This document shows positions 1 to 64,000 of a stretch of 64,000 nt of DNA, piece after piece. A program made the position numbers and the translations under genes. The notes under the pieces were generated by a model that saw nothing but the letters and a program-made list of their open reading frames with translations, was not told where the DNA came from and made no database searches. The stretch comes from Tetraselmis striata (lineage: Eukaryota > Chlorophyta > Chlorodendrophyceae > Chlorodendrales > Chlorodendraceae), in NCBI GenBank assembly GCA_006384855.1, contig VCJN01003503.1:1-64000 (forward strand), given 5' to 3'. Numbering within the stretch: position 1 is the first letter of the stretch; each line of letters begins with the position of its first letter.

Positions 1-588
1 ATATATTAAAACATGCCTTACCTTCGCGGCGCTAGATCGGTGGAGGTAGCGCCACTTTTCGCCGAAGTCGAGAATATCAGTCTTCAAGGCCTTGTACGAC
101 TCCCACTCTCTTTCATCTACAACCGGCCTTAACCACTCATGATCATGTCCTCCTGACTTGGAAGGTTGGTGTTCTTGGACCGGGACGCTGGTAGAAGGTT
201 GCGTGCGAGGCGGTAAGCGAGTCCCGGTACGGGTTGGGGTTGTAGCTTCCGGCCGAAACTTTGGCAGCGACGCAAGGGCTTCACGGTCTGCGGGCACCCC
301 CCCTCGAATGTTTGACGCCTCAGCCGGTGCTGGGAACTCCCGGTCATTAGGCCCGACGCTTGCCTCCTGTCCAGCGCTGCCATGTGTTGGAGTCGCACCA
401 GTGCGTGGAAGCACCGGAACCTCAGCCAAGGAGCGGTCGACAAATCTAGTCAGCAAGCCCCGTGCCGTATCGGCACCAAGCGCAGGTTCCAGACGCTGCA
501 ACATCGACCACACACGCTCAGAATTGACCTGCATGTACTGAAACATGCCGTCGATATGCTCGCCATTGGACCACGCCGAATTTGACAT
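1..588 (-). CDS. Open exon of an unrecognised, possibly gag-like protein, cut by the left edge
   Basis: Reading from ATG at 588-586 the frame stays open to the window edge (about 195 codons), which is long enough to be unlikely by chance. The N-terminal third is acidic and helical in character, the middle is rich in Pro, Thr, Ser and Arg, and the last part carries a Trp-rich patch (WESYKALK, then FGEKWRYLHR). A consensus splice donor (GTAAGG) begins at position 21, so the exon may end at 22 instead of running on. I do not recognise the family. The layout of a helical start, a low-complexity linker and a basic end resembles gag-like ORFs of the retroelements further along, but I see no zinc knuckle, so this is only a suggestion. 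Confidence 0.45.
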   Translation of the reverse strand, partial: MSNSAWSNGEHIDGMFQYMQVNSERVWSMLQRLEPALGADTARGLLTRFVDRSLAEVPVLPRTGATPTHGSAGQEASVGPNDREFPAPAEASNIRGGVPADREALASLPKFRPEATTPTRTGTRLPPRTQPSTSVPVQEHQPSKSGGHDHEWLRPVVDEREWESYKALKTDILDFGEKWRYLHRSSAAKVRHVLIY

Positions 589-1276
589 GGCTATAAGGTA
601 GGAGGCCTATGGGGCACGGCACGGGTGTGGCGAGTGATGCCCCCCCCTTGCGAAAACCGTTGACGACACAATCTAGAAGCCGCGGTCGTGCCAGCGCCAT
701 GATCCCAGTACTTAATGCAACTGTACGAAACCCTAAATTCGTCCTTTTCGGTATAACGAGATTTGGCTCACTTTGCTCGGATTAGGGCTCAAAAACAGAG
801 CCAAAACACGGTGCGCGTGATACATTACCTTTTTGCTCGCGTTTTGGCCCCCTCCCGGGAAACGCGCGCCCCCGGCGGAGCAGCCCGCGTAGCTAAAAGG
901 AAGGTGCGATCGATATAGGTCGATACGGATACCCTCGAAAGGTGGAAGGGTCGTACATTGTGCAAACTCACGTTGCTCGGTGGGGATACGTGACTGGAAC
1001 CCGGTAGAAATTTGCCGATGGTTGTGGCAAGCGAAAAGCGGCAAATGCGGCGAGATAGCAACGCAATATGGCTCGTCGTTTGCGACCAGCGGAAAGCAGA
1101 AAGTGCGCGGCCTTATATGATGTGTACCTACGAACTCGAGATGATGGATGGTGCCGAAAATGTGTTTGGGTGTCGGCGGCGGACAAGAAATTGTGTCGGA
1201 CTACGGTTCGACCCGGGGGGATGACGGGGTCGGGTGATTCGTCCGTGATACGGGCGGATGGCGCGTCGTCACTCAC
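589..1276. other. No gene recognised; probably intron or 3' flank of the neighbouring minus-strand exon
   Basis: Short overlapping frames only, none with domain character. The position just 3' (minus strand) of the donor at 1276 makes at least part of it intronic. A lone CCCTAAA-like motif occurs near 730. Confidence 0.4.
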
Positions 1277-1558
1277 CACATAGGTCATCAAGCCTGCCAT
1301 CGCAGTGATCGTCGGGACAAGCACCACTATCAAGCTGATCGCAACCCATTTGAGTAGCAGCTTTGCATTCCGCTTTCGGGCCTCTGGTTTTTCGATGAGG
1401 GACGCGAATTCTCCGACGTTGATGAAACCATGGCCGTCGACGGCAGCCGCGTCCATATCTGGACAGTCCCAACCACGTCGGCAAGCTTGATCTAACTGTT
1501 GTGGCTGCCTATTGACGGTAGACCCGATTTCGCTCGGGTTGACGCGGTTCTTAGACAT
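1277..1558 (-). CDS. First exon of a single-pass membrane protein (family uncertain)
   Basis: The ATG at 1558-1556 opens a 94-codon exon that ends at a strong donor (GTGAGT) starting at 1276. The N-terminal ~60 residues are polar and contain a DGHGFINVGEFASLIEKP stretch. A basic RKRNAK segment then precedes a clear transmembrane helix (roughly residues 70-92: KWVAISLIVVLVPTITAMAG). I remember a green-algal and protist family with a cytosolic lead, a basic stop-transfer and one helix followed by a large extracellular part; the match here is by pattern only. No following exon is recognisable at lower coordinates, so the gene may be truncated or its later exons may lie outside the window. The start is chosen because the longer frame upstream (from 1591) has no distinctive sequence. 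Confidence 0.5.
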
Positions 1559-2352
1559 CCCACACCACAACACATGTGGAGACGAGAACAATGGGGGAGG
1601 GGGGGCTCATCGATGATGGCGGCGCCACCTCTGTCGCAGTCGGAAACGTAGTATGTAGTCATGGCCGGGTAGGTGGGCGCGCAGAGGTTTTTTAACATAC
1701 AAGGTACTCATGCACTTGTGCCTGATACACGCCGCCCGTGTGCTGCTTGTATTCGCGACCAGTTGGCGCGGGCGGTTCTTCATCGCTCGACGGCGGCACA
1801 ATGACAACGAACGACGACTCTGAACGATGGTTCGTAAGGTACCGGCCGTCGCCCAACCGGAATTTTGGAAATCAGAGTCGCGTATCGCACTTTTGTGCAT
1901 GAATGCCAGTAGCAACTCCTGGCAAATCGCACACTCCGGACATCAACGATGCCCCCTGTCGCCGCCTTTGCCTCGCATTGTATATCTCACACTCATTCAC
2001 AGTACACACACTACTACCCAGTGATACTTGCACTCATCATCATTCAGCAAATCACTTATGCCCAAGGCTGTCCAATGACCATGGCTCTGCTTCGCGATGA
2101 CGAGTTTAGCGGCCCGTAGTCGCCCGCGGCCGGTACTCCGTGTCGAATCTTGATTTCTTATCAGCTCGGCAGCATGCGATGTCTTCACGAACAATGCCGA
2201 GCACATCTGGCCGCCCGGTGTGCGGCGATTAGCAACCCGCGACTCCGGCGCCAGCTGCGAAGCCACTAACGACGAGAGGTTGACGACTCTCGCCGCGACC
2301 CGGCGATGCGACCGCCGCTCTCAGACTGGATAGCCCGAGGCCGTCGAGCAGA
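1559..2352. other. No gene recognised
   Basis: Only short unsupported frames. It separates the minus-strand membrane-protein exon from the plus-strand Mpv17-like remnant, so it may hold a shared 5' region. Confidence 0.4.
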
Positions 2353-2908
2353 TTGCCCCAGATCCTGGTTTTAGCGAAAGCTAAATCAAGAGATGTTCGG
2401 ATGCAGGGGATGTTTGGCGATTCTGCGACCAACAGTTCTGAAAGCAACGGCCGCTCCTCGTCATGGCGTTGGGACTCGCCCTCGGTGTCATACTTGCAGC
2501 CACCATCATGGGCGGCCCAGCATGCACGGCGAAGATGCTCCTCATGGCCGCCTTTGAGCTGCTGTTCCAGGGCCCCGCAATGCTGCACTGCATATCGCCA
2601 CGCTCGACGCCAACGGGCTGCCGGATATGCCGACCTCTGCGCGCATCGTCGCCACCAAGACGGCGATCGACCAGCGATTGTGGTCGCCCTGCTTTTGCAT
2701 ATCCATGTGTTTTACCCCCCCCCCCCCCCCCCCCCGGCTCTCGTCCAGAGCTCTTCCAAGGAAACTCCAGCGGCATCCCTTGTCTAGTGACGACCCGCCT
2801 CGCCCTGACCATGTTGGTGAACTACTCGATGTACCCCTGGCACACCGCCTGATTAACTACGGCGTCGCTCCACAAAAGCACCGTATCGCGTTTGTCGCTA
2901 TGAATTAA
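2353..2908 (+). pseudogene. Mpv17/PMP22-family remnant with frame breaks
   Basis: Mpv17/PMP22 proteins are small four-helix membrane proteins of mitochondria or peroxisomes. Three blocks in family order are visible on the plus strand, each in a different frame. The first is GMFGDSAT near 2407, equivalent to the GD...Q motif. The second is a hydrophobic run ending FQGPAMLH (about 2560-2590), followed after a frame change by a LDANGLPD segment and KTAIDQRLWSP (about 2660-2685), equivalent to the GP.H.WY and K...DQ..~P motifs. The third is YPWHTA/LINYGVAPQKHRIAF (about 2825-2900), equivalent to the C-terminal W..NF..VP...R motif, broken by a frameshift and TGA. A 22-nt C tract (2715-2736) lies between blocks two and three and could be intronic. 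The breaks suggest a pseudogene; uncorrected indels at homopolymers are the alternative. Confidence 0.6.
2715..2736. repeat. Poly-C tract, 22 nt
   Basis: Uninterrupted C run, one of many long C/G homopolymers in the window. Confidence 0.95.
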
Positions 2909-3622
2909 ATTATGCTGTGGCCCGGTGCGCTCTACACATCCTCATCGGGTGCCATGTACTCGCTAAACATTTGCGCACGGCGGCCTATCTGAGCAGAGAC
3001 TGGACTACACTCTCTCTTCTATCTCAAGTCGCAAAATAGGTGGCATCATCGTCGCCAAACAAGTTTGTACGGGTACTGCTGACGTTAATCCTGACAATTT
3101 TCTGCTGACGTATGCAAAATGTTAAGCAATTGTAACCGTACCGATGGTTTATCCGTAAAACTCCGCGATGAAAAAGCGCTTGTCTGGCACACGAAATCAC
3201 GTGTGCGTCATCATTCCATCGTCATCATGCCCTCTAGAGCTATCTTTAAATCCCATGTTAACCACTAATAAAGCATGGCCACAATTTTGATGACCGCGGC
3301 AGTCATCATAAAACTAGCAGGCGTTTTCAATCGCCAGCTCTGTCCCGACCACGACTCAATTTCCCGAGTCTCCCTCTAAGCGGTGTCATACGTGGGCGAT
3401 GCGAGCAACTGCTCCTGTATATCATACCCTCTCCTGAAATAGAAATGCGCCGAGGCGGCGTTGCTGCGGACACCAGCACATGACGACACACCCACACCCA
3501 CACCCACACCCACGCCGTTGCATACTTTATCGCCATCATGACCTTTTGTGCTGCAGACCGATGTGCCCCCACACTATCCACTCAGCCTGCAGCACGTAAG
3601 GATGAGGGCAGGACTGTGACTA
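2909..3622. other. Intergenic; contains a CACACC microsatellite
   Basis: No gene seen. A (CACACC)n run lies at about 3486-3515. The stretch is the 3' flank of both the Mpv17-like remnant (+) and the beta-propeller gene (-); the latter's stop at 3625-3623 overlaps an AATAAA. Confidence 0.5.
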
Positions 3623-6600
3623 TCATTTATTACACTCATGGATGTCTTTTACCGCAATGCGCTGTGCGCACGCATTGCAAAGCGCAGTCCAGGACTCCAG
3701 TACCATGACATCGCCCCCGGCGCTGCTGAATGGAATGGTTGGCATCCTTCGATGGAGTCTCCCGGCCGCCTGTGGTCCTCACGAGACTCGCATCAGGAAG
3801 CCGTCCCAACCACCGCCGTGTTTCCTCATGTCCGCGTCCATGCTGACCTTCAAGTTGTCGCTGTTTGTGTTCCCGACAACCCACACCGTGCCGTCTGCCA
3901 GCGCGACCAGCGCAGTCACGTCCTCCTCCCCGCTGCCGCCAAGGTACTTGACGCCGTCCGGTTGCAGGGCTTGGTCCCCCTGACGCCGAGAAACCGACAC
4001 CATAAAGGGGGTAGACACTCAGACAATGACGGAAAAACAGATAATCGGGCGCTGAGGCTGAAACTGCACCCGCCAGTAACCATCAATGGGCCGCCATTAT
4101 CCGCTAGCTCTTTTCTCTTCGCCACGTGACGCGCCCCAGGGCATCACGGCGCCTGTCTCGGACATGACGTCTGCGCCGCTAGTTGCCTAGTTTTATCACC
4201 CTCCCAGGCGTCAGGTGGGTGTTGCACCAGCAAATGGCCCCGTTTGATCACATCATCGGGCCAGGTACAGCCACAATGAGCATGATGACGATGCATCCAT
4301 TGATACGGGTTGATATTGCGCCCATTTCATCAAGGCGGTGTGCGTCAATGTCATGGCACGGGATCCAACACATGTCACGAATTGACCGGAGAATGCAAGA
4401 TGGCGCGGGATGCACCCACACCTTCCAGCTGCGCATGCTCACTTTGGCAATCACGCCGTCCGTCTTGCCATCCAACACCCCTTGCTGCCGCCCCGTCTCG
4501 CGCTCGTCGCCGCCGCTGCCGGCCGCCGCGACCTCCAAGTCCGTGCTGGTGGTGGTGCCAGCCAGCCAGAGCGTGACGCCGCCCGCGGAGAGAGCGGCGG
4601 CGTTGAGGACGTCCCGCCTATCGCCCTGCAGGACACCGAAAGGGCCAAACTCTCATCCAGGCAGGTACCCCTAGGCACGACGCACATAAAGTGAAATCAT
4701 ATGTTATTATCATTATCTATTATTATTAGTTGTCAATCATTTCGTTTAAAAGTAATAGTACGGAGACACTCGTAGCGTAGCGTTATGTAATCATATACGT
4801 ATGCACAAGTTAAAGGAATCCGGACCATATATATAACTCAATATGTATAAAATGCAAAATTAAATGGAGTGTTCGTGTCTAAAAATGCAATCCCCGATAA
4901 CAAAACGAATTCCAATTTCATTCACTGAAAAATACATTCCAATAAAAAGATTGAACGAAACAACCAGGAAGTCCAAATTCATCGGTACTCCCATCGGCGC
5001 GAGTACAGGCCGCAGCGCTGGTGTCGTGTGCACTTCTGCATGCAGCGCATTGATGGGGGGAAGGCGGCTGAGCAAATGGGAGCACAACAAGCAAATGATG
5101 TATCTGCTGCTGCCGGGGAGGGGGGGCGGGGGGGGGGGGCATCGATGGCCGCGCACCTGCAGGGTCGCCACGGAGTGGAGCGTGCCGTTGGGCAGCAGCT
5201 TGGCGACGTACGCGTCCGGGTGGCGCAGCAGAGGCTGCGGCTTGGCCACCGCCCGCACCTTTGTCCGGAAGGTGACCTGCGTGGGCTCGGCTGCATGGCG
5301 TCACACGAGCACAGGGGGAACGGCGGCATCAGTTCACATGCTGCACCGCGCGTTCCGTTTCCAGCCGAGTCGAAAGGCACTGCATGCTAGAAAGTCTGCT
5401 CCTGGCAACTTGATATGTCCGCGATTCGGACACGAAATGACACTCCTGACACTAGCTCAGAGTCCAAAATAAATCCATGTGACGGTCATTGGGCATCGCA
5501 GATAATAACCATGGTAACCCACACCGTCTTGGGGGCAGACGACTTCCAGGATGTTTCTTCCCTGCAGGATGGTGTGTGCATGTATGTTTGCTGGCGGTTA
5601 GGGCCACGCATGGGAGTGTGCGGCGGGGCGCACCCGAGGTGGTGATGCCGAGCGCCAGCACCGTGCCATCCCAGGGGTCCTCCGCGAGCGCGGTGACGCG
5701 GTCATTGCCGCCGCCGCCGCGAAGTATGGGGGTGAACATGCGGCCTGGGGCAGCGGGGCAAGGGAGGGCCGATAGCGAATTAATCCACTGGGCTTTCACA
5801 GAAAACCAGCAGAATATGATGGAACACAGAGGATTTCCAATGTCACTGGAATACAGATCAAACAGCAAGTTCCCTTGGTGGCGTTCCATCATACTCGGAA
5901 GGTGTCTGTTTCTGATTTACATGGAATATGTACCTTCCACAGGGAAGAGATCGTAAAACAAAAGGATGAAATGGCAAACAGCGGGTGGGGCAGTGCGGGC
6001 CAATAAGGGAGGACGCAGGCGCACCCTCGACGTCGAAGCGCGACACCAGTGCGTGGATGCCTGCGCTGCCGGGCAGCGACATGTAGCCGCCAAGCCACTG
6101 CGACTGCCAGGACGTGGCGAGCAGAGCAGTGATGCCGTCGCTGCCGACCTGCACGACCACCGCGCGGGCAGCAGGATGGACACCTCACTTCACGTGGCGC
6201 AGCACATGAAAATGTCGGTCACGCTGGGTGTTGTCGAGAAGCAAGCGCCGACACGTGTCGGCTGCCCGCACCTGACCGGAGACGTAGGATAGGTAGCCAA
6301 GGTGGCCATTCGGCTCGATGCACGCCAGCAAACCGTCACTGCCGCCACCGCCGCGCGTCTTGCCTTGGGCGCCGTCCGACACGGGGAGGTCGGTGGACTG
6401 AGTGACGCCGCCGACCCACACGTGGCCGTCCGCGCCCCGGCTGATGGCGCAGGCGGAGTCGTGCCCGCTGCCGCCCAGGTAGGTGAGGTACCTGTGGGCA
6501 ATCAGGCAGGGAGGCGCACCTCGTCCGGTCAGGCGCATAACACGACAGGGGGCTCACCTGACCTAAGGCAAGCCGCGCCAACAAAGAACAAGGCCCTAGA

Positions 6601-7913
6601 CATGTTCGCTGGCAATAGCTTAACGTTGGTAAAGATTACGGATACGCTACCAATCGTTAGTCAGAAACCCTGGAAGAGGGCTTGGGCATAAAGAAAAGTA
6701 CGAGTGAATATTTCGCATGTTTTTTCCGATTTTTTTCAACTTGTGATATAATGATGATATGCACATGGCGTCGTCGTCCAGCAAGACTGTCGTTTTTCAG
6801 TGATAACAAATCCTTATTAGGTTTTCGAAAAAAGACTGACGTAGCTTGACACATGCAGTAAATCCCGAGTTAGAGCAAGTTCTATCACTGTGAGACCGCA
6901 AGTAGTTAAGGACTCTGTGCTGCGCCCTACGTAGTTCTCACGGCAGTACGGTAGTCTGAGACGACGCCAACTACCGGTTGATACAAAGACGCAGCGTGAC
7001 CGCCAAGTTGGGATTTCAGGGTGGGTGGCACCGGCCTGATCTCCCCCTGGCTGTCGATTCTGGCCACAAAGATGTCATTCGATCCCGAGTGCGCCGCCTG
7101 CGCCGCGGTCGCCGCGGTGGCCTGCAAGTCCGGGCTGGTGGTGCTGCCCACCACCCACACGCCATCCTCGCCCGGCTCGCTGATGCCGCACGCGGAGTCC
7201 GTGCCGCTGCCTCCGATGTACGTCAGGTGCACCACTTCGCCGTCGGCCCCTGAAGGACAGAGCACCACAGCGAGTGAGCGCACATGGGAGGGTCCGGCTG
7301 GAAGAGGCGCATTGCGATTGCCCGTAGCTACACTGCTGTTGACGTCAGTAGGCGCAAACGCCCACGATGCACCGTGTACCAACATGGCATGGCATGGTTT
7401 GCCAGGGAGAGTCAGGCCACCGCGTGGCTTTTGGAATGGCATGGGATGATAGGACAGGGGATTGCGGGAGGTGGAAACAAAATACATGACGTGATGTGTA
7501 TGGCGCAATAGTGAATGGTGTCTCATGGCATGATATAACCATGATGATGTGACACGAATGACCGACGGGAGAGAAAGGGCATGGGCATGGCATGGCATGG
7601 GAACCAGGGAGGCAGGGCAGTCGTCATTATCTAATTGCAGCAACAGGGAGCTGATAGGCGGCAGTGGGATGGCGGCACCGGCCGCGGGCGCACCAATGCG
7701 GGCCACGAAGGCATCGCGGGGCGCCCCAGACAGCATCCGGCTGCGGTGCCCGTCCGCAGTCCTACCCTGCTGCCGCGGCCCGCGGATCACACTGCGCGTC
7801 TCGCCGGCGATCCAGAGGCCACGCCTGTCCGCAGCGGCGGCCGCCAGGATGCGGTCGTCGCCCCGGCCGCCAAAGTAGGAAGCATACAGCTGCGTGATGG
7901 CGGCGCTTTGGTC
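3623..7913 (-). CDS. Seven-bladed SBBP beta-propeller protein, multi-exon
   Basis: SBBP (beta-propeller repeat) blades are recognisable in successive exons read from high to low coordinates: 7913-7694 (YFGGRGDD), 7249-about 7046 (YIGGSGTD), 6491-6272 (YLGGSGHD), 6148-6025 (VGSDGITALL), 5744-5634 (RGGGGNDRV), 4625-4443 (GVLQGDRRDV) and 3979-3783 (YLGGSGEEDV). Each is followed by the blade's W..G.T.S strand (e.g. VWVVGNTNSDNLKV). That makes exactly seven blades, the number expected for a closed propeller. Exon 5276-5157 links blades five and six with an AYVAKL segment; 3722-3623 ends the protein (MVLESWTALCNACAQ, then TGA). Several junctions agree in phase with GT-AG introns: 7694/7249, 6272/6148, 6025/5744 and 3783/3722. 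A small exon near 5563-5527 is unclear, and the donor after 7046 is not resolved. The 7913 exon starts at an acceptor, so 5' exons must exist. Family members are mostly bacterial secreted or surface proteins; the role here is unknown. Confidence 0.85.
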
Positions 7914-8870
7914 CTGTGCAGCGCCAACCGACCGCGTCAGCCATGTTGTGCTACACACAACTCATCCCGGCGGGAGGCAGAATGTAATGGCTCAACCGAT
8001 TGCTATTCACATTACCATTTACCGAGTAGATTCTTTGTTCCGTGGGTAAAAATAGCATTTTTTGCTATTTCCACATTATGCCATTTCTTCTATGCTATGA
8101 ACAAAGCAGCTAGCCAGTACTTGGCACTGATGACATGATTTATTCGAAATAACAAGGGTGGGTGGATCGGTGTGTATCACATGCATCAGGCCGCTTTGAA
8201 CTAAGAGAAAGAGTACTGAGCCGTGCTGTCCGGGGATGAGCTACTTCCCGGCACAGGAAGCAGAAGAGAGTGAGGGGGCGCCCGCCTGCATGGGCCTGTG
8301 CTTGCCAAACTCCCTCTCCCTGATGATCGGCAGACTGTAATTTGCGGGAACCTGCGCAGAGGGGCGGAACACGTGCCTCAGCGCGCGCACGGACGAGCCC
8401 ATGCGAGGCCGGCCACCCGCACATCCGCACCGCTCCATGTGCGGATGGCGCTGGCGCAGCATGTGCATTGGGGCGCCCTCGACCGCATGCCTTGCCTTGA
8501 CGTGTCTCTGCAGGAAGTGGGGATGTCCGTCGGCGGAGCGCGCAGTCCCAAAGCGAGCAGGGGCGACATGACGAGGCGGCTGGCGCACCGCTGTCGGGCC
8601 CGCCTGTTCGGCATGAGGTAAGGACACAGAAGCAGAGGCCGACCTTCAGCGCCGTGGCCGATGCATGCAGGCCGTGTTGGCATAGCCATTGCGAGGAGCG
8701 CTGACTTGGCAAGGACGCGGCGGCATAGGGCAGGCGGGGGCGGCACCTGTGGTGGTGCACCCGCAGAGCCGGCCGATGCCGTCGTGCCATCAGTGCCGCC
8801 GCCAGGCACGCGCTGCCCTTTGCGGCTGTCGCTTTGCTGTGAAGGGGTGCCCGCGTCACTCCCGCGGCCC
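7914..8870. other. Probable intron or spacer upstream of the propeller exons
   Basis: No conserved motif is seen. One minus frame stays open across 8378-9412, but below about 8870 its composition is low-complexity (Ala, Pro, Arg) and not convincing as protein. Confidence 0.4.
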
Positions 8871-9474
8871 CGGAGCAGCTTCCCCGACTCCAATTTGGCC
8901 GCCTCGCGCAGCCTGGGGCGAAGCGTGCCCGGTCCCACGCGTAATGAGTCATGTCCTGTAGATCCTTGACCGCGCTTCTTTCCGTATACCCCGGGCTGCA
9001 CCTCTGGAGCGCTTTGACCACCACGGCTGTCCCTGCCGCCAAAGCGGGACACGAGCTCCTTTGCCATTGCGACTGCGTCGCGTTTTCTTTGTTCCTGCTC
9101 TGTGCCCCATGCCTGCTCCCTCAGGAATCTGGCCTGATCTCCCGTGCTGATGTGGAATGCTGCCCGCATGATGTCCTCGTCGCTCCCCACCTTTACCGTG
9201 CTGTTGCCCAGTCCCGCCTGCAGCATGCTGTGCCCCGCGTCGTGCGGAAACCAGTGCGATATGCCGGGGTGAGCCTGCCCCCTGTCTTCCCAGCCCACCA
9301 GCTCCTGCGCCACGCCAATGGCAGTGCACAGCTCACGGGATGCAAGGAGCCAACGCAGCAGATTGCACTTCCTAGGCATCGGAGGTGGCGTAACGCCCCT
9401 CAGCCACCTCATTCCCTGTGCGCCCTATGAGACCGCCTTCACTTAAGGTTAATCTCTCTGTCTCTGTCTCTCTC

Positions 9475-9516
<42 letters not shown>

Positions 9517-9850
9517 CATCTCAGCATCAGCAGCTTGTGGCTCACCTGCCCCGGTCCCTTCGCGCGCCACGACCGCCCCGGCAGAACCATGGACACGTGC
9601 GAGGCAACCCACAGCAAGCTGGCCAGCAGCAATGCCAGATGCAGCCGGCTGACCCGCCGCAGGGACTGGACTGCTTTCGCCGCGTCACGGTAAAAGCTGC
9701 CCACGGCCGCGGCGCCGCCCGGTGGCGCGAGAGTCGCCCCCGGAGTGTGACCACGCCGGCGCGCGGACGCCTGCATCTTCTCCTGACCCTCTGCTTGCCA
9801 CAAGAGCTCGAGCTTGAATACCGGTCAGCAGCATCCCATAGCGACGTCGC
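8871..9850 (-). CDS. Exons of a membrane-anchored protein, perhaps the 5' part of the propeller gene
   Basis: Two exon-like blocks are read on the minus strand. The upstream block (about 9800 down to a CAG|GTGAGC donor at 9546) contains SFYRDAAKAVQSLRR followed by a hydrophobic helix (LALLLASLLWVASHVSMVLP), a likely membrane anchor. The second block (about 9380 down to 8870-8960) is soluble and charged, with HPGISHWFPHDAGHSMLQ and DEDIMRAAFHISTGDQARFL motifs, then a Gly/Arg/Ser-rich tail. An intron holding a (GA)n tract separates them. Because the first propeller exon (7913) begins at an acceptor, these may be its 5' exons, giving an anchored propeller; a separate gene is equally possible. 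The splice phases between the two blocks do not fit cleanly, so one boundary is misjudged or there is an indel. I recognise no family. Confidence 0.4.
9453..9513. repeat. (CT)n microsatellite
   Basis: About 60 nt of near-pure TC repeat within the intron between the two membrane-protein exons. Confidence 0.95.
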
Positions 9851-9975
9851 CTGTGGCGGGTTTCCGGGCCAGTAGGTAGGCGGACTATCACTGCCGCCGG
9901 GGCGACCCCGGCCTGCTGGCTGGGCGACTATTGCAGCGCCTACCAACAGCACGGCGACTGCTGACTCCCCCAAAG

Positions 9976-10135
9976 CACAGCTCGACGACGTGTTTAGCCT
10001 ATCATAAAATGGATACTGCCAGTTGAGCACTTCGGCTCGTCACAGCTCGACGACGTGTTCAGCCTGTCATAAATATCTCCATACTGGATATCTCCATACA
10101 TACTGTCAGTTATTGTTGAGCACCTCGGCTCGTGC
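9976..10135. repeat. Imperfect tandem duplication, two copies
   Basis: Both copies start with CACAGCTCGACGACGTGTT and end with CTCGGCTCGT (9976-10040 and 10041-10135). The second copy is longer through an internal ATATCTCCATA repeat. Confidence 0.85.
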
Positions 10136-10846
10136 CACTGCTGCACACTGTTGCCTGCGCCCGCGACTAACGTTACACCCTGGCCTGTACGTGTTCAGGG
10201 ATTTTATTAGTAGTCCGGTTATTGCGTCAACACCTGAGGACTTAACTGCCTTTATTTTGGGCGGGGTTCCCCCCTCCCCTCACGGCGCCCTGGATTTTAC
10301 TGGGAATGGGAAAATTTTCCAGCTATGGCGTCGGGCCCTCCCTCACATTGCCTTTTTTGTTGCACATGTATCGCACTCCCGAAATGCTTTGCTCCGCGGG
10401 TTGGGGCTTGCCCCAACACGCATTACTCGAATAGGCCGACGCCCAAACGGGTAGGGCGGACCTTTCGTGGTCAGTGCCGGGTATTTTGATGGCAGTGTTT
10501 TAGACGGTGATCCAACAGTGTTGGAAATTCCGTCACTGGCAGTCAATTAGACTCGCAGAATGCTTCGGCAATTTGACTGATGACTATAATCGAGCGTGGC
10601 GTACCCAGGGCTTTCCGTAACTGGATTGCTGCCCAAACGGTCGTCGTAGAGTCGCTGCAAGGGTTTCACTGGTGCCAGTCCTGTCCCGAGGGCGGAAAAA
10701 AAAGTGTGCCGGCCGGGGTAGCACACACTGTCTCCATATACAAAATTCTGCTGAGAAGACCCGTATCCATCGTAATGCAGTAAGGATTAAAAGAAAGATC
10801 CTTTCAGCAAGGATGAATATAATACAGGTACGACTAATTCAGCAGT
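10136..10846. other. No gene recognised; left flank of the PAT-type element
   Basis: Short unsupported frames only; no repeat structure noticed. Confidence 0.4.
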
Positions 10847-10880
10847 GACCAATTTACCCAAGGAGGCACTGTTTGCCAAA
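10847..10880 (-). repeat. B2 split direct repeat of the PAT-type element
   Basis: Shares ATTTACCCAAGGAGGCACTG and the following GTTTGCCA with B1 at 11147-11179. Confidence 0.85.
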
Positions 10881-10974
10881 GAATGTCAGCTCGCTTACAT
10901 CGAAGGCTAAGACAAGAACCACAGGCTTGGCCTGGGTGTCTCGTAGCGCAAAAAGATGGTTGAGGGTGGGTGGG

Positions 10975-11152
10975 TGCGCGAGCCGGTTGAGGCGAGCGCA
11001 AAGCGGAGAGTGCCTGTGCCCGAGGGTGGATCCCCCAGGTCGTAGTGCTGGTGCGGGCCGGCAGGCCTTAGTCCGTGCGCCGACCTCGGGGGTCGTGCGC
11101 AGTACAACATAGCTAATGTACTGTAAACCTCTAGATGACTACATCTGACCAT
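10975..11152 (-). repeat. A2 split direct repeat of the PAT-type element
   Basis: About 178 bp, nearly identical to A1 at 15537-15718 (starts TGCGCGAGCCGGTTGAGG, ends CATCTGACCAT); A1 has a 4-nt TATG insertion near its end. Confidence 0.92.
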
Positions 11153-11179
11153 TTACCCAAGGAGGCACTGTTTGCCAGA
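11147..11179 (-). repeat. B1 split direct repeat of the PAT-type element
   Basis: Matches B2 (10847-10880) and lies between the recombinase stop and A2, as PAT architecture requires. Confidence 0.85.
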
Positions 11180-11208
11180 GACGAAAGCCACAGGCTAGCA
11201 CAGGAAGC

Positions 11209-12399
11209 TTAGGCCGGCGGCCGGACGGGGACGAGCCAACCGAAGAACCTCCAGGCCGCAGGAGTCGGGCGCATGGTCGGGTCGATGTACTTCCCGGTGA
11301 CCACCTCGCTGTTCTTCGACCAATCGCCCATGTGTTTGATGGCCGGCAAGGGGACGCCGACGCAGCTTGCTGCGGAAGCGGCACCCTTGCGTAAACTTTG
11401 CGATGTCCACTTGAAACCGGTGGGAGGTCGGGCGCCTGCCGCCAGGTAGGCTTCCCGCAACCACTCGGTAAGAGTGGCTGAAACCGACCAAGTGGCGGAA
11501 GACTCCAGCGGGGAGATGCTCCAGAACTTGGGCGGCGGGCTGGCGCCGTAGAAACGGCGGCAGTAGGCGATGCGACTGACGGTGTACCAGTCCAGCAGGT
11601 CAGCGAAGTCCGGAACGGCGGCGATGGGCAGATTTATCAGGGGCTTAGCGGAAACCCTCGTACGCTGGTCGCCTTTCTGCTTGCGGACGTACAGTAGAAT
11701 GCTTCCGGACGGCCAGTCGACCACTAAATCACCGGTCTCGCAGCTAATGCCGGACTCCGCGCGGCACAGGAAGACGTACGCCGTAATCGTCGCGAGCGCG
11801 GCTCTGAAAGCGCGGATGTCCGCAATATTAGCGGGTTCCAACACCAATGTCTGCCGAAATCCAATCGCGGTGTTTAGGATGTCAGCCGCAACGGGCGCAG
11901 GCAGGGCGACGCGGACGTCTTCCGCCGCAAGACGCTCTTGCTGGATGGCCAGGCCGCGGCGCGCGTCGGCCACCATGTCGCCGAGGGCGATAGGCTGGCG
12001 CTGATGGTCGCGGAAGTACTTGTTGATCGACGAGTAGTACTGTTGAAGGGACTCCGCGCCGACGGTACCTTGCATGCCCAGCCAGGCAGTGTAGCGGACG
12101 ATCGTGCTGGTAGTAGCCTGCAGCGGGCGTAAGCCCTCCTGCTCGCAGAAAGTAGCGAAAGAGCGCATGCCGCTGTCGTAGTTGCGGTAGGTGCCGGCCG
12201 CCAGCGAACCTGTAAGCAACCCGAGCGCCGCTTGACCAACGTCGTCGGTCCCCAACAAAGACCGTAGCTCGGCCGCCATTGATGCCGACCAGGGCGCCTC
12301 AGAGCCGGAGCGCACCGCAAGCCGGTAGCGAGCGCGTCGAGTGTGGGACAGGCGGCCCGGGTACTGCACACTGTACTGCAGCGACGGCTGCACGGCCAT
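11209..12399 (-). CDS. DIRS tyrosine recombinase (YR)
   Basis: 396-residue ORF starting at ATG 12399-12397, nine bases after the RT ORF stop; the frame is open far upstream, but that part is only an out-of-frame reading of the RT gene. The N-terminal half is the SAM-like core-binding domain (TYRNYDSGMRSFATF, then IVRYTAWLG). The catalytic half shows Arg I in FLCRAESGIS, the beta-hairpin basic residue in RKQKGDQRTR, the box-III segment TSQSLRKGAAS and the nucleophile Tyr in GKYIDP. The His that normally opens HxxR is Gln here (QSLR), while the RT-less relatives in this window keep His. The enzyme is expected to integrate the circular cDNA of the element. It is the third ORF, next to B1. Confidence 0.92.
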   Translation of the reverse strand: MAVQPSLQYSVQYPGRLSHTRRARYRLAVRSGSEAPWSASMAAELRSLLGTDDVGQAALGLLTGSLAAGTYRNYDSGMRSFATFCEQEGLRPLQATTSTIVRYTAWLGMQGTVGAESLQQYYSSINKYFRDHQRQPIALGDMVADARRGLAIQQERLAAEDVRVALPAPVAADILNTAIGFRQTLVLEPANIADIRAFRAALATITAYVFLCRAESGISCETGDLVVDWPSGSILLYVRKQKGDQRTRVSAKPLINLPIAAVPDFADLLDWYTVSRIAYCRRFYGASPPPKFWSISPLESSATWSVSATLTEWLREAYLAAGARPPTGFKWTSQSLRKGAASAASCVGVPLPAIKHMGDWSKNSEVVTGKYIDPTMRPTPAAWRFFGWLVPVRPPA

Positions 12400-12407
12400 A
12401 GCCCGGC

Positions 12408-14405
12408 CTAGCGACCCACGGCGGAGGTGCAGCCATGCCGGCGTGCCAGCCGAAAGGCCACGACGCTCCAGCCGGGCAGTCCGACCCCCGCGCGCGTTCC
12501 CCGCCGCCCAGGAAAGAAGAGGTCGCGGGTAGGCGGGTAGACAATCGTCTCGGTGGCGAGGTCTTGTAGCAGTTGGTACCAACGCCGTCCTGGCCAGTGC
12601 GGTGCGATGACCGTGGCTGCAGCGCCCGACTGTCGCAGTTTGTCCGCCAAATCGCCCAACAAACCCCACGGGGGATTGCAATAATTGTGTTCCCTGCGCC
12701 AGAACTCGTCCGGCAAATGGAGAGAATCTACCGCTTCGCAATGCGGGTCGCGCCAGCGGGAATTGTACCGTGGAAGTTGCGTATTTTCCATCGACGCAAA
12801 TCTGTCGACGGTGTGCGGACCCCACAAGCGCTGCAGGTACGCGAATATCCGCGGATTGAGCTGCCAGTCGGAGTCGTCCAGCTCCCTGCTGAGTCGGTCC
12901 GCCCAAACGTTGGCTGCAGACTGGATGTACCGGGGCCTGATGGAGATGTCGTGGATATCCAGGAGGTGCCACAGCTTGCGGAGCTCCTCCATCATGACGG
13001 GCGACCGAGAGGTAAGGTTGGTCAGCGCCGCCACTACGGCCGTGTTGTCCTCGTGCAGTAAGACGCGCCGTCCTCGGAGCTGCGGCAAAAACGATTCGAC
13101 CGCGTGACGTACCGCGCGAAGCTCCTTCCACGTGATGTGATGCGAGCGGTCGTCCTCGTACCAGAAGCCGCGCGCCTGGTAAGCGCTGTTGTTGTTCAGC
13201 ACAGCCCCCCATCCGTACGAGCTGGAGTCCGCGTGCAGATATGCGGTCTCCACAGGCTTGTACATAGAGCGACCGTTGTGCTGCGCAGGTACCTGGGTCC
13301 ACGACTCTAGGTCGCGGCGCAGCTGGTTTGTCATCTTGACGCGCCCGCCCCAGCCCTGCCGGGTTGCGAGGACGCAGTGCAGCTCTCGCAAAAAGAAACG
13401 GGCTGGCGTAACTGCCAAGTACAGGAACTGCGCCTTGCCCGCAAAGGACGCCAGCTGCCGAGCTGGGAGCCAGCGCTTGTTGGAGGCTGCGCGGCCAAGG
13501 AGCGAACGGGCGGCCTTGGCTAGCGCGATGAGCTTCTCCTCGGGGGCGCGGAACTCGCCGCGCTTCAGGTTGATGATCAGGCCCAGGTGAGGGCCGACCT
13601 GGGTGGGCTCCCAGACTCCCTTGTTGGGGTTGCGTAGCAGGCCCAGGCGGTCCAGCAAGGTGCTTAACCGGAAGCGTAGCTCCAGGGCTGCCTCGCGGGA
13701 GTCCGCGAGGAAAAGGAAGTCGTCCATATAGGGTAGGAGCCGCTCGCCCCGCCAGCGAGTGTTGCGCAGGAAACGGCGAGTAGGCTTGGACGGGGCCGTG
13801 GGAGGCAACGTTGGGTCGCGCCGCTTCAGGGGCGTCCGCAGGTAGTCCGTAAAGGCCGCCGTCAACTTGCAGAAGTAGTACGACAAGCCTGTCCAACCCA
13901 TCGGTAGGCACGCAAGTCGCCACAGCTCCCCTCGGTAGTTCACGGTAAAGAAGTCGCGGTCCTCCTCCCGAATCCCAAGGGCGTAGTAGCCATCGGCCAG
14001 GTCCATCGACACGAACCAATCTCCCGAGCGCGCCAGGTGCCGCAGGTGCTTGAGCGTTTCGTAGGACATCGTGAAAGTCTTGCACCACTTGTTGAGCTCC
14101 CGTAGGTCGATGATGAGGCGCCACTTGTTGGTGCCGGGCTTGGGGACTAGAAACATTCTGGATACCCACTTGTTGCAGTGTCCTCGCTCCCACGCGCCAA
14201 TCGCCTCGAAGCGGGGCAGTTCTGTAGCCATGAAGTCCAGTTGTGCCTGAGTGGCGTCGCGCATAGAGACGCCGTGGTTGTAGGGGTGAGGGCGTCGCCC
14301 GTTCTTGAAGCGTATCCGGACCCCTTGGCGGATCAAACTCAAGACTTGTCCGCTCGCGCCGATGTTTTCCCAGTCGCGCCATCTTCTCCGCACGCGGTGT
14401 CGCAT
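12408..14405 (-). CDS. DIRS reverse transcriptase, RNase H and methyltransferase-like polyprotein
   Basis: 665 residues from ATG 14405-14403; the frame is open upstream as well, but there it overlaps the gag ORF out of frame. RT motifs in order: WRLIIDLRELNKW, SMDLADGYYALGI, CLPMGW and the YMDD box (LLPYMDDFLFLA). RNase H follows with HADSSSYGWGAVL, HEDNTAVVAALTN and SAANVWADRLSR. The C-terminal ~150 residues contain VDRFASMENTQLPRYNSRW and NPPW, the signature of the Dam-like methyltransferase domain attached to RNase H in DIRS elements. It copies the element RNA to DNA. The ORF lies 46 bp after the gag stop and directly precedes the recombinase. All catalytic aspartates visible to me are present, so it could be functional. 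Confidence 0.95.
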   Translation of the reverse strand: MRHRVRRRWRDWENIGASGQVLSLIRQGVRIRFKNGRRPHPYNHGVSMRDATQAQLDFMATELPRFEAIGAWERGHCNKWVSRMFLVPKPGTNKWRLIIDLRELNKWCKTFTMSYETLKHLRHLARSGDWFVSMDLADGYYALGIREEDRDFFTVNYRGELWRLACLPMGWTGLSYYFCKLTAAFTDYLRTPLKRRDPTLPPTAPSKPTRRFLRNTRWRGERLLPYMDDFLFLADSREAALELRFRLSTLLDRLGLLRNPNKGVWEPTQVGPHLGLIINLKRGEFRAPEEKLIALAKAARSLLGRAASNKRWLPARQLASFAGKAQFLYLAVTPARFFLRELHCVLATRQGWGGRVKMTNQLRRDLESWTQVPAQHNGRSMYKPVETAYLHADSSSYGWGAVLNNNSAYQARGFWYEDDRSHHITWKELRAVRHAVESFLPQLRGRRVLLHEDNTAVVAALTNLTSRSPVMMEELRKLWHLLDIHDISIRPRYIQSAANVWADRLSRELDDSDWQLNPRIFAYLQRLWGPHTVDRFASMENTQLPRYNSRWRDPHCEAVDSLHLPDEFWRREHNYCNPPWGLLGDLADKLRQSGAAATVIAPHWPGRRWYQLLQDLATETIVYPPTRDLFFPGRRGTRAGVGLPGWSVVAFRLARRHGCTSAVGR

Positions 14406-14451
14406 GTAGAGGGAGGTAGGCGTACAAGAGTCGGCGCGGCGGGCCACACCG

Positions 14452-15507
14452 TCACTTGGTGACCTTGGCCTTGGCCTTGTCGGACGCTGCGGCTGTCGCT
14501 GCGGCCTTCCGCGCCGCAGCGGCTTGCTCGCGTGGCTTGCGCCTCTCGGCGGACTCTGTGGGGGCGGGCTTGTCGGGGGTAACCTTGGCGAACGCGGCCG
14601 CGGCACGGGCCTTGCCCGCTGCAGAAAGGCTGATCTCGAGGGTCTTGTCGTCGAACGCTCGGCGGAGTTGGTCGAGTTGCCCGGACACGTCGATGCGCCG
14701 CGGGGTGCAGAACTTTGCGTGGGCGAGCTCGGCGAAAACACGGTCCGCCTCTGTAGCCGTTGGGCCATTCTTGGCGAGCTGGAGGTAGCCCAACCGGGAA
14801 CGGGTGGCCTCCTCCGTCGCCAAGTGGGTGCGGTAGCAGGCGCGGAGCTCGGCAAGGGCCGCAGCCTTGCTTGCTGGCGTAGCAGACTCGGTCGAAAGCG
14901 ATTCCAGAGCGCCGCGCATCGCCTCGTTGGCGCAGCTACTGAAGAAGGCATAGCAGCCTAGGTGCAGGTATTCGTCGTACGCTGCCTGACTCCGCTTATC
15001 CGCGAGGGCGCGGGCGGTGTCGTCGGTCAGGGTCCACAAGCGGGGCTCGTCGACGTCGCGCGGGGGGCGCTCCAGACCGGGGGGGGTGACTCGGCCGTAG
15101 TAGGCAAAGTCGACGTACTCGAGCTCGTCGTCGGGTGCGTCTAGCTCAGCAGGAAGGGGCTCTTGCGCTCCTTGCTCACCACCCTCGGGCGCAGGCGTGC
15201 CCGCGGGGTTGGCTGGCTGGGTACCTTCGGGAGGAAGCGGGTTGGTGGGGGGGGCGAGTCGAGCGAGCAAGGCAGCCGTAGCAGCCTCAAACTGCCCGGC
15301 CAGCCGCTTCTCCAGGGCTTCCGCTTGGGCCGTCAGGCGTTTCTCCAATTCCGCGACAGATGCCGCCGTGGCGCCGCCCGGGGCGTCGTCCACTAAGGCG
15401 TCTTCCGGTACAGGGCGGGGGGGCATCCTACTGTCGCGGGGTGGGGAAGGTGTAGCGTCTTGGGAGGCGGAGGCTCGGGTCCGAGTCGGCATAGAGTAAG
15501 CTGACAC
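14452..15507 (-). CDS. gag-like ORF1 of the PAT-type element
   Basis: 351 residues, open, starting about 30 bp inside the A1 repeat. Residues ~50-90 form a predicted coiled coil (ASVAELEKRLTAQAEALEKR). A Pro-rich linker follows, then an acidic segment (DAPDDELEYVDFAYYG) and a helical globular region (~170-300) with an AYDEYLHLGCYAFFSSC motif. The tail is Lys/Ala-rich and basic, likely nucleic-acid binding. No zinc knuckle is present, as is common in DIRS ORF1. The same overall plan, with YLHLGCYAFF aligning by position with YLWMSCFGAH, is seen in ORF1 of the RT-less family in this window. The expected role is to form the particle that packages the element RNA; function is inferred from position. 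Confidence 0.85.
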   Translation of the reverse strand: MSAYSMPTRTRASASQDATPSPPRDSRMPPRPVPEDALVDDAPGGATAASVAELEKRLTAQAEALEKRLAGQFEAATAALLARLAPPTNPLPPEGTQPANPAGTPAPEGGEQGAQEPLPAELDAPDDELEYVDFAYYGRVTPPGLERPPRDVDEPRLWTLTDDTARALADKRSQAAYDEYLHLGCYAFFSSCANEAMRGALESLSTESATPASKAAALAELRACYRTHLATEEATRSRLGYLQLAKNGPTATEADRVFAELAHAKFCTPRRIDVSGQLDQLRRAFDDKTLEISLSAAGKARAAAAFAKVTPDKPAPTESAERRKPREQAAAARKAAATAAASDKAKAKVTK

Positions 15508-15536
15508 TCTGCTCGACTGCTAGAGTCGAGACTGCT

Positions 15537-15718
15537 TGCGCGAGCCGGTTGAGGCGAGCGCAAAGCAGAGAGTGCCTGTGCCCGAGGGTGGATCCCTCAG
15601 GTCGTAGTGCTGGTGCGGGCTGGCAGGCCTTAGTCCGTGCGCCGACCTCGGGGGTCGTGCGCAGTACAACATAGCTAATGTATGTACTGTAAACCTCTAG
15701 ATGACTACATCTGACCAT
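15537..15718 (-). repeat. A1 split direct repeat of the PAT-type element
   Basis: 5' end of the element on the minus strand; see A2 at 10975-11152. Confidence 0.92.
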
Positions 15719-15846
15719 ATAAGAAGGGAGGTAGCCAAGGGAGATTAGCCGAAAAGCTCGCAGGCTAAGTTACACGGGAAGGGCGGGGGACTTGCGGCAG
15801 AGCGACAAGAGGGGGATCATGCGGGTTGTGCGAGCAGGAGGCCAGC

Positions 15847-15866
15847 CCTAAAACCCTAAACTGAGT
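15847..15866. repeat. Telomere-like motif, two units
   Basis: CCCTAAAACCCTAAAC; the CCCTAAAA unit is the complement of the TTTTAGGG type known from chlamydomonadalean algae. A similar AGGGTTTTAGGGG lies near 24,284. Confidence 0.5.
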
Positions 15867-16131
15867 GGTCCCATCTAGCGGACGATGATGGTTTTATAAG
15901 ATTTAACGGGTAGTGGGGTGACCGATGTTTTCGCCGACGGCGGCACGCAAAGAGCCGTACTTCGGCATTTCAGTGCTACAACACCAAGACTGCCCGACGG
16001 GCGTGCATTGCTCTGTTGCAAACACGTCAATTTGGCGTGGCGCAGAGGCCGCTGGCAGCCGGTGTCGACACCCGCATACCCTAGGGTTAAGGGAAGGAAC
16101 GGAAGCCCCAAGAACATAGCTCCTAACATTT

Positions 16132-17240
16132 TCAAAGGGAGGTAGGCAGATTAGCCCCCTCGGTCTTCAGAACTGCGGACGGGGCGGGGCGGCGCCCGGC
16201 GGAGCTGAGGCGCTGCCGAGAAGGCTGCGAAGGGCCACCGTGGGAGAGAGCCAACCGAACGGAAGCGCGGCGGCGCGGGTAGGAAGCGTAGTCGGGTCGA
16301 TGTAGTCGTTGATTACCGCAGAATTGCGGCCCCCTCCGCCCCAGTGGCGGATTTTGTCCAACCGCACGCCAGATGCGCTCGCGCCCGACGCCGCGCCCTT
16401 GCGTAAGGAGTTCGAGGTCCACACAAAGCGTTCCGGGGGGGGAAGGGGGGGACAAAATTGCAAGCGGCCGACGGTAGCCATGAGACAGTCGCCGAGGGTA
16501 GCGGCGTTCCACGTATGGGGCGGGGTAACACCGTCGCTGGGGAGCGCCCACAATCGACCGGGTTGCTTGGCGGAGGGGGGTGTCCGGTACGTCGCGTCAA
16601 GGTGACGAAGCAGCTGTCCAAGTTAGCACGGCGGTGGCAAGGATTGGCCAAGTATGGGCACGAATCCGGCTCGGCGTTTGTTATGTCCCGCCTTCTCGCG
16701 GTTGACGAAGAGGGTGATGTTATGTCCGTCGACTGCCATGTCACGGAATCGTCGACATGAGACGATGGACTCGTCGCTCACCACGGCAGTAAAACATAAA
16801 CGTCGAACACATCGCTGTGCCGTCGCGAAGGATGATGCCGTAGTCGATGGTGGTCGTGGCAAGGGCGGCAAGATCGTCGAGGATGTCGGTGAATACATAC
16901 GTGGCACGGCAAGGGCGCTCGTCGAAGCTCTTCGATGGTCTTGAGCCGACGGATTTGAAGCGCGCTTCATTTCGATTATGGCTGGACCGGTAACCGGTGC
17001 GTCATCCCGACCGGTCTGACACAGTGTTGATGGAGGAGAGGCAGGGTTGCAGAGAGCCGCACCGATGGTGCCACGCTCTGCAATCCATGCGAGGTAAGGG
17101 ACGCACGTTGCCTCGATGCAGCAGTCCAGAAGGGACATGCTTTCCTTGTCGATGAAGAATTAGGCGAAGAGGCTGATATTGTCGTCGTAGTTTGTGTAGG
17201 TGTTGGCTGTGAGCGATGTAGTAAGGAGGTCAGCACCTTG
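16132..17240 (-). pseudogene. Tyrosine recombinase remnant
   Basis: Fragments in changing frames match the recombinases elsewhere in the window: YLAWIAERGTIGAA near 17,090 (core-binding helix IVRYVAWIGERG), HNITLFVNREKAGHNKRR near 16,690 (YNITLQVYREKG hairpin) and, in one frame, WTSNSLRKGAASGASASGV to NDYIDPTTLP at 16,430-16,280 with the nucleophile Tyr. HxxR reads NSLR, so the His is lost here too. Stops and shifts break the frame at least three times. It is more diverged from the other two YR groups than they are internally, so it represents a third lineage. Confidence 0.75.
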
Positions 17241-18100
17241 GCGCCTCTGTCAGTCGTGCGTGCCGTACAGAGCTTTAATGCCGCAGCGCATGAGCTCGCT
17301 CCAGGGGGCCTTCGCCTCGGCGTCCGCGATGAATAAGTACATAGGCGTCTTCGTGGTGCGACGGACGCGTCAAAACGCGCCGTACTCCACTACATCAGGG
17401 CTCGGCTATGGCTCTCGCCGGGTGGTGACTACAACGGGGCCATGAGTTGCACAAAGGTGATGCCAAAAATGTAGGGTGTCATAGCCGTTGGTCTCGTAAC
17501 GGGCGTCGTGCGAGTACATGGCCCGTCAGGCCGCCCGCCCGTTGTTCGAGCAACGGTTAGCCGCGGCATGTCGGGATGTGGGCGCCGGAAAGGGGGAGTC
17601 GGTGTAAACTCGTGATGTAGAAGGACATATTGAAGCCGGAGGGGTTGACTCAGGCAAGGGTGGGGGGAGGACGACGATCCAGACCGGTGGGTGTGTGGTG
17701 AAGGAGTCCCGCTCATGCCGACGACTCCGGTGCATCGTTGTTGCTTTGAAGGCACGCCAAGTAGAGCGTGTCCTCGAAACGTAGCCGCATGGGGCCGGCA
17801 CGGCGGAGCACCCCATCATTCGGCCCTGTCGGCCGTAGAGGCCTCGGCCTTCGCGTTGCTCTTACCCACGTCCTTCGCGACGTCCTTGGTGAAGGTGGTG
17901 CACGGCGCCACCGTGCGTCTCGCGCGCCGGGCGCGCATTCTTGAAGTTGTCGCGGCTGCAGCCGCCGGTTTTTTCGCCCCCGGGAAAAAACCGCCGCCGT
18001 TGTCCGGGTTGCGGTCGTTGCGCCGGGGGCCATCGCAGAAGCGTTGGCGGGCTGATGTCTTCGCAGCGCTCACGGTGTTCGCATCTCTGCACAATCACTG

Positions 18101-18428
18101 ATTCGGTGATTGTTCGTGTCTTATCCGTTCGTGGATTATTACTTGTATTAACGTTTTAAATTGGTAGTCGCGAACCGGTAGTCGCTCGCACATGCTAATA
18201 ATATCAAATAAACATCCGTTCGTGTAGAATCTATGTCGGATAGTTTGGCGACGACGGCTGTTCTACCAAAGAAATGAAAACGGAATAATACTGAAGTCAC
18301 ACGGAATATCTACGAAGAAGCAAAAAACGGTATCTAATGGGGTCTCAGTAGGATGGGTACCGGGGTGACCCTCCTTAGCGAGAGAAGACTGCAAGGGGGC
18401 TCCCGGGGCCCGCGTTTCCGCGTTTTCG
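18101..18428. other. Intergenic between the decayed DIRS and copy A
   Basis: AT-richer than its surroundings; no gene seen. It directly replaces the outer part of copy A's left repeat. Confidence 0.4.
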
Positions 18429-18575
18429 CATCTTCCAGTTTTCGCTGCGTTCCACGCAGCGATGTAAAAAATGTCCCGTAACCTGTTGCGAGCAAGGTCA
18501 CCCATGTTGTTTAAGACCACACCCGGCTCACCACCCGCGTATGTGATATTCTCATCCGTACGCCCGTGCGTTACC

Positions 18576-19452
18576 ATGCCAAATGGAGAAAAACCCGTCG
18601 TTGAGCCGACGCTTGAGTCGCTACACGCAGACGTGAAGGCCCAGTCTACATTACTGCGAGAGCTTGCTACTGCGATGGCCCAACTGACGGCTCGTGAGCG
18701 CGTTGTTGATGGAGAAGGAGCACATGGTTCCTGTTCCGGGCAGCGCATCGCGGGACAGCCGACATGCAGCGGGGGAGCCGCAGAGCGCCCCGACTTGCTA
18801 GAGCTAGCCCAAAGCGGCCGTGTCGGAGCAAAATCCGTGAGTGACGAGGATGACTACATCGCGGTGCCAGAGCTATTGCAGAGAGCAGAGTCTGGTTACG
18901 AGGCCGTTCGACCGGTCAGCCGGGTGCCTGGGCTCTTCCCTTGAGCACCGACCTAACGAACGAGTACCTCAAGCAGGATGACCGGCGTCTGCCGGCCTAG
19001 GAGGAGTATCTATGGATGTCGTGTTTCGGCGCCCACATGGCCGCACTTTTCGTGGCTCTCGACGAGCTGCTGCCTTACGTCCCTGCTGCAAATCAGGACT
19101 TCGCCCCCTACCTCGCGAGAGCTCGGAACCACGTCAATCCATCGACAAGGCGTTTCGCTTTCGTTTGGCCTTCCTACGGAGGCTTAATGAGGTCAAGCGT
19201 GTGCACGGTGACCAAGGTGTTTTGGACGTGCTGCGAGCTCTGCCTGCCTGCCTGCTTGTGAGCATTTGGGCTCCGCGATTTTTGAGGACCTCATGAGGGA
19301 CTACGGGCGTCGCGTCTTCGAGGCGATTGTGGCCAGCAGCGCCAAAGCAACCGCTACTGCTCGGGTTGCGGCAGCAGCTGCATGCAGGGCGCGGACGTGG
19401 ACGAGGACGTGGCGGTGGACGCGGGCGTGGCCGCGAAGGTGAGCACGAGTGA
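18576..19452 (+). pseudogene. Gag-like ORF1 of copy A, frameshifted
   Basis: Aligns along its length with the intact ORF1 of copy D. A one-base loss in the C run at about 18,940 (FP|LSTDL) creates a TGA. Later there is a TAG where copies C and D have a Gln codon (near 19,000), and a further shift after the YLARARNH segment near 19,130. The Arg/Gly-rich C-terminus is present but degraded. The same helical core (YLWMSCFGAHMAALFVALDE) is recognisable, so the family assignment is secure though the gene is dead. Confidence 0.85.
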
Positions 19453-19666
19453 CGATGTGGGGCGCGTTTCGTCGGAGCTGCTGAAGCCTTGCGAGGCCAC
19501 CTTTCGGTGACCGCCGCAAAACGCACCCTTGCGGCTCAACGGCGGGATGAGCGCCAGGGGTCTGGACCTGACCCGCCCCCACCTTACAGACTTCATTTAC
19601 ACCTTCCTCGGTGCGGCGCTTCATACACAACAGCCGAGTGCGGCTCAACCATCCGCACACCTGCAC

Positions 19667-21123
19667 ATGGCGGCTCAACCAACCGCCCCCCGTACTATTC
19701 CATCACTGCGTCCGTCGGTTTTTACAGTGCGTGTCACAATTGGTTCGCAACGACCAAGCTTCGCGCGTGTACGTTTCCGCGCGTGACATGCGCTACGAGC
19801 GCGAAGGGCGTGCGGGGCGGCCCTCCTACCTGAACCTAGCCCCGCAAACTCGTACAGGTGCTACTGCAAACTCATCCAGCAACTACCGGCCAGCCGCCGG
19901 GAATCTAACCGCTGCTGCCGAGTACTTTGCAAACAGTAGTCGCACCTCTGGAACTCTGTCGGTAAAACGACGCACTTACGTAATTGACGAGCCCGAAGAT
20001 GTCGCTGCCTTGGCTGCTTCACTGCGATCTTTCGGACTGCAGGATGCTTTCGGCTCAGACGAGCTAGGACAACGGACACTCGACCTGCTCTCCAGCTCCC
20101 TCACCGCTCAGACACTCAAGAGCTACGCCGGCAGACTGTCTCAGTTCGCGCAGTTCTGCCACGACTCCGAGAACATCAGCCCGCTGTGGGCGACCACTGC
20201 TACTTTCGTCCGGTACGTCGCCTGGATTGGTGAGCGAGGGCACATTGGAGCTAAGTCACTGTAACCCTACCAGCCCGCGATCAACACGTTCTTCGAGCTG
20301 CACGACCTCGACCCAATCGCCAAGGACAGCCTACACCTCACTTCGGCAAGGCGTGGGCTGATGCTGCGGCAGCGCCGTCTGGAAGCCGCCCCTTTGCGAG
20401 TTCCTCTGCCTACTGATGTAGCTTACCGCTTCGTCACAAAGGCCGAGCTGATTGTGTCTGCTCCCCCCCTAGAGTACCAACACGACTTCGTTCCGAGCCC
20501 TCGTGGCCTCGGTTGTCATCTTCATGTTCTTTGCCAGGGGACTTACTGGCGTCTCCTGCCGAGTGCGGGATGTGCATGTCGACGATTACAACATTACCCT
20601 GCAGGTGTACCGCGAGAAAGGCCGCGCTGGCCGACGGGGACCCGACGACATGCGCGTGCTTCTCCTTCCGGTATCAGAGCACCCCCGAGTTGCACGTCTC
20701 CTACACCACTTCATCGACACGATACAGTCTGCCCCCGTGGTTACTGTTGCCTTGGCTGAAACAAACTTCTGGGCGGTCACCCCGAGCGAGCACTCAAAAC
20801 CTTGGACTGCCGCTACAATATCGGACTGGCTGTCTACAGCCGTCCGTCTTGTCGGTGCTGCCCCTCCCGCCGACACTTCCTGGACCTCACACAGCCTTCA
20901 CAAGGGAGCAGCGTCTGCGGCCAACGCCATCGGAGTATCATTGTCCCACATTCGCTACCAAGGCGGCTGGGCCACTAACTCTGACGTCGTTCTGGACTAC
21001 ATCGACCCCAACGTTCTTCCTTCACCTGGCGCATGGTTCTTCTTTGGCCACATCGCCCCCCTCCGCCACTTCCAAGTCCAACAGGACTCCGCAGCGGTGG
21101 CCTTCCCAGTGCCTCCTTCATGA
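19667..21123 (+). pseudogene. Tyrosine recombinase of copy A, inactivated
   Basis: Homologous to the intact copy D enzyme over its whole length. A TAA at 20,262 stands where C and D have CAA (Gln), and an indel near 20,485 changes frame. In the catalytic part Arg I (ARGLTGVSCR) and the nucleophile (DYIDP) are kept, but HxxR reads HSLH, so the second catalytic Arg has become His. Even with the frame intact this copy should not cleave DNA. Confidence 0.88.
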
Positions 21124-21433
21124 CATGGCGCTACCCCTTCTCCGTCAATCCACCGCTCTCTCCGTTCGCTCATGACTGGCAAAACCAGACTCAACTTGAA
21201 ATGATCTAAACTAGGTTATGGGGTTTCCTCCCTTGACCTAACCGCTTTTCAGCTACAAGTGCTGCTCAGTGGTCCTTGAACTAGGCACCTGTCGTTGCGC
21301 CCTTTTTCGGTGCAGCATGAGTAGCCATAAAAGCAGCCATAACGCTTTCGCTAAACCATCCTGCCAATTTCGGCTCTTGTCTGTATAAAACAGCCTGCGC
21401 GACCATTTTGGCAAAATCAGACTCAACTTGAAA

Positions 21434-22804
21434 TTGGATTTCCAATTTCCAAGTTTCAGCCGGCCTGGGCTGGTTGCCAAGAACGAAGCCTTGTGTATTG
21501 GCGATACGAGGATGCGGGTGCCAGCTTGGACTCAAGCGCGAGCTCCGTCCGTGGCCTCTGTTTCGACGTTTCGCGTTCGTGGAGCAGACGGAGACCGTGC
21601 ACGTAAGAATCACACGTACCGATATTTGCACTTTTAAATTTTTTAAAAATGAATAGAAAAGCGCCCCCGGCGTCAGTGCGCGTATCGTCCGCTGCTGCGC
21701 GATGCTGACTGGCTCGCCTTCTTACGGGGTGAGGATAGCAGGCCGCGAGCAACACGCAAGTGGTCCATTCCCAGCGCTGCACTTGTATACCTTACGGCTC
21801 AAGGTGGCAGTTTGCTTTGAAACCGCTCTAAAGGGACAGCGCCTGCGCACTTCACACCGCGCCACCGAAGACGGGCGTCGGGTCTCCAACATGTATGTTG
21901 CGGCGCTTTCCGGAGGGCGATGCCTCCCTCGGTACGGCACGCCCAAAAAGACAAGCTCCCCACCCCGCGCTTATCGAGATCGCCGCCCCTGACGTGTGCC
22001 GCAGCACCTGTCATGCAGCACTACCCACCCTCGCCAGTGACTCCCCCCTTCGTACCGGCCTTGCCCATGTCACACACTCTGCCTGCCCAGCTGGTCGCGC
22101 GAACCCTACGGGTCCCTTACACCGCCAGTTTGTCGGCGCGACGTACAACACTGTAAATCTGTATATCCACCGTGCTTCCCTCCTTTTCGCCCTGCCCCCG
22201 GCAAGGCGGGTTGGGTAATAGAAGATAATTGGGGACCGGGGCGAGATCATTAGCAAAGGCCTAAGGCGTGTCCCGGCGGCCTCTGTGCCTTGTCCTTGCC
22301 TCGACAGCTCCGCTTACATCCCGTCGTCGCTGTCGGAAGTCGTACGCCCTCCTCAGATCACCCCTTCTCAACCCCCCCCCCCCCCCCCCCCCTGCGCCTT
22401 ATCCACCGTTTCTCCAGACACCCGTCCTGGCGTAGCGCCCGGCATCCCCACATGTACTGCTTTGAATGGATGTACACCATGCTCCGCTGGCTGCGAAGCG
22501 GTGGTAGGCTGCCGCTGATGGCGGTCTGAACTGTGCTTGCTGCGCGCTATGTTGTCACCACAGGAGAGGGCATGAAGCCCTGTCTTCCATCTCGCAAAGA
22601 CCTCCAAATCATGCACTTCGGCATGGATTCCCTGCCACGGTACGGTGGCATTGAAATTCGTCTGTGAGCGGACCTGTGGAGGCGAGGGCCTGGCCGGGGG
22701 GGGGGGGGGGGGGGGGGGGCTCAACAGCAAGCTAACGAGCTACGTATACCTACCCCCCCCCCCCCCCCCCCCGCCCCCCCTCCCTCCTCCCCCTTGCTGT
22801 GCAG
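21434..22804. other. Spacer with long homopolymers; no gene recognised
   Basis: Contains a C tract at 22,372-22,392, a G tract at 22,696-22,719 and a C tract at 22,753-22,772. The missing 5' exons of the coiled-coil gene could lie here or beyond copy A, but I cannot identify one. Confidence 0.45.
22696..22719. repeat. Poly-G tract, 24 nt
   Basis: Uninterrupted G run, followed 33 nt later by a 20-nt C run (22,753-22,772); the pair could fold on itself. Confidence 0.95.
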
Positions 22805-24162
22805 GCCGCTGCAGCGCGCGGCTCCCTGAAAGTATTCGCGGCGGCCAAGGGCGCCCGGACGCCGGATAGCAGCACAAGCGGAGATACGATCACGGTAGCC
22901 GTCCCCACACTGCGAGGACAGTGTCGCGGCCCTCTGCTGCGCTACGGGTGCCACCGCAACTATACAAACATTTGTGGTACATACATGTATACCACCCGTT
23001 GTTATTTTGCCCTACTATGGCCTCTGGCAGGCAGGATATGTGCTCATTCGCAGATTGCACAGCTGGCTGGGTTTTTGGCGCATCCATGTGATTGCGCAGC
23101 AGCGCTGCTTCACCGCTCAACCGCGCTGCGTATGCCGGCCCGCAGGAGTCCGTCGAGATGTTTGTTGCGCATGACGAGGACATGGGCATTTTTGGGCGCG
23201 CGAAGCAGATGGCGCGCAGGATTGTGCCGAGGCCCCGCAGCGGCAACACGTCGCCTAACACCGTTCCCGACACCGAGGACATCGCCCCGCCAAATGCGAG
23301 CGCCCCGGCAGCTGAAACCACCACGCCAGCCCCCGCACCAGCGCCAACACCGGTGCCTCTGCTGCCGGCGACCACTGCATCTGATAGCACAGGCCTCGAG
23401 AAGGTGGACGGGCAGGCAACTGCCATGGCTACCATGGCGCAGAAGAGGGCGCGCGCTCTTCAGGTACGCATGCTGACACAGGCACCGAGGGGGACTGCGT
23501 GGACATTTGTTCCGTCCCGTGTGTCCATGGCCCCACGTGCACGCACCATACCATGAGTAAACATTTTAACCATGATATACTGTCCGTGCATTGTTCACGG
23601 AGTATTATGACAGATTTTAAGCAGATAGACTGTCATTTCCCTTTTCAAAGGAAGCCCCGGGGGGGAAGGGAAGGGGGGTAAATCCAAACCTACGCTAGGC
23701 CACCCTAGGTCAACTCGCAATCCCCCCCCCCCCCCCCCCCGGCTCTCTGCTGAATATTTGGGTGTTTAAAAGTTAAGGCTTGAGGCGAGTTCTTCATGAC
23801 TGTAGGGCTACAGGGGTCTAGTCTTGAGGGTTTGAGGTCTGTATGGGATTAAACCTGTCAGGGGTGTGCGCACGGGCTGCATAGACGCATGCGCCCTGGC
23901 GCCATGTGGCGGCGGTGCCGAGCCGGCCCTGACGCGCGCCGTTGCTGTGCGGCAGGCGGAGCTGGGCATCGTGTCCTCGGAGCTGCGCGAGAAGAGCATG
24001 GAGGTGAAACAGTCGGAGAAAGTGATCCGGCAGAAGGACAGCGAGATCGCGGGGCTGAAGGGCATGCTGCAGCAAAAGGAGATGCAGGTGGTGGCGGCGC
24101 GATCCGAGCTCGTGGATGCGCGCGTGCAGCTGCAGGTGAGCCCCACCACCACCACCACACAA

Positions 24163-24209
<47 letters not shown>

Positions 24210-25752
24210 CTCCCCCACATGCTCCACTGTTCCATCTAAACTGCTGTATTAATGTAGTGCATTCGATTTACACATAGGGCATGTTTAGATCAGGGTTTTA
24301 GGGGAAAACCCAAACTTCCGTCTCATTGTACCATCTGATGCCAATCAACCAACCAACCTACTGGGTCGAACCGTGCGGAAACTCTGCCATTCCAGTGCGT
24401 AACTGGCGCCCTGAGCTACGCTGAAAAGCAATCTCACTTAACACTACTTCAGCGCCATCAGTAAACACCGATTTGGAAGAGGTGTTGATAGGAGCTGAAA
24501 GCAACTCCGGGAATGGCGGGGTATGCTTGAAGGATGTGGCTTCAATTGGCCAGGTTTTGATCAGGATATGTTCAGACAACTCATCGCTTCCCTATCGCTC
24601 CGCATCCCTCCCACTCCATCGTGTGAACGGTTGCATCCGGCAAAATCTTCACTGCCTGCATCCTCGGGGATGGAGGGTTCTTCGAAATCTGCTGTAGGGG
24701 GGTGTGTGCTCACTGTGCGCCTGCGGCCGGCCCATCGTTGTGCAGGAGAAGGACGGTGCGCTGCAGTCGGCGCTGGAGCAGCTGACATCGGCTGCAAGGG
24801 AGCGGTCGCAGCTGAGAAAGGATCTCATTGGAGCTCAGGTACGGTGTCCGCCCTCCGCTCGCATCTCCTCCCACAACGTGCGGCCTCCCTTTGCCATGCG
24901 GCAGCTGCATGAGCGCACAGCCTTCCACATCCCACCCATGTCATTGCTCTCATATACCCAAGCAGTGACCACCCTTGATTCCCGGGGGAGGGGGGGGGGT
25001 ATTTTGAGAGAGGGGGGGGTGGGGTTGGGGGCGGTCTTATCCTTTTTAGCCCCGCTCTCACCGCAGGGCTCTTAACAAATTCTTATGTGTGCAACCCCAA
25101 AGCAAGCGGTGGGCATAATATGCTGTCTTGCCTGAAATGAATGTGATGCTTTGGATAGATCGTAACCCCCCCCCCCCCCCCCTCGCCTCCCGTTCTCGGA
25201 ACTTGCAGACGGAGCTCATGGAGACCCGGGGTGAGATCGAGCGGTGGACCATCCACCTGAACCAGCTCAAGGCTGTCATGGATTCCGTGGACGTTGACGA
25301 GATGGAGGGCTCCGCCATGGAGGAAATGGCTGTCGAAGGCATCGCGGACCTGGACGCGGACCAGATGATTGACGACCAGTACTTTGACATGCTGATGGTG
25401 CGTGTGGGGCTGTTCCTTGGCTGCCCAGCAATATGCGCTTTGCTGCGGCACCGGCTGCATCGTTGCCCAACATCTGCTCATACCCAACCCACACTGGGTT
25501 TGCAAAGCAGGGAAAATACACAATCAGCTTGGTCTCTTGCCTCAGTTGCCACAAACTGTACGGAAATCGCAATTTGAGTCGGTGTTCGTGGGACCCGCAA
25601 CCAAACTCACTTGTCTTCCCTGCTGTTGTCTTGCTATGGTGCGCGTACAGGACCTGAACGATCTGGCTTCTACCCTAGCCAAGGAGGCCGCTCAGGACGA
25701 GGACACCTTCAGGCGGCTCGATCAGCACATGGGCGGCCAGCAGGATGTGTAG
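22805..25752 (+). CDS. Coiled-coil protein, 3' six exons
   Basis: Six exons bounded by CAG acceptors and GT donors, all in phase 0: 22,805-22,894; 23,146-23,463; 23,956-24,135; 24,746-24,838; 25,209-25,397; 25,651-25,752 (stop TAG). They encode about 323 residues. The first two are Ala/Pro/Thr-rich with a short basic motif (GIFGRAKQMARRIVPRPR). The next two are a continuous coiled coil (EKVIRQKDSEIAGLKGMLQQ, then ALEQLTSAARERSQLRKDL). The last two are acidic (DVDEMEGSAMEEMAVEG) and end FRRLDQHMGGQQDV. The gene begins at an acceptor, so earlier exons are missing; copy A of the YR family lies upstream and may have been inserted between. Kinesin, centriolar or vesicle-tethering proteins often end this way, but I cannot choose among them. 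Confidence 0.75.
23722..23740. repeat. Poly-C tract, 19 nt, intronic
   Basis: Lies in the third visible intron-side sequence of the coiled-coil gene. Confidence 0.95.
24165..24207. repeat. (CA)n microsatellite, intronic
   Basis: About 20 CA units shortly after the donor at 24,136. Confidence 0.95.
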
Positions 25753-26835
25753 GCGCACCGCTCGTTCTGATGAGCCGTGCAGTTAGCCCAGCCCCTCCCT
25801 TTATACTAGATAGTCACCGTGCGCGCCTAGAACAGACCTCGAGCATTGGTCTTTGAGACCAGCTTGGGCTGTGCTGACATGCCATGCCGTCCGTGGATGT
25901 TACACCTGCTCAACCTGCAGTCTCATTACACCAGCAGCGCTGTACAATACTCCCTCGTGCTTGGCCGTTGCAAACTAGAATCACCTTTGTCTTCCGCAAC
26001 TACAATGTATCAACAAGGTGTACTGAGATTTTTAAATCTTCGCTCTTTGCCCGCCATATGCTCCATGAGACGTGCTGCGTGGAAATGCCCATGCCGCTTG
26101 ACACGCACTCCCATCTTGCCTTAGCCTTCATCTCAGGGGCTCGTGGTGTAAAGACTCGCAAGTTGTTCCGCTACAGAACCGCTATCCACAGTACGGATAC
26201 GAGTGCAATGCACAGGACATTCTGCAAAGTAATCACAGCAAACGGCGGAATTCAGGCGGTGCTGGCAATGCTTGCGTACATCCATGACAGCGGGCTCAGA
26301 TTGAATAATGTCCCCGAATGCGTCGGGCGTGCTGCGCTGCCCCAAACTGCCGACGACGCAAGAAGAGTCCTCGGTGGAGGTGCTGGTATGCCCCTGGTGT
26401 CTGAGCGCCCCCCCCCCCCCCCCCTCCCAACATCCCTTCACCAAGTACGTGCTGGAGCACATCACTGTTGGTGCTGTCGTTGCCAAGCAATATCAAGAAT
26501 CCGGGCAGACCTAGCACTCGGATCCTCCGAGGCGGAGTTGCCAGACTCACCTGAGCTGCAAGACCCACCCACCCAGGCCACTCTCCGTGGCCGCGTCGGG
26601 AGTCATCGTCAACTTGCCTGTGCCACCTGTACCACCACATTATAGGAACTCGGAAATCGCGCTACTTGCGACGATGGCAGTTTTTCTGTTTTTGTGCTGT
26701 GGAGAGCGAGCGCTACCGCCAGCACCCTTCGTCTGCTACATTACCGTATGCCACGACCCGCCAGTACCAGTAACGTTACTCGTTGACCGGGCGCTGACAA
26801 TTATCACGATGAGCGACAAAATCCTGATAAGGCCA
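25753..26835. other. 3' flank of the coiled-coil gene; no gene recognised
   Basis: One plus-strand frame (25,884-26,645) is open for 253 codons, but its composition is not protein-like and it crosses a poly-C run at about 26,409-26,423. I do not call it. Confidence 0.45.
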
Positions 26836-27225
26836 TTTCAGAGTTGAGTCTGGTTTTGCCAAAAACGTCGCGCAGGCTATACGATAAAGAGCCGAAATCG
26901 GCAGGAAGGTAATAAAGTGAAAAGCGTGGAGGGAAAACGCAGGGAGGGCGCTGCGTGTAAACGCAGCGAAAACTGGAAGATGGCAGGCTCAGCTGTTATG
27001 GATGCTTTTATGTCTACGCGTGCAGCACCCCAAAAAGGCGCAACGACAGGTGCCTAGTTCCCGTACCATTGAGCAGCACTTGTAGCTGAAAAGCCGTTCG
27101 GTCACGCACGTGCGTGGAGGAAACCCCATAACCTAGTTTAGATCATTTCAAGTTGAGTCTGGTTTTGCCAGTTATGAGCGAACGGAGAGAGCGGTGGATT
27201 GACGGAGAAAGGGTAGCGCTAGGTC

Positions 27226-28575
27226 ATGAAGGAGTCACTGGGAAGGCCACCGCCGCGAAGTCATGTTATTGCACTTGGAAGTTGCGGAGGGGGGCGACGT
27301 GCGTGGCCAAAGAAGAACCATGCGCCAGGTGAAGAAGAACGTTGGGGTCGATGTAGTCCAGAAAGACGTCGGAGTTAGTGGCCCAGCCGCCTTGGTGGCG
27401 AATGTGGGACAATGAAACTCCGATGGCGTTGGCGGCAGACGCTGCTCCTTTGCGAAGTTTAGCTGTGTGAGGTCCAGGAAGTGTCGGCGGGAGGGACAGC
27501 ACCTACCAACAAGACGGACGGCTGTAGACAGCCAGTCCGACGTTGTAGCGGCGGTCCAAGGTTTTGACTGCTCGCTTGGGGTGACTGCCCAGAAGCAAGT
27601 TTGTTTCAGCCAAGGCAACAATAACCATGGGTACAGAATGTACGTTGTCGATGAAGTGGTGCAGGAGACGTGCAACTCGGTTGTGACACCGGAAGGAGAA
27701 GCACGCGCAGGTCGTCGGGTCCCCGTCGGCCAGCGCGGCCTTTCTCGCGGTACACCTGCAGGGTAATGTTATAATCGTCGACATGCACATCCCGCACTCG
27801 GCAGGAGACGCCAGTAAGTCCCCTGGCAAAGAACATGAAGTTGACAACCGAGGCCAAGAGGGCCGGGAAGTCGTGCTGGTACTCTGAGGTGAGAGCAGGC
27901 ACAATCAACTCGGCCCTCTCGACGAAGCTGTAAGCTACATCAGCAGGCAGAGGAACTCGCAAAGGGGCGGCTTCCAGACGGCGCTGCCGCAGCATCAGCC
28001 CACGCCTAGTTGTAGCAAGGTGTAGGCTGTCCTTGGCAATTGGGTCGAGGTTGTGCAGCTCGAAGAACGTGTTGATTGCAGACAGGCAGGGTTGCAGTGA
28101 CTTAGCTCCAATGTGCCCTCGCTCACCAATCCAGGCAATGTACCGGACGACAGTAACAGTGGTCGCCTCCAGCGGGCTGACGGTCTCGGAGTCGTGGCAG
28201 AACTCTGCGAAATGAGACAGTATATATGCCGGCGTAGCTCTTGAGTGTCTGAGCGGTGAGGGAGCAAGTCGAGCGTCCGCTGCCCTAGCTCGTCTGAGCC
28301 GCCGAAAGCATCATGCAGTCGAGATCGCAGTGAAGCGGCCCAGGGGGCGACATCTTCGGGCTCGTCAATTACGTAAGTGCGTCGTTTTACCGACAGAGTT
28401 CCAAGGGGGCGACTACTGTTTGCGAAGTACTCGGCAGCAACGGTTAGATTCCCGGCGGTTGGCCGGTAGTTGCTGGACGGGTTTGCAGTAGCACCAGTAC
28501 GGGGTTGCGGGGCTAGGTTCGTCGGACGCAGTGATGAAATGGTACGGGAGGCGGTTGGTTGAACCGCCGTGTGCA
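27226..28575 (-). pseudogene. Tyrosine recombinase of copy B, decayed
   Basis: Matches copy D in several frames. The start codon is lost (ATG to ACG), about 40 codons are missing near the N-terminus (after ISSLRP the sequence jumps to NLAPQ), and frameshifts occur in the core-binding domain (near 28,220) and in the HxxR region (about 27,450, where HSLR is destroyed). REKGRAGRRGP and the DYIDP nucleophile segment are still readable. Confidence 0.85.
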
Positions 28576-28783
28576 GGTGTGCGGATGGTTGAGCCGCACT
28601 CGGCTGTAGCTGTAAGAAGCGCCACACCGAGGAAGGTCTAAATGAAGTCTGTAAGGTGGAGGGGTAAGGTCCTGACACATGGCGCTCATCCCGTCGTTGA
28701 GCTGCAAGGGGGCGTTTTGCGGCGGTCACCAAAAGGTGGCCTCGCAAAGCTCCTGCGGCTCCGACGAAAGGCGCCCCACACCG

Positions 28784-30118
28784 TCACTCGTGCTCACCTT
28801 CGCGGCCACGCCCGCGTCCACCACCACGTCCTCGCCCACGCCCGCGCCCTGCAGCTGCTGCCGCTACCCGAGCAGTACCGGTTGCTTTGGCGCGGCTGGC
28901 CACTGTCGCATCGAAGACGCGACGCTCGTGAGGTCCCCAAAAATCGCGGAACCCAGATGCTCAGAAGCATGCTGAAAGTGCTGGGCTCGCAGCACGTCTA
29001 GAACACCTTGGTCACCGTGTACACGCTTGACTTCATTGAATCTCCGTTGGAAGGCGAAACGAAAGCGACACGCCTTGTCGATGGTTTCGGCGTGGTTCCG
29101 AGCTCTCGCGAGGTAGGGGGTGAAGTCCTGACTAGCAGCGGGGACGTAGATAGGGCAGCAGCTCGTCGAGAGCCACGAAAAATGCGGCCGCGGCGCTTCG
29201 AGTTGCGACGCCCGATGGCACACTAGTACTTGGCGCCGGCGGCTCGCAGCGTGTGGGGGTGGGTAGGAGCTACTTACTGGCGCTGCTGCGATGGTTAACT
29301 GCCCGCCCGCACTTGCTGTAAAACATGAGGTTCGAGCCTACGATGCCGTTGGGCGTTGGCCGTTGCTCTGGTCGTCACGGAGCTGATTGTGAGGCGTTAA
29401 AGTACAGCATGGCGGAAGTCCCAAAGATTACGGGTAGGCGCGCGAGGTGCGATGTGGGCCCAATGTACTATGGGGACGGCACGGCATGGTATTGGTAGCA
29501 ATATTACGGAATGCATGCCGGCGGGCACTTCATTGCGACTACCGGGCCTAGCAGAATAGTGGCGATTACACGTTCTATACAGCAATTACAAACCCATTCC
29601 GTGGGAAAATCGCGATCACGGGCCATTACAGTGTAATTACGAGACATGCTGGGAGGCTAGTGAATGGGCCCCGAAACACGACATCCATAGATACTTCTCC
29701 TGGGCCGGCAGACGCCGGTCATCTTGCTTGAGGTACTCGTTCGTTAGGTCGGTGCTCAAGGGAAGGAGTCCACGCACTCGGGTGACCGGTCGAACGGCCT
29801 CGTAACCAGACTCTGCTCGCTGCAGTAGCTCTGGCACCGCGAGGTAGGCATCCTCGTCACTCACGGATTTTGCTCCGACACGCGGCCGCTCTGGGCAAGC
29901 TCTAGCAAGTCGGGGCGCTCTGCGGCTCCCCCGCTGCTTGCCGGCTGTCCCGCGATGCGCTGCCCGGAGCCGGAACCATGTGCTCCTTCTCCATCAACAA
30001 CGCGCTCATCAGGAGCCGTCAATTGGGCCAACGTTGTAGCAAGCTCGCGCATTAATGTAGACTGGGCACGCAACTCAAGCGTCGGCTCAACGACGGGTTC
30101 TTCTCATCGATTTGGCAT
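28784..30118 (-). pseudogene. Gag-like ORF1 of copy B, decayed
   Basis: A TGA appears at the fifth codon after the ATG at 30,118, by a short insertion relative to copies A, C and D. Later blocks (VPELLQRAESGYEAVRPV, RARNHAETIDKA, EHLGSAIFGDL) are recognisable in shifting frames, with extra sequence near 29,240-29,690 that is absent from the other copies and may be a secondary insertion. Ends in a degraded Arg/Gly-type tail. Confidence 0.8.
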
Positions 30119-30420
30119 GGTAACGCACGGACGTACGGATGAGAATATCACACACGGGTTGTGAGCCGGGTGTGGTCTTGAACAACCTGGGGTGACCTTG
30201 CTCGCAACTGGTTACGAGACAGTTTTTACATCGCCGCGTGTAACGCAGCGAAAACTGGAAGAAGGCAGGGTCAACTGTTATGGCTGCTTTTATGTCTAAT
30301 CGTGCTGCACCCAAAAAAGGCGCAACGACAGGTGCCTAGTTCCCGTACCACTGAGCAACACTTGTAGCTGAAAAGCGGTTAGGTCAAGGGAGGAAACCCC
30401 ATAAACAAGTATATTAGATC

Positions 30421-30892
30421 AGTAAAAATTGTTAGTGTGTTTTAGGTAACCCCCCCCTCTAATCTGACCCGCCCCTCCATAAGTTTTGTAGCTGGCTGAT
30501 GTAATGTGTAAAGTACTATCGACATCAGTGTCCGGGGGGAAAGTGCTGTAATTGTCCATATATTGTGTACGGGGCACGGCTGCCATACATGTAGTTGTGC
30601 ATATCAAGGCATGAGGGCAGCATTCAGAGCACAACAAACCACGCGATTAAAGTAATGTTCTATGGCTGCCACTGCCCCACTGCCACTGCCTTCTGGCGTG
30701 TGCCCACCATACATATGGTCATATATTTGATGTGAGTGTTGGCTGCTACTGCATGCTGCTTGTCTAGATGGCGCTGCGCCTCTTTCCCGCTCTAGTTGTT
30801 GCTGCTTGCTCGTGCCATTAGTTGCATATCCTTTGCAGTGATGTATCTCTTTGTTATTGACCACGCATGTCTGGCACATAGGCAACAAATCC
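30421..30892. other. 3' flank of the unrecognised minus-strand gene
   Basis: AT-richer DNA; a minus frame continues through part of it (CQTCVVNNKEIHHCKGY near 30,830), which may be an alternative 3' exon of the neighbouring gene. Confidence 0.35.
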
Positions 30893-32611
30893 TCAGTATA
30901 TGGGTGATAGATGTTTGTCAATAATGAAGGCGCCATCTTTATCTTTGGATGTGCCTGCGCAACAAGCATCACATAGCATAGGATCCATGTCGATCTCTGC
31001 GTCGTCACCATAGTAGAGCATGTGCTGCTTTGCGCCGTTGTAGAACCATGACTCCTCAACTTGGTCACATGTGAGCGTGTCGTCGCTCTGAAATGCAAAG
31101 TGCATGGGGTGGTCTGGATCAAGGGGTTGCATGCCACAAACATATGTGGTTGATGCCATGACATCATGCAGGGCATGATTGGCCAACAACCTGCAAGTAG
31201 CATGGGATGTATTCAATACATCACCGGTGTAATGTCCACAATGTAAATACATTTAACAAATGTGTCAAGCAAGATGTGCACAGCACACCCACCTGCTGGC
31301 AGTCAGCTCTTCTTGGGTATATGGTTTAGCTGGCTTCAGGTTGATTGGCGCCTTGGTGGAGTGGATGCATCTCGGCTTCATGCAATCTGGCTTGTTGCAA
31401 AGCACATGCCCCGTGATGTTTGCAGCCTTGCTAATGCTGAAGTTTTCCGGTTGGGGATGAAATGGATCTTGGATAGTTGCGTCTCATCGTTGCAAACGCT
31501 GCGTGCTGAACACGGCTGGCATGAGCGCTTTGTCCTACTTGACCAGCGGCGGCGGGAGTGGCTACCGCCTGACTTCCAGGGGCACGAGTAGAAGCACTAC
31601 CAGCAGGCGGTGGTGCCCTCCGAGGTGCCCGCCTGGTGTTAGCGCGGCAGCCTTGCTCAGCTGGTGCTCGTATGTGAAGTAGGGCTGCAACATGGACTCC
31701 ATGAGGGACATGTACTGGAATCCAGCCTCTCTATCCTCTTTACTGCTTTCACTATCTGGCACGGGGACTGTCTTGGGGATGGGCATGGGCTGCCGAGAGT
31801 AGGACAGAGGGAGCATCCGACAGCGCGGGCCGTGTTCTAGGGTTGTTTGCGAGAGGGGTCGGGGTGGGACGAGCGATGCTCAACAATACGTGGAGGCAGT
31901 GCATGAAGCAGAGCAGGCAAGCTTGCAAGTTCGAGCAAAGGAACGCATTCTACATAGATTAATACGTGCCTGAGTTCTTGGGGTCCGAAATCACGTCGAA
32001 CATTGCCGTTGTGAGAGGGAACAAAGCCGCAACTATATGCTGCAGAAAAGTCTTCCGCCCCTCAACGGCAGCCTCCGCTTTTGTACACCCAGCCTTGCGC
32101 TCTTTTAGCCAGTCCAAAATCAGGTAGTGAAGCCTCTCTTTCGCATCTCTGGGGGATATGGCAGCAGGTTTAGTGCATGCGTTTGCTGCGGGTTTGGGCT
32201 GCTAGCAACAAGGTAGGCAGTGGCGTCTGCCCCCCGAGTGCGGGCGCGTCGGACTTCCTGTAGCGTCACGTCGAACTTGAAGTGCCGAGTGGGCACCTCT
32301 TCCAACACATCCCACAAATTGTCCTGAAGCATGCGGCTGCCACCGGACTCGCCAGCTACACGCTGCCTCTTCTTGCCCGAGGATGGCGAGATGAACAACT
32401 CATGCTCCACGACGACCACTGCAATGTGTTCAATGAGCTCAAAGGACAGGCTAGGGTCCACGTCGTTCACTGCATACTCTAGCATGATGCCGCGCACGGT
32501 ACGGGCTTCTAGCCAATCATGCTCTAGGGGATAGAGCACGGGCCTAGCGGAAAGCGCCCTGCCGTCCCACTTCACCTCGACCTTCACGACGTGCCTGATG
32601 GATACCGACAT
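30893..32611 (-). pseudogene. Unrecognised gene, at least four coding blocks, with frame breaks
   Basis: Minus-strand blocks in order are as follows. (1) 32,611-32,120: 163 codons from ATG, with EHDWLEARTVRGIMLEYAVN and HFKFDVTLQEVRRART. (2) About 32,160-31,967: a different frame, RLHYLILDWLKERKAGCTKA to FDVISDPKNSGTY, reached by a one-base shift near 32,150. (3) 31,816-about 31,640: SSKEDREAGFQYMSLMESML. (4) About 31,475-31,293: Cys-rich CNKPDCMKPRCIHSTKAP, spliced in phase by a GTGGGT donor to 31,190-30,893 (HALHDVMASTTYVCGMQP, QVEESWFYNGAKQHMLYY, MLCDACC). Cys pairs suggest metal binding. Composition and codon use look like real protein, but I recognise no family. It sits between two mobile elements, so it could itself belong to one. 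The frame breaks argue for decay, although some may be sequence errors. Confidence 0.5.
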
Positions 32612-33013
32612 GGTATCAGCTATCCAAGTCGAAGGCTAGCGACGTGAGGTAGGCGTGGTTGTTATAGACTGATAGGTATTTGCGCTCGGGCCGACAGCAG
32701 CATGCCGGCCTAGCCGCGCCGGAGGCGGCGCCGGCGGCGGCAGTGCTGGTGAGGGTTGTGCGGTGCGTACCCGTACGGTACGGCGGTTAGGTGGAGCCGG
32801 TAAGGAAAGCGGAAAGTACTAGCATCAAAACTTTGGGCCAGACAGGGCCAGATACAAAATCTCCCCCCCCCCCCCCCCTTCTTGTTTGAGCGAGATGTGG
32901 CACCTAAAACACACTAACAATTCTTACATACTGGCCTAATGTACATATATCTATATAATATACATATGTACGTATGCATATATGTACATGTGTATCTACA
33001 TAACATACATATT
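32612..33013. other. AT-rich tract with poly-C run, target region of copy C
   Basis: A C run lies at about 32,862-32,878. A TA/CA/TG-rich stretch (32,935-33,013, many ACATATAT and GTACATA units) leads directly into the element end GATCTAAAC. Confidence 0.6.
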
Positions 33014-33312
33014 GATCTAAACTAGTTTATGGCGTTTCCTTCCTTGACCTAACCGCTTTTCAACTACAAGTGCTGCTCAGTGGTACGGGAACTAGGCATC
33101 AGTTGTTGCGCCCTTTTTGGGTGCAGCACGAGTAGACATAAAAGCAGCCAGAACAGCTGAGCCTGCCATCTTCCAGTTTTCGCTGCGTTCCACGCAGCGA
33201 TGTAAAAACTGTCTCGTAACCAGTTGCGAGCACGGTCACCCCATGTTGTTCAAGACCACACCCGGCTCACCACCCGAGTGTGATATTCTCGTCCGTACGT
33301 CCGTGCGTTACC

Positions 33313-34167
33313 ATGCCAGATGGAGAAGAACCCGTCGCGGAGCCGACGCTGGAGTCGTTGCAAGCAGATGTGCGAGCGCTAGCTACATCTGTAGCTCAAT
33401 TGACGGCTCGTGAGCGCGTTGTTGATGGAGAAGGGGCACATGGCTCCGGCTTCGGGCAGCGCGTCGCGGGACAGCCGACAGGCAGCGGGGGAGCCGCAGA
33501 GCGCCCCGACTTGCTAGAGCTAGCCCAGAGCGGCCGTGTCGGAGCAAAATCCGCGAGTGCCGAGGATGACTACCTCGCGGTGCCAGAGCTACTGCACAGA
33601 GCATAGTCTGGTTACGAGGCCGTTCGACTGGTCAGCCGAGCGCCTGGACTCTTCCCCTTGAGCACCGACCTAACGAACGAGTACCTCAAGCAGGATGACC
33701 GGCGTCTGCCGGCCCAAGAGGAGTATCTATGGATGTCGTGTTTCGGCGCCCACATGGCCGCGCTTTTCGTGGCTCTCGACGAGCTGCTGCCCTACGTCCC
33801 TGCCACCAACCAGGACTTCACCCCCTACCTCGCGAGAGCTCGGAACCACGCCGAGGCCATCGACAAGGCGTTTCGGTTTCGTTTGGCCTTCCAACGGAGA
33901 TTCAATGAGGTCAAGCGTGTGCACGGTGACCAAGGTGTTCTGGACGTGCTGCGAGCCCAGCATTTTCAGCATGCTTCGGAGCATCGGGGTTCCGCGATTT
34001 TTGGGGACCTCATGAGGGACTACGAGCGCCGAGTCTTCGAGGCGACCGTTGCCAGCAGCGCAAAGGCGACCGCTACTGCTCGAGTGGCGGCTGCAGCTGC
34101 AGGTCGTGGGCGTGGGCGAGGACGAGGCGGGGGACGTGGGCGTGGACGCAAAGATGAGCACGAGTGA
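33313..34167 (+). pseudogene. Gag-like ORF1 of copy C, one nonsense codon
   Basis: Nearly identical to copy D ORF1 except for a short deletion near residue 25 and a TAG at 33,604 replacing a sense codon (GAG in copy A) before SGYEAVR. Otherwise open to the Arg/Gly-rich C-terminus (GRGRGRGRGGGRGRG). Suggests recent inactivation. Confidence 0.88.
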
Positions 34168-34392
34168 CGGTGTGGGGCGCCTTTCGTCGGAGCTGCTGTA
34201 GCTTTGCGAGGCCACCTTTCGGTGACCGCCGCAAAACGCACCCTTGCAGCTCAACGGCGGGATGAGCGCCCTGTGTCAGGACCTGACCCCCCCCCCCCCC
34301 CCCCCACCTTACAGACTTCCTTTAGACCTTCCTCGGTGTGGTGCTTCTTACAGCTACAGCCGCGTGTGGCTCAACCATCCACACACTTGCAC

Positions 34393-35570
34393 ATGGCGGC
34401 TCAACCAACCGCTTTCTTTACCCCATCTCTGCGTCCGTCGGTTGTTACACTACGTGTTACAACTGGTTCGCAACGACCAAGTTTCGCGCGGGTACGTTAC
34501 GCGCGTGACAGGCGCTACGAGCGCGAAGGGCGCGCGGGGCGGCCATCTTACCTGAACCTAGCCCCGCAAACCCGTACCGATGCTACTGCAAACCCGTCCA
34601 GCAGCTACCGGCCAGCCGCCGGGAACCTAACCGCTGCTGCCATGTACTTTGCGAACGGTAGTCGTACCGGTGGAACTCTGTCAGTACAACGACGCACTTA
34701 CGTGATTGACGAGCCCGAAGCTGTCGCTCCCTGGGCTGCTTCATTGCGATCCCGGCTGCAGGACGCGTTCGGCTCAGACGAGCTGGGCCAACGGACGCTC
34801 GACCTACTCTCCAGCTGCCTCAGCGCTAAGACACTCAAAAGCTACGCCGGCCGGCTATCTCAATTCGCGGAGTTCTGCCACGATTCCGAGAACATCAGCC
34901 CGCTGGAGGCAACTACTGCCACTGTCGTCCGGTACGTCGCCTGGATTGGTGAGCGAGGGCACATTGGAGCTAAGTCACTGCAACCCTACCTGCCCGCGAT
35001 CAACACGTTCTTCGAGCTGCACGACCTCGACCCAATCGCCAAGGACAGCCTACACCTCACTTCGGCAAGGCGTGGGCTGATGCTGCGCCAGCGCCGACTG
35101 GACGCTGCCCCCTTACGTGTCCCTCTGCCTGCGGATGTAGGTTATCGCTTCGTCACAAAACCCAGCTGATTGTGTCTGCTCCCTACCCAGAGTACCACCA
35201 CGACTTCCGAGCCCTCCTGGCCTCGGTTGTCAACTTCATCTTCTTTGCCAGGGGCCTTACTGGCGTGTTCTGTCGAGTGCGAGACGTGCACGTCGACGCC
35301 TACAACATCACCCTGCAAGTGTACCGAGAGAAGGGTCGCGCTGGTCGGCGGGGACCCGACGACCTACGCGTACTTCTCCTGCCTGTGTCAGAGCACCCCC
35401 GAGTGGCGCGTCTCCCGCACCACTTCCTCGACCACGTCCAGTCAGTTCCCCTTGTTACTGTTGGCTTGGCTGTGTCAAACTTCTGGGCTGTCAGATCGGA
35501 CGAGCAGTCAAAACTTGGACTGCGGCTACAATGTCAGACTGGCTGTCCACAGCCGTCCGTCTAGTCAACG

Positions 35571-35606
<36 letters not shown>

Positions 35607-35859
35607 CTGGCACCTCTTGGACCTCGCACAGTCTTCGCAAGGGCGCAGCCTCTGCAGCGAACGCCATCGGGGTGCCATTGTCCCACAATCGCTACCAGGG
35701 CGGTTGGGCCACTAACTCTGACGTCGTTCTCGACTACATCGACCCCAAGGTTCTTCTTCACCTGGCGCATGGTTCTTCTTTGGACACATCGCCCCCCTAC
35801 GCCACTTCCAAGTCCAACAGGACTCCGCAGCGGTGGCCTTCCCAGTGCCTCCTTCATGA
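34393..35859 (+). pseudogene. Tyrosine recombinase of copy C, frameshifted
   Basis: Full-length homologue of copy D. The frame is lost at about 35,160 (after the RFVTK segment) and again near 35,510 (after EQSK). A 32-nt C run at 35,574-35,605 lengthens a short Pro codon run but keeps the local frame, so residues on both sides (LVNAAP, AGTSWTS) stay in one frame. Arg I, the REKG hairpin, HSLRKG and DYIDP are all kept. Confidence 0.9.
35574..35605. repeat. Poly-C tract, 32 nt, inside a recombinase gene
   Basis: Longest homopolymer seen here. Copy D has only a short C-rich stretch at the same place, so the tract grew after the copies separated. Confidence 0.95.
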
Positions 35860-36219
35860 CTTGGCGCTACCTCTTCTCCGTCAATCCACCGCTCTCTCCG
35901 TTCGCTCATGACTGGCAAAACCAGACTCAACTTTGAAATGATCTAAACTAGTTTATGGGGTTTCCTCCCTTGACCTAACCGCTTTTCAGCTACAAGTGCT
36001 GCTCAGTGGTACGGGAAGTAGGCATCTGTTGTTGCGCCCTTTTTGGGTGCAGCACGAGTAGACATAAAAGCAGCCAGAACAGCTGAGCCTGCCATCTTCC
36101 AGTTTTCGCTGCGTTCCACGCAGCGCCCCCCCCTGTCTCCGTTTTCCCTCCACGCTTTCGCTAAACCATCCTGCCAATTTCGGCTCTTGACCGTGTAAAA
36201 CAGCCTGCGCGACGTTTTT

Positions 36220-36277
36220 GGCAAAACCAGACTCAACTTTGAAACATACATATTTCAAAGTTGAGTCTGGTTTTGCC
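36220..36277. repeat. Tail-to-tail junction, perfect inverted repeat around CATACATA
   Basis: Copy C ends AGACTCAACTTTGAAA and copy D begins TTTCAAAGTTGAGTCT on either side of about 8 nt. This is the centre of a ~6.4 kb inverted pair. Confidence 0.95.
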
Positions 36278-36634
36278 AAAAAGGTCGCGCAGGCTGTTTT
36301 ACACGGTCGAGCCGAAATTGGCAGGAAGGTTTAGCGAAAAGCGTGGAGGGAAAACGGAGTCAGGGCGGGCGCTGCGTGGAACGCAGCGAAAACTGGAAGA
36401 TGGCAGGCTCAGCTGTTCAGGCTGCTTTTATGTCTACTCGTGCTGCACCCAACAAGGGCGCAACAACAGTTACTAGTTCCCGTACCACTGCGCAGCACTT
36501 GTAGCTGAAAAGCGGTTAGGTCAAGGATGGAAACCCCATAAACTAGTTTAGATCATTTCAAAGTTGAGTCTGGTTTTGCCAGTCTTGAGCGAACGTAGAG
36601 AGCGGCGGATTGACGGAGAAGGGGTAGCGCCAAG

Positions 36635-38083
36635 TCATGAAGGAGGCACTGGGAAGGCCACCGATGCGGAGTCATGTTGGACTTGGAAGTGGCGGAGGGG
36701 GGCGATGTGTCCAATGAAGAACCACGCGCCAGGAGAAGGAAGAACGTTGGGGTCGATGTAGTCCAGAACGACATCGGAGTTAGTGGCCCAACCGCCTTGG
36801 TAGCGGATGTGGGACAGTGGCGCTCCGATGGCGTTTGCTGCAGAGGCTGCGCCCTTGCGTAGACTGTGTGAAGTCCAGGAAGTGCCAGCAGGAGGGGCAG
36901 CGTTGACTAGGTTGACCGCTGTAGACAACCAGTCTGACATCGTAGCCGCAGTCCAAGGTTTTGACTGCTCAGCCACATTGACAGCCCAGAAGTTGGAGGC
37001 AGCCAAGCCAACAGTAACCAGGGGGACAGACTGGACGTTGTCGATGAAGTAGCGCAAGAGTCGTGCCACTCGAGGGTGCTCGGACACTGGAAGGAGAAGT
37101 ACGCGCAGGTCGTCGGGTCCCCGACGGCCAGCGCGACCCTTCTCGCGGTAGATCTGCAAGGTGATGTTGTAGGTGTCGACATGCACATCTTGCGCTCGAC
37201 AGGAGACGCCAGTAAGGCCCCTGGCAAAGAACAGGAAGTTGACAACCGAGGCCAAGAGGGCTCGGTAGTCGAGGTGGGACTCTGGGTAAGGAGCAGACAC
37301 AATTAGCTCGGCCTTTGAGACGAAGCGGTAAGCTACATCCGCAGGCAGAGGGACACGCAAAGGGGCAGCGTCCAGTCGGCGCTGCCGCAACATTAACCCA
37401 CGCCTTGACGAAGTGAGGTGTAGGCTGTCCTTGGCGATCGGGACGAGGTTGTGCAGCTCGAAGAAGGTGTTGATGGCAGACAGGTAGGGCTGCAGCGACT
37501 TAGCTGCGATGTGCCCTCGCTCCCCGATCCAGGCAACGTACCGAACAACATTAGCAGTAGTCGCCTCCAGCGGGCTGATGTTCTCGGAGTCGTGGCAGAA
37601 CTCAGCGAACTGAGACAGTCTGCCGGCGTAGCTCTTGAGGGTCTGCGCGCTGAGGGAGCTGGAGAGCAGGTCCAGCGTCCGCTGGCCTAGCTCGTCTGAG
37701 CCGAACGCGTCCTGCAGCCGAGATCGCAGTGACGCAGCCCATGGAGCGATAGCTGCGGGCTCGTCGATTACGTAAGTGCGTCGTTTTACTGACAGAGTTT
37801 CACCGGCACGGCTACTGTTCGCAAAGTACTCGGCAGCAGCGGTTAGGTTCCCGGCGGTTGGCCGGTAGTTGCTGGACGGGTTTGCAGTAGCTCCAGTACG
37901 GGTTTGCGGGGCTAGGTTCAGGTAAGAGGGCCGCCCCGCGCGCCCTTCGCGCTCGTAGCGCCTGTCCCGTGCGTAACGTACACGCGCGAAACTTGGTCGT
38001 TGCGAACCGGTTGTAACACGTAGTGTAACAACCGACGAACGCAGAGATGGGGTTGTAAGAAAGGCGGATGGTTGAGCCGCCAT
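36635..38083 (-). CDS. Tyrosine recombinase, intact (copy D)
   Basis: 482 residues. The N-terminal ~110 are Arg/Thr-rich and element-specific. The SAM-like core-binding domain follows (TLKSYAGRLSQFAEFCHD, VVRYVAWIGERGH, NTFFELHNL), then the catalytic domain. Arg I is in FFARGLTGVSCR, the hairpin in QIYREKGRAGRRGP, HxxR in TSHSLRKGAAS, the Trp at the third basic position in YQGGWATNS and the nucleophile Tyr in VLDYIDP. All six catalytic positions are therefore present. It is closer in sequence to the DIRS enzyme at 11.2-12.4 kb than to what I know of Cryptons, because it shares the core-binding helices. It should recombine the short B or A repeat ends. The start is the first ATG shared with copies A and C. 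Confidence 0.93.
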   Translation of the reverse strand: MAAQPSAFLTTPSLRSSVVTLRVTTGSQRPSFARVRYARDRRYEREGRAGRPSYLNLAPQTRTGATANPSSNYRPTAGNLTAAAEYFANSSRAGETLSVKRRTYVIDEPAAIAPWAASLRSRLQDAFGSDELGQRTLDLLSSSLSAQTLKSYAGRLSQFAEFCHDSENISPLEATTANVVRYVAWIGERGHIAAKSLQPYLSAINTFFELHNLVPIAKDSLHLTSSRRGLMLRQRRLDAAPLRVPLPADVAYRFVSKAELIVSAPYPESHLDYRALLASVVNFLFFARGLTGVSCRAQDVHVDTYNITLQIYREKGRAGRRGPDDLRVLLLPVSEHPRVARLLRYFIDNVQSVPLVTVGLAASNFWAVNVAEQSKPWTAATMSDWLSTAVNLVNAAPPAGTSWTSHSLRKGAASAANAIGAPLSHIRYQGGWATNSDVVLDYIDPNVLPSPGAWFFIGHIAPLRHFQVQHDSASVAFPVPPS

Positions 38084-38295
38084 GTGCAGGTGTGCGGATG
38101 GTTGAGCCGCACTCGGTTTTAGCTGTAAGAAGCGCCGCAGCGAGGAAGGTCTAAATGAAGTCTGTAAGGTGGGGGGTCAGGTCCTGACACAGGGCGCTCA
38201 TCCCGCCGTTGAGCTGCAAGGGTGCGTCTTGCGGCGGTCACCGAAAGGTGGCCTCGCAAGGCTCCTGCAGCTCCGACGAGCGGCGCCCCACGCCG

Positions 38296-39171
38296 TCACT
38301 CGTGCTCACCTTCGCGGCCGCGTCCACGTCCGCCGCCACGTCCTCGCCCACGCCCGCGACCTGCAGCTGCAGCCGCTACTCGAGAAGTAGCGGTCGCCTT
38401 TGCGCTGCTGGCAACGGTCGCCTCGAAGACACGACGCTCGTAGTCCCTCATGAGGTCCCCAAAAATCGCAGAACCCAGATGCTCCGAAGCAGGCTGAAAA
38501 TGCTGAGCTCGCAGCACATCCAGAACACCTTGGTCACCGTGCACACGCTTTATCTCATTCAGCCTCCGCAGGAAGGCTAGACGAAAACGAAACGCCTTGT
38601 CGATGGCCTCGGCGTGATTCCGAGCTCTCGCGAGGTAGGGGGTGAAGTCCTGGTTAGTGGCGGGGACGTAAGGTAGCAGCTCGTCGAGCGCCACGAAAAG
38701 GGCGGCCATGTGGGCCCCGAAACACGACATCCACAAGTACTCCTCCTGGGCCGGCAGACGCCGGTCATCCTGCTTGAGGTACTCGTTCGTTAGGTCGGTG
38801 CTCAAAGGGAAAAGTCCAGGCACTCGGCTGACCGGTCGAACGGCCTCGTAACCAGAATCTGCTCTCTGCAGTAGCTCTGGCACCGCGAGGTAATCATCCT
38901 CGGCACTCACGGATTTTGCTCCGACACGGCCGCTCTGGGCTAGCTCTAGCAAGTCGGGGCGCTCTGCGGCTCCCCCGCTGCCTGTCGGCTGTCCCGCGAA
39001 GCGCTGCCCGGAGCCGGAGCCATGTGCCCCTTCTCCATCAACAACACGATCACGAGCCGTCAATTGTGCCACAGCTGTAGCCAACTCTCGCAGTAATGAA
39101 GACTGGGCCCTCATATCTGCGTTCAGCGACTCCAACGTCGGCTCCGCGACGGGTTCTTCTCCATCTGGCAT
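38296..39171 (-). CDS. Gag-like ORF1, intact (copy D)
   Basis: 291 residues from ATG 39,171 (the same ATG is present in copies A and C; an upstream in-frame ATG-equivalent adds 11). The N-terminus is acidic and helical (TLESLNADMRAQSSLLREL, probable short coiled coil). A Gly/Ser linker (GSGSGQRFAGQPTGSGG) follows, then a folded helical core (EEYLWMSCFGAHMAALFVAL, then FRFRLAFLRRLNEIKRVHGD), and the last ~25 residues are Arg/Gly repeats. The RG tail is a plausible RNA-binding module in place of a zinc knuckle. By position and plan it corresponds to DIRS ORF1. Keeping a gag-like protein without an RT suggests packaging of RNA into particles made by another element. Confidence 0.85.
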   Translation of the reverse strand: MPDGEEPVAEPTLESLNADMRAQSSLLRELATAVAQLTARDRVVDGEGAHGSGSGQRFAGQPTGSGGAAERPDLLELAQSGRVGAKSVSAEDDYLAVPELLQRADSGYEAVRPVSRVPGLFPLSTDLTNEYLKQDDRRLPAQEEYLWMSCFGAHMAALFVALDELLPYVPATNQDFTPYLARARNHAEAIDKAFRFRLAFLRRLNEIKRVHGDQGVLDVLRAQHFQPASEHLGSAIFGDLMRDYERRVFEATVASSAKATATSRVAAAAAGRGRGRGRGGGRGRGREGEHE

Positions 39172-39480
39172 GGTAACGCACGGACGTACGGACGAGAATA
39201 TCACACTCGGGTGGCGAGCCGGGTGTGGTCTTGAACAACCTGGGGTGACCTTGCTCGCAACGGGTTACGAGACAGTTTTTACATCGCTGCGTGGAACGCA
39301 GCGAAAACTGGAAGATGGCAGGCTCAGCTGTTCTGGCTGCTTTTATGTCTACTCGTGTTGCACCCAACAAGGGCGCAACAACAGTTACTAGTTCCCGTAC
39401 CACTGCGCAGCACTTGTAGCTGAAAAGCGGTTAGGTCAAGGATGGAAACCCCATAAACTAGTTTAGATCATATCATACAA

Positions 39481-39540
39481 CATTAAAAAAGAATACACAT
39501 GTACCCGGTATACCCGGTACATGTGTATTCTTTTTTAATG
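39481..39540. repeat. Perfect 25-bp-arm hairpin beside copy D
   Basis: Arms 39,481-39,505 (CATTAAAAAAGAATACACAT...) and 39,516-39,540, loop of 10 nt that is itself partly palindromic (GGTATACC). It lies 11 nt outside the end of copy D. It is not a terminator context; a small foldback element or recombination scar is possible. Confidence 0.95.
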
Positions 39541-39908
39541 CGGCCGCTAGCCGCTACAGGTATATATATGGCTGTAGTACGTAGATAAAGATCGCGGTCT
39601 GTTTCTGTATACACTACGCTTCAACATTAATGGTAAGCGAACTGTACTGCAAGGGTACGTACGACAGGTAGTTGAGGATGAGCATATTTTTCGAGTATCA
39701 ACGCCTTACGAAAACCGTCCGAGCTGGGGACGCGGGGTGACCTGCCAGTGTAAAAAATTAATTCGAGGTGCGAAAACTACTGCTCAAATCGCAGAATTAT
39801 GACGGAAATATAACCGATCTATATCGAATTCATACTTCCGGGATTTTTTAGATGCTCTTGCGGCGCGCGCCGTAGAAGTTGGATACGTGTTTGTCCCACC
39901 GTGTAGAG
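39541..39908. other. Spacer between copy D and the piggyBac-like element
   Basis: No gene seen. Confidence 0.5.
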
Positions 39909-41605
39909 CTAGTGCCTCGGGCAAAAATGTTGTATATATACAACATTTGTTGTATATATACAACAAAAAACTATGGGCCCAGTGCTATGGGCAAAACTGG
40001 CATGATGACCACCAGGGCGTCAGGGGAGGTCCCCCAAGCGCCAAATAGTATACTTAAGTTGACCCGGGCCCGCTGGAGTCCGCATATCGGCCAGCACAAG
40101 GCGGCCCCCACCACCCACCCACCTCTCCACCATGAGGAAACCTATCGAGATCAACAGCCGTGTGGCCGCCCGTCGAGGGCCATTTGAACCCGCTGCCCTT
40201 GGCAGAGTACGCCAACAGAGGGCCTTGAAGTTTGGTAACGTCGTCGAGTCGGTCGCCAACAACAAGTTCCGCATCAGGTGGGATGACGGCACAGAGTCAT
40301 GCGAGACCACCAACGTGCTGAAGCTGCAACCCACCGGCGCTGGCGCCCTGCCCCAGGTGTGTCTCCTCTACCACCATGCACTCGTCTAATACCTTGCCTG
40401 GACAGTATGTCGTCGGCTTGTGATAATTTTGTCGACGTGTGTGGGTGGCGCGGCCGTGCGATTGCGTCTGTCCGAGGCACGGAATTTGTTTTTTTTTCAA
40501 ATATTACAAAGACAACTGACTCGCCTACGCCCCGCAGGCCAGAGCACTGTCGACGGTCCCCTTCACGGAGCCGAGACAAGCTATGCCCTGCCCGTCACCT
40601 CCCGTTCGCCCCGGAAGTGTCCATGGTGTCGTGGCGCCTCTCGCGGCGGCGCCGGCTGTCCGTCGTGCCCCAGTGCCAAACCCCAAGTCCCGCCAAAACC
40701 CCGTGCCACAGCTCCTCGTCGCCGATCCTGCTCCGTCACCCGGCGTCTCGATTCCGGTGACAGAGGTGCTTGACCGACCGGATATACCACTCGTTTCAGT
40801 CCAGACCGAGTCTACACCTGACGGTAGCGTCACGGTACGGCTGGCTGTACAGTCGGCGGCCGGGTAGGCTGGCTGCTCCGCTGCATCGGCCGCTACCTCG
40901 TCGCGCGCCACTCCTGGTTACGACGTGTTTAGCCCGCGCGCCGCGATTGGCTACGATGGCGACGACCCGAACGTCGATTGCGACGACCCGAAAGAGCTGT
41001 ACTACGAGACACCAGAGGCGTCCGAGGAGGTAGTGAACGAGAGTGGAGGCGCCGACAGTGACGACGAGCAAGAAGGGCTGGGCGGGCAAGATCTCCCACT
41101 CGACTGCCCTGTTCAGAGCCTTCTGGTCGAGCCTATCACTGGCACCCCCTACACAGTGATACTGTCTACCACTGGCGCTGGGCGCCAGACTGTTTCATGG
41201 ACGGTATGTGGCCCAGACTACGACCCCCCCATCACCACTGAAGACCGTGCTGCTGACCTCATGCGTGCTGCTGGAGGCGAGGCTACTGGATTGCGAGGCG
41301 GGCTTCCCTACAGAGACGGAGCCCTGGACCTACTCGCCCTCTGGCTGAAGCTCTACCCTGGCGATGTGGTTCAGGACCTGGAAAAACTGAACGACTACGC
41401 GCTTCGGACACGTACTACCTTCCGCCCGGTCACTGAGTCTGAGTGGGTGAGATTCTGGGGACTGGTGCTAGCAGCGAGGCAGTTCAACCAAAAGGGCAAG
41501 GCGCTTTGGGCCGACCATACTGAGGCCGACGGTATCCGCGAGGCTCCCAACTTCCAGAAGTACATGCCGCACTGGCGGTTCGAGCGTATCCGTGCCCTGG
41601 TCAAG

Positions 41606-41608
41606 TTC
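41606..41608. repeat. TTC target-site duplication, left copy
   Basis: The same trinucleotide follows the element at 50,024-50,026; the codon is Phe in the restored frame. Confidence 0.8.
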
Positions 41609-41630
41609 CACTGTGAGATTCAGATGTGAC
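41609..41630 (+). repeat. Left terminal inverted repeat of the CACTG element
   Basis: 22 bp, exact complement of 50,002-50,023; a second short match (GGTGACGAA) occurs a few bases further inside both ends. Confidence 0.95.
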
Positions 41631-43361
41631 ATACAGGTGACGAAGCACTACTACTAGCGACTATTATTTATCCGTGAAGGCTGCTGCTGGTGGCGGCACG
41701 TCCATTTAGTTACGTGCGAGTACATCCGGCGTTATTGCCGGCGGGCGATAAATCCTTTTTGTCATCATTCTGGTAGTCGTACCAGCCCGGTGAAGCGTAC
41801 ATGGCACTGACGTACAAGGTACAAGGTTGTCCGTGTGGTACCGGGTAGTACGCGATATATTTATTACGCCGGTACCGGGGATGTAGTACCCGGTACCCGG
41901 TACCCGGGCACGAGCCCTAGTCGTCCTGTGGATAACTACGACTATTAGTACATGGGAGCGCAAATCGCAGCCGTACGTACTTGGTAACACTGGGGAATTT
42001 GTAGTACTAGTACTGCTGATCGGGCCTGCCAGCCGTCCGATCAAAGGTCATCAGATGGGCGGTTTGGCTGCCATGTTTTGCCAAAGAGTGCTCACGTTAC
42101 ATAAATATTCGCGAGGGGGAGGGCGGGGGCAGGCAGCGGTTTGCCGAAGAATGATTGAATTACAATATTCGCGACAGCTGCCATCGGGGGATGTGGCCCG
42201 GGGGGGGGGGTGGGGGGGGGGTGCGGGGGCGGGGGGACCACGCCCGCCCCGCCCCCCCCCGCCCCCCCTCGCCGCCAGCCGCTCCCGCCTGGGGGGGGGG
42301 GGGGGGGGGGGGTAAAGGGGGCGGGGGCTACTGCTTGTTCTTGTTCTTGCGTGCCCGGGGGACCCTCCGCTTCGACGATCTCGCTGCCTCCGCCTCCGCC
42401 TCCGCCTCCGCCTCCGCCTCCGCCTGCGCCTCCGACTCCGCCTCCGACTCCGCGACCGTCAGTTTCTTACCTCGGCGTTTCTTCACTGGCCTCTTCCGCT
42501 TCTTGTCATCCGTCAGTAAGTGTCTACACCACCCCGGGAGGCTGTGCCGTCGACGACGCCGCCATGAGCTTCCTTACCTTGGCGTCGGGACGCCCCCTGT
42601 GCCCAGACACCCACAACAAGCCACAATCGTTTCGCCTTTAAGCGGTTGAGGATGCGGCCTCCTCGGCCACCACGAGTTGCGCCGCTGGCACTGTGGAAGC
42701 CTTGGCGTTGAGGTGGGCCTTACGGCGCTCCCGGACGAACCTGCGCGCGGCACAAGTTAGCCACGAGTGGGTGCGTGCTAATGCGGAGGATGGAGTGTTT
42801 TGTTGCGCGCCCACCTTGTCACGGGTTTCCTCATGTCTTTCTCGTCCTCCTCGATGCCGGCGGCGCGGACACGCGAGACAACAAGGCTCGCCGCCCACTT
42901 TTGCCCGGGGGGGCGAGGTCGGCCATGGCGCTGTGAGCGGTGAAGGGGGGGCGGGGGGCGGCCGAGGTGGAGAAACTAACACCCAGTCGACGACCGCCTT
43001 CCGCAGCAGTCAACGACACATCGGAGGCGAGGAGCAGCGCGCCACTACTATTTATATGCACGTATTGTCAAGAGCTAGTCGGTGCGGCATTGTGTCGGTG
43101 TAATTTCGCAATGTTTATTGTTGAAGTAGCACGGCGTAATGGATACGGCGAGTGAATCCGGGATAATGTGTGCGACGAATGTGCGCGCGCAGCGTTGTGC
43201 GGCGGTGTGCGGCGGTGTGCGGCGGTGTGCGGCGGTGTGCACCGATGTTAATATAGTGTGAATATTATATCGGCCGTAGACGATCAGGTCTGGCAGCACC
43301 GCCCGTGCTTGTAAATAAGCGACAATGGGTCTAGTCTCCCGCTAGTCTGTGCACCGCAAGT
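41631..43361. other. Left part of the CACTG element: low-complexity DNA
   Basis: Contains mixed G/C runs (42,198-42,312, including 22 G at 42,291-42,312), a (CCTCCG)n run at about 42,387-42,440 and a 10-bp GGTGTGCGGC tandem at 43,197-43,240. Open frames here (e.g. 42,155-42,649) are simple-sequence artefacts. Confidence 0.55.
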
Positions 43362-44490
43362 GCACTCCGCAAGCCTCGCCTCCATCCGCGTCGGAACCGG
43401 TAGCGCGCTAGTAAGTGTTGTTGTGTGCGCACATCGTGACAACATTACACGGTGGCAATTGCAATTATTAGCGGTGGATAATGCGTTTTCGAAATCGACA
43501 GAGAATGAGGCGGTGCTGGCGGAGTGCATTGGCGGTGCACATATTAGCGTGTTGCTGGGGTTTTGGCTGCATCGGACGCCGTATTCCTACCCATCCGGCA
43601 CGGAATGTCCGGTTTTCACACATTTGTGTGTTAATAAAGCAGTGTGAATATTACGCGTCTTTTACGCCGGGTGGATGGGCATCCGGCGTCCGATGCACCC
43701 CAATTATTTGCAGCACGCTACTCTACGCACCCCCAACGCACTCCGCAAGCCTCGCCTCCATCCGCGTCGGAACCGGTAGTAAGTGTTGTTGTGTGCGCAC
43801 ATCGTGACAACATTACACGGTGGCAATTGCAATTAGCGGTGGACAATGTGAAGGCGTTTTCGAAATCGACGGAGAATGTGGCGGTGCTGGCGGAGTGCAT
43901 TGGCGGTGCACAGAATAGCGTGTTGCTGGGGTTTTGGCTGCATCGGACGCCGTATTCCCACCCATCCGGCACGGAATGTCCGGTTTTCACACATTTGTGT
44001 GTTAATAAAGTGTGAATATTACGCGTCTTTTACGCCGGGTGGGTGGGCATCCGGCGTCCGATGCACCCCAATTATTTGCAGCACGCTACTCTACGCACCC
44101 CCAACGCACTCCGCAAGCCTCGCCTCCATCCGCGTCGGAACCGGTAGTAAGTGTTGTTGTGTGCGCACATCGTGACAACATTACACGGTGGCAATTGCAA
44201 TTAGCGGTGGGTAATGTGAAGGCGTTTTCGAAATCGACAGAGAATGAGGCGGTGCTGGCGGAGTGCATTGGCGGTGCATAGAATAGCGTGTTGCTGGGGT
44301 TTTGGCTGCATCGGACGCCGTATTCCCACCCATCCGGCACGGAATGTCCGGTTTTCACACATTTGCGTGTGAATATATATAGTGTGAATATTACGTAGGC
44401 GTCTTTTACGCTGGGTGGATGGGCATCCGGCGTCCGATGCACCCCGAATCTCACCAACACGCTACTCTACGCACCCCCAACGCATTCCGC
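43362..44490. repeat. Tandem array, three ~370-bp units plus a partial
   Basis: Units begin GCACTCCGCAAGCCTCGCCT at 43,362, 43,739 and 44,106; a diverged fourth start (GCATTCCGC) is at 44,482. Spacings are 377, 367 and 376. Each unit holds an inverted pair (GCATCGGACGCCG ... CGGCGTCCGATGC) with nested CCCACCCATCCGG/CCGGGTGGGTGGG arms. Confidence 0.92.
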
Positions 44491-45292
44491 CAGCCCCCCC
44501 TCTTTCCGCGCAGGTCCTACGTTCCATTGTATGTATATACATACGTACATGTATTGCTCCGAAACCAGCCCAAACTTTATGAGTGCACAAGTGTAAATGG
44601 GGGGGGGGGGGTGGGGGGGGGATGTGGCGGCGGGGCATCCACTCACACATACCCCGGCGATGCATGACAGATATTACATGCCGTGGCGGGTCGGCGGGCC
44701 GACCCAGCGGGCCGACCCGGCGGGGGGGGGGGGGGGGGGGGGCGTCTATTCAACACGTGCGACAGTGTCGTTTCGTGGAGCAGTATATGTGCCCGGCCTC
44801 ATTTATACCGCCCCCCTACCTGCGCTGCATGGTCTACCCCTAAGAATTACTTAGCACAAACCGCCATTACTTAATAGGAACCTAGCACAGCCAGGCTTAT
44901 ATGCCCGCTTTCCCGATCAACTTCTACGCACTTTCCGTCCCTCAACCGCCGGACATGGGGGTTAAGCCGCCAGCCTCGGCAGTTGCTTAGCCAGACTTGG
45001 CATCCCGTACCGTGTCCATGGCTTCGCAGCTCTGCCGCTGGCACACGCCGAGTCCGGCGCTTGCTGCCGCGGGGTTGCGCACGCATGCACGCACGGTAAT
45101 ACGCCGCCGACGCCGCCACGCTTACTTCCACCACCTTCGCCAGCCGCAGCTTCGCACGCCTTTCCGCCGACATACGAAACGCACGAATCCCCCCCCGTCC
45201 CCGCGTCATGTATATTATATTCGAGGCGACTATGCGGGGCGCAGCACACGCCGCGGCGTGGGTCGGCGGAGCGACAGGCGGCGGGAGCCCTA
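44491..45292. other. Spacer inside the CACTG element
   Basis: G runs at about 44,599-44,620 and 44,722-44,742. A minus frame 45,488-44,871 is open for 205 codons but is antisense to the Cys-rich ORF in part and has no domain character. Confidence 0.45.
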
Positions 45293-46099
45293 ATGGCCGG
45301 GCAGTATCCACACCCACACAGGCACCGCCGCTCACCTCCGACGCGGATGAACCGCCTCCCAAAGGAAACATGCCGGTTGGTGGTAAGCCCAGCAGGCGTG
45401 GAGATTTGGCGCCGGTACTGGTGCGACGGAGCTGTCGCGTCAGGAACCGCACCGCATGTGGAGCAACACATGGCGGTGCCGGCCCCACCTATGTCTAGGG
45501 CCACCTCCTCACAACACCCCGCCACGACGGCGTCGGCCACCGCCGACGGCGCCGTTGCGGGGGGGGACGCCCTGCCAGGCGACGATGAGGCGCCTGGTGC
45601 GCCGCGTCAGGAGGCGGAGGAGGCCGTGGTCGAGGCGACTGATCGGGCTGAGGGGGTTGTCGAGGCGAGCGAGGCTGCGCTCGCGCCACCCGCCCCGCAG
45701 CCACCTGCGGGACATGCCGACTTGCTCGTCGCCATGTTGACCGGAGCACTACGAGCAGTGGCGGGAGGCGGCCACATGCACTATCATGTGCGTGTCCTGG
45801 CCGGACGCCCGTCATGCGTGGACTGCGGCCAACGGACGGACTGGGAGTGTTGCTGCGACGGCACCCCGGCTTTGTGCGGCCCCAAGTACCCATGCATGGC
45901 GACCCATCAGCGGGCAGTCCCCTGCCCGACCACGGCCACGGTGAGGGCGGAGTTCCGCCATGTCAGGGACGCGTTCCACGACGCGACTCGCGCCGCCGTG
46001 TGTGAGGCTTCCGAGAAGGCACGCGCGGCTGGTAGGGTGCGCAGGGTGAGGCGGCGGACGGCCCAGGAGCTGAAGGAGAGCGAGACATGCCGTCAGTGA
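45293..46099 (+). CDS. Cys-rich ORF of the CACTG element
   Basis: 268 codons, open. The N-terminal half is Pro/Arg-rich, then Ala/Glu-rich (VVEATDRAEGVVEASEAAL). The C-terminal part has a compact Cys/His cluster, CVDCGQRTDWECCCDGTP, then LCGPKYPC and MATHQ, ending in a basic helix (GRVRRVRRRTAQELKE). The spacing resembles the Cys-rich C-terminal domain of piggyBac transposases such as the one at 51.2 kb, but no DDE core is attached. It could be the terminal exon of a larger gene or an accessory DNA-binding protein of the element. The start is uncertain; an ATG further inside (45,491) is equally possible. Confidence 0.5.
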   Translation: MAGQYPHPHRHRRSPPTRMNRLPKETCRLVVSPAGVEIWRRYWCDGAVASGTAPHVEQHMAVPAPPMSRATSSQHPATTASATADGAVAGGDALPGDDEAPGAPRQEAEEAVVEATDRAEGVVEASEAALAPPAPQPPAGHADLLVAMLTGALRAVAGGGHMHYHVRVLAGRPSCVDCGQRTDWECCCDGTPALCGPKYPCMATHQRAVPCPTTATVRAEFRHVRDAFHDATRAAVCEASEKARAAGRVRRVRRRTAQELKESETCRQ

Positions 46100-46143
46100 G
46101 GTCGGGCGCAATGTCATTGGGTGGGGCACACGGACGTGTAAAA

Positions 46144-46458
46144 CTTGCACTTTGCGCGTACTGCTGGGTTACATCCAGGCTGCGTCACACTATGCAACCG
46201 GAAAGGCTGCGTTGCTACTGCAAACAATGCGACGCCTCACTCTGTAGCAACCGCTGCCGCGCCTATCCCACAGCCGCTGCCCCCCCCCCCCCCCCCCCCC
46301 CCCCGCGCGGGATCCCCGCCATCAGCAGCTTGCACTTGCACTTTGCGCGTACTGCTGGGTTACATCCAGGCGGCGTCACACCGGAAAGGCTGCGTTGCTA
46401 CTGCAAACGATGCTACGCCTCACTCGGTAGCAACCGCTGCCCCGCCCATCCCACTCGG
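46144..46458. repeat. Two ~125-bp direct copies around a 25-nt C run
   Basis: CTTGCACTTTGCGCGTACTG begins both copies (46,144 and 46,335); the C run is 46,280-46,304. Confidence 0.9.
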
Positions 46459-46885
46459 GATGCTGAGAGCAGCTAAAGGGCACCGGGGGCGGGGCAAGAG
46501 GGAGCAGGGCCAATGATTGTGGAAGAGCGGGGACCCGCTTGCATGCCATCGTATAATATCTTGCACAATATCTGTTGCTGCACTCATATCTCACATCACT
46601 AGCTTAGCTATAGTGATCCCCCCCCCCCCCCCCCCGCACCGCGTACGCACAAGCCTGGGTATACGCATCAACTGCCCGCCGGGATGAGAAACTGGTATTG
46701 GTAGTGTGTCTGTGGGGTGGAGGGGGGGGGGCAAAAGAGCTGCCAATTGCTGCCAAGCTGGTGCGTTACATTGGGGCAGGCGCTGGGCAGACAATTGGGG
46801 CTCGCTTCAGAGCATTGTCTAGTGCCTATGCGGCTGCGCCGCCTCCGCCGCATGCAGACTCTGCGGGCTCACCAGCACCGCCACC

Positions 46886-49421
46886 TCAGTCATGCGGCCC
46901 TGCATCCCGCAGCCCGCCGCCGTCAGCCAGATCAGAGGTATCCAGAAGCCAGTGCTGGGGTTGTTGCGGCATGACCGCATAGTTTTCAGCGGCTGCCGTC
47001 CACAGCTTGTAATGCATCCCTTTCCGCCGATTCCGCTGTATGCGCTGTCTTGGCGCCGCGCTGCCCCGGCCGCCGCTGTCTTGGCGCCGCGCTGCCCCGG
47101 CCGCCGCTGTCTTGGCGCCGCGCTGCCCCGGCCGCCGCTGTCTTGGCGCCGCGCTGCCCCGGCCGCCGCTGTCTTGGCGCCGCGCTGCCCCGGCCGCCGC
47201 TGTCTTGGCGCCGCGCTGCCCCGGCCGCCGCTGTCTTGGCGCCGCGCTGCCCCGGCCGCCGCTGTCTTGGCGCCGCGCTGCCCCGGCCGCCGCGCCTTGG
47301 CGCCGCGCTGCCCCGGCCGCCGCGCCTTGGCGCCGCGCTGCCCCGGCCGCCGCGCCTTGGCGCCGCGCTGCCCCGGCCGCCGCGCCTTGGCGCCGCGCTG
47401 CCCCGGCCGCCGCGCCTTGGCGCCGCGCTGCCCCGGCCGCCGCTGTCTTGGCGCCGCGCTGCCCCGGCCGCCGCTGTCTTGGCGCCGCGCTGCCCCGGCC
47501 GCCGCTGTCTTGGCGCCGCGCTGCCCCGGCCGCCGCTGTCTTGGCGCCGCGCTGCCCCGGCCGCCGCTGTCTTGGCGCCGCGCTGCCCCGGCCGCCGCTG
47601 TCTTGGCGCCGCGCTGCCCCGGCCGCCGCGCCTTGGCGCCGCGCTGCCCCGGCCGCCGCGCCTTGGCGCCGCGCTGCCCCGGCCGCCGCGCCTTGGCGCC
47701 GCGCTCCCCCGGCCGCCGCGCCTTGGCGCCGCGCTCCCCCGGCCGCCGCGCCTTGGCGCCGCGCTGCCCCGGCCGCCGCGCCTTGGCGCCGCGCTGCCCC
47801 GGCCGCCGCGCCTTGGCGCCGCGCTGCCCCGGCCGCCGCGCCTTGGCGCCGCGCTGCCCCGGCCGCCGCGCCTTGGCGCCGCGCTGCCCCGGCCGCCGCG
47901 CCTTGGCGCCGCGCTGCCCCGGCCGCCGCGCCTTGGCGCCGCGCGGGGTATCGAGTCCTCCCCTCCCTAGTGAGCGCGTCCACCTGCGCCTTGCGCTCGG
48001 GGCCGTCCTCCTCCGTCACCACATTCTGCAACCCCCACCGCGTAACGAACCACGCAGCTCCTTGCATGCGCTTGTACATGTGCCCAAGCACCGCCTAGGG
48101 ACGCGAAGCTCCTTCTCGGTCATGATCGCCTTCACCCGGGCCTCCTCGAGCAGCGGACCGGCGTTAAGAATGGAAAACGTTTCCATGTGGTGCAAGCAGT
48201 CCTCCATGACCCAGCCGGACTGCACCGTCACCTTGCCTGACCCTGCAGTCATGGAGGGGAATGCCGTCACGCCCACGCCCACGCCCACGCCCACGCCCGG
48301 GGGGGGGGGGGGGGGGGTTACCTTTCGATTCTTGGACACTGCAAACGAAGGGCGCAACCCGCGTTCAAAGTTGCTGGGTATCGGGACTAAAGCCTGGCGC
48401 CGGTCTTCCTGCTTCATAGCTCGGAATCCAATGTGGCCCTGCACGGTGACAAATTTCCTCCAGAAGTCCCTTCCCAAGCCAAAAAAAAACAGGTGGAACG
48501 GCGCGAGGGGGAAGAGGTTGATCATGTTGACATAGCCCAGGACCACATGCACATGGCACACGCCATGGCAGCCAGTGTTCTGCTTGGCCTCCGCCAGCCG
48601 GGTTGTGTTGAACGCACGCCGGGCAAGGTGCGTGATTCACTGGACAAGTCATCGCCTTGATGGACGGTTACCAAGCGAGCCTCCCCGTCCGCATCCACAG
48701 TGGGGTGCTCCTGGGCAGCCGCCATAGCCTCCACAACCTGCCACGCCGACCGGGTGGGTGCGTGTGATTCCATACAACCGCAGGTGAGTGGTGCCACCAG
48801 CACACAGGCCGGGCCCACTCACCTCTGAACGCAGAAGGTCCACAATGTCACCGTCCTCGAAAACAGCGCGCCACTGGGTCGCCCCGCCGTAGTCCTCCAA
48901 CACCCACTCGGTAACGACGCCGGTTATCACGCCGTAGTGCCATACTCCCCGGAACTTCTTGGCGATGACCTTCATGTAGAAGTCGCCGGGATCGCCTTTC
49001 CATATCACGCCCTCATCGCGGGTTCGACGCCCGCCGGCGGCCACGCAGGCGCGTCGATGTCCATACCGTCTTCGCCAACGGGGTCCTCCCCCACGCCCAT
49101 CACATCGTCCACCTTCGAGCCGCCGTCGTCCGAGACCGGCGCCGGCGGGCCGTTTCCGACGGCTGCAGCTACTCCTGCTGCCGCGCTTGTTGCTGCTGTT
49201 GCTGCTGCTGCTGCTGCCGCCCCTGCTGCTGCTGGTTGTGATAAGGCGGCCTTGCGGCGCAACTTAGCCGCACGCTTCAACGAGTGGCTACAGTTCGGGT
49301 ATTTCCGGAAGTGCCGCTCTCGCGCCGTCCTTTCACTACTACCCGTCACGATGCCGTGGCAGTGCTTGCATGTGTACACGCCATCCTTCGACACACTCGC
49401 TATCCATCCCTTTGCCGGCAT
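46886..49421 (-). pseudogene. Transposase-like gene of the CACTG element, with frame breaks
   Basis: From ATG 49,421 the first block has a BED-like finger (YTCKHCHGIV ... RERHFRKYPNC), then an Ala-rich and acidic linker. After a frame change comes a Tudor/chromo-like segment (RGVWHYGVITGVV, then ATQWRAVFEDGDIVDLLRSE) ending at a GTGAGT donor (~48,829). The next exon (acceptor at ~48,740) leads after another shift into GYVNMINLFPLAPFHLFFFG, GRDFWRKFVTVQGHIGFRAM and SNFERGLRPSFAVSKNRK. A further exon follows (WVMEDCLHHMETFSILNAGP, then MYKRMQGAAWFVTRWGLQNV). The P..PFH...G...DFW pattern resembles the core of CACTA TNP2-type transposases, in keeping with the termini. The frame then runs through the 30/31-bp minisatellite. 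Identification is tentative. Confidence 0.5.
47045..47945. repeat. GC-rich minisatellite, 30 units of 30 or 31 bp
   Basis: The core CTTGGCGCCGCGCTGCCCCG is followed by a variable linker. 31-bp units carry CCGCTGT and 30-bp units CCGCGC. My count of blocks is 8 x 31, 5 x 30, 6 x 31, 11 x 30. No stop codon occurs in at least four of the six frames, which makes very long artificial ORFs on both strands. Confidence 0.95.
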
Positions 49422-50001
49422 GCCTGCTGCCGCGCGCGGGGGGCGGGGGGGGGGGGGTTGAGAGTTGGGGTGGATGTAACCCACCACCGGCAGGCAACAC
49501 AGATGCGAGTGCGCGGCTGTCCGCGCTTGATTCAACGGTGAGCGGCGGTGACCGTGAGGCGACCCCGTACTTCATGCGCGTGCTGGGGCGTTACACAATC
49601 ATCAGCAGTTAGGGCGGCTGCATTAAAACGCGCACCTACGAACACCACCTACCGCCTACCACCTACCGTACCACCTACATCCGCCCACACCTCCGCCCGT
49701 CGTGCCGCACATCGCGGCACACCGCGGGGTCAGCGGTCAGCGATGTGCGGTCAGCGATGTGCGGCGATGTGCAATGAGTGCGTACATCCGCCTGTACTTA
49801 GCCCGGGTGCTCCGCGTCGGCGGGCGACACGCGAGCCCGCGTGCGCATATCAATTTGATGAAATTATGGAAACGAGAAATTCATATAGTACTTTACAGGT
49901 CGCGCGCGATAGTCGTCGCTACTGGGTATGAAATCCACGTCCCTCGTCCGTCCCGTATCGTCCCCGTATGTCGTCGTTCGTCACCAGTAGGGCACATTTA
50001 C
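49422..50001. other. Right end region of the CACTG element
   Basis: Contains a G run near 49,446-49,457, a short CAGCGATGTGCGGT tandem at about 49,735-49,775 and no recognisable gene. Confidence 0.5.
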
Positions 50002-50023
50002 GTCACATCTGAATCTCACAGTG
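50002..50023 (-). repeat. Right terminal inverted repeat of the CACTG element
   Basis: Exact inverted match to 41,609-41,630, followed by TTC (50,024-50,026). Confidence 0.95.
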
Positions 50024-51823
50024 TTCAGCAAGGCGGCACCTGGAGCTGGCCCAGACACATGGCAGATGTTCACTCAGATGGTGGAGGACTTCAACCGCAA
50101 CAGGATGATGATGTTGGTGATGGGGGTGTGGATCACCTTCGACGAGGCCATGAGCGCGTACCAGCCACGCTCCACCAAGACTAGCGGCCTACCCAACATA
50201 TCATTCATCAAGCGCAAGCCCAAGCCGTTGGGCACTGAGGGCAAGACGGCGTGTGATTGTAAGACTGGTGTCATGATTCATTTTGAGATCCAGGAGGGCA
50301 GGGATGCTATGAGGCTGAAGGAGCACGCACATGAGCTGGGTGTGACTGCCGCCTGCACCCTGCGGATGGCTGAGCGATCTGCTCATGCAGGCGCGACTGT
50401 GCTGGGCGACAGCTGGTTTGCATCTGTCAAGGTACAACAACATAGATATCAATTCAGTACAATGCATGCCTGCATGTGAATGTGTGAAACTGATTATTTT
50501 GTTGGATGGTTGTGACATGCCGCAGTCGCTGTGGGCAAGACAGGCCGGCACTTCATTGGCTGTGTCAAGACATCCCACTCTCTGTACCCCAAGGCCTACC
50601 TGGAGTCACACCTGAAGGACAAGCCCGCCGGCAGTCGCATGGTTCTCCGCTCCACTGTTGAGGGTGTGGGCCTGATGGCAATCGGGTTAGTACAAGTACA
50701 ACAGGAGGAGGGTGTTATTCTTTCTGGCTACGGAGGGAGCTGGGGGGGTGCACGATGGCGAGCCGTACGTTCAACGTTGGGCTGACGACCTCAACAACAT
50801 CACCACCAGGCACATACCTCGTCCAGACGTGGTCTCGCAGTACTTCGCTCGGAGCCCGCGCGTCGACAACCACAACCAGAGCCGCCAGCACGACCTGATG
50901 TTGGAGGAGCTGTTGCTGACGCAGGACTGCTGGTTCCGCCTGCACACCACCATGGCCGGCATTCACGTCACCGACTGTTGGAAGCTCGCGAAGCACCACC
51001 TCCCGAGGCACCACCCACTCAAAGAGTCAACCGCTGTCAACTTCGCCGACCTGATGTGCAAGGCCCTGATATACAATGGGCTGACAGGGGAGGTGGAGCC
51101 GACTCGCAGGACCGAGCGCGTACTGGCCGACATCACCAACGAGCCACCCCCGCTGCCTCACAGCATCATGCACCTCGGCAAACGCCCCGGCAACGACAAC
51201 GCCACCAAGCAAGCCCGCTGCACTATGTGCCGTGTGGACGACGACAATGTGGGTTGGACGTCCTACAAGTGCCCGGACTGCGACATCCCTTTGTGCATTC
51301 CGAGCAAGAGGCGCAAGGGCGTCGCATGCTGGACCCGGCACCGCCGCATGACCGCCCAACAGCTCGCGGTTTACGGCGTCAACCGCCGCGCGGACTAGGC
51401 CGCCACCGGGGAACCCTCCCCGTACCCAAACCCCGTACCTCAAGACCTTCCTTCCCCGGTCGGCTGGCGGCTGTTGGTTGCTCCTCCGCAGTGCCCTGGC
51501 CGGAACCGGTGGTGTGATGCTGGTTCAGCGAGCTACAGCATCTTAGAGGGCGACGCTTCTGTTAGCAGCGCGGCCCGCGTAGTATTAGTAGTATGTAATT
51601 AAAATCCGTCAATGATGCCGACGCGACCCGTGTTGTATACTCGTGTTGTATATATACCATACAACATATTTGCTCGAGGCACTAGAGGCGCGCTACCATA
51701 TGAAGCGGTTGCTAACAATGGTGCTACGCCGCTTATTGCTTATTGCCTTCGCGTGATGAACTTTTCATCGCGACCGTGCGATTACCGTAACGGTATATCG
51801 TACGGCCGGTAGTCGCTAAATGA

Positions 51824-51938
51824 ATAAGGAATGAATAAGGATGAATAAGCCCTTGTTCCTTATTGGGTGTCACGCAAGGGGGTCCGCGGGCCCCCCCGTG
51901 ACACGCAATAAGGAATAAGAGCTTATTCATTCCTTATT
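51824..51938. repeat. Imperfect foldback with ~50-bp arms
   Basis: AATAAGGAATGAATAAG opens it and its complement closes it; the centre is a GC-rich stem (GTGTCACG ... CGTGACAC). It lies about 140 nt outside the piggyBac-like right end. Confidence 0.85.
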
Positions 51939-53870
51939 GACTGCGCGGGAACGTACATTTCCGGTGGGCGAAATTGACAGCGGTCAACGCGTTTCGGAGG
52001 GCGCCCACTCCATCAGCTAAACGGCTCATCTGGATCTAATGCGGGATGGTGTACCGGCCTCCCGCCACCACTCGCGTAGGGGATCTTGCGAACGCCAGCT
52101 CCTGGCGGCCGCCCATCCCTCCCTCGTTGGGCTCCCTCAGCCACACCCGCAGCCTCGCTTAAGCAGACCCAATGACGGAAGCACCCCTCTTTTCACCCAG
52201 CAAAGAACATGCCGGCTCAATCCGAGGCTGCAGCGGTGGCGTTCAGTCGCACGGAAGCCGCCACTGTCGCCGAGCGGCATGCTTTTTCGCAAATTCATTA
52301 CCGAGCCTGAACAATGACACGCACACGTATGGCTATTACAACGAGAGCCCACCAAACGCCACTTAAGGCTCCCCCACGCATGATGTCGTGTTCACATATG
52401 ACACATGGAAGGGCGCCGGCGGCCGGAAACAAAGGTGAGGGCTCATAATGGGCCAATCTACAATTGATGCTTGACAAGTGGGGCAAGACTTTTGTGGGCA
52501 GGTGTATCCACCTTATTTTGATGACAACCGCCTCGCCCCACCAATTATTGTCGACAAAACGCTGCAATCGGCAATTCTTTGGCATCGTAATTGCCTTAAA
52601 GGCCGCTTCACCCGCCAAGTCCCCCTGGAACATGTTTGAGAGTGTCTCTAAACGGCTTCGCGAGGTCGGTGGCGGGCCGGCGGGTGTACATGAACGTGGG
52701 CGGCGCCCTGTACCGGGAGGCGTGTCACTCGATCTGACGACGTCATGGCGCCTCGCGGGCCAGGTGCGTGCATAACCGCAACCACCAGCTTGCGGTCACT
52801 GTAATTCAAATTGAAATTGGATTACAACGTGCTGACGGGGTCTTTCCTGAACAAGAGGGGTGATGTTGCGCTCGTACCGGGTGATGCCATGCTGAACTGT
52901 TTTGCTGGCCAAAGTGAAATAGCGATTAGTGAATAATTATAGGAGCATGACGGGCCACCCCCTGGCACTTCTTATCAAGTGTAACAATGCCCATAAATGA
53001 TATAAGAGTTTCACCAGCAATCACCACGATGATATATGGGTGAGAGGTGCCCACACCACTACCCGGGTATCAATTGTGATACAGTGTCATCATCAGCTCG
53101 TATACCTCTATGCGCACCATTGTGCCGATATTGCGGTTTATGTGTTCAAATGCTTCCTCCGCTTTTTGTAAATGTCTTGCCGGAAAGTGATCAAGCCCAA
53201 CTGGTGAACTTGCCAAGTTTCTAGAGCACTGCTAACTAAAATCAGCAATATATTCCAATATAACAATAACGCAACCTAACTATGACCGTCCTCGCGCTTG
53301 CACGCATTTCTATAATTACTGTGTAATAAGCCAGAGGCTGGGGTACTTGAGGAAGTAGTAGCTATGATACGGTTTTCCACACAAGAGCCATCTACATGCT
53401 ATTATAAATCAATATAATTACTATTTGTCTATTTGAAATCAACAAGTTGCCGCCCGCAATTGCCGGCATCTCGACCTGCAATCTGCAGTAATGCCGCTCT
53501 ATTTATTACAGCGTCGTGGCAGCTATGATGGGGGTTTGAAAGTTTAAGACACACGGGCAACATTTCAATTTTGTCACGTCCCAAGATGACGCTTGCGGCC
53601 ACCAGAAAAAGCAAGATGGGGCGAGGCTTTCGATGAGCTTCTCACCAGAACCGCTCTCCGTGAATCGCGATGGCTGTCCGCGGCGGTGCTCAGCCGTGTG
53701 GCGTACGGGATGGCGGACGTATAATTATTACATGACTGCAGCACTCGAGAATCAACATCTGCGGGGCGATAGTGGAGGGGTGGCATTGCAGGCCGCCTTT
53801 GGCCGCGTGGCTTGGAGCTGCCTGTCAGACGCTCATTTTGGCGGGATTTTTATCCAGACACACGCGGTCG
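51939..53870. other. Intergenic; no gene recognised
   Basis: AT-richer from 52.8 kb on. Two opposing frames at 52.3-52.8 kb (minus GDLAGEAAFKAITMPKNC; plus RRVYMNVGGALYREACHS) look faintly protein-like but lack support. Confidence 0.45.
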
Positions 53871-56800
53871 TCAAGTGCCGTACGTTGCGCGACGCCCATT
53901 CATGTCCGAGACGACGGCGCGGTTGCGCGTACGCCGTGGCCGAGGCCCCGGGAGACTCTGCACAACGTTGCCAAACGGGCGGATAGGCTGTTGTGCCGCG
54001 GGTGGCTGCGTATCCGACGCCAGCCGGTCTCGCGGCGGCGGCGCCGTGCTACTGGGACCACTGCCCTCATTTGCGCTAGTCGGCGTGTCGAGATGTCTTG
54101 GACCGGCAGACGGCCAAGCCTCAGCTGTGCACGGGGCGCGCAGCGGGTGTGCGGCATCGTACTCCAACTCGCGCTCCGGGAGGTGGTAGTCGGACGCCGG
54201 CAGTGTCCGATGGCAGCCCGGCTCGGCTTCGATAGCCTCCGGAGTATCGATCCCGCCATACAATAACGGATGCCAAGACGAGCCTCCGTGATCGGATACT
54301 GTATATACGGACCACTTGGCAAAACGAGTGTCTTCCTTGCCGTTTTCGACTTCTTGCGGCGGCTGGCGGGCCTGCTCGCTAAGGCTCCGTGGCTGGAATA
54401 ATCTACTAGGCTGCCGCTCAATTCTCTCGCGGCTCCCGTCACCGCGCGGGACATCCACAGAGCCGAGCTCGGGCAGGTCGGCCGCCGGGACGCTGGGTCT
54501 CATATGGGGGTCCGACGACCGACTGAAGAGCTGCGACTCCACCGCCATCAGGCTGCCCAGATCGCGCACGCTGGTGTTGGCGCGGTGGGGCAACTCGTCG
54601 ACCGAGCAGCCGCCCCCGAAAACGAGTTGCAGCAGTTTCCGGCGCCGAGACTCCCGGGCTGCAGGCCGACAGCCTGTCCGTACTCCTCTCCGACTCGGAT
54701 ACGGGCATAGAGACCTCATCCACATCGTCCACAATTGTTCGGACGTCGAGGTGCGTCAGCGTGCGTCTCGGCGGCCGCGCGGTTGAGCTTGCGGGGCCAC
54801 GCCACCCCGCGAGCTCCACCATGCGTGCCAACTCCTCCGACGCCGCCAGCTGCGCCTGCTGCAGGTCCAGCAGCTGCCGGGTCATGCGCTCCACGGCCTG
54901 TCTCACCTGCGAGTCGTCCGTACGGATCAAGCAGGAGTCACGCGTCAGCTCACCGGACCGCCACATGGGCCCGGCGCGCTGCCTACCGCTGCCGCGCCGC
55001 GCTGCGCGGCCCTACCGCGTATCCTCCTCACCCATACACGCGAGTGTACTGACAGTAATGTACAATCAGACGACGCGTTGGCGTTATCAATTCCGCTTAT
55101 CAGACATCCCACTTATATTCCACTTTATGTCGCTCTCGTAGTTCGACGCAGACGAGCGTGATAGCCATTCCCGGCATGTCCAAGTGGGCCGATTTCAAAG
55201 GGAGCGGCAGCAGCAGAGGGAACTCACCTGGCGAATGCGCTGAAGCGTCATGAGGTGGCCGCCACTGCCCGATGAGCCACGCGGCCGCTGGCGCGACTTG
55301 CCGGCAGCCCTTCCGCTGACCCGCCCCCCAACTCCCACGTGGCGAAAGTGGTTCCGCGGCGCTGACGGAATGGGTATCGACACAGCCCGCGTGTCATCGA
55401 TCTGCGGCAAAGGCAACCCCACACAAGAGAGTGAGCCGAAGGCCGCCCACATGAGGCCTTAGATACGCCCGTAACAACGCTGTGGGTTCGCCATGTACAT
55501 AATTGACGGAAATAATGATTCTGACCACTACCCGTCGCGCTGCGGGGGAGGGGGGATGGGGTTCTATTACATATATCTTGAAATATGCAAGAAATCACAA
55601 CGAAGCTTGACTGAAACACGACTCGATGCTTTGTAGACAACAACAAACCCAAACCATTTTGGAAGGCTGCCTTCAAACCCACTTATGTTGCACGAAAATA
55701 TATTGTGTCTATGTAGGAAAGTATGAATCTAGATATTACACACACCTTTATACGTGTTCGGTATCTTTAACAGAACCATCCCAGAGCAGCCACTTCCGCA
55801 GCAGCACTCACCGGGTGCATGTGAATGAACCCGCTGCTGGTGCCGTTCTTGGCCAGCAGGCGGGACATGCTGAGGACAGCCAGTGCCTCCTGGAGCTCAG
55901 CATACATGCTGTCCGGTGATCCAGGCCGGCCGGTTCCAGCCCCACCCGGGTCCATCGCCGCGCCGTCGCCCTGCACGCCGCTGCCCCCCGGCGAGATAGG
56001 CCGACGACCGGTCAGCAACTTCCTCAGCCCGATGCGAGGAACTGGCGGCGACCGCCGAAGCCGAGCCTTGTGTGGCTCGCCCTGCTCCACGATGTACTTG
56101 ATCGTGCGCAGGAGCGTCGCCGTGGCCTGACGCCGGTTGTATCGGTGCTCGTCACGGATCGCCTGGAGCTTGAACTGCGTCATGTGGCGCTGCCCGCCGC
56201 GCGCTCCCAGAGACGCGCCTTCCTCCCATGGGTCCTCGGGATCTTCCGGGTCGCGAAAGCGCACGCCGTGCTTGCCGCTGGACTTGCCCACCTCGCTCAG
56301 GCTGGGCGCAAACTTGGATGTGCCGACGCTCGTGCCATCCGAGAGTGGCGCGCTCCGCAATCGCACTAAACTTGCCGACAGCGGGAGGGGCGGGTAGCGC
56401 GAGACGAGGCTCGACAGGTGCTTCTTCAGCTTGCGGCTCCCGCTCTGCACCTTCACGGAGCCGGTCTGCGCCGTCGCCGTGAGGCCGGCGATCGCGTTGT
56501 GGGCGTACACGCCGGCGTCGGCCGCGCCCACCAGGAGCACATCCACCAGCGGGTACCCGTACTGGCTCTGGTACTGCTGCAGCTTCTCCTTCTCCACTCG
56601 GATGACCTGCTGGGCTGCAGGCCGAGCGATGGGGAGCGACGCAAACCACAACGCGTCAGTCACGCTGTGCGGCAATGCCACGGTCCCTTCGCGCTCGCCG
56701 CATTCACACCGCTGGGGAGCAAGGCGCTGTTGTGACTGGAGAGCAACATGGGCGGCACTGGTATGAAAATATTCTATACCAGGGTTGTGCACAAGCGCTC

Positions 56801-59800
56801 CTAGGGAAGTACACCAACTAAGCCAATGCCGCTCTTAACAACAATCTAACGGTATACATCAAAATCTGGTTCACACTCATGTTATTTGGATGGATTACAA
56901 GCGCCCTACTAAGTCGCCAACTTGTGACATGGATTGCAGTGAATTTACGCCAACTTTTAAGGATAAATAGTAGCACGTCTTCCTGTCAAAACATCCGAAT
57001 GCGGTCGGACGCCTGACGTTCGAAAGCTGAGATTCACTCGAATTGGCGTGCTCAAGTTGCAGCACACTTCGGTCAAACCTCGCTCAAGTTGGGATAGCTG
57101 CACGCCCACAAAAGCTCCGTGGATTCTGGTGATTCTGATGACTACACCGTAACTTTATCAGCCACGGCTGAATTTGAACAGCGTAACTTGAGAGTACAAA
57201 CGCTCAACTATGGCCTAATTAAGGCATAGGATGCGCTGCGGGCAGCGATGCCGCACCTCCCCAGTGCCTCCCCAGGATGGCCAGCAGGAAGTTGAGCATG
57301 AAGAAGATCATGAAGATGGGCAGCAGGAACAGCAGGAGGTGCGTCAGCGCCAGCTCCGCGGAGGACAGCTCCACGGCTCTGCTCTTGGCCTGTGGGTCGC
57401 GGGGCGGGAGGCTCATCAGTGCGCCAGGGCGGCGAGGGGGAGAGGAGCTCCATGCGCGACGGGCAAAGGGATCTCCATTCCAAACCCTGCAGGCAATCCT
57501 TGGATCCTTTCTATAGCAGATAGAGCCCAACCCAACGCCCGGTATGTATCGACGTCGCTCCAAAGTGTGCGGCCGGTGGCGCGGTATACAACATGTCTCC
57601 GCAAGTTCTACAGATGTGAAGATTCAATGCAGCGTACAACAGGACCCGCACTACCCACGGCATAGAGGCCCACAGAAGGCGACATATAATTCACAAACTG
57701 ACCCTTCGCGAAAATCAGGTCATCACACACCCCCCTCTGGAGGGCCGGGGGGACGTGGCCTCTCTCTTCAAAGGGCTAGTAGGGGCTCCGTCTGCAAAGG
57801 ATGACATGCCACATGCCTAGCTCACCCGATGCGGGATCATAAAGTCGGGCTGGAAAGGTGCCAGCCACCCCGGTGGTGGCACCCCAATGCCGGCCATAGT
57901 CCGGCCATCAGATGGGGGCGTAGAGGGTGTTGCCCAGAAAAAAAGTTGGTACACATTTGAATTTGATGGGGGGGGGGAGGGCGGGTGCGCACCAGGTCGT
58001 TGATGCCGCCCAGGTAGCTGGCGACCATCAGCATGAACATGCTCTCGATGCTGCCGGACATCGTGGACATGCTACGCAGCTGGTCGCCGAGGGCCACGTG
58101 GCACATGCCGGCGGCCAGCACCAGCAGGATGCCCAGCAGCACGAAAAAGTGGCCCAGGTCTGGGGCGGAGGAGGCGAGCGTGTTGCGGATGCGCTCGATG
58201 GAGGGGTTGCAGGAGGCGAAGCTGACCCAGTGGAACAGCATCATGCACACCGTGGCCGCCTGCAGCAGCTGCGACAGCGTCCTAAGCCGCAGCACCGCGT
58301 CGATGTCCTGCAGCATGCCCACAAACGCGCCCAGGCCTGCGGCAACAAATAAGAGCACATCCGACGCGTCAGGGCAGTGAAATGAGGCCAAGCGGACGCC
58401 ATCATTGAAGGGGGTAGCTCGCAGTGACTGTGGAGGAAGGGGTTCACGGTGGCTGTGAAGGAGGCGTGTCGCGATGTGAACGCTTTAGCTCAGTTATCCA
58501 TGGGGTTATCCAGCGAAGCGTCGATTTTTCGGCAGTGAGCTTTATTGCCGTACGGGTACCCGTATAGTGCAGCGTATCGGGCCTATAGGTGCATGAATAA
58601 AGCATTTATCGACTGGCATGTACCACTAAGTACTATAATCCACCCACCCGCCCACCCGCCCGCCCACGGTCCTGAATTACACAGCCGTCCGATTACGATC
58701 TCAAGGTTGGGAGCCCCATGAGTACTGGTACTCGCTACTCGCTGCTGGTAATGGAAAAAAAAACTCTGGTACTTCAAAGCGCTGGCAATGCAATTCATGG
58801 AACTGTAGGCCAGTGATATAGAACCCGTTATTTTAAAATTTTCTGGAAAATCGACGCATTGCTGATTCAACTGTCAAGTTACATCATACTTGGAGGATTC
58901 ACAGTGATACACACTGTAATGCGCGAGCGCTTTGAGAGCACTCAGAAATGCAGTCGGTATACGGATATTAGCTATCCAACAACCACCTAACATACTGGTA
59001 ATACACTCGCAGTACCTGTCAACACACTAAGCGTGCATACAAGCATATGACGAGATCACTGCCAGTCTTAACTGTAAACAAACTCTGTAATAGCGTAAAT
59101 AGTGCATGCCAAGCAAGCAGAGTATTGAGATCCAGAATGCAGTTCGTATGCAGGCCTGAATGCCGTGAACCAGGCGGCAAGGCGCCTGCTCTGGCGGGCG
59201 GTCCAGGCGGCGGTGACGGCGGTGCAGTGTCAGAGGTGAACGGGTACTCACCGGAATTGTCGTCCGGAAGCTGCCACCGACCAGCCCCACCGCGGGGGCT
59301 GACCACGCCAGTGTCCCTGGTGCTGCTGTCGTCGCCCTGTGGTACCACACAGACGAGAGTGGGCGAGGGAAGGAGAGGCAGCGCAAAGTGGCGAGGCAGC
59401 CTCTGCGGTATATGATAGCGCTCTTTTCACGGCACTAAACAATAAACGTATGCAAGGAAAGCGGTTGGCATCACACCGTAATGTTAAACTTAACATTTAA
59501 GTATTTTGTACCGTGAGGTATTTTGTACCATTGACTCAGCCAGATTCTATGCAGTGTATCCGTGTCGTATTCTGTTAGATTGCGAGATAAATACAGTCAT
59601 TTTTCCTTTAAGGTGGGGGATGATTTTACATTTAAACAATACTTGGCGAGCCCGAAGCGCGGTCATTAATACATAATAAACGCATAGTGGATGCGGTTAA
59701 TCTTTCAGCGACATTGTGGAGCAGTGTATACCCGGAGGTTCTGTCATGAAATAAGGGGGCGCACAGTGTGGCTCACTTTGAAGGGCATCCACCAGCGGGC

Positions 59801-62800
59801 GAGGGACGAGTGCGAGGCGTCGTAGATGTCGTAGGATGGCTTGATGGCGAGCGCGGAGGCGCGGGCGATGTTGAGCGCGTGGACCACCTGCAGGGCGATC
59901 ACGCAGCAGAGTAGGGCCAGGTGGAAGGGGGCGGCGGCGCGGTCGCGGCGGATGCGGCTGAGGAGGTAGCAGCAGAGGGCGGCGCCAAGCGCCATCTGCG
60001 AGGCAGAGCGGCCATGCCCGCCCGGGACGAGTCAGCTCGCTGTTAGCGGAGCGGGAGGCTGCGGAGGCACGCTGACTACAGTGCGCTGCGTGGCCGGCGT
60101 ACCTCGGCAATGTACAGCGCAAAAGGGGCGCCGCTCGTAGCAGAAACAGTGGACAAGGCCTGCAGCTGTGGGGCAAAGTCAAGCAGGCCGGAGCGCGTCT
60201 GCACGAAGCTCAGCTTGCCGACGCACAGCGACCCCTCCTGGGGATTGTATGTTGCCATGCGCGCGGACACCGTCTCCGTCTTGACATCCACGTAGGCGGA
60301 CTCGTCCAGGCCATGCCAGGCCTGCAAAGGGCGCGAGCATGGTTTCAGGCTAGCTCGAGCCGCCCAGCTAAGCGGCAGCGCAGCAGCAGCCACGCGAGCG
60401 TCGCTCTGCTCCGAGCACAGGTTGCACCCCACAGCGAGCACGCCATACTGCATGTGCAGATAAGTTGGCTCCACCTAAAAGTTGCCAAAATCCGAAAGCG
60501 CAACATGTTACTCTCGAGACTCGTCCCGACTCCCGCAACGTACAAAGTTTGCGGGAATGACCGAGTGCGAGGGTTCGCCACCTTTAATCGTTGCGTCGGA
60601 TTCAGTATCGCAACTGTCAGGTAGGGAGAACGAGCGCATCTCGACGCGCTGCAGAATCGGTTCGATGCCTTCCATCCCTTGTCGAATACACTTGGCGTCA
60701 GAGCTCATTGATTGTCGAGCATATCGGTCAACGAGACGAGAAACCCAGTGCGAGGGCCGGCCACTCCAAAACAGTGATGAGTGTTGTCGTACTCGGCATT
60801 TTTAAACGGTAACCGTCGAAGACCGAGACACGAACGCGCCTACTCGAAGCTCGACGATCAAGCAGTTATTGACTCTCTTCATCATTCGTTAGTTAATACA
60901 CTGGGCGTCGAAACGGCTTGACCACTGTCTAGCGTATCGAGAAACCCAGTGCGAGGGCCGGCCACTCCAACACAGTGCCGAGTGTTGTCGCACTCGGCAT
61001 TTGTAAACGGCGACCGTCAAAGACTGAGACACGGGCGCGCCTACTCGACGCTCGACGATCTAGCAGTTACAAGTTTCTCATCATTCGTTAATATATACAT
61101 TGGGCGTCCAAACGGCTCGATAACTGTCTAACGTATCGGGCAACGAGAAGCGGAACACAGTGCGAGGGCCGGCCACTCCAAAACAGTGCCGAGCGCCATT
61201 GTACTCGGCATTCATCTACAGAACCGTCGAAGACTGAGACACGAGCGCACCGATTCGACGCAGGTATTATATACTATTACTAATTCATCATTTGTTGAAC
61301 ATACTGGCCGTCGAAATGATTCGACGACTGTCGAACGCACCCGCCATCAAATGTCAGGCCGAGGTGGCCTGATGTGTTCGGGAGGGGGGGGGGGGGGGGG
61401 GGGAGCTCCACGGACCTCGGACGCACGTCGCCGTGACATGCGGGCCTCAAGAAGCAGCGGGAAGCCATCCGACAGCCCCGCTACCGGGCGCGGGAAGAAC
61501 CAATGTGCCGCCCCCTGCGCGTTGATCTCGGCCGAGCCAGCCGTTGTGTTGTAGTAGTCCGACTGCTGCGCGGCGGGGTTGTACAACTTGTCGGTGGACT
61601 GGAACACGGGGTCCGTGCCGTATGGCGCCAGGGGGTCGCTGACGCCCGCCAGGAGCGAGCTGTTGGCCGTCGTGACCTGCTGCACATGGTTATGCAAACG
61701 TTCAGGTGAGCGCCCGGATCATCACTAGCGGGGAACATGTTTCCAATAGGTTTATTGGGACAGTGTTTATCCGTGCAACCCAAAGGTCCAGCGAAGGGCG
61801 TTACAACTCCATTAGGCGAGTCTCGCTTGAAACTCAACCTAAACTTGACATAAATAGTCAGCTCAGTTATATACATATGATGATTGACTAAGTGGCCGCT
61901 TTTCCTTAACTTCAATCACTGGGTCAAGTTACGTGACATCCATATATATACCTGTTATGTTCCTACAGACCTACATATATAGACATGTTTCCCGGCCATA
62001 GCATAACAGATTACATGCAACACTGAGGATCACTGCGTCGGCGTATCAAGTTCAATGACTCATGTAAAGAGTCATTACAAGCCCTGGCCTGGCACGATCG
62101 CCATACTCTGATTTATGCAACAGTCACAATAATGATGCGTCACTCGATATGATTGCCATAGCAAGACAGACGAAGGGGGCAGTTCATCAGGGCCGGCGGA
62201 AGCACTACCAGCCGGACGGTCTTGGCGAGAAAGTCGATGTCGTTGCAGATGGTCGTGACGGCGTGGAAACGCTCGCGCTCCGAGGTGCACATGTCGGGGA
62301 GGACTCGGGGCGCGGTTCGCTGCTGGTGGAGCAGCACGCCGGTGAGCAGCCGGTTGCGGCGCCCCACAAAGCGCGGAACCTCCTCCCGCCACACGCTCAC
62401 GCCTGCGAGCGCGTCCTCCTGCAGTATTTCCACGCCGTCCCACTGGCTGGCGTCGTAGGCGCGGTCCACGCCGCCAGCTCGCCCCTGGGGACAAGTCGGC
62501 GCCGATGCATTCTGAATATCCGGTGAACATCAGCTAAGGCTGCGATGAACACGAGGTCAAGCCAGGGTTGTGCGCAATACGTACCCTACGGTACCTGTAG
62601 TACCCTCGTAGCGCGCCGTTTCTTATAGATCACATCAGGCCGATTTAACCAAGTTAGATACTAGAGTGACCCTCAGATTCAGCACGGAACCATTAAGAAT
62701 CACGACGTCAGGGTATACATCATCCCCCAAAATTGAGCGACGTTCAGCGATAATAACTCTTAATAATAAAACTCGACTTTCATACGCCGAGTGTAAAAGT

Positions 62801-64000
62801 TCAATTCCGGAAAATACCAAACCCGGCTCGGAATGGACGCACGGACAGCCGCAACACCGAGAACGTCGCCATGGTGGCGCGCACATCGATCGGGGTAGCT
62901 CACCCTGCTGCTGCGCCCGCCGCCGCCGCTGCCGCCGCCACTTCCTCCGCCCGCAGCGAGAAGCCTGCGCCGGCCCTCAGACTGCAGCGGTCCCGCGCTA
63001 TCTTGGCTGGATTCCGACGCAGCATGGTCGGCCGAAAACTCGAAGACCTGCGTCGCGGCTCGGCAGGACGTCTCCTCCACCTCCTGCAGGAGGAAGGCGA
63101 AGCACTTGGCTCCCAGATAGCCTCAGCACGTCCAGGGAGTTGTACAGCCCCGACGCGATCCGCTTCCCTTCTCGCAGAAAGGGAGCCAACTCCGGGTACC
63201 GGGGCACGAGGTCCTCGGCCACAAAGGTCTTCAAGGTCTGCAGAGCCGCGCCCAGGCCCTCTATTTGCTCCAGCGTGAAGAATGGGTTGAGGCGGCTGGC
63301 GTCATAGGCACGGCCGGTGTGGTCCAGCGCCGCGGAAAGCGCATCCACAACCAACGCCTGCCGGGTCGCAACGCCCATCATCGCGTCATGTCAGGGCGGC
63401 CCGTCCCACTCTACCAGCAGCTGGCCAGGTTGGTACTGCGGGATGTCACAGTCTCGGGTGGGGCGGATAGCAAATGCAGCACATGCTAGTGTGGGTATAT
63501 ATGCTGAATAAATGGGGACGTCTTCCTAATTTAGCAACCCTCAATATTCCTTTGTGAAATAAGAGATACTAAAGCATGCTTGAAAAGACATTATTACCGG
63601 TTCAATGTAACTTACATAAACTTAAAGAACAACTAGTAGATAAAAAAATTACGACTACGAAAATCCCTAATAGCAGCTCTGAACTTCTGGGGGGGGGGGG
63701 GGGGGGTCTGACGTTTGTTCTTGAAAATGTAACGAGTCAGTTTTTGCGTTTCCACCGCGAGGCCTAGTCTACAATGTATGACGTACATTGCTCGACAACA
63801 CGCGCGCTTCGCCCTACTGTGACACCGTTTAGACGAGCGGTCGGCTCGGTCAGTGTGCATGTAGCCGCCCTGCGCGCCGGCAAGGCAGTGGCCTGCCATG
63901 CGGTGCTCACCCTGACATCAAAGGAGAACTCCGCCTGCTGCATCGCGGCCTCGTCTTGGCTCGGTTGGAGGTCTCTTCCCAGGGCCTGCGTGGCAGTGAG
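53871..64000 (-). CDS. Polycystin (PKD2-like) cation channel, multi-exon, 5' end beyond the right edge
   Basis: Exons on the minus strand: about 63,984-63,911; 63,357-62,904; 62,484-62,209; 61,676-61,416; 60,321-60,103; 59,995-59,777; 59,336-59,252; 58,427-57,993; 57,389-57,257; 56,614-55,812; 55,401-55,228; from 54,906 to the end. The extracellular polycystin domain spans 62.5-60.1 kb (YGTDPVFQSTDKLYN, SDYYNTTAGSAEI, GFPLLLEARMSRRRA). Membrane helices follow: LALLCCVIALQVVHAL, VLLFVAAGLGAFVGML, ATVCMMLFHWVSF, HFFVLLGILLVLAAGM, the pore region (SMFMLMVASYLGG) and the last helix LLFLLPIFMIFFMLNFLLAI. Beyond it is a long cytosolic tail with a coiled coil near 54.9 kb (RQLLDLQQAQLAASEELARM). A one-base shift lies at about 63,120 (LDVLR/YLGAKCF) and another in the tail near 54,650; stop at 54,439 or 53,871 depending on it. 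Polycystins conduct Ca2+ and other cations in ciliary or other membranes. Confidence 0.88.
61384..61403. repeat. Poly-G tract, 20 nt, intronic
   Basis: Just downstream (minus sense) of the donor at 61,415 in the polycystin gene. Confidence 0.95.

What the first reader, a model, noticed from the sequence alone, without database searches (positions are those of the whole stretch)
18429..39469. Family of split-repeat YR elements with a gag-like ORF and tyrosine recombinase but no reverse transcriptase
Four copies (A 18.4-21.4 kb, B 26.8-30.4 kb, C 33.0-36.2 kb, D 36.25-39.47 kb) share ORF1 + YR and the A1-ORFs-B1-A2-B2 repeats typical of PAT-like DIRS retroelements. The two ORFs are only ~40-210 bp apart, so RT, RNase H and methyltransferase domains are absent from all copies. 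This is not a random deletion in one copy, and copy D has both ORFs open with a full catalytic set. Either this is a parasite that supplies its own capsid-like protein and integrase but borrows an RT, or it moves as a DNA circle. I know of no described group with exactly this content (non-autonomous DIRS usually lose more; Cryptons lack gag and split repeats).
Basis: partly seen in the sequence, partly recalled or inferred. Interest (0 to 1): 0.88.

Follow-up and report, generated by a model that had tools for sequence, protein, structure and literature searches.

The report
Jumping genes without their own copier
A green alga's genome holds hundreds of copies of a small mobile element that carries a packaging-type gene and a cut-and-join enzyme but no reverse transcriptase, and it most likely borrows that enzyme from a larger relative, one copy of which lies in the same stretch of DNA.

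Summary
Four copies with A1-ORF1-YR-B1A2-B2 layout lie at 18429-21434, 26835-30421, 33014-36245 and 36252-39469, in what is by its best protein hits Tetraselmis striata. The family is large: 725 exact B1A2 junctions. RT is absent family-wide as far as sampled: 65 of 69 paired markers span 2.5-2.8 kb (89 examined), and RT queries match 0 of 60 loci while YR matches 59. Both ORFs evolve under purifying selection.

The finding does not mention an RT-bearing relative in the same window (10852-15716, minus): gag, RT-RNase H-weak methyltransferase, YR, same split repeats. Its YR is 36% identical to ours, its B repeat is also 27 nt (15 of 27 shared), and it too inserts after TAT. 42 of 53 scored RT hits have no stop.

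Best reading: an RT-less PAT-like element that supplies gag-like protein and YR and takes RT in trans. A1 and A2 co-vary within elements; a TATA-like box and UGUAA signal would leave A1 and B2 out of the RNA, so only internal B1A2 could restore them. DNA-only movement is less likely but not excluded.

The parts
36252..39469 (-). Copy D, whole element (3218 bp)
39285..39469 (-). Copy D, A1 repeat; contains TATA-like CATAAAA at 39341-39347
38296..39204 (-). Copy D, ORF1 (gag-like, RGG-rich C terminus); likely ATG (MPDGEEP) 11 codons inside the listed frame
36635..38083 (-). Copy D, tyrosine recombinase (482 aa)
36555..36581 (-). Copy D, B1 repeat (27 nt), joined directly to A2
36370..36554 (-). 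Copy D, A2 repeat
36299..36303 (-). Copy D, TGTAA (putative poly(A) signal), 25 nt before B2
36252..36278 (-). Copy D, B2 repeat
33014..36245 (+). Copy C (broken frames); tail to tail with copy D, 6-7 bp between the two B2 repeats
26835..30421 (-). Copy B (old, broken; A1/A2 differ at 31 positions)
18429..21434 (+). Copy A (A1 truncated to its last 33 bp, starting at A position 159; broken frames)
10852..15716 (-). RT-bearing relative with the same split-repeat layout (4865 bp)
14452..15519 (-). Relative: gag ORF (355 aa, stop to stop)
12408..14957 (-). Relative: RT - RNase H - weak Dam-type methyltransferase ORF (849 aa)
11209..12492 (-). Relative: YR domain (C-terminal part of the frame 11209-14451), 36% identical to copy D YR
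11151..11177 (-). Relative: B1 repeat (27 nt), joined to A2 (11150-10975)
10852..10878 (-). Relative: B2 repeat, identical to B1; TGTAA 21 nt before it

Best explanation
These are RT-less PAT-like elements of the DIRS order. Each makes its own YR and a gag-like ORF1 protein and depends on a reverse transcriptase supplied in trans, most likely by the RT-bearing sister family (copy at 10852-15716). Proposed cycle: (1) RNA starts near the end of A1, about 24-30 nt after the TATA-like box, and ends just before B2; (2) ORF1 protein packages the RNA; (3) a relative's RT copies it, and the missing ends A1 and B2 are rebuilt from the internal B1A2 joint; (4) the cDNA closes into a circle with a B.A junction; (5) the element's own YR recombines that junction with a target ending in TAT; (6) the same YR, or homologous recombination, inserts circles into existing B.A sites, giving tandem arrays with a 2.92-kb step. 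Shown: gene content, repeats, lack of RT in the sampled family, selection on both ORFs, A1/A2 co-variation, shared target preference, tandem spacing. Inferred: steps 1-6, which RT is used, and ORF1 as packaging protein.
For: No RT: 5'-end marker to B1A2 is 2510-2802 bp in 65 of 69 pairs (20 of 89 unpaired); ORF1 end to B1A2 is 1708-1907 bp in 49 of 60, and three longer ones were fetched and show YR directly after ORF1; two RTs match 0 of 60 loci while the YR query matches 59. Long-standing: copies A and C and loci L005-L007 (dS 0.20-0.36 from D) have the same content; dN/dS 0.09-0.15 for ORF1 (3 comparisons) and 0.18-0.25 for YR (6). RNA phase: A1 and A2 of one element share minor variants (own pairs closer than in all 10,000 re-pairings, 27 elements) at A positions 33-108 and 143, upstream of the inferred start near 159; TGTAA lies 25 nt before B2 in 27 of the 27 tails that the script recognised in 29 loci, and in chlorophytes, the Chlorodendrales alga Scherffelia among them, UGUAA peaks about 17 nt before the cleavage site (PMC1868727, passages); copy A and L047, with different flanks, have A1 cut at positions 159 and 157. 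RT source: YR 36% identical, E 7e-74; B repeats 15/27 identical, shuffle p 0.0006; TAT before 178 of 244 non-junction A starts of the relative, and in ours T at -1 in 42 of 42, A at -2 in 25, T at -3 in 30; 42 of 53 scored RT hits have no stop and 52 of 53 are other copies at 96-98%. Trans movement in this genome: the relative has a short class, A1 to B1A2 1554-1566 bp in 12 of 39 pairs (46 joints examined); the 351 bp read from one such copy is open gag.
Against: No transcript, cDNA or circle was seen. A1/A2 co-variation could come from gene conversion, and at two columns (A93, A118) two elements carry the same minor base in A1 only. The A1 cuts near 157-159 are 2 of 5 truncations seen, and 39 of 40 further 5' ends were complete. 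The relative's A has none of the TATA patterns tried and does not align with ours above shuffles. ORF1-gag similarity is weak: whole proteins z 4.3 (1 of 300 shuffles as high), a core picked after seeing the alignment z 5.2 (0 of 1000), but hhalign 1.7% and nothing by BLAST. ORF1 shared against singleton variants are not significant (p 0.14). No intron-lacking copy was found; deletions in L008, L030 and L032 do not look intron-like.
Confidence: 0.7

Rival explanations
1. A DNA transposon that kept retroelement repeats: YR excises a DNA circle and re-inserts it, with copy number rising by replication or by circle re-integration; no RNA or RT is needed (a Crypton-like life with split repeats).
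For: No RT in the sampled family; tandem arrays at 2916-2931-bp spacing, with intact B.A joints in the three C2200 units read, are what YR or homologous recombination of circles would give; YR under strong selection.
Against: A1 and A2 are homogenised within elements, and the duplicated segments coincide with the parts predicted to be missing from the RNA; ORF1 is under selection between subfamilies and looks weakly related to a gag; an RT-bearing relative with the same layout is present.
Confidence: 0.18
2. A burst of copies from one recently deleted master that lost RT by chance and is carried along passively.
For: Many copies are 97-100% identical (best-scoring hits only).
Against: RT-less content is shared by subfamilies at dS 0.2-0.36; YR shared variants show pN/pS 0.087 against 0.417 for singletons, p 1e-7; the nearest RT-bearing relative seen has only 36% YR identity.
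Confidence: 0.06
3. The RT partner is not the sister family but the other PAT-like family in the genome (L068/L069) or another retroelement.
For: L068/L069 has gag, RT, YR and identical A1/A2 and B1/B2; 20 of 122 rows of the Dam search have the same 696-aa frame.
Against: Its YR has no significant BLAST similarity to ours, its ends do not match, and its B repeat is 68 nt.
Confidence: 0.06

Closest known systems
RT-bearing sister family in the same genome (window 10852-15716)
   Same: A1-ORFs-B1A2-B2 layout; 27-nt B repeat with TGGCAAA...AAAT; TGTAA 21-25 nt before B2; YR 36% identical; TAT target
   Different: Has RT, RNase H and a weak Dam-type domain; 4865 bp; A repeat not alignable with ours; 213 exact junctions, its short class included, against 725 for ours
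PAT-like DIRS elements (Pat1, TOC3, Kangaroo)
   Same: Split direct repeats A1-B1-A2-B2, ORF in gag position, YR (definition from PMC4157794 passages)
   Different: Those are described with RT and MT domains; this family carries neither
SIRE, the short derivative of VIPER in trypanosomes
   Same: Non-autonomous derivative of a YR retroelement with split repeats (PMC6681497 passages)
   Different: SIRE is made of VIPER end pieces; this family keeps two selected genes
TR-GAG LTR retrotransposons of plants
   Same: Keep gag and move non-autonomously (PMC8704663, search listing only; details recalled)
   Different: LTR elements, no YR (recalled)
Cryptons
   Same: YR without RT (PMC3212892 passages)
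   Different: No long or split direct repeats; the DUF3504 link of animal Cryptons was not seen here

Membership tests
PAT-like DIRS retroelement | Split direct repeats A1-ORFs-B1A2-B2 | tested here: met
PAT-like DIRS retroelement | Encodes a tyrosine recombinase with catalytic residues | tested here: met
   first Arg placed by eye
PAT-like DIRS retroelement | Encodes RT and RNase H | tested here: not met
PAT-like DIRS retroelement | Encodes DIRS-type methyltransferase | tested here: not met
   no Pfam match in either ORF; no room between the ORFs
PAT-like DIRS retroelement | gag ORF | tested here: inconclusive
   model of ORF1 too poor to use (mean pLDDT 38.5)
PAT-like DIRS retroelement | Integration without target site duplication | tested here: met
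   no abutting duplication of 4 bp or more in 17 of 17 flank pairs; shared words between flanks not above re-paired flanks (p 0.07). Exception: copy C has CATACATATT on both sides, its right flank running into copy D. No empty site was compared
PAT-like DIRS retroelement | Moves through RNA | tested here: inconclusive
   indirect signs only
Crypton | YR element without long direct repeats | tested here: not met
   191-bp A repeats and 27-nt B repeats
Crypton | YR of the DUF3504 kind (animal Cryptons) | tested here: not met
   no such Pfam match at E 1; feature from PMC3212892 passages
TR-GAG element | Long terminal repeats (recalled) | tested here: not met
   split repeats instead

The most novel reading that the evidence does not exclude
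A retroelement lineage that has dropped reverse transcription altogether: a selected gag-like protein and YR now propagate DNA circles, and split repeats persist as recombination sites. That would be a retroelement turned DNA transposon.
Probability: 0.15. Interest if true: 0.85.

Novelty: new variant of a known kind. Interest (0 to 1): 0.56.

Why it matters
In YR retroelements the priming, the packaging and the use of the internal B1A2 joint are models (recalled). Here the polymerase has been separated by evolution from the gag-like gene and the integrase, in a family with more exact junctions than its RT-bearing sister (725 against 213), in an alga. That gives a natural test of which parts must act in cis and which can be borrowed, and the match between repeat boundaries and transcript signals makes the end-restoration model directly testable by RACE and circle sequencing.

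Tried and rejected
Idea that RT sits in some copies: marker spacing and the fetched outliers say no; one copy (L016) lacks YR downstream of ORF1, but the 1.5 kb there has no RT, gag or YR match (positive control). The one listed protein record joining RVT_1 to our ORFs (P0080) looks like a Gypsy-type fragment upstream of a partial ORF1 joined by a gene model (by eye). Idea that intron-less copies prove RNA: deletions in L008, L030 and L032 do not look intron-like (by eye). Idea of viral relatives: 6 pattern hits in viral contigs, none confirmed. PF00589 hits L001-L004 look bacterial (by eye). The ORF1 structure model was unusable, so no fold search was made. Idea that many copies start at the inferred transcription start: of 40 further 5' ends one was truncated, at another place.
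Full report
Where it is. The best protein matches to copy D are gene models of Tetraselmis striata (Tetstr1, TSEL), and the window is contig C2817 of a 224-Mb assembly. The four copies are real and lie at the stated places. In copy D the repeats are A (191 bp in the alignment, 185 within the element), B (27 nt), B1 joined to A2, and a 91-bp spacer between A2 and B2. C and D stand tail to tail with 6-7 bp between their B2 repeats.

How many, and is RT ever there. The exact B1A2 27-mer occurs 725 times (control 0), a 5'-end 30-mer 611 times and an ORF1-end 18-mer 398 times. Only about the first 100 places of each list are shown, by contig number. Of the 60 ORF1-end places on contigs covered by both lists, 49 have B1A2 1708-1907 bp downstream, 3 have it 6.7-10.4 kb away and 8 are unpaired. 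The three were fetched: YR follows ORF1 directly and its 3' part is not found. Of the eight, C23 and C328 show YR next to ORF1, three belong to a C348 array with 2.92-2.93-kb steps, and three were not resolved. Of 89 5'-end places, 69 pair with a B1A2 within 15 kb; 65 of these are 2510-2802 bp away, the others 3.9, 9.5, 9.8 and 11.4 kb, and 20 are unpaired. tblastn of the RTs of both RT-bearing families against loci L008-L067 matched 0 of 60 at 1e-3, while our YR matched 59 of 60 and the RT queries found the relative in the window. In L008-L037, 29 of 30 have YR about 215 nt after ORF1; the exception, L016, runs into unrelated DNA.

Selection. Loci were the best-scoring protein hits, so damaged copies are under-represented. 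Between subfamilies, ORF1 dN/dS is 0.09-0.15 (3 comparisons) and YR 0.18-0.25 (6 comparisons), with gapped and stop codons dropped and copy B not used. Among 46 distinct YR copies, variants shared by 3 or more copies are 71 silent and 17 changing, singletons 74 and 85 (p 1e-7); for 48 ORF1 copies 47 and 17 against 75 and 45 (p 0.14, not significant); variants in exactly two copies were left out. YR at least is kept working in the replicating lineage, and ORF1 is conserved between subfamilies.

Signs of an RNA phase. For 27 elements with both A repeats readable (24 loci and window B, C, D; loci with only one readable A repeat dropped, L038 dropped as the same copy as D), A1 and A2 differ by 1.96 on average within an element and 3.69 between elements; none of 10,000 re-pairings was as low, also without the window copies. 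15 of 27 pairs are identical; for 22 of 27 the own partner is among the nearest. Variants fixed in both repeats lie at A 33-108 and 143; at A93 and A118 two elements share a minor base in A1 only, which counts against. A holds a TATA-like CATAAAA at position 129, and TGTAA lies 25 nt before B2 in 27 of 27 recognised tails; it is present in C, D, L005, L006 and L031, not in old copies A and B. In chlorophytes UGUAA peaks near -17 from the cleavage site, and the Chlorodendrales alga Scherffelia shares it (PMC1868727, passages). So the RNA should lack most of A1 and all of B2, the segments that B1A2 duplicates. Copy A and L047, with different flanks, have A1 cut at positions 159 and 157; for L047 the two extra bases may be chance. 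Other A1 cuts seen are near 45, 86 and 118. This is suggestive, not proof.

Integration. In 42 left flanks the last base is always T, with T at -3 in 30 and A at -2 in 25; right flanks start T (20) or C (12) of 32. No abutting duplication of 4 bp or more occurs in 17 of 17 flank pairs; one pair (L039) shares an 8-nt word and copy C has CATACATATT on both sides. Arrays on C2200, C2249, C1388 and C348 repeat every 2916-2931 bp, close to the A1-to-A2 distance of 2915 in D; three C2200 units differ by 0-1 of 870 ORF1 bases.

The RT-bearing relative. At 10852-15716 on the minus strand are gag, an RT-RNase H-weak Dam ORF and YR, with A1, B1A2 and B2 as in our family. Dam is below its cut-off (E 0.008). 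Its YR matches ours at 36% over 445 aa, E 7e-74. ORF1 and its gag align with z 4.3 over the whole (1 of 300 shuffles as high) and z 5.2 over a core chosen afterwards (0 of 1000), but hhalign gives 1.7% and BLAST nothing. Its B repeat is 27 nt and shares 15 of 27 positions with ours (p 0.0006). Of 457 exact A starts, 213 are B1A2 joints and 178 of the other 244 follow TAT. Of 30,893 loose RT candidates 53 were scored, 52 of them other copies at 96-98% identity; 42 of the 53 have no stop. The relative also has a short class: of 46 joints examined 39 have an upstream A start, 19 at 4.5-4.7 kb and 12 at 1554-1566 bp; 351 bp of one short copy is open gag, the rest unread. A second, more distant PAT-like family (L068/L069) is also present.

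Literature. In the passages read, PAT-like, Ngaro and DIRS elements are described as RT-bearing (PMC4157794, PMC8547959, PMC3783388). Six phrases of the form 'non-autonomous DIRS/PAT/Ngaro/YR' gave 15 papers, all of another subject by title; the listings show no title or abstract opening that describes such a family. Subscription papers and Repbase were not searchable, so absence from print is not claimed.

Verdict. A real, large, selected, RT-less family of the PAT type, with an RT-bearing sister as the likely helper: a new variant of a known kind.

Noticed in passing
window 10852-15716: RT-bearing YR element with split repeats, related to the finding; not mentioned in the finding as given.
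   Followed up: yes
window 16239-17354 (-): A further YR-like stretch, about 30% identical to both YRs; its element was not delimited.
   Followed up: no
L113 (C603:167300-167650) and 12 of 39 paired joints of the relative: A short class of the RT-bearing family with 1.55 kb between A1 and B1A2; the 351 bp read is open gag, so it may be a gag-only passenger.
   Followed up: partly
contigs C2200, C2249, C1388, C348: Tandem arrays of the RT-less element with 2916-2931-bp steps.
   Followed up: partly
window 36245-36252: Copies C and D are tail to tail with 6-7 bp between B2 repeats, making a near-perfect palindrome; copy C has CATACATATT at both flanks.
   Followed up: partly
L001-L004 (contigs C1804, C2009, C396): Contigs that look bacterial by their ORFs, probably contaminants of the algal assembly.
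   Followed up: no
P0003 and P0231, JGI metagenome contig of 5779 bp: An environmental contig (same length for both, so probably one) carries ORF1 (169 aa, 99% identical) and YR (89% identical) of this family.
   Followed up: no
P0261 and P0091: Gene models joining our ORFs with gag of the RT-bearing relative, suggesting nested insertion.
   Followed up: no
window 46001-48000: Stretch of 74% GC with long open frames on both strands; not examined.
   Followed up: no
L081, L091, L092: Three of 40 copies whose A1 begins GTTTTAAAC instead of TGATCTAAAC: a possible variant end.
   Followed up: no
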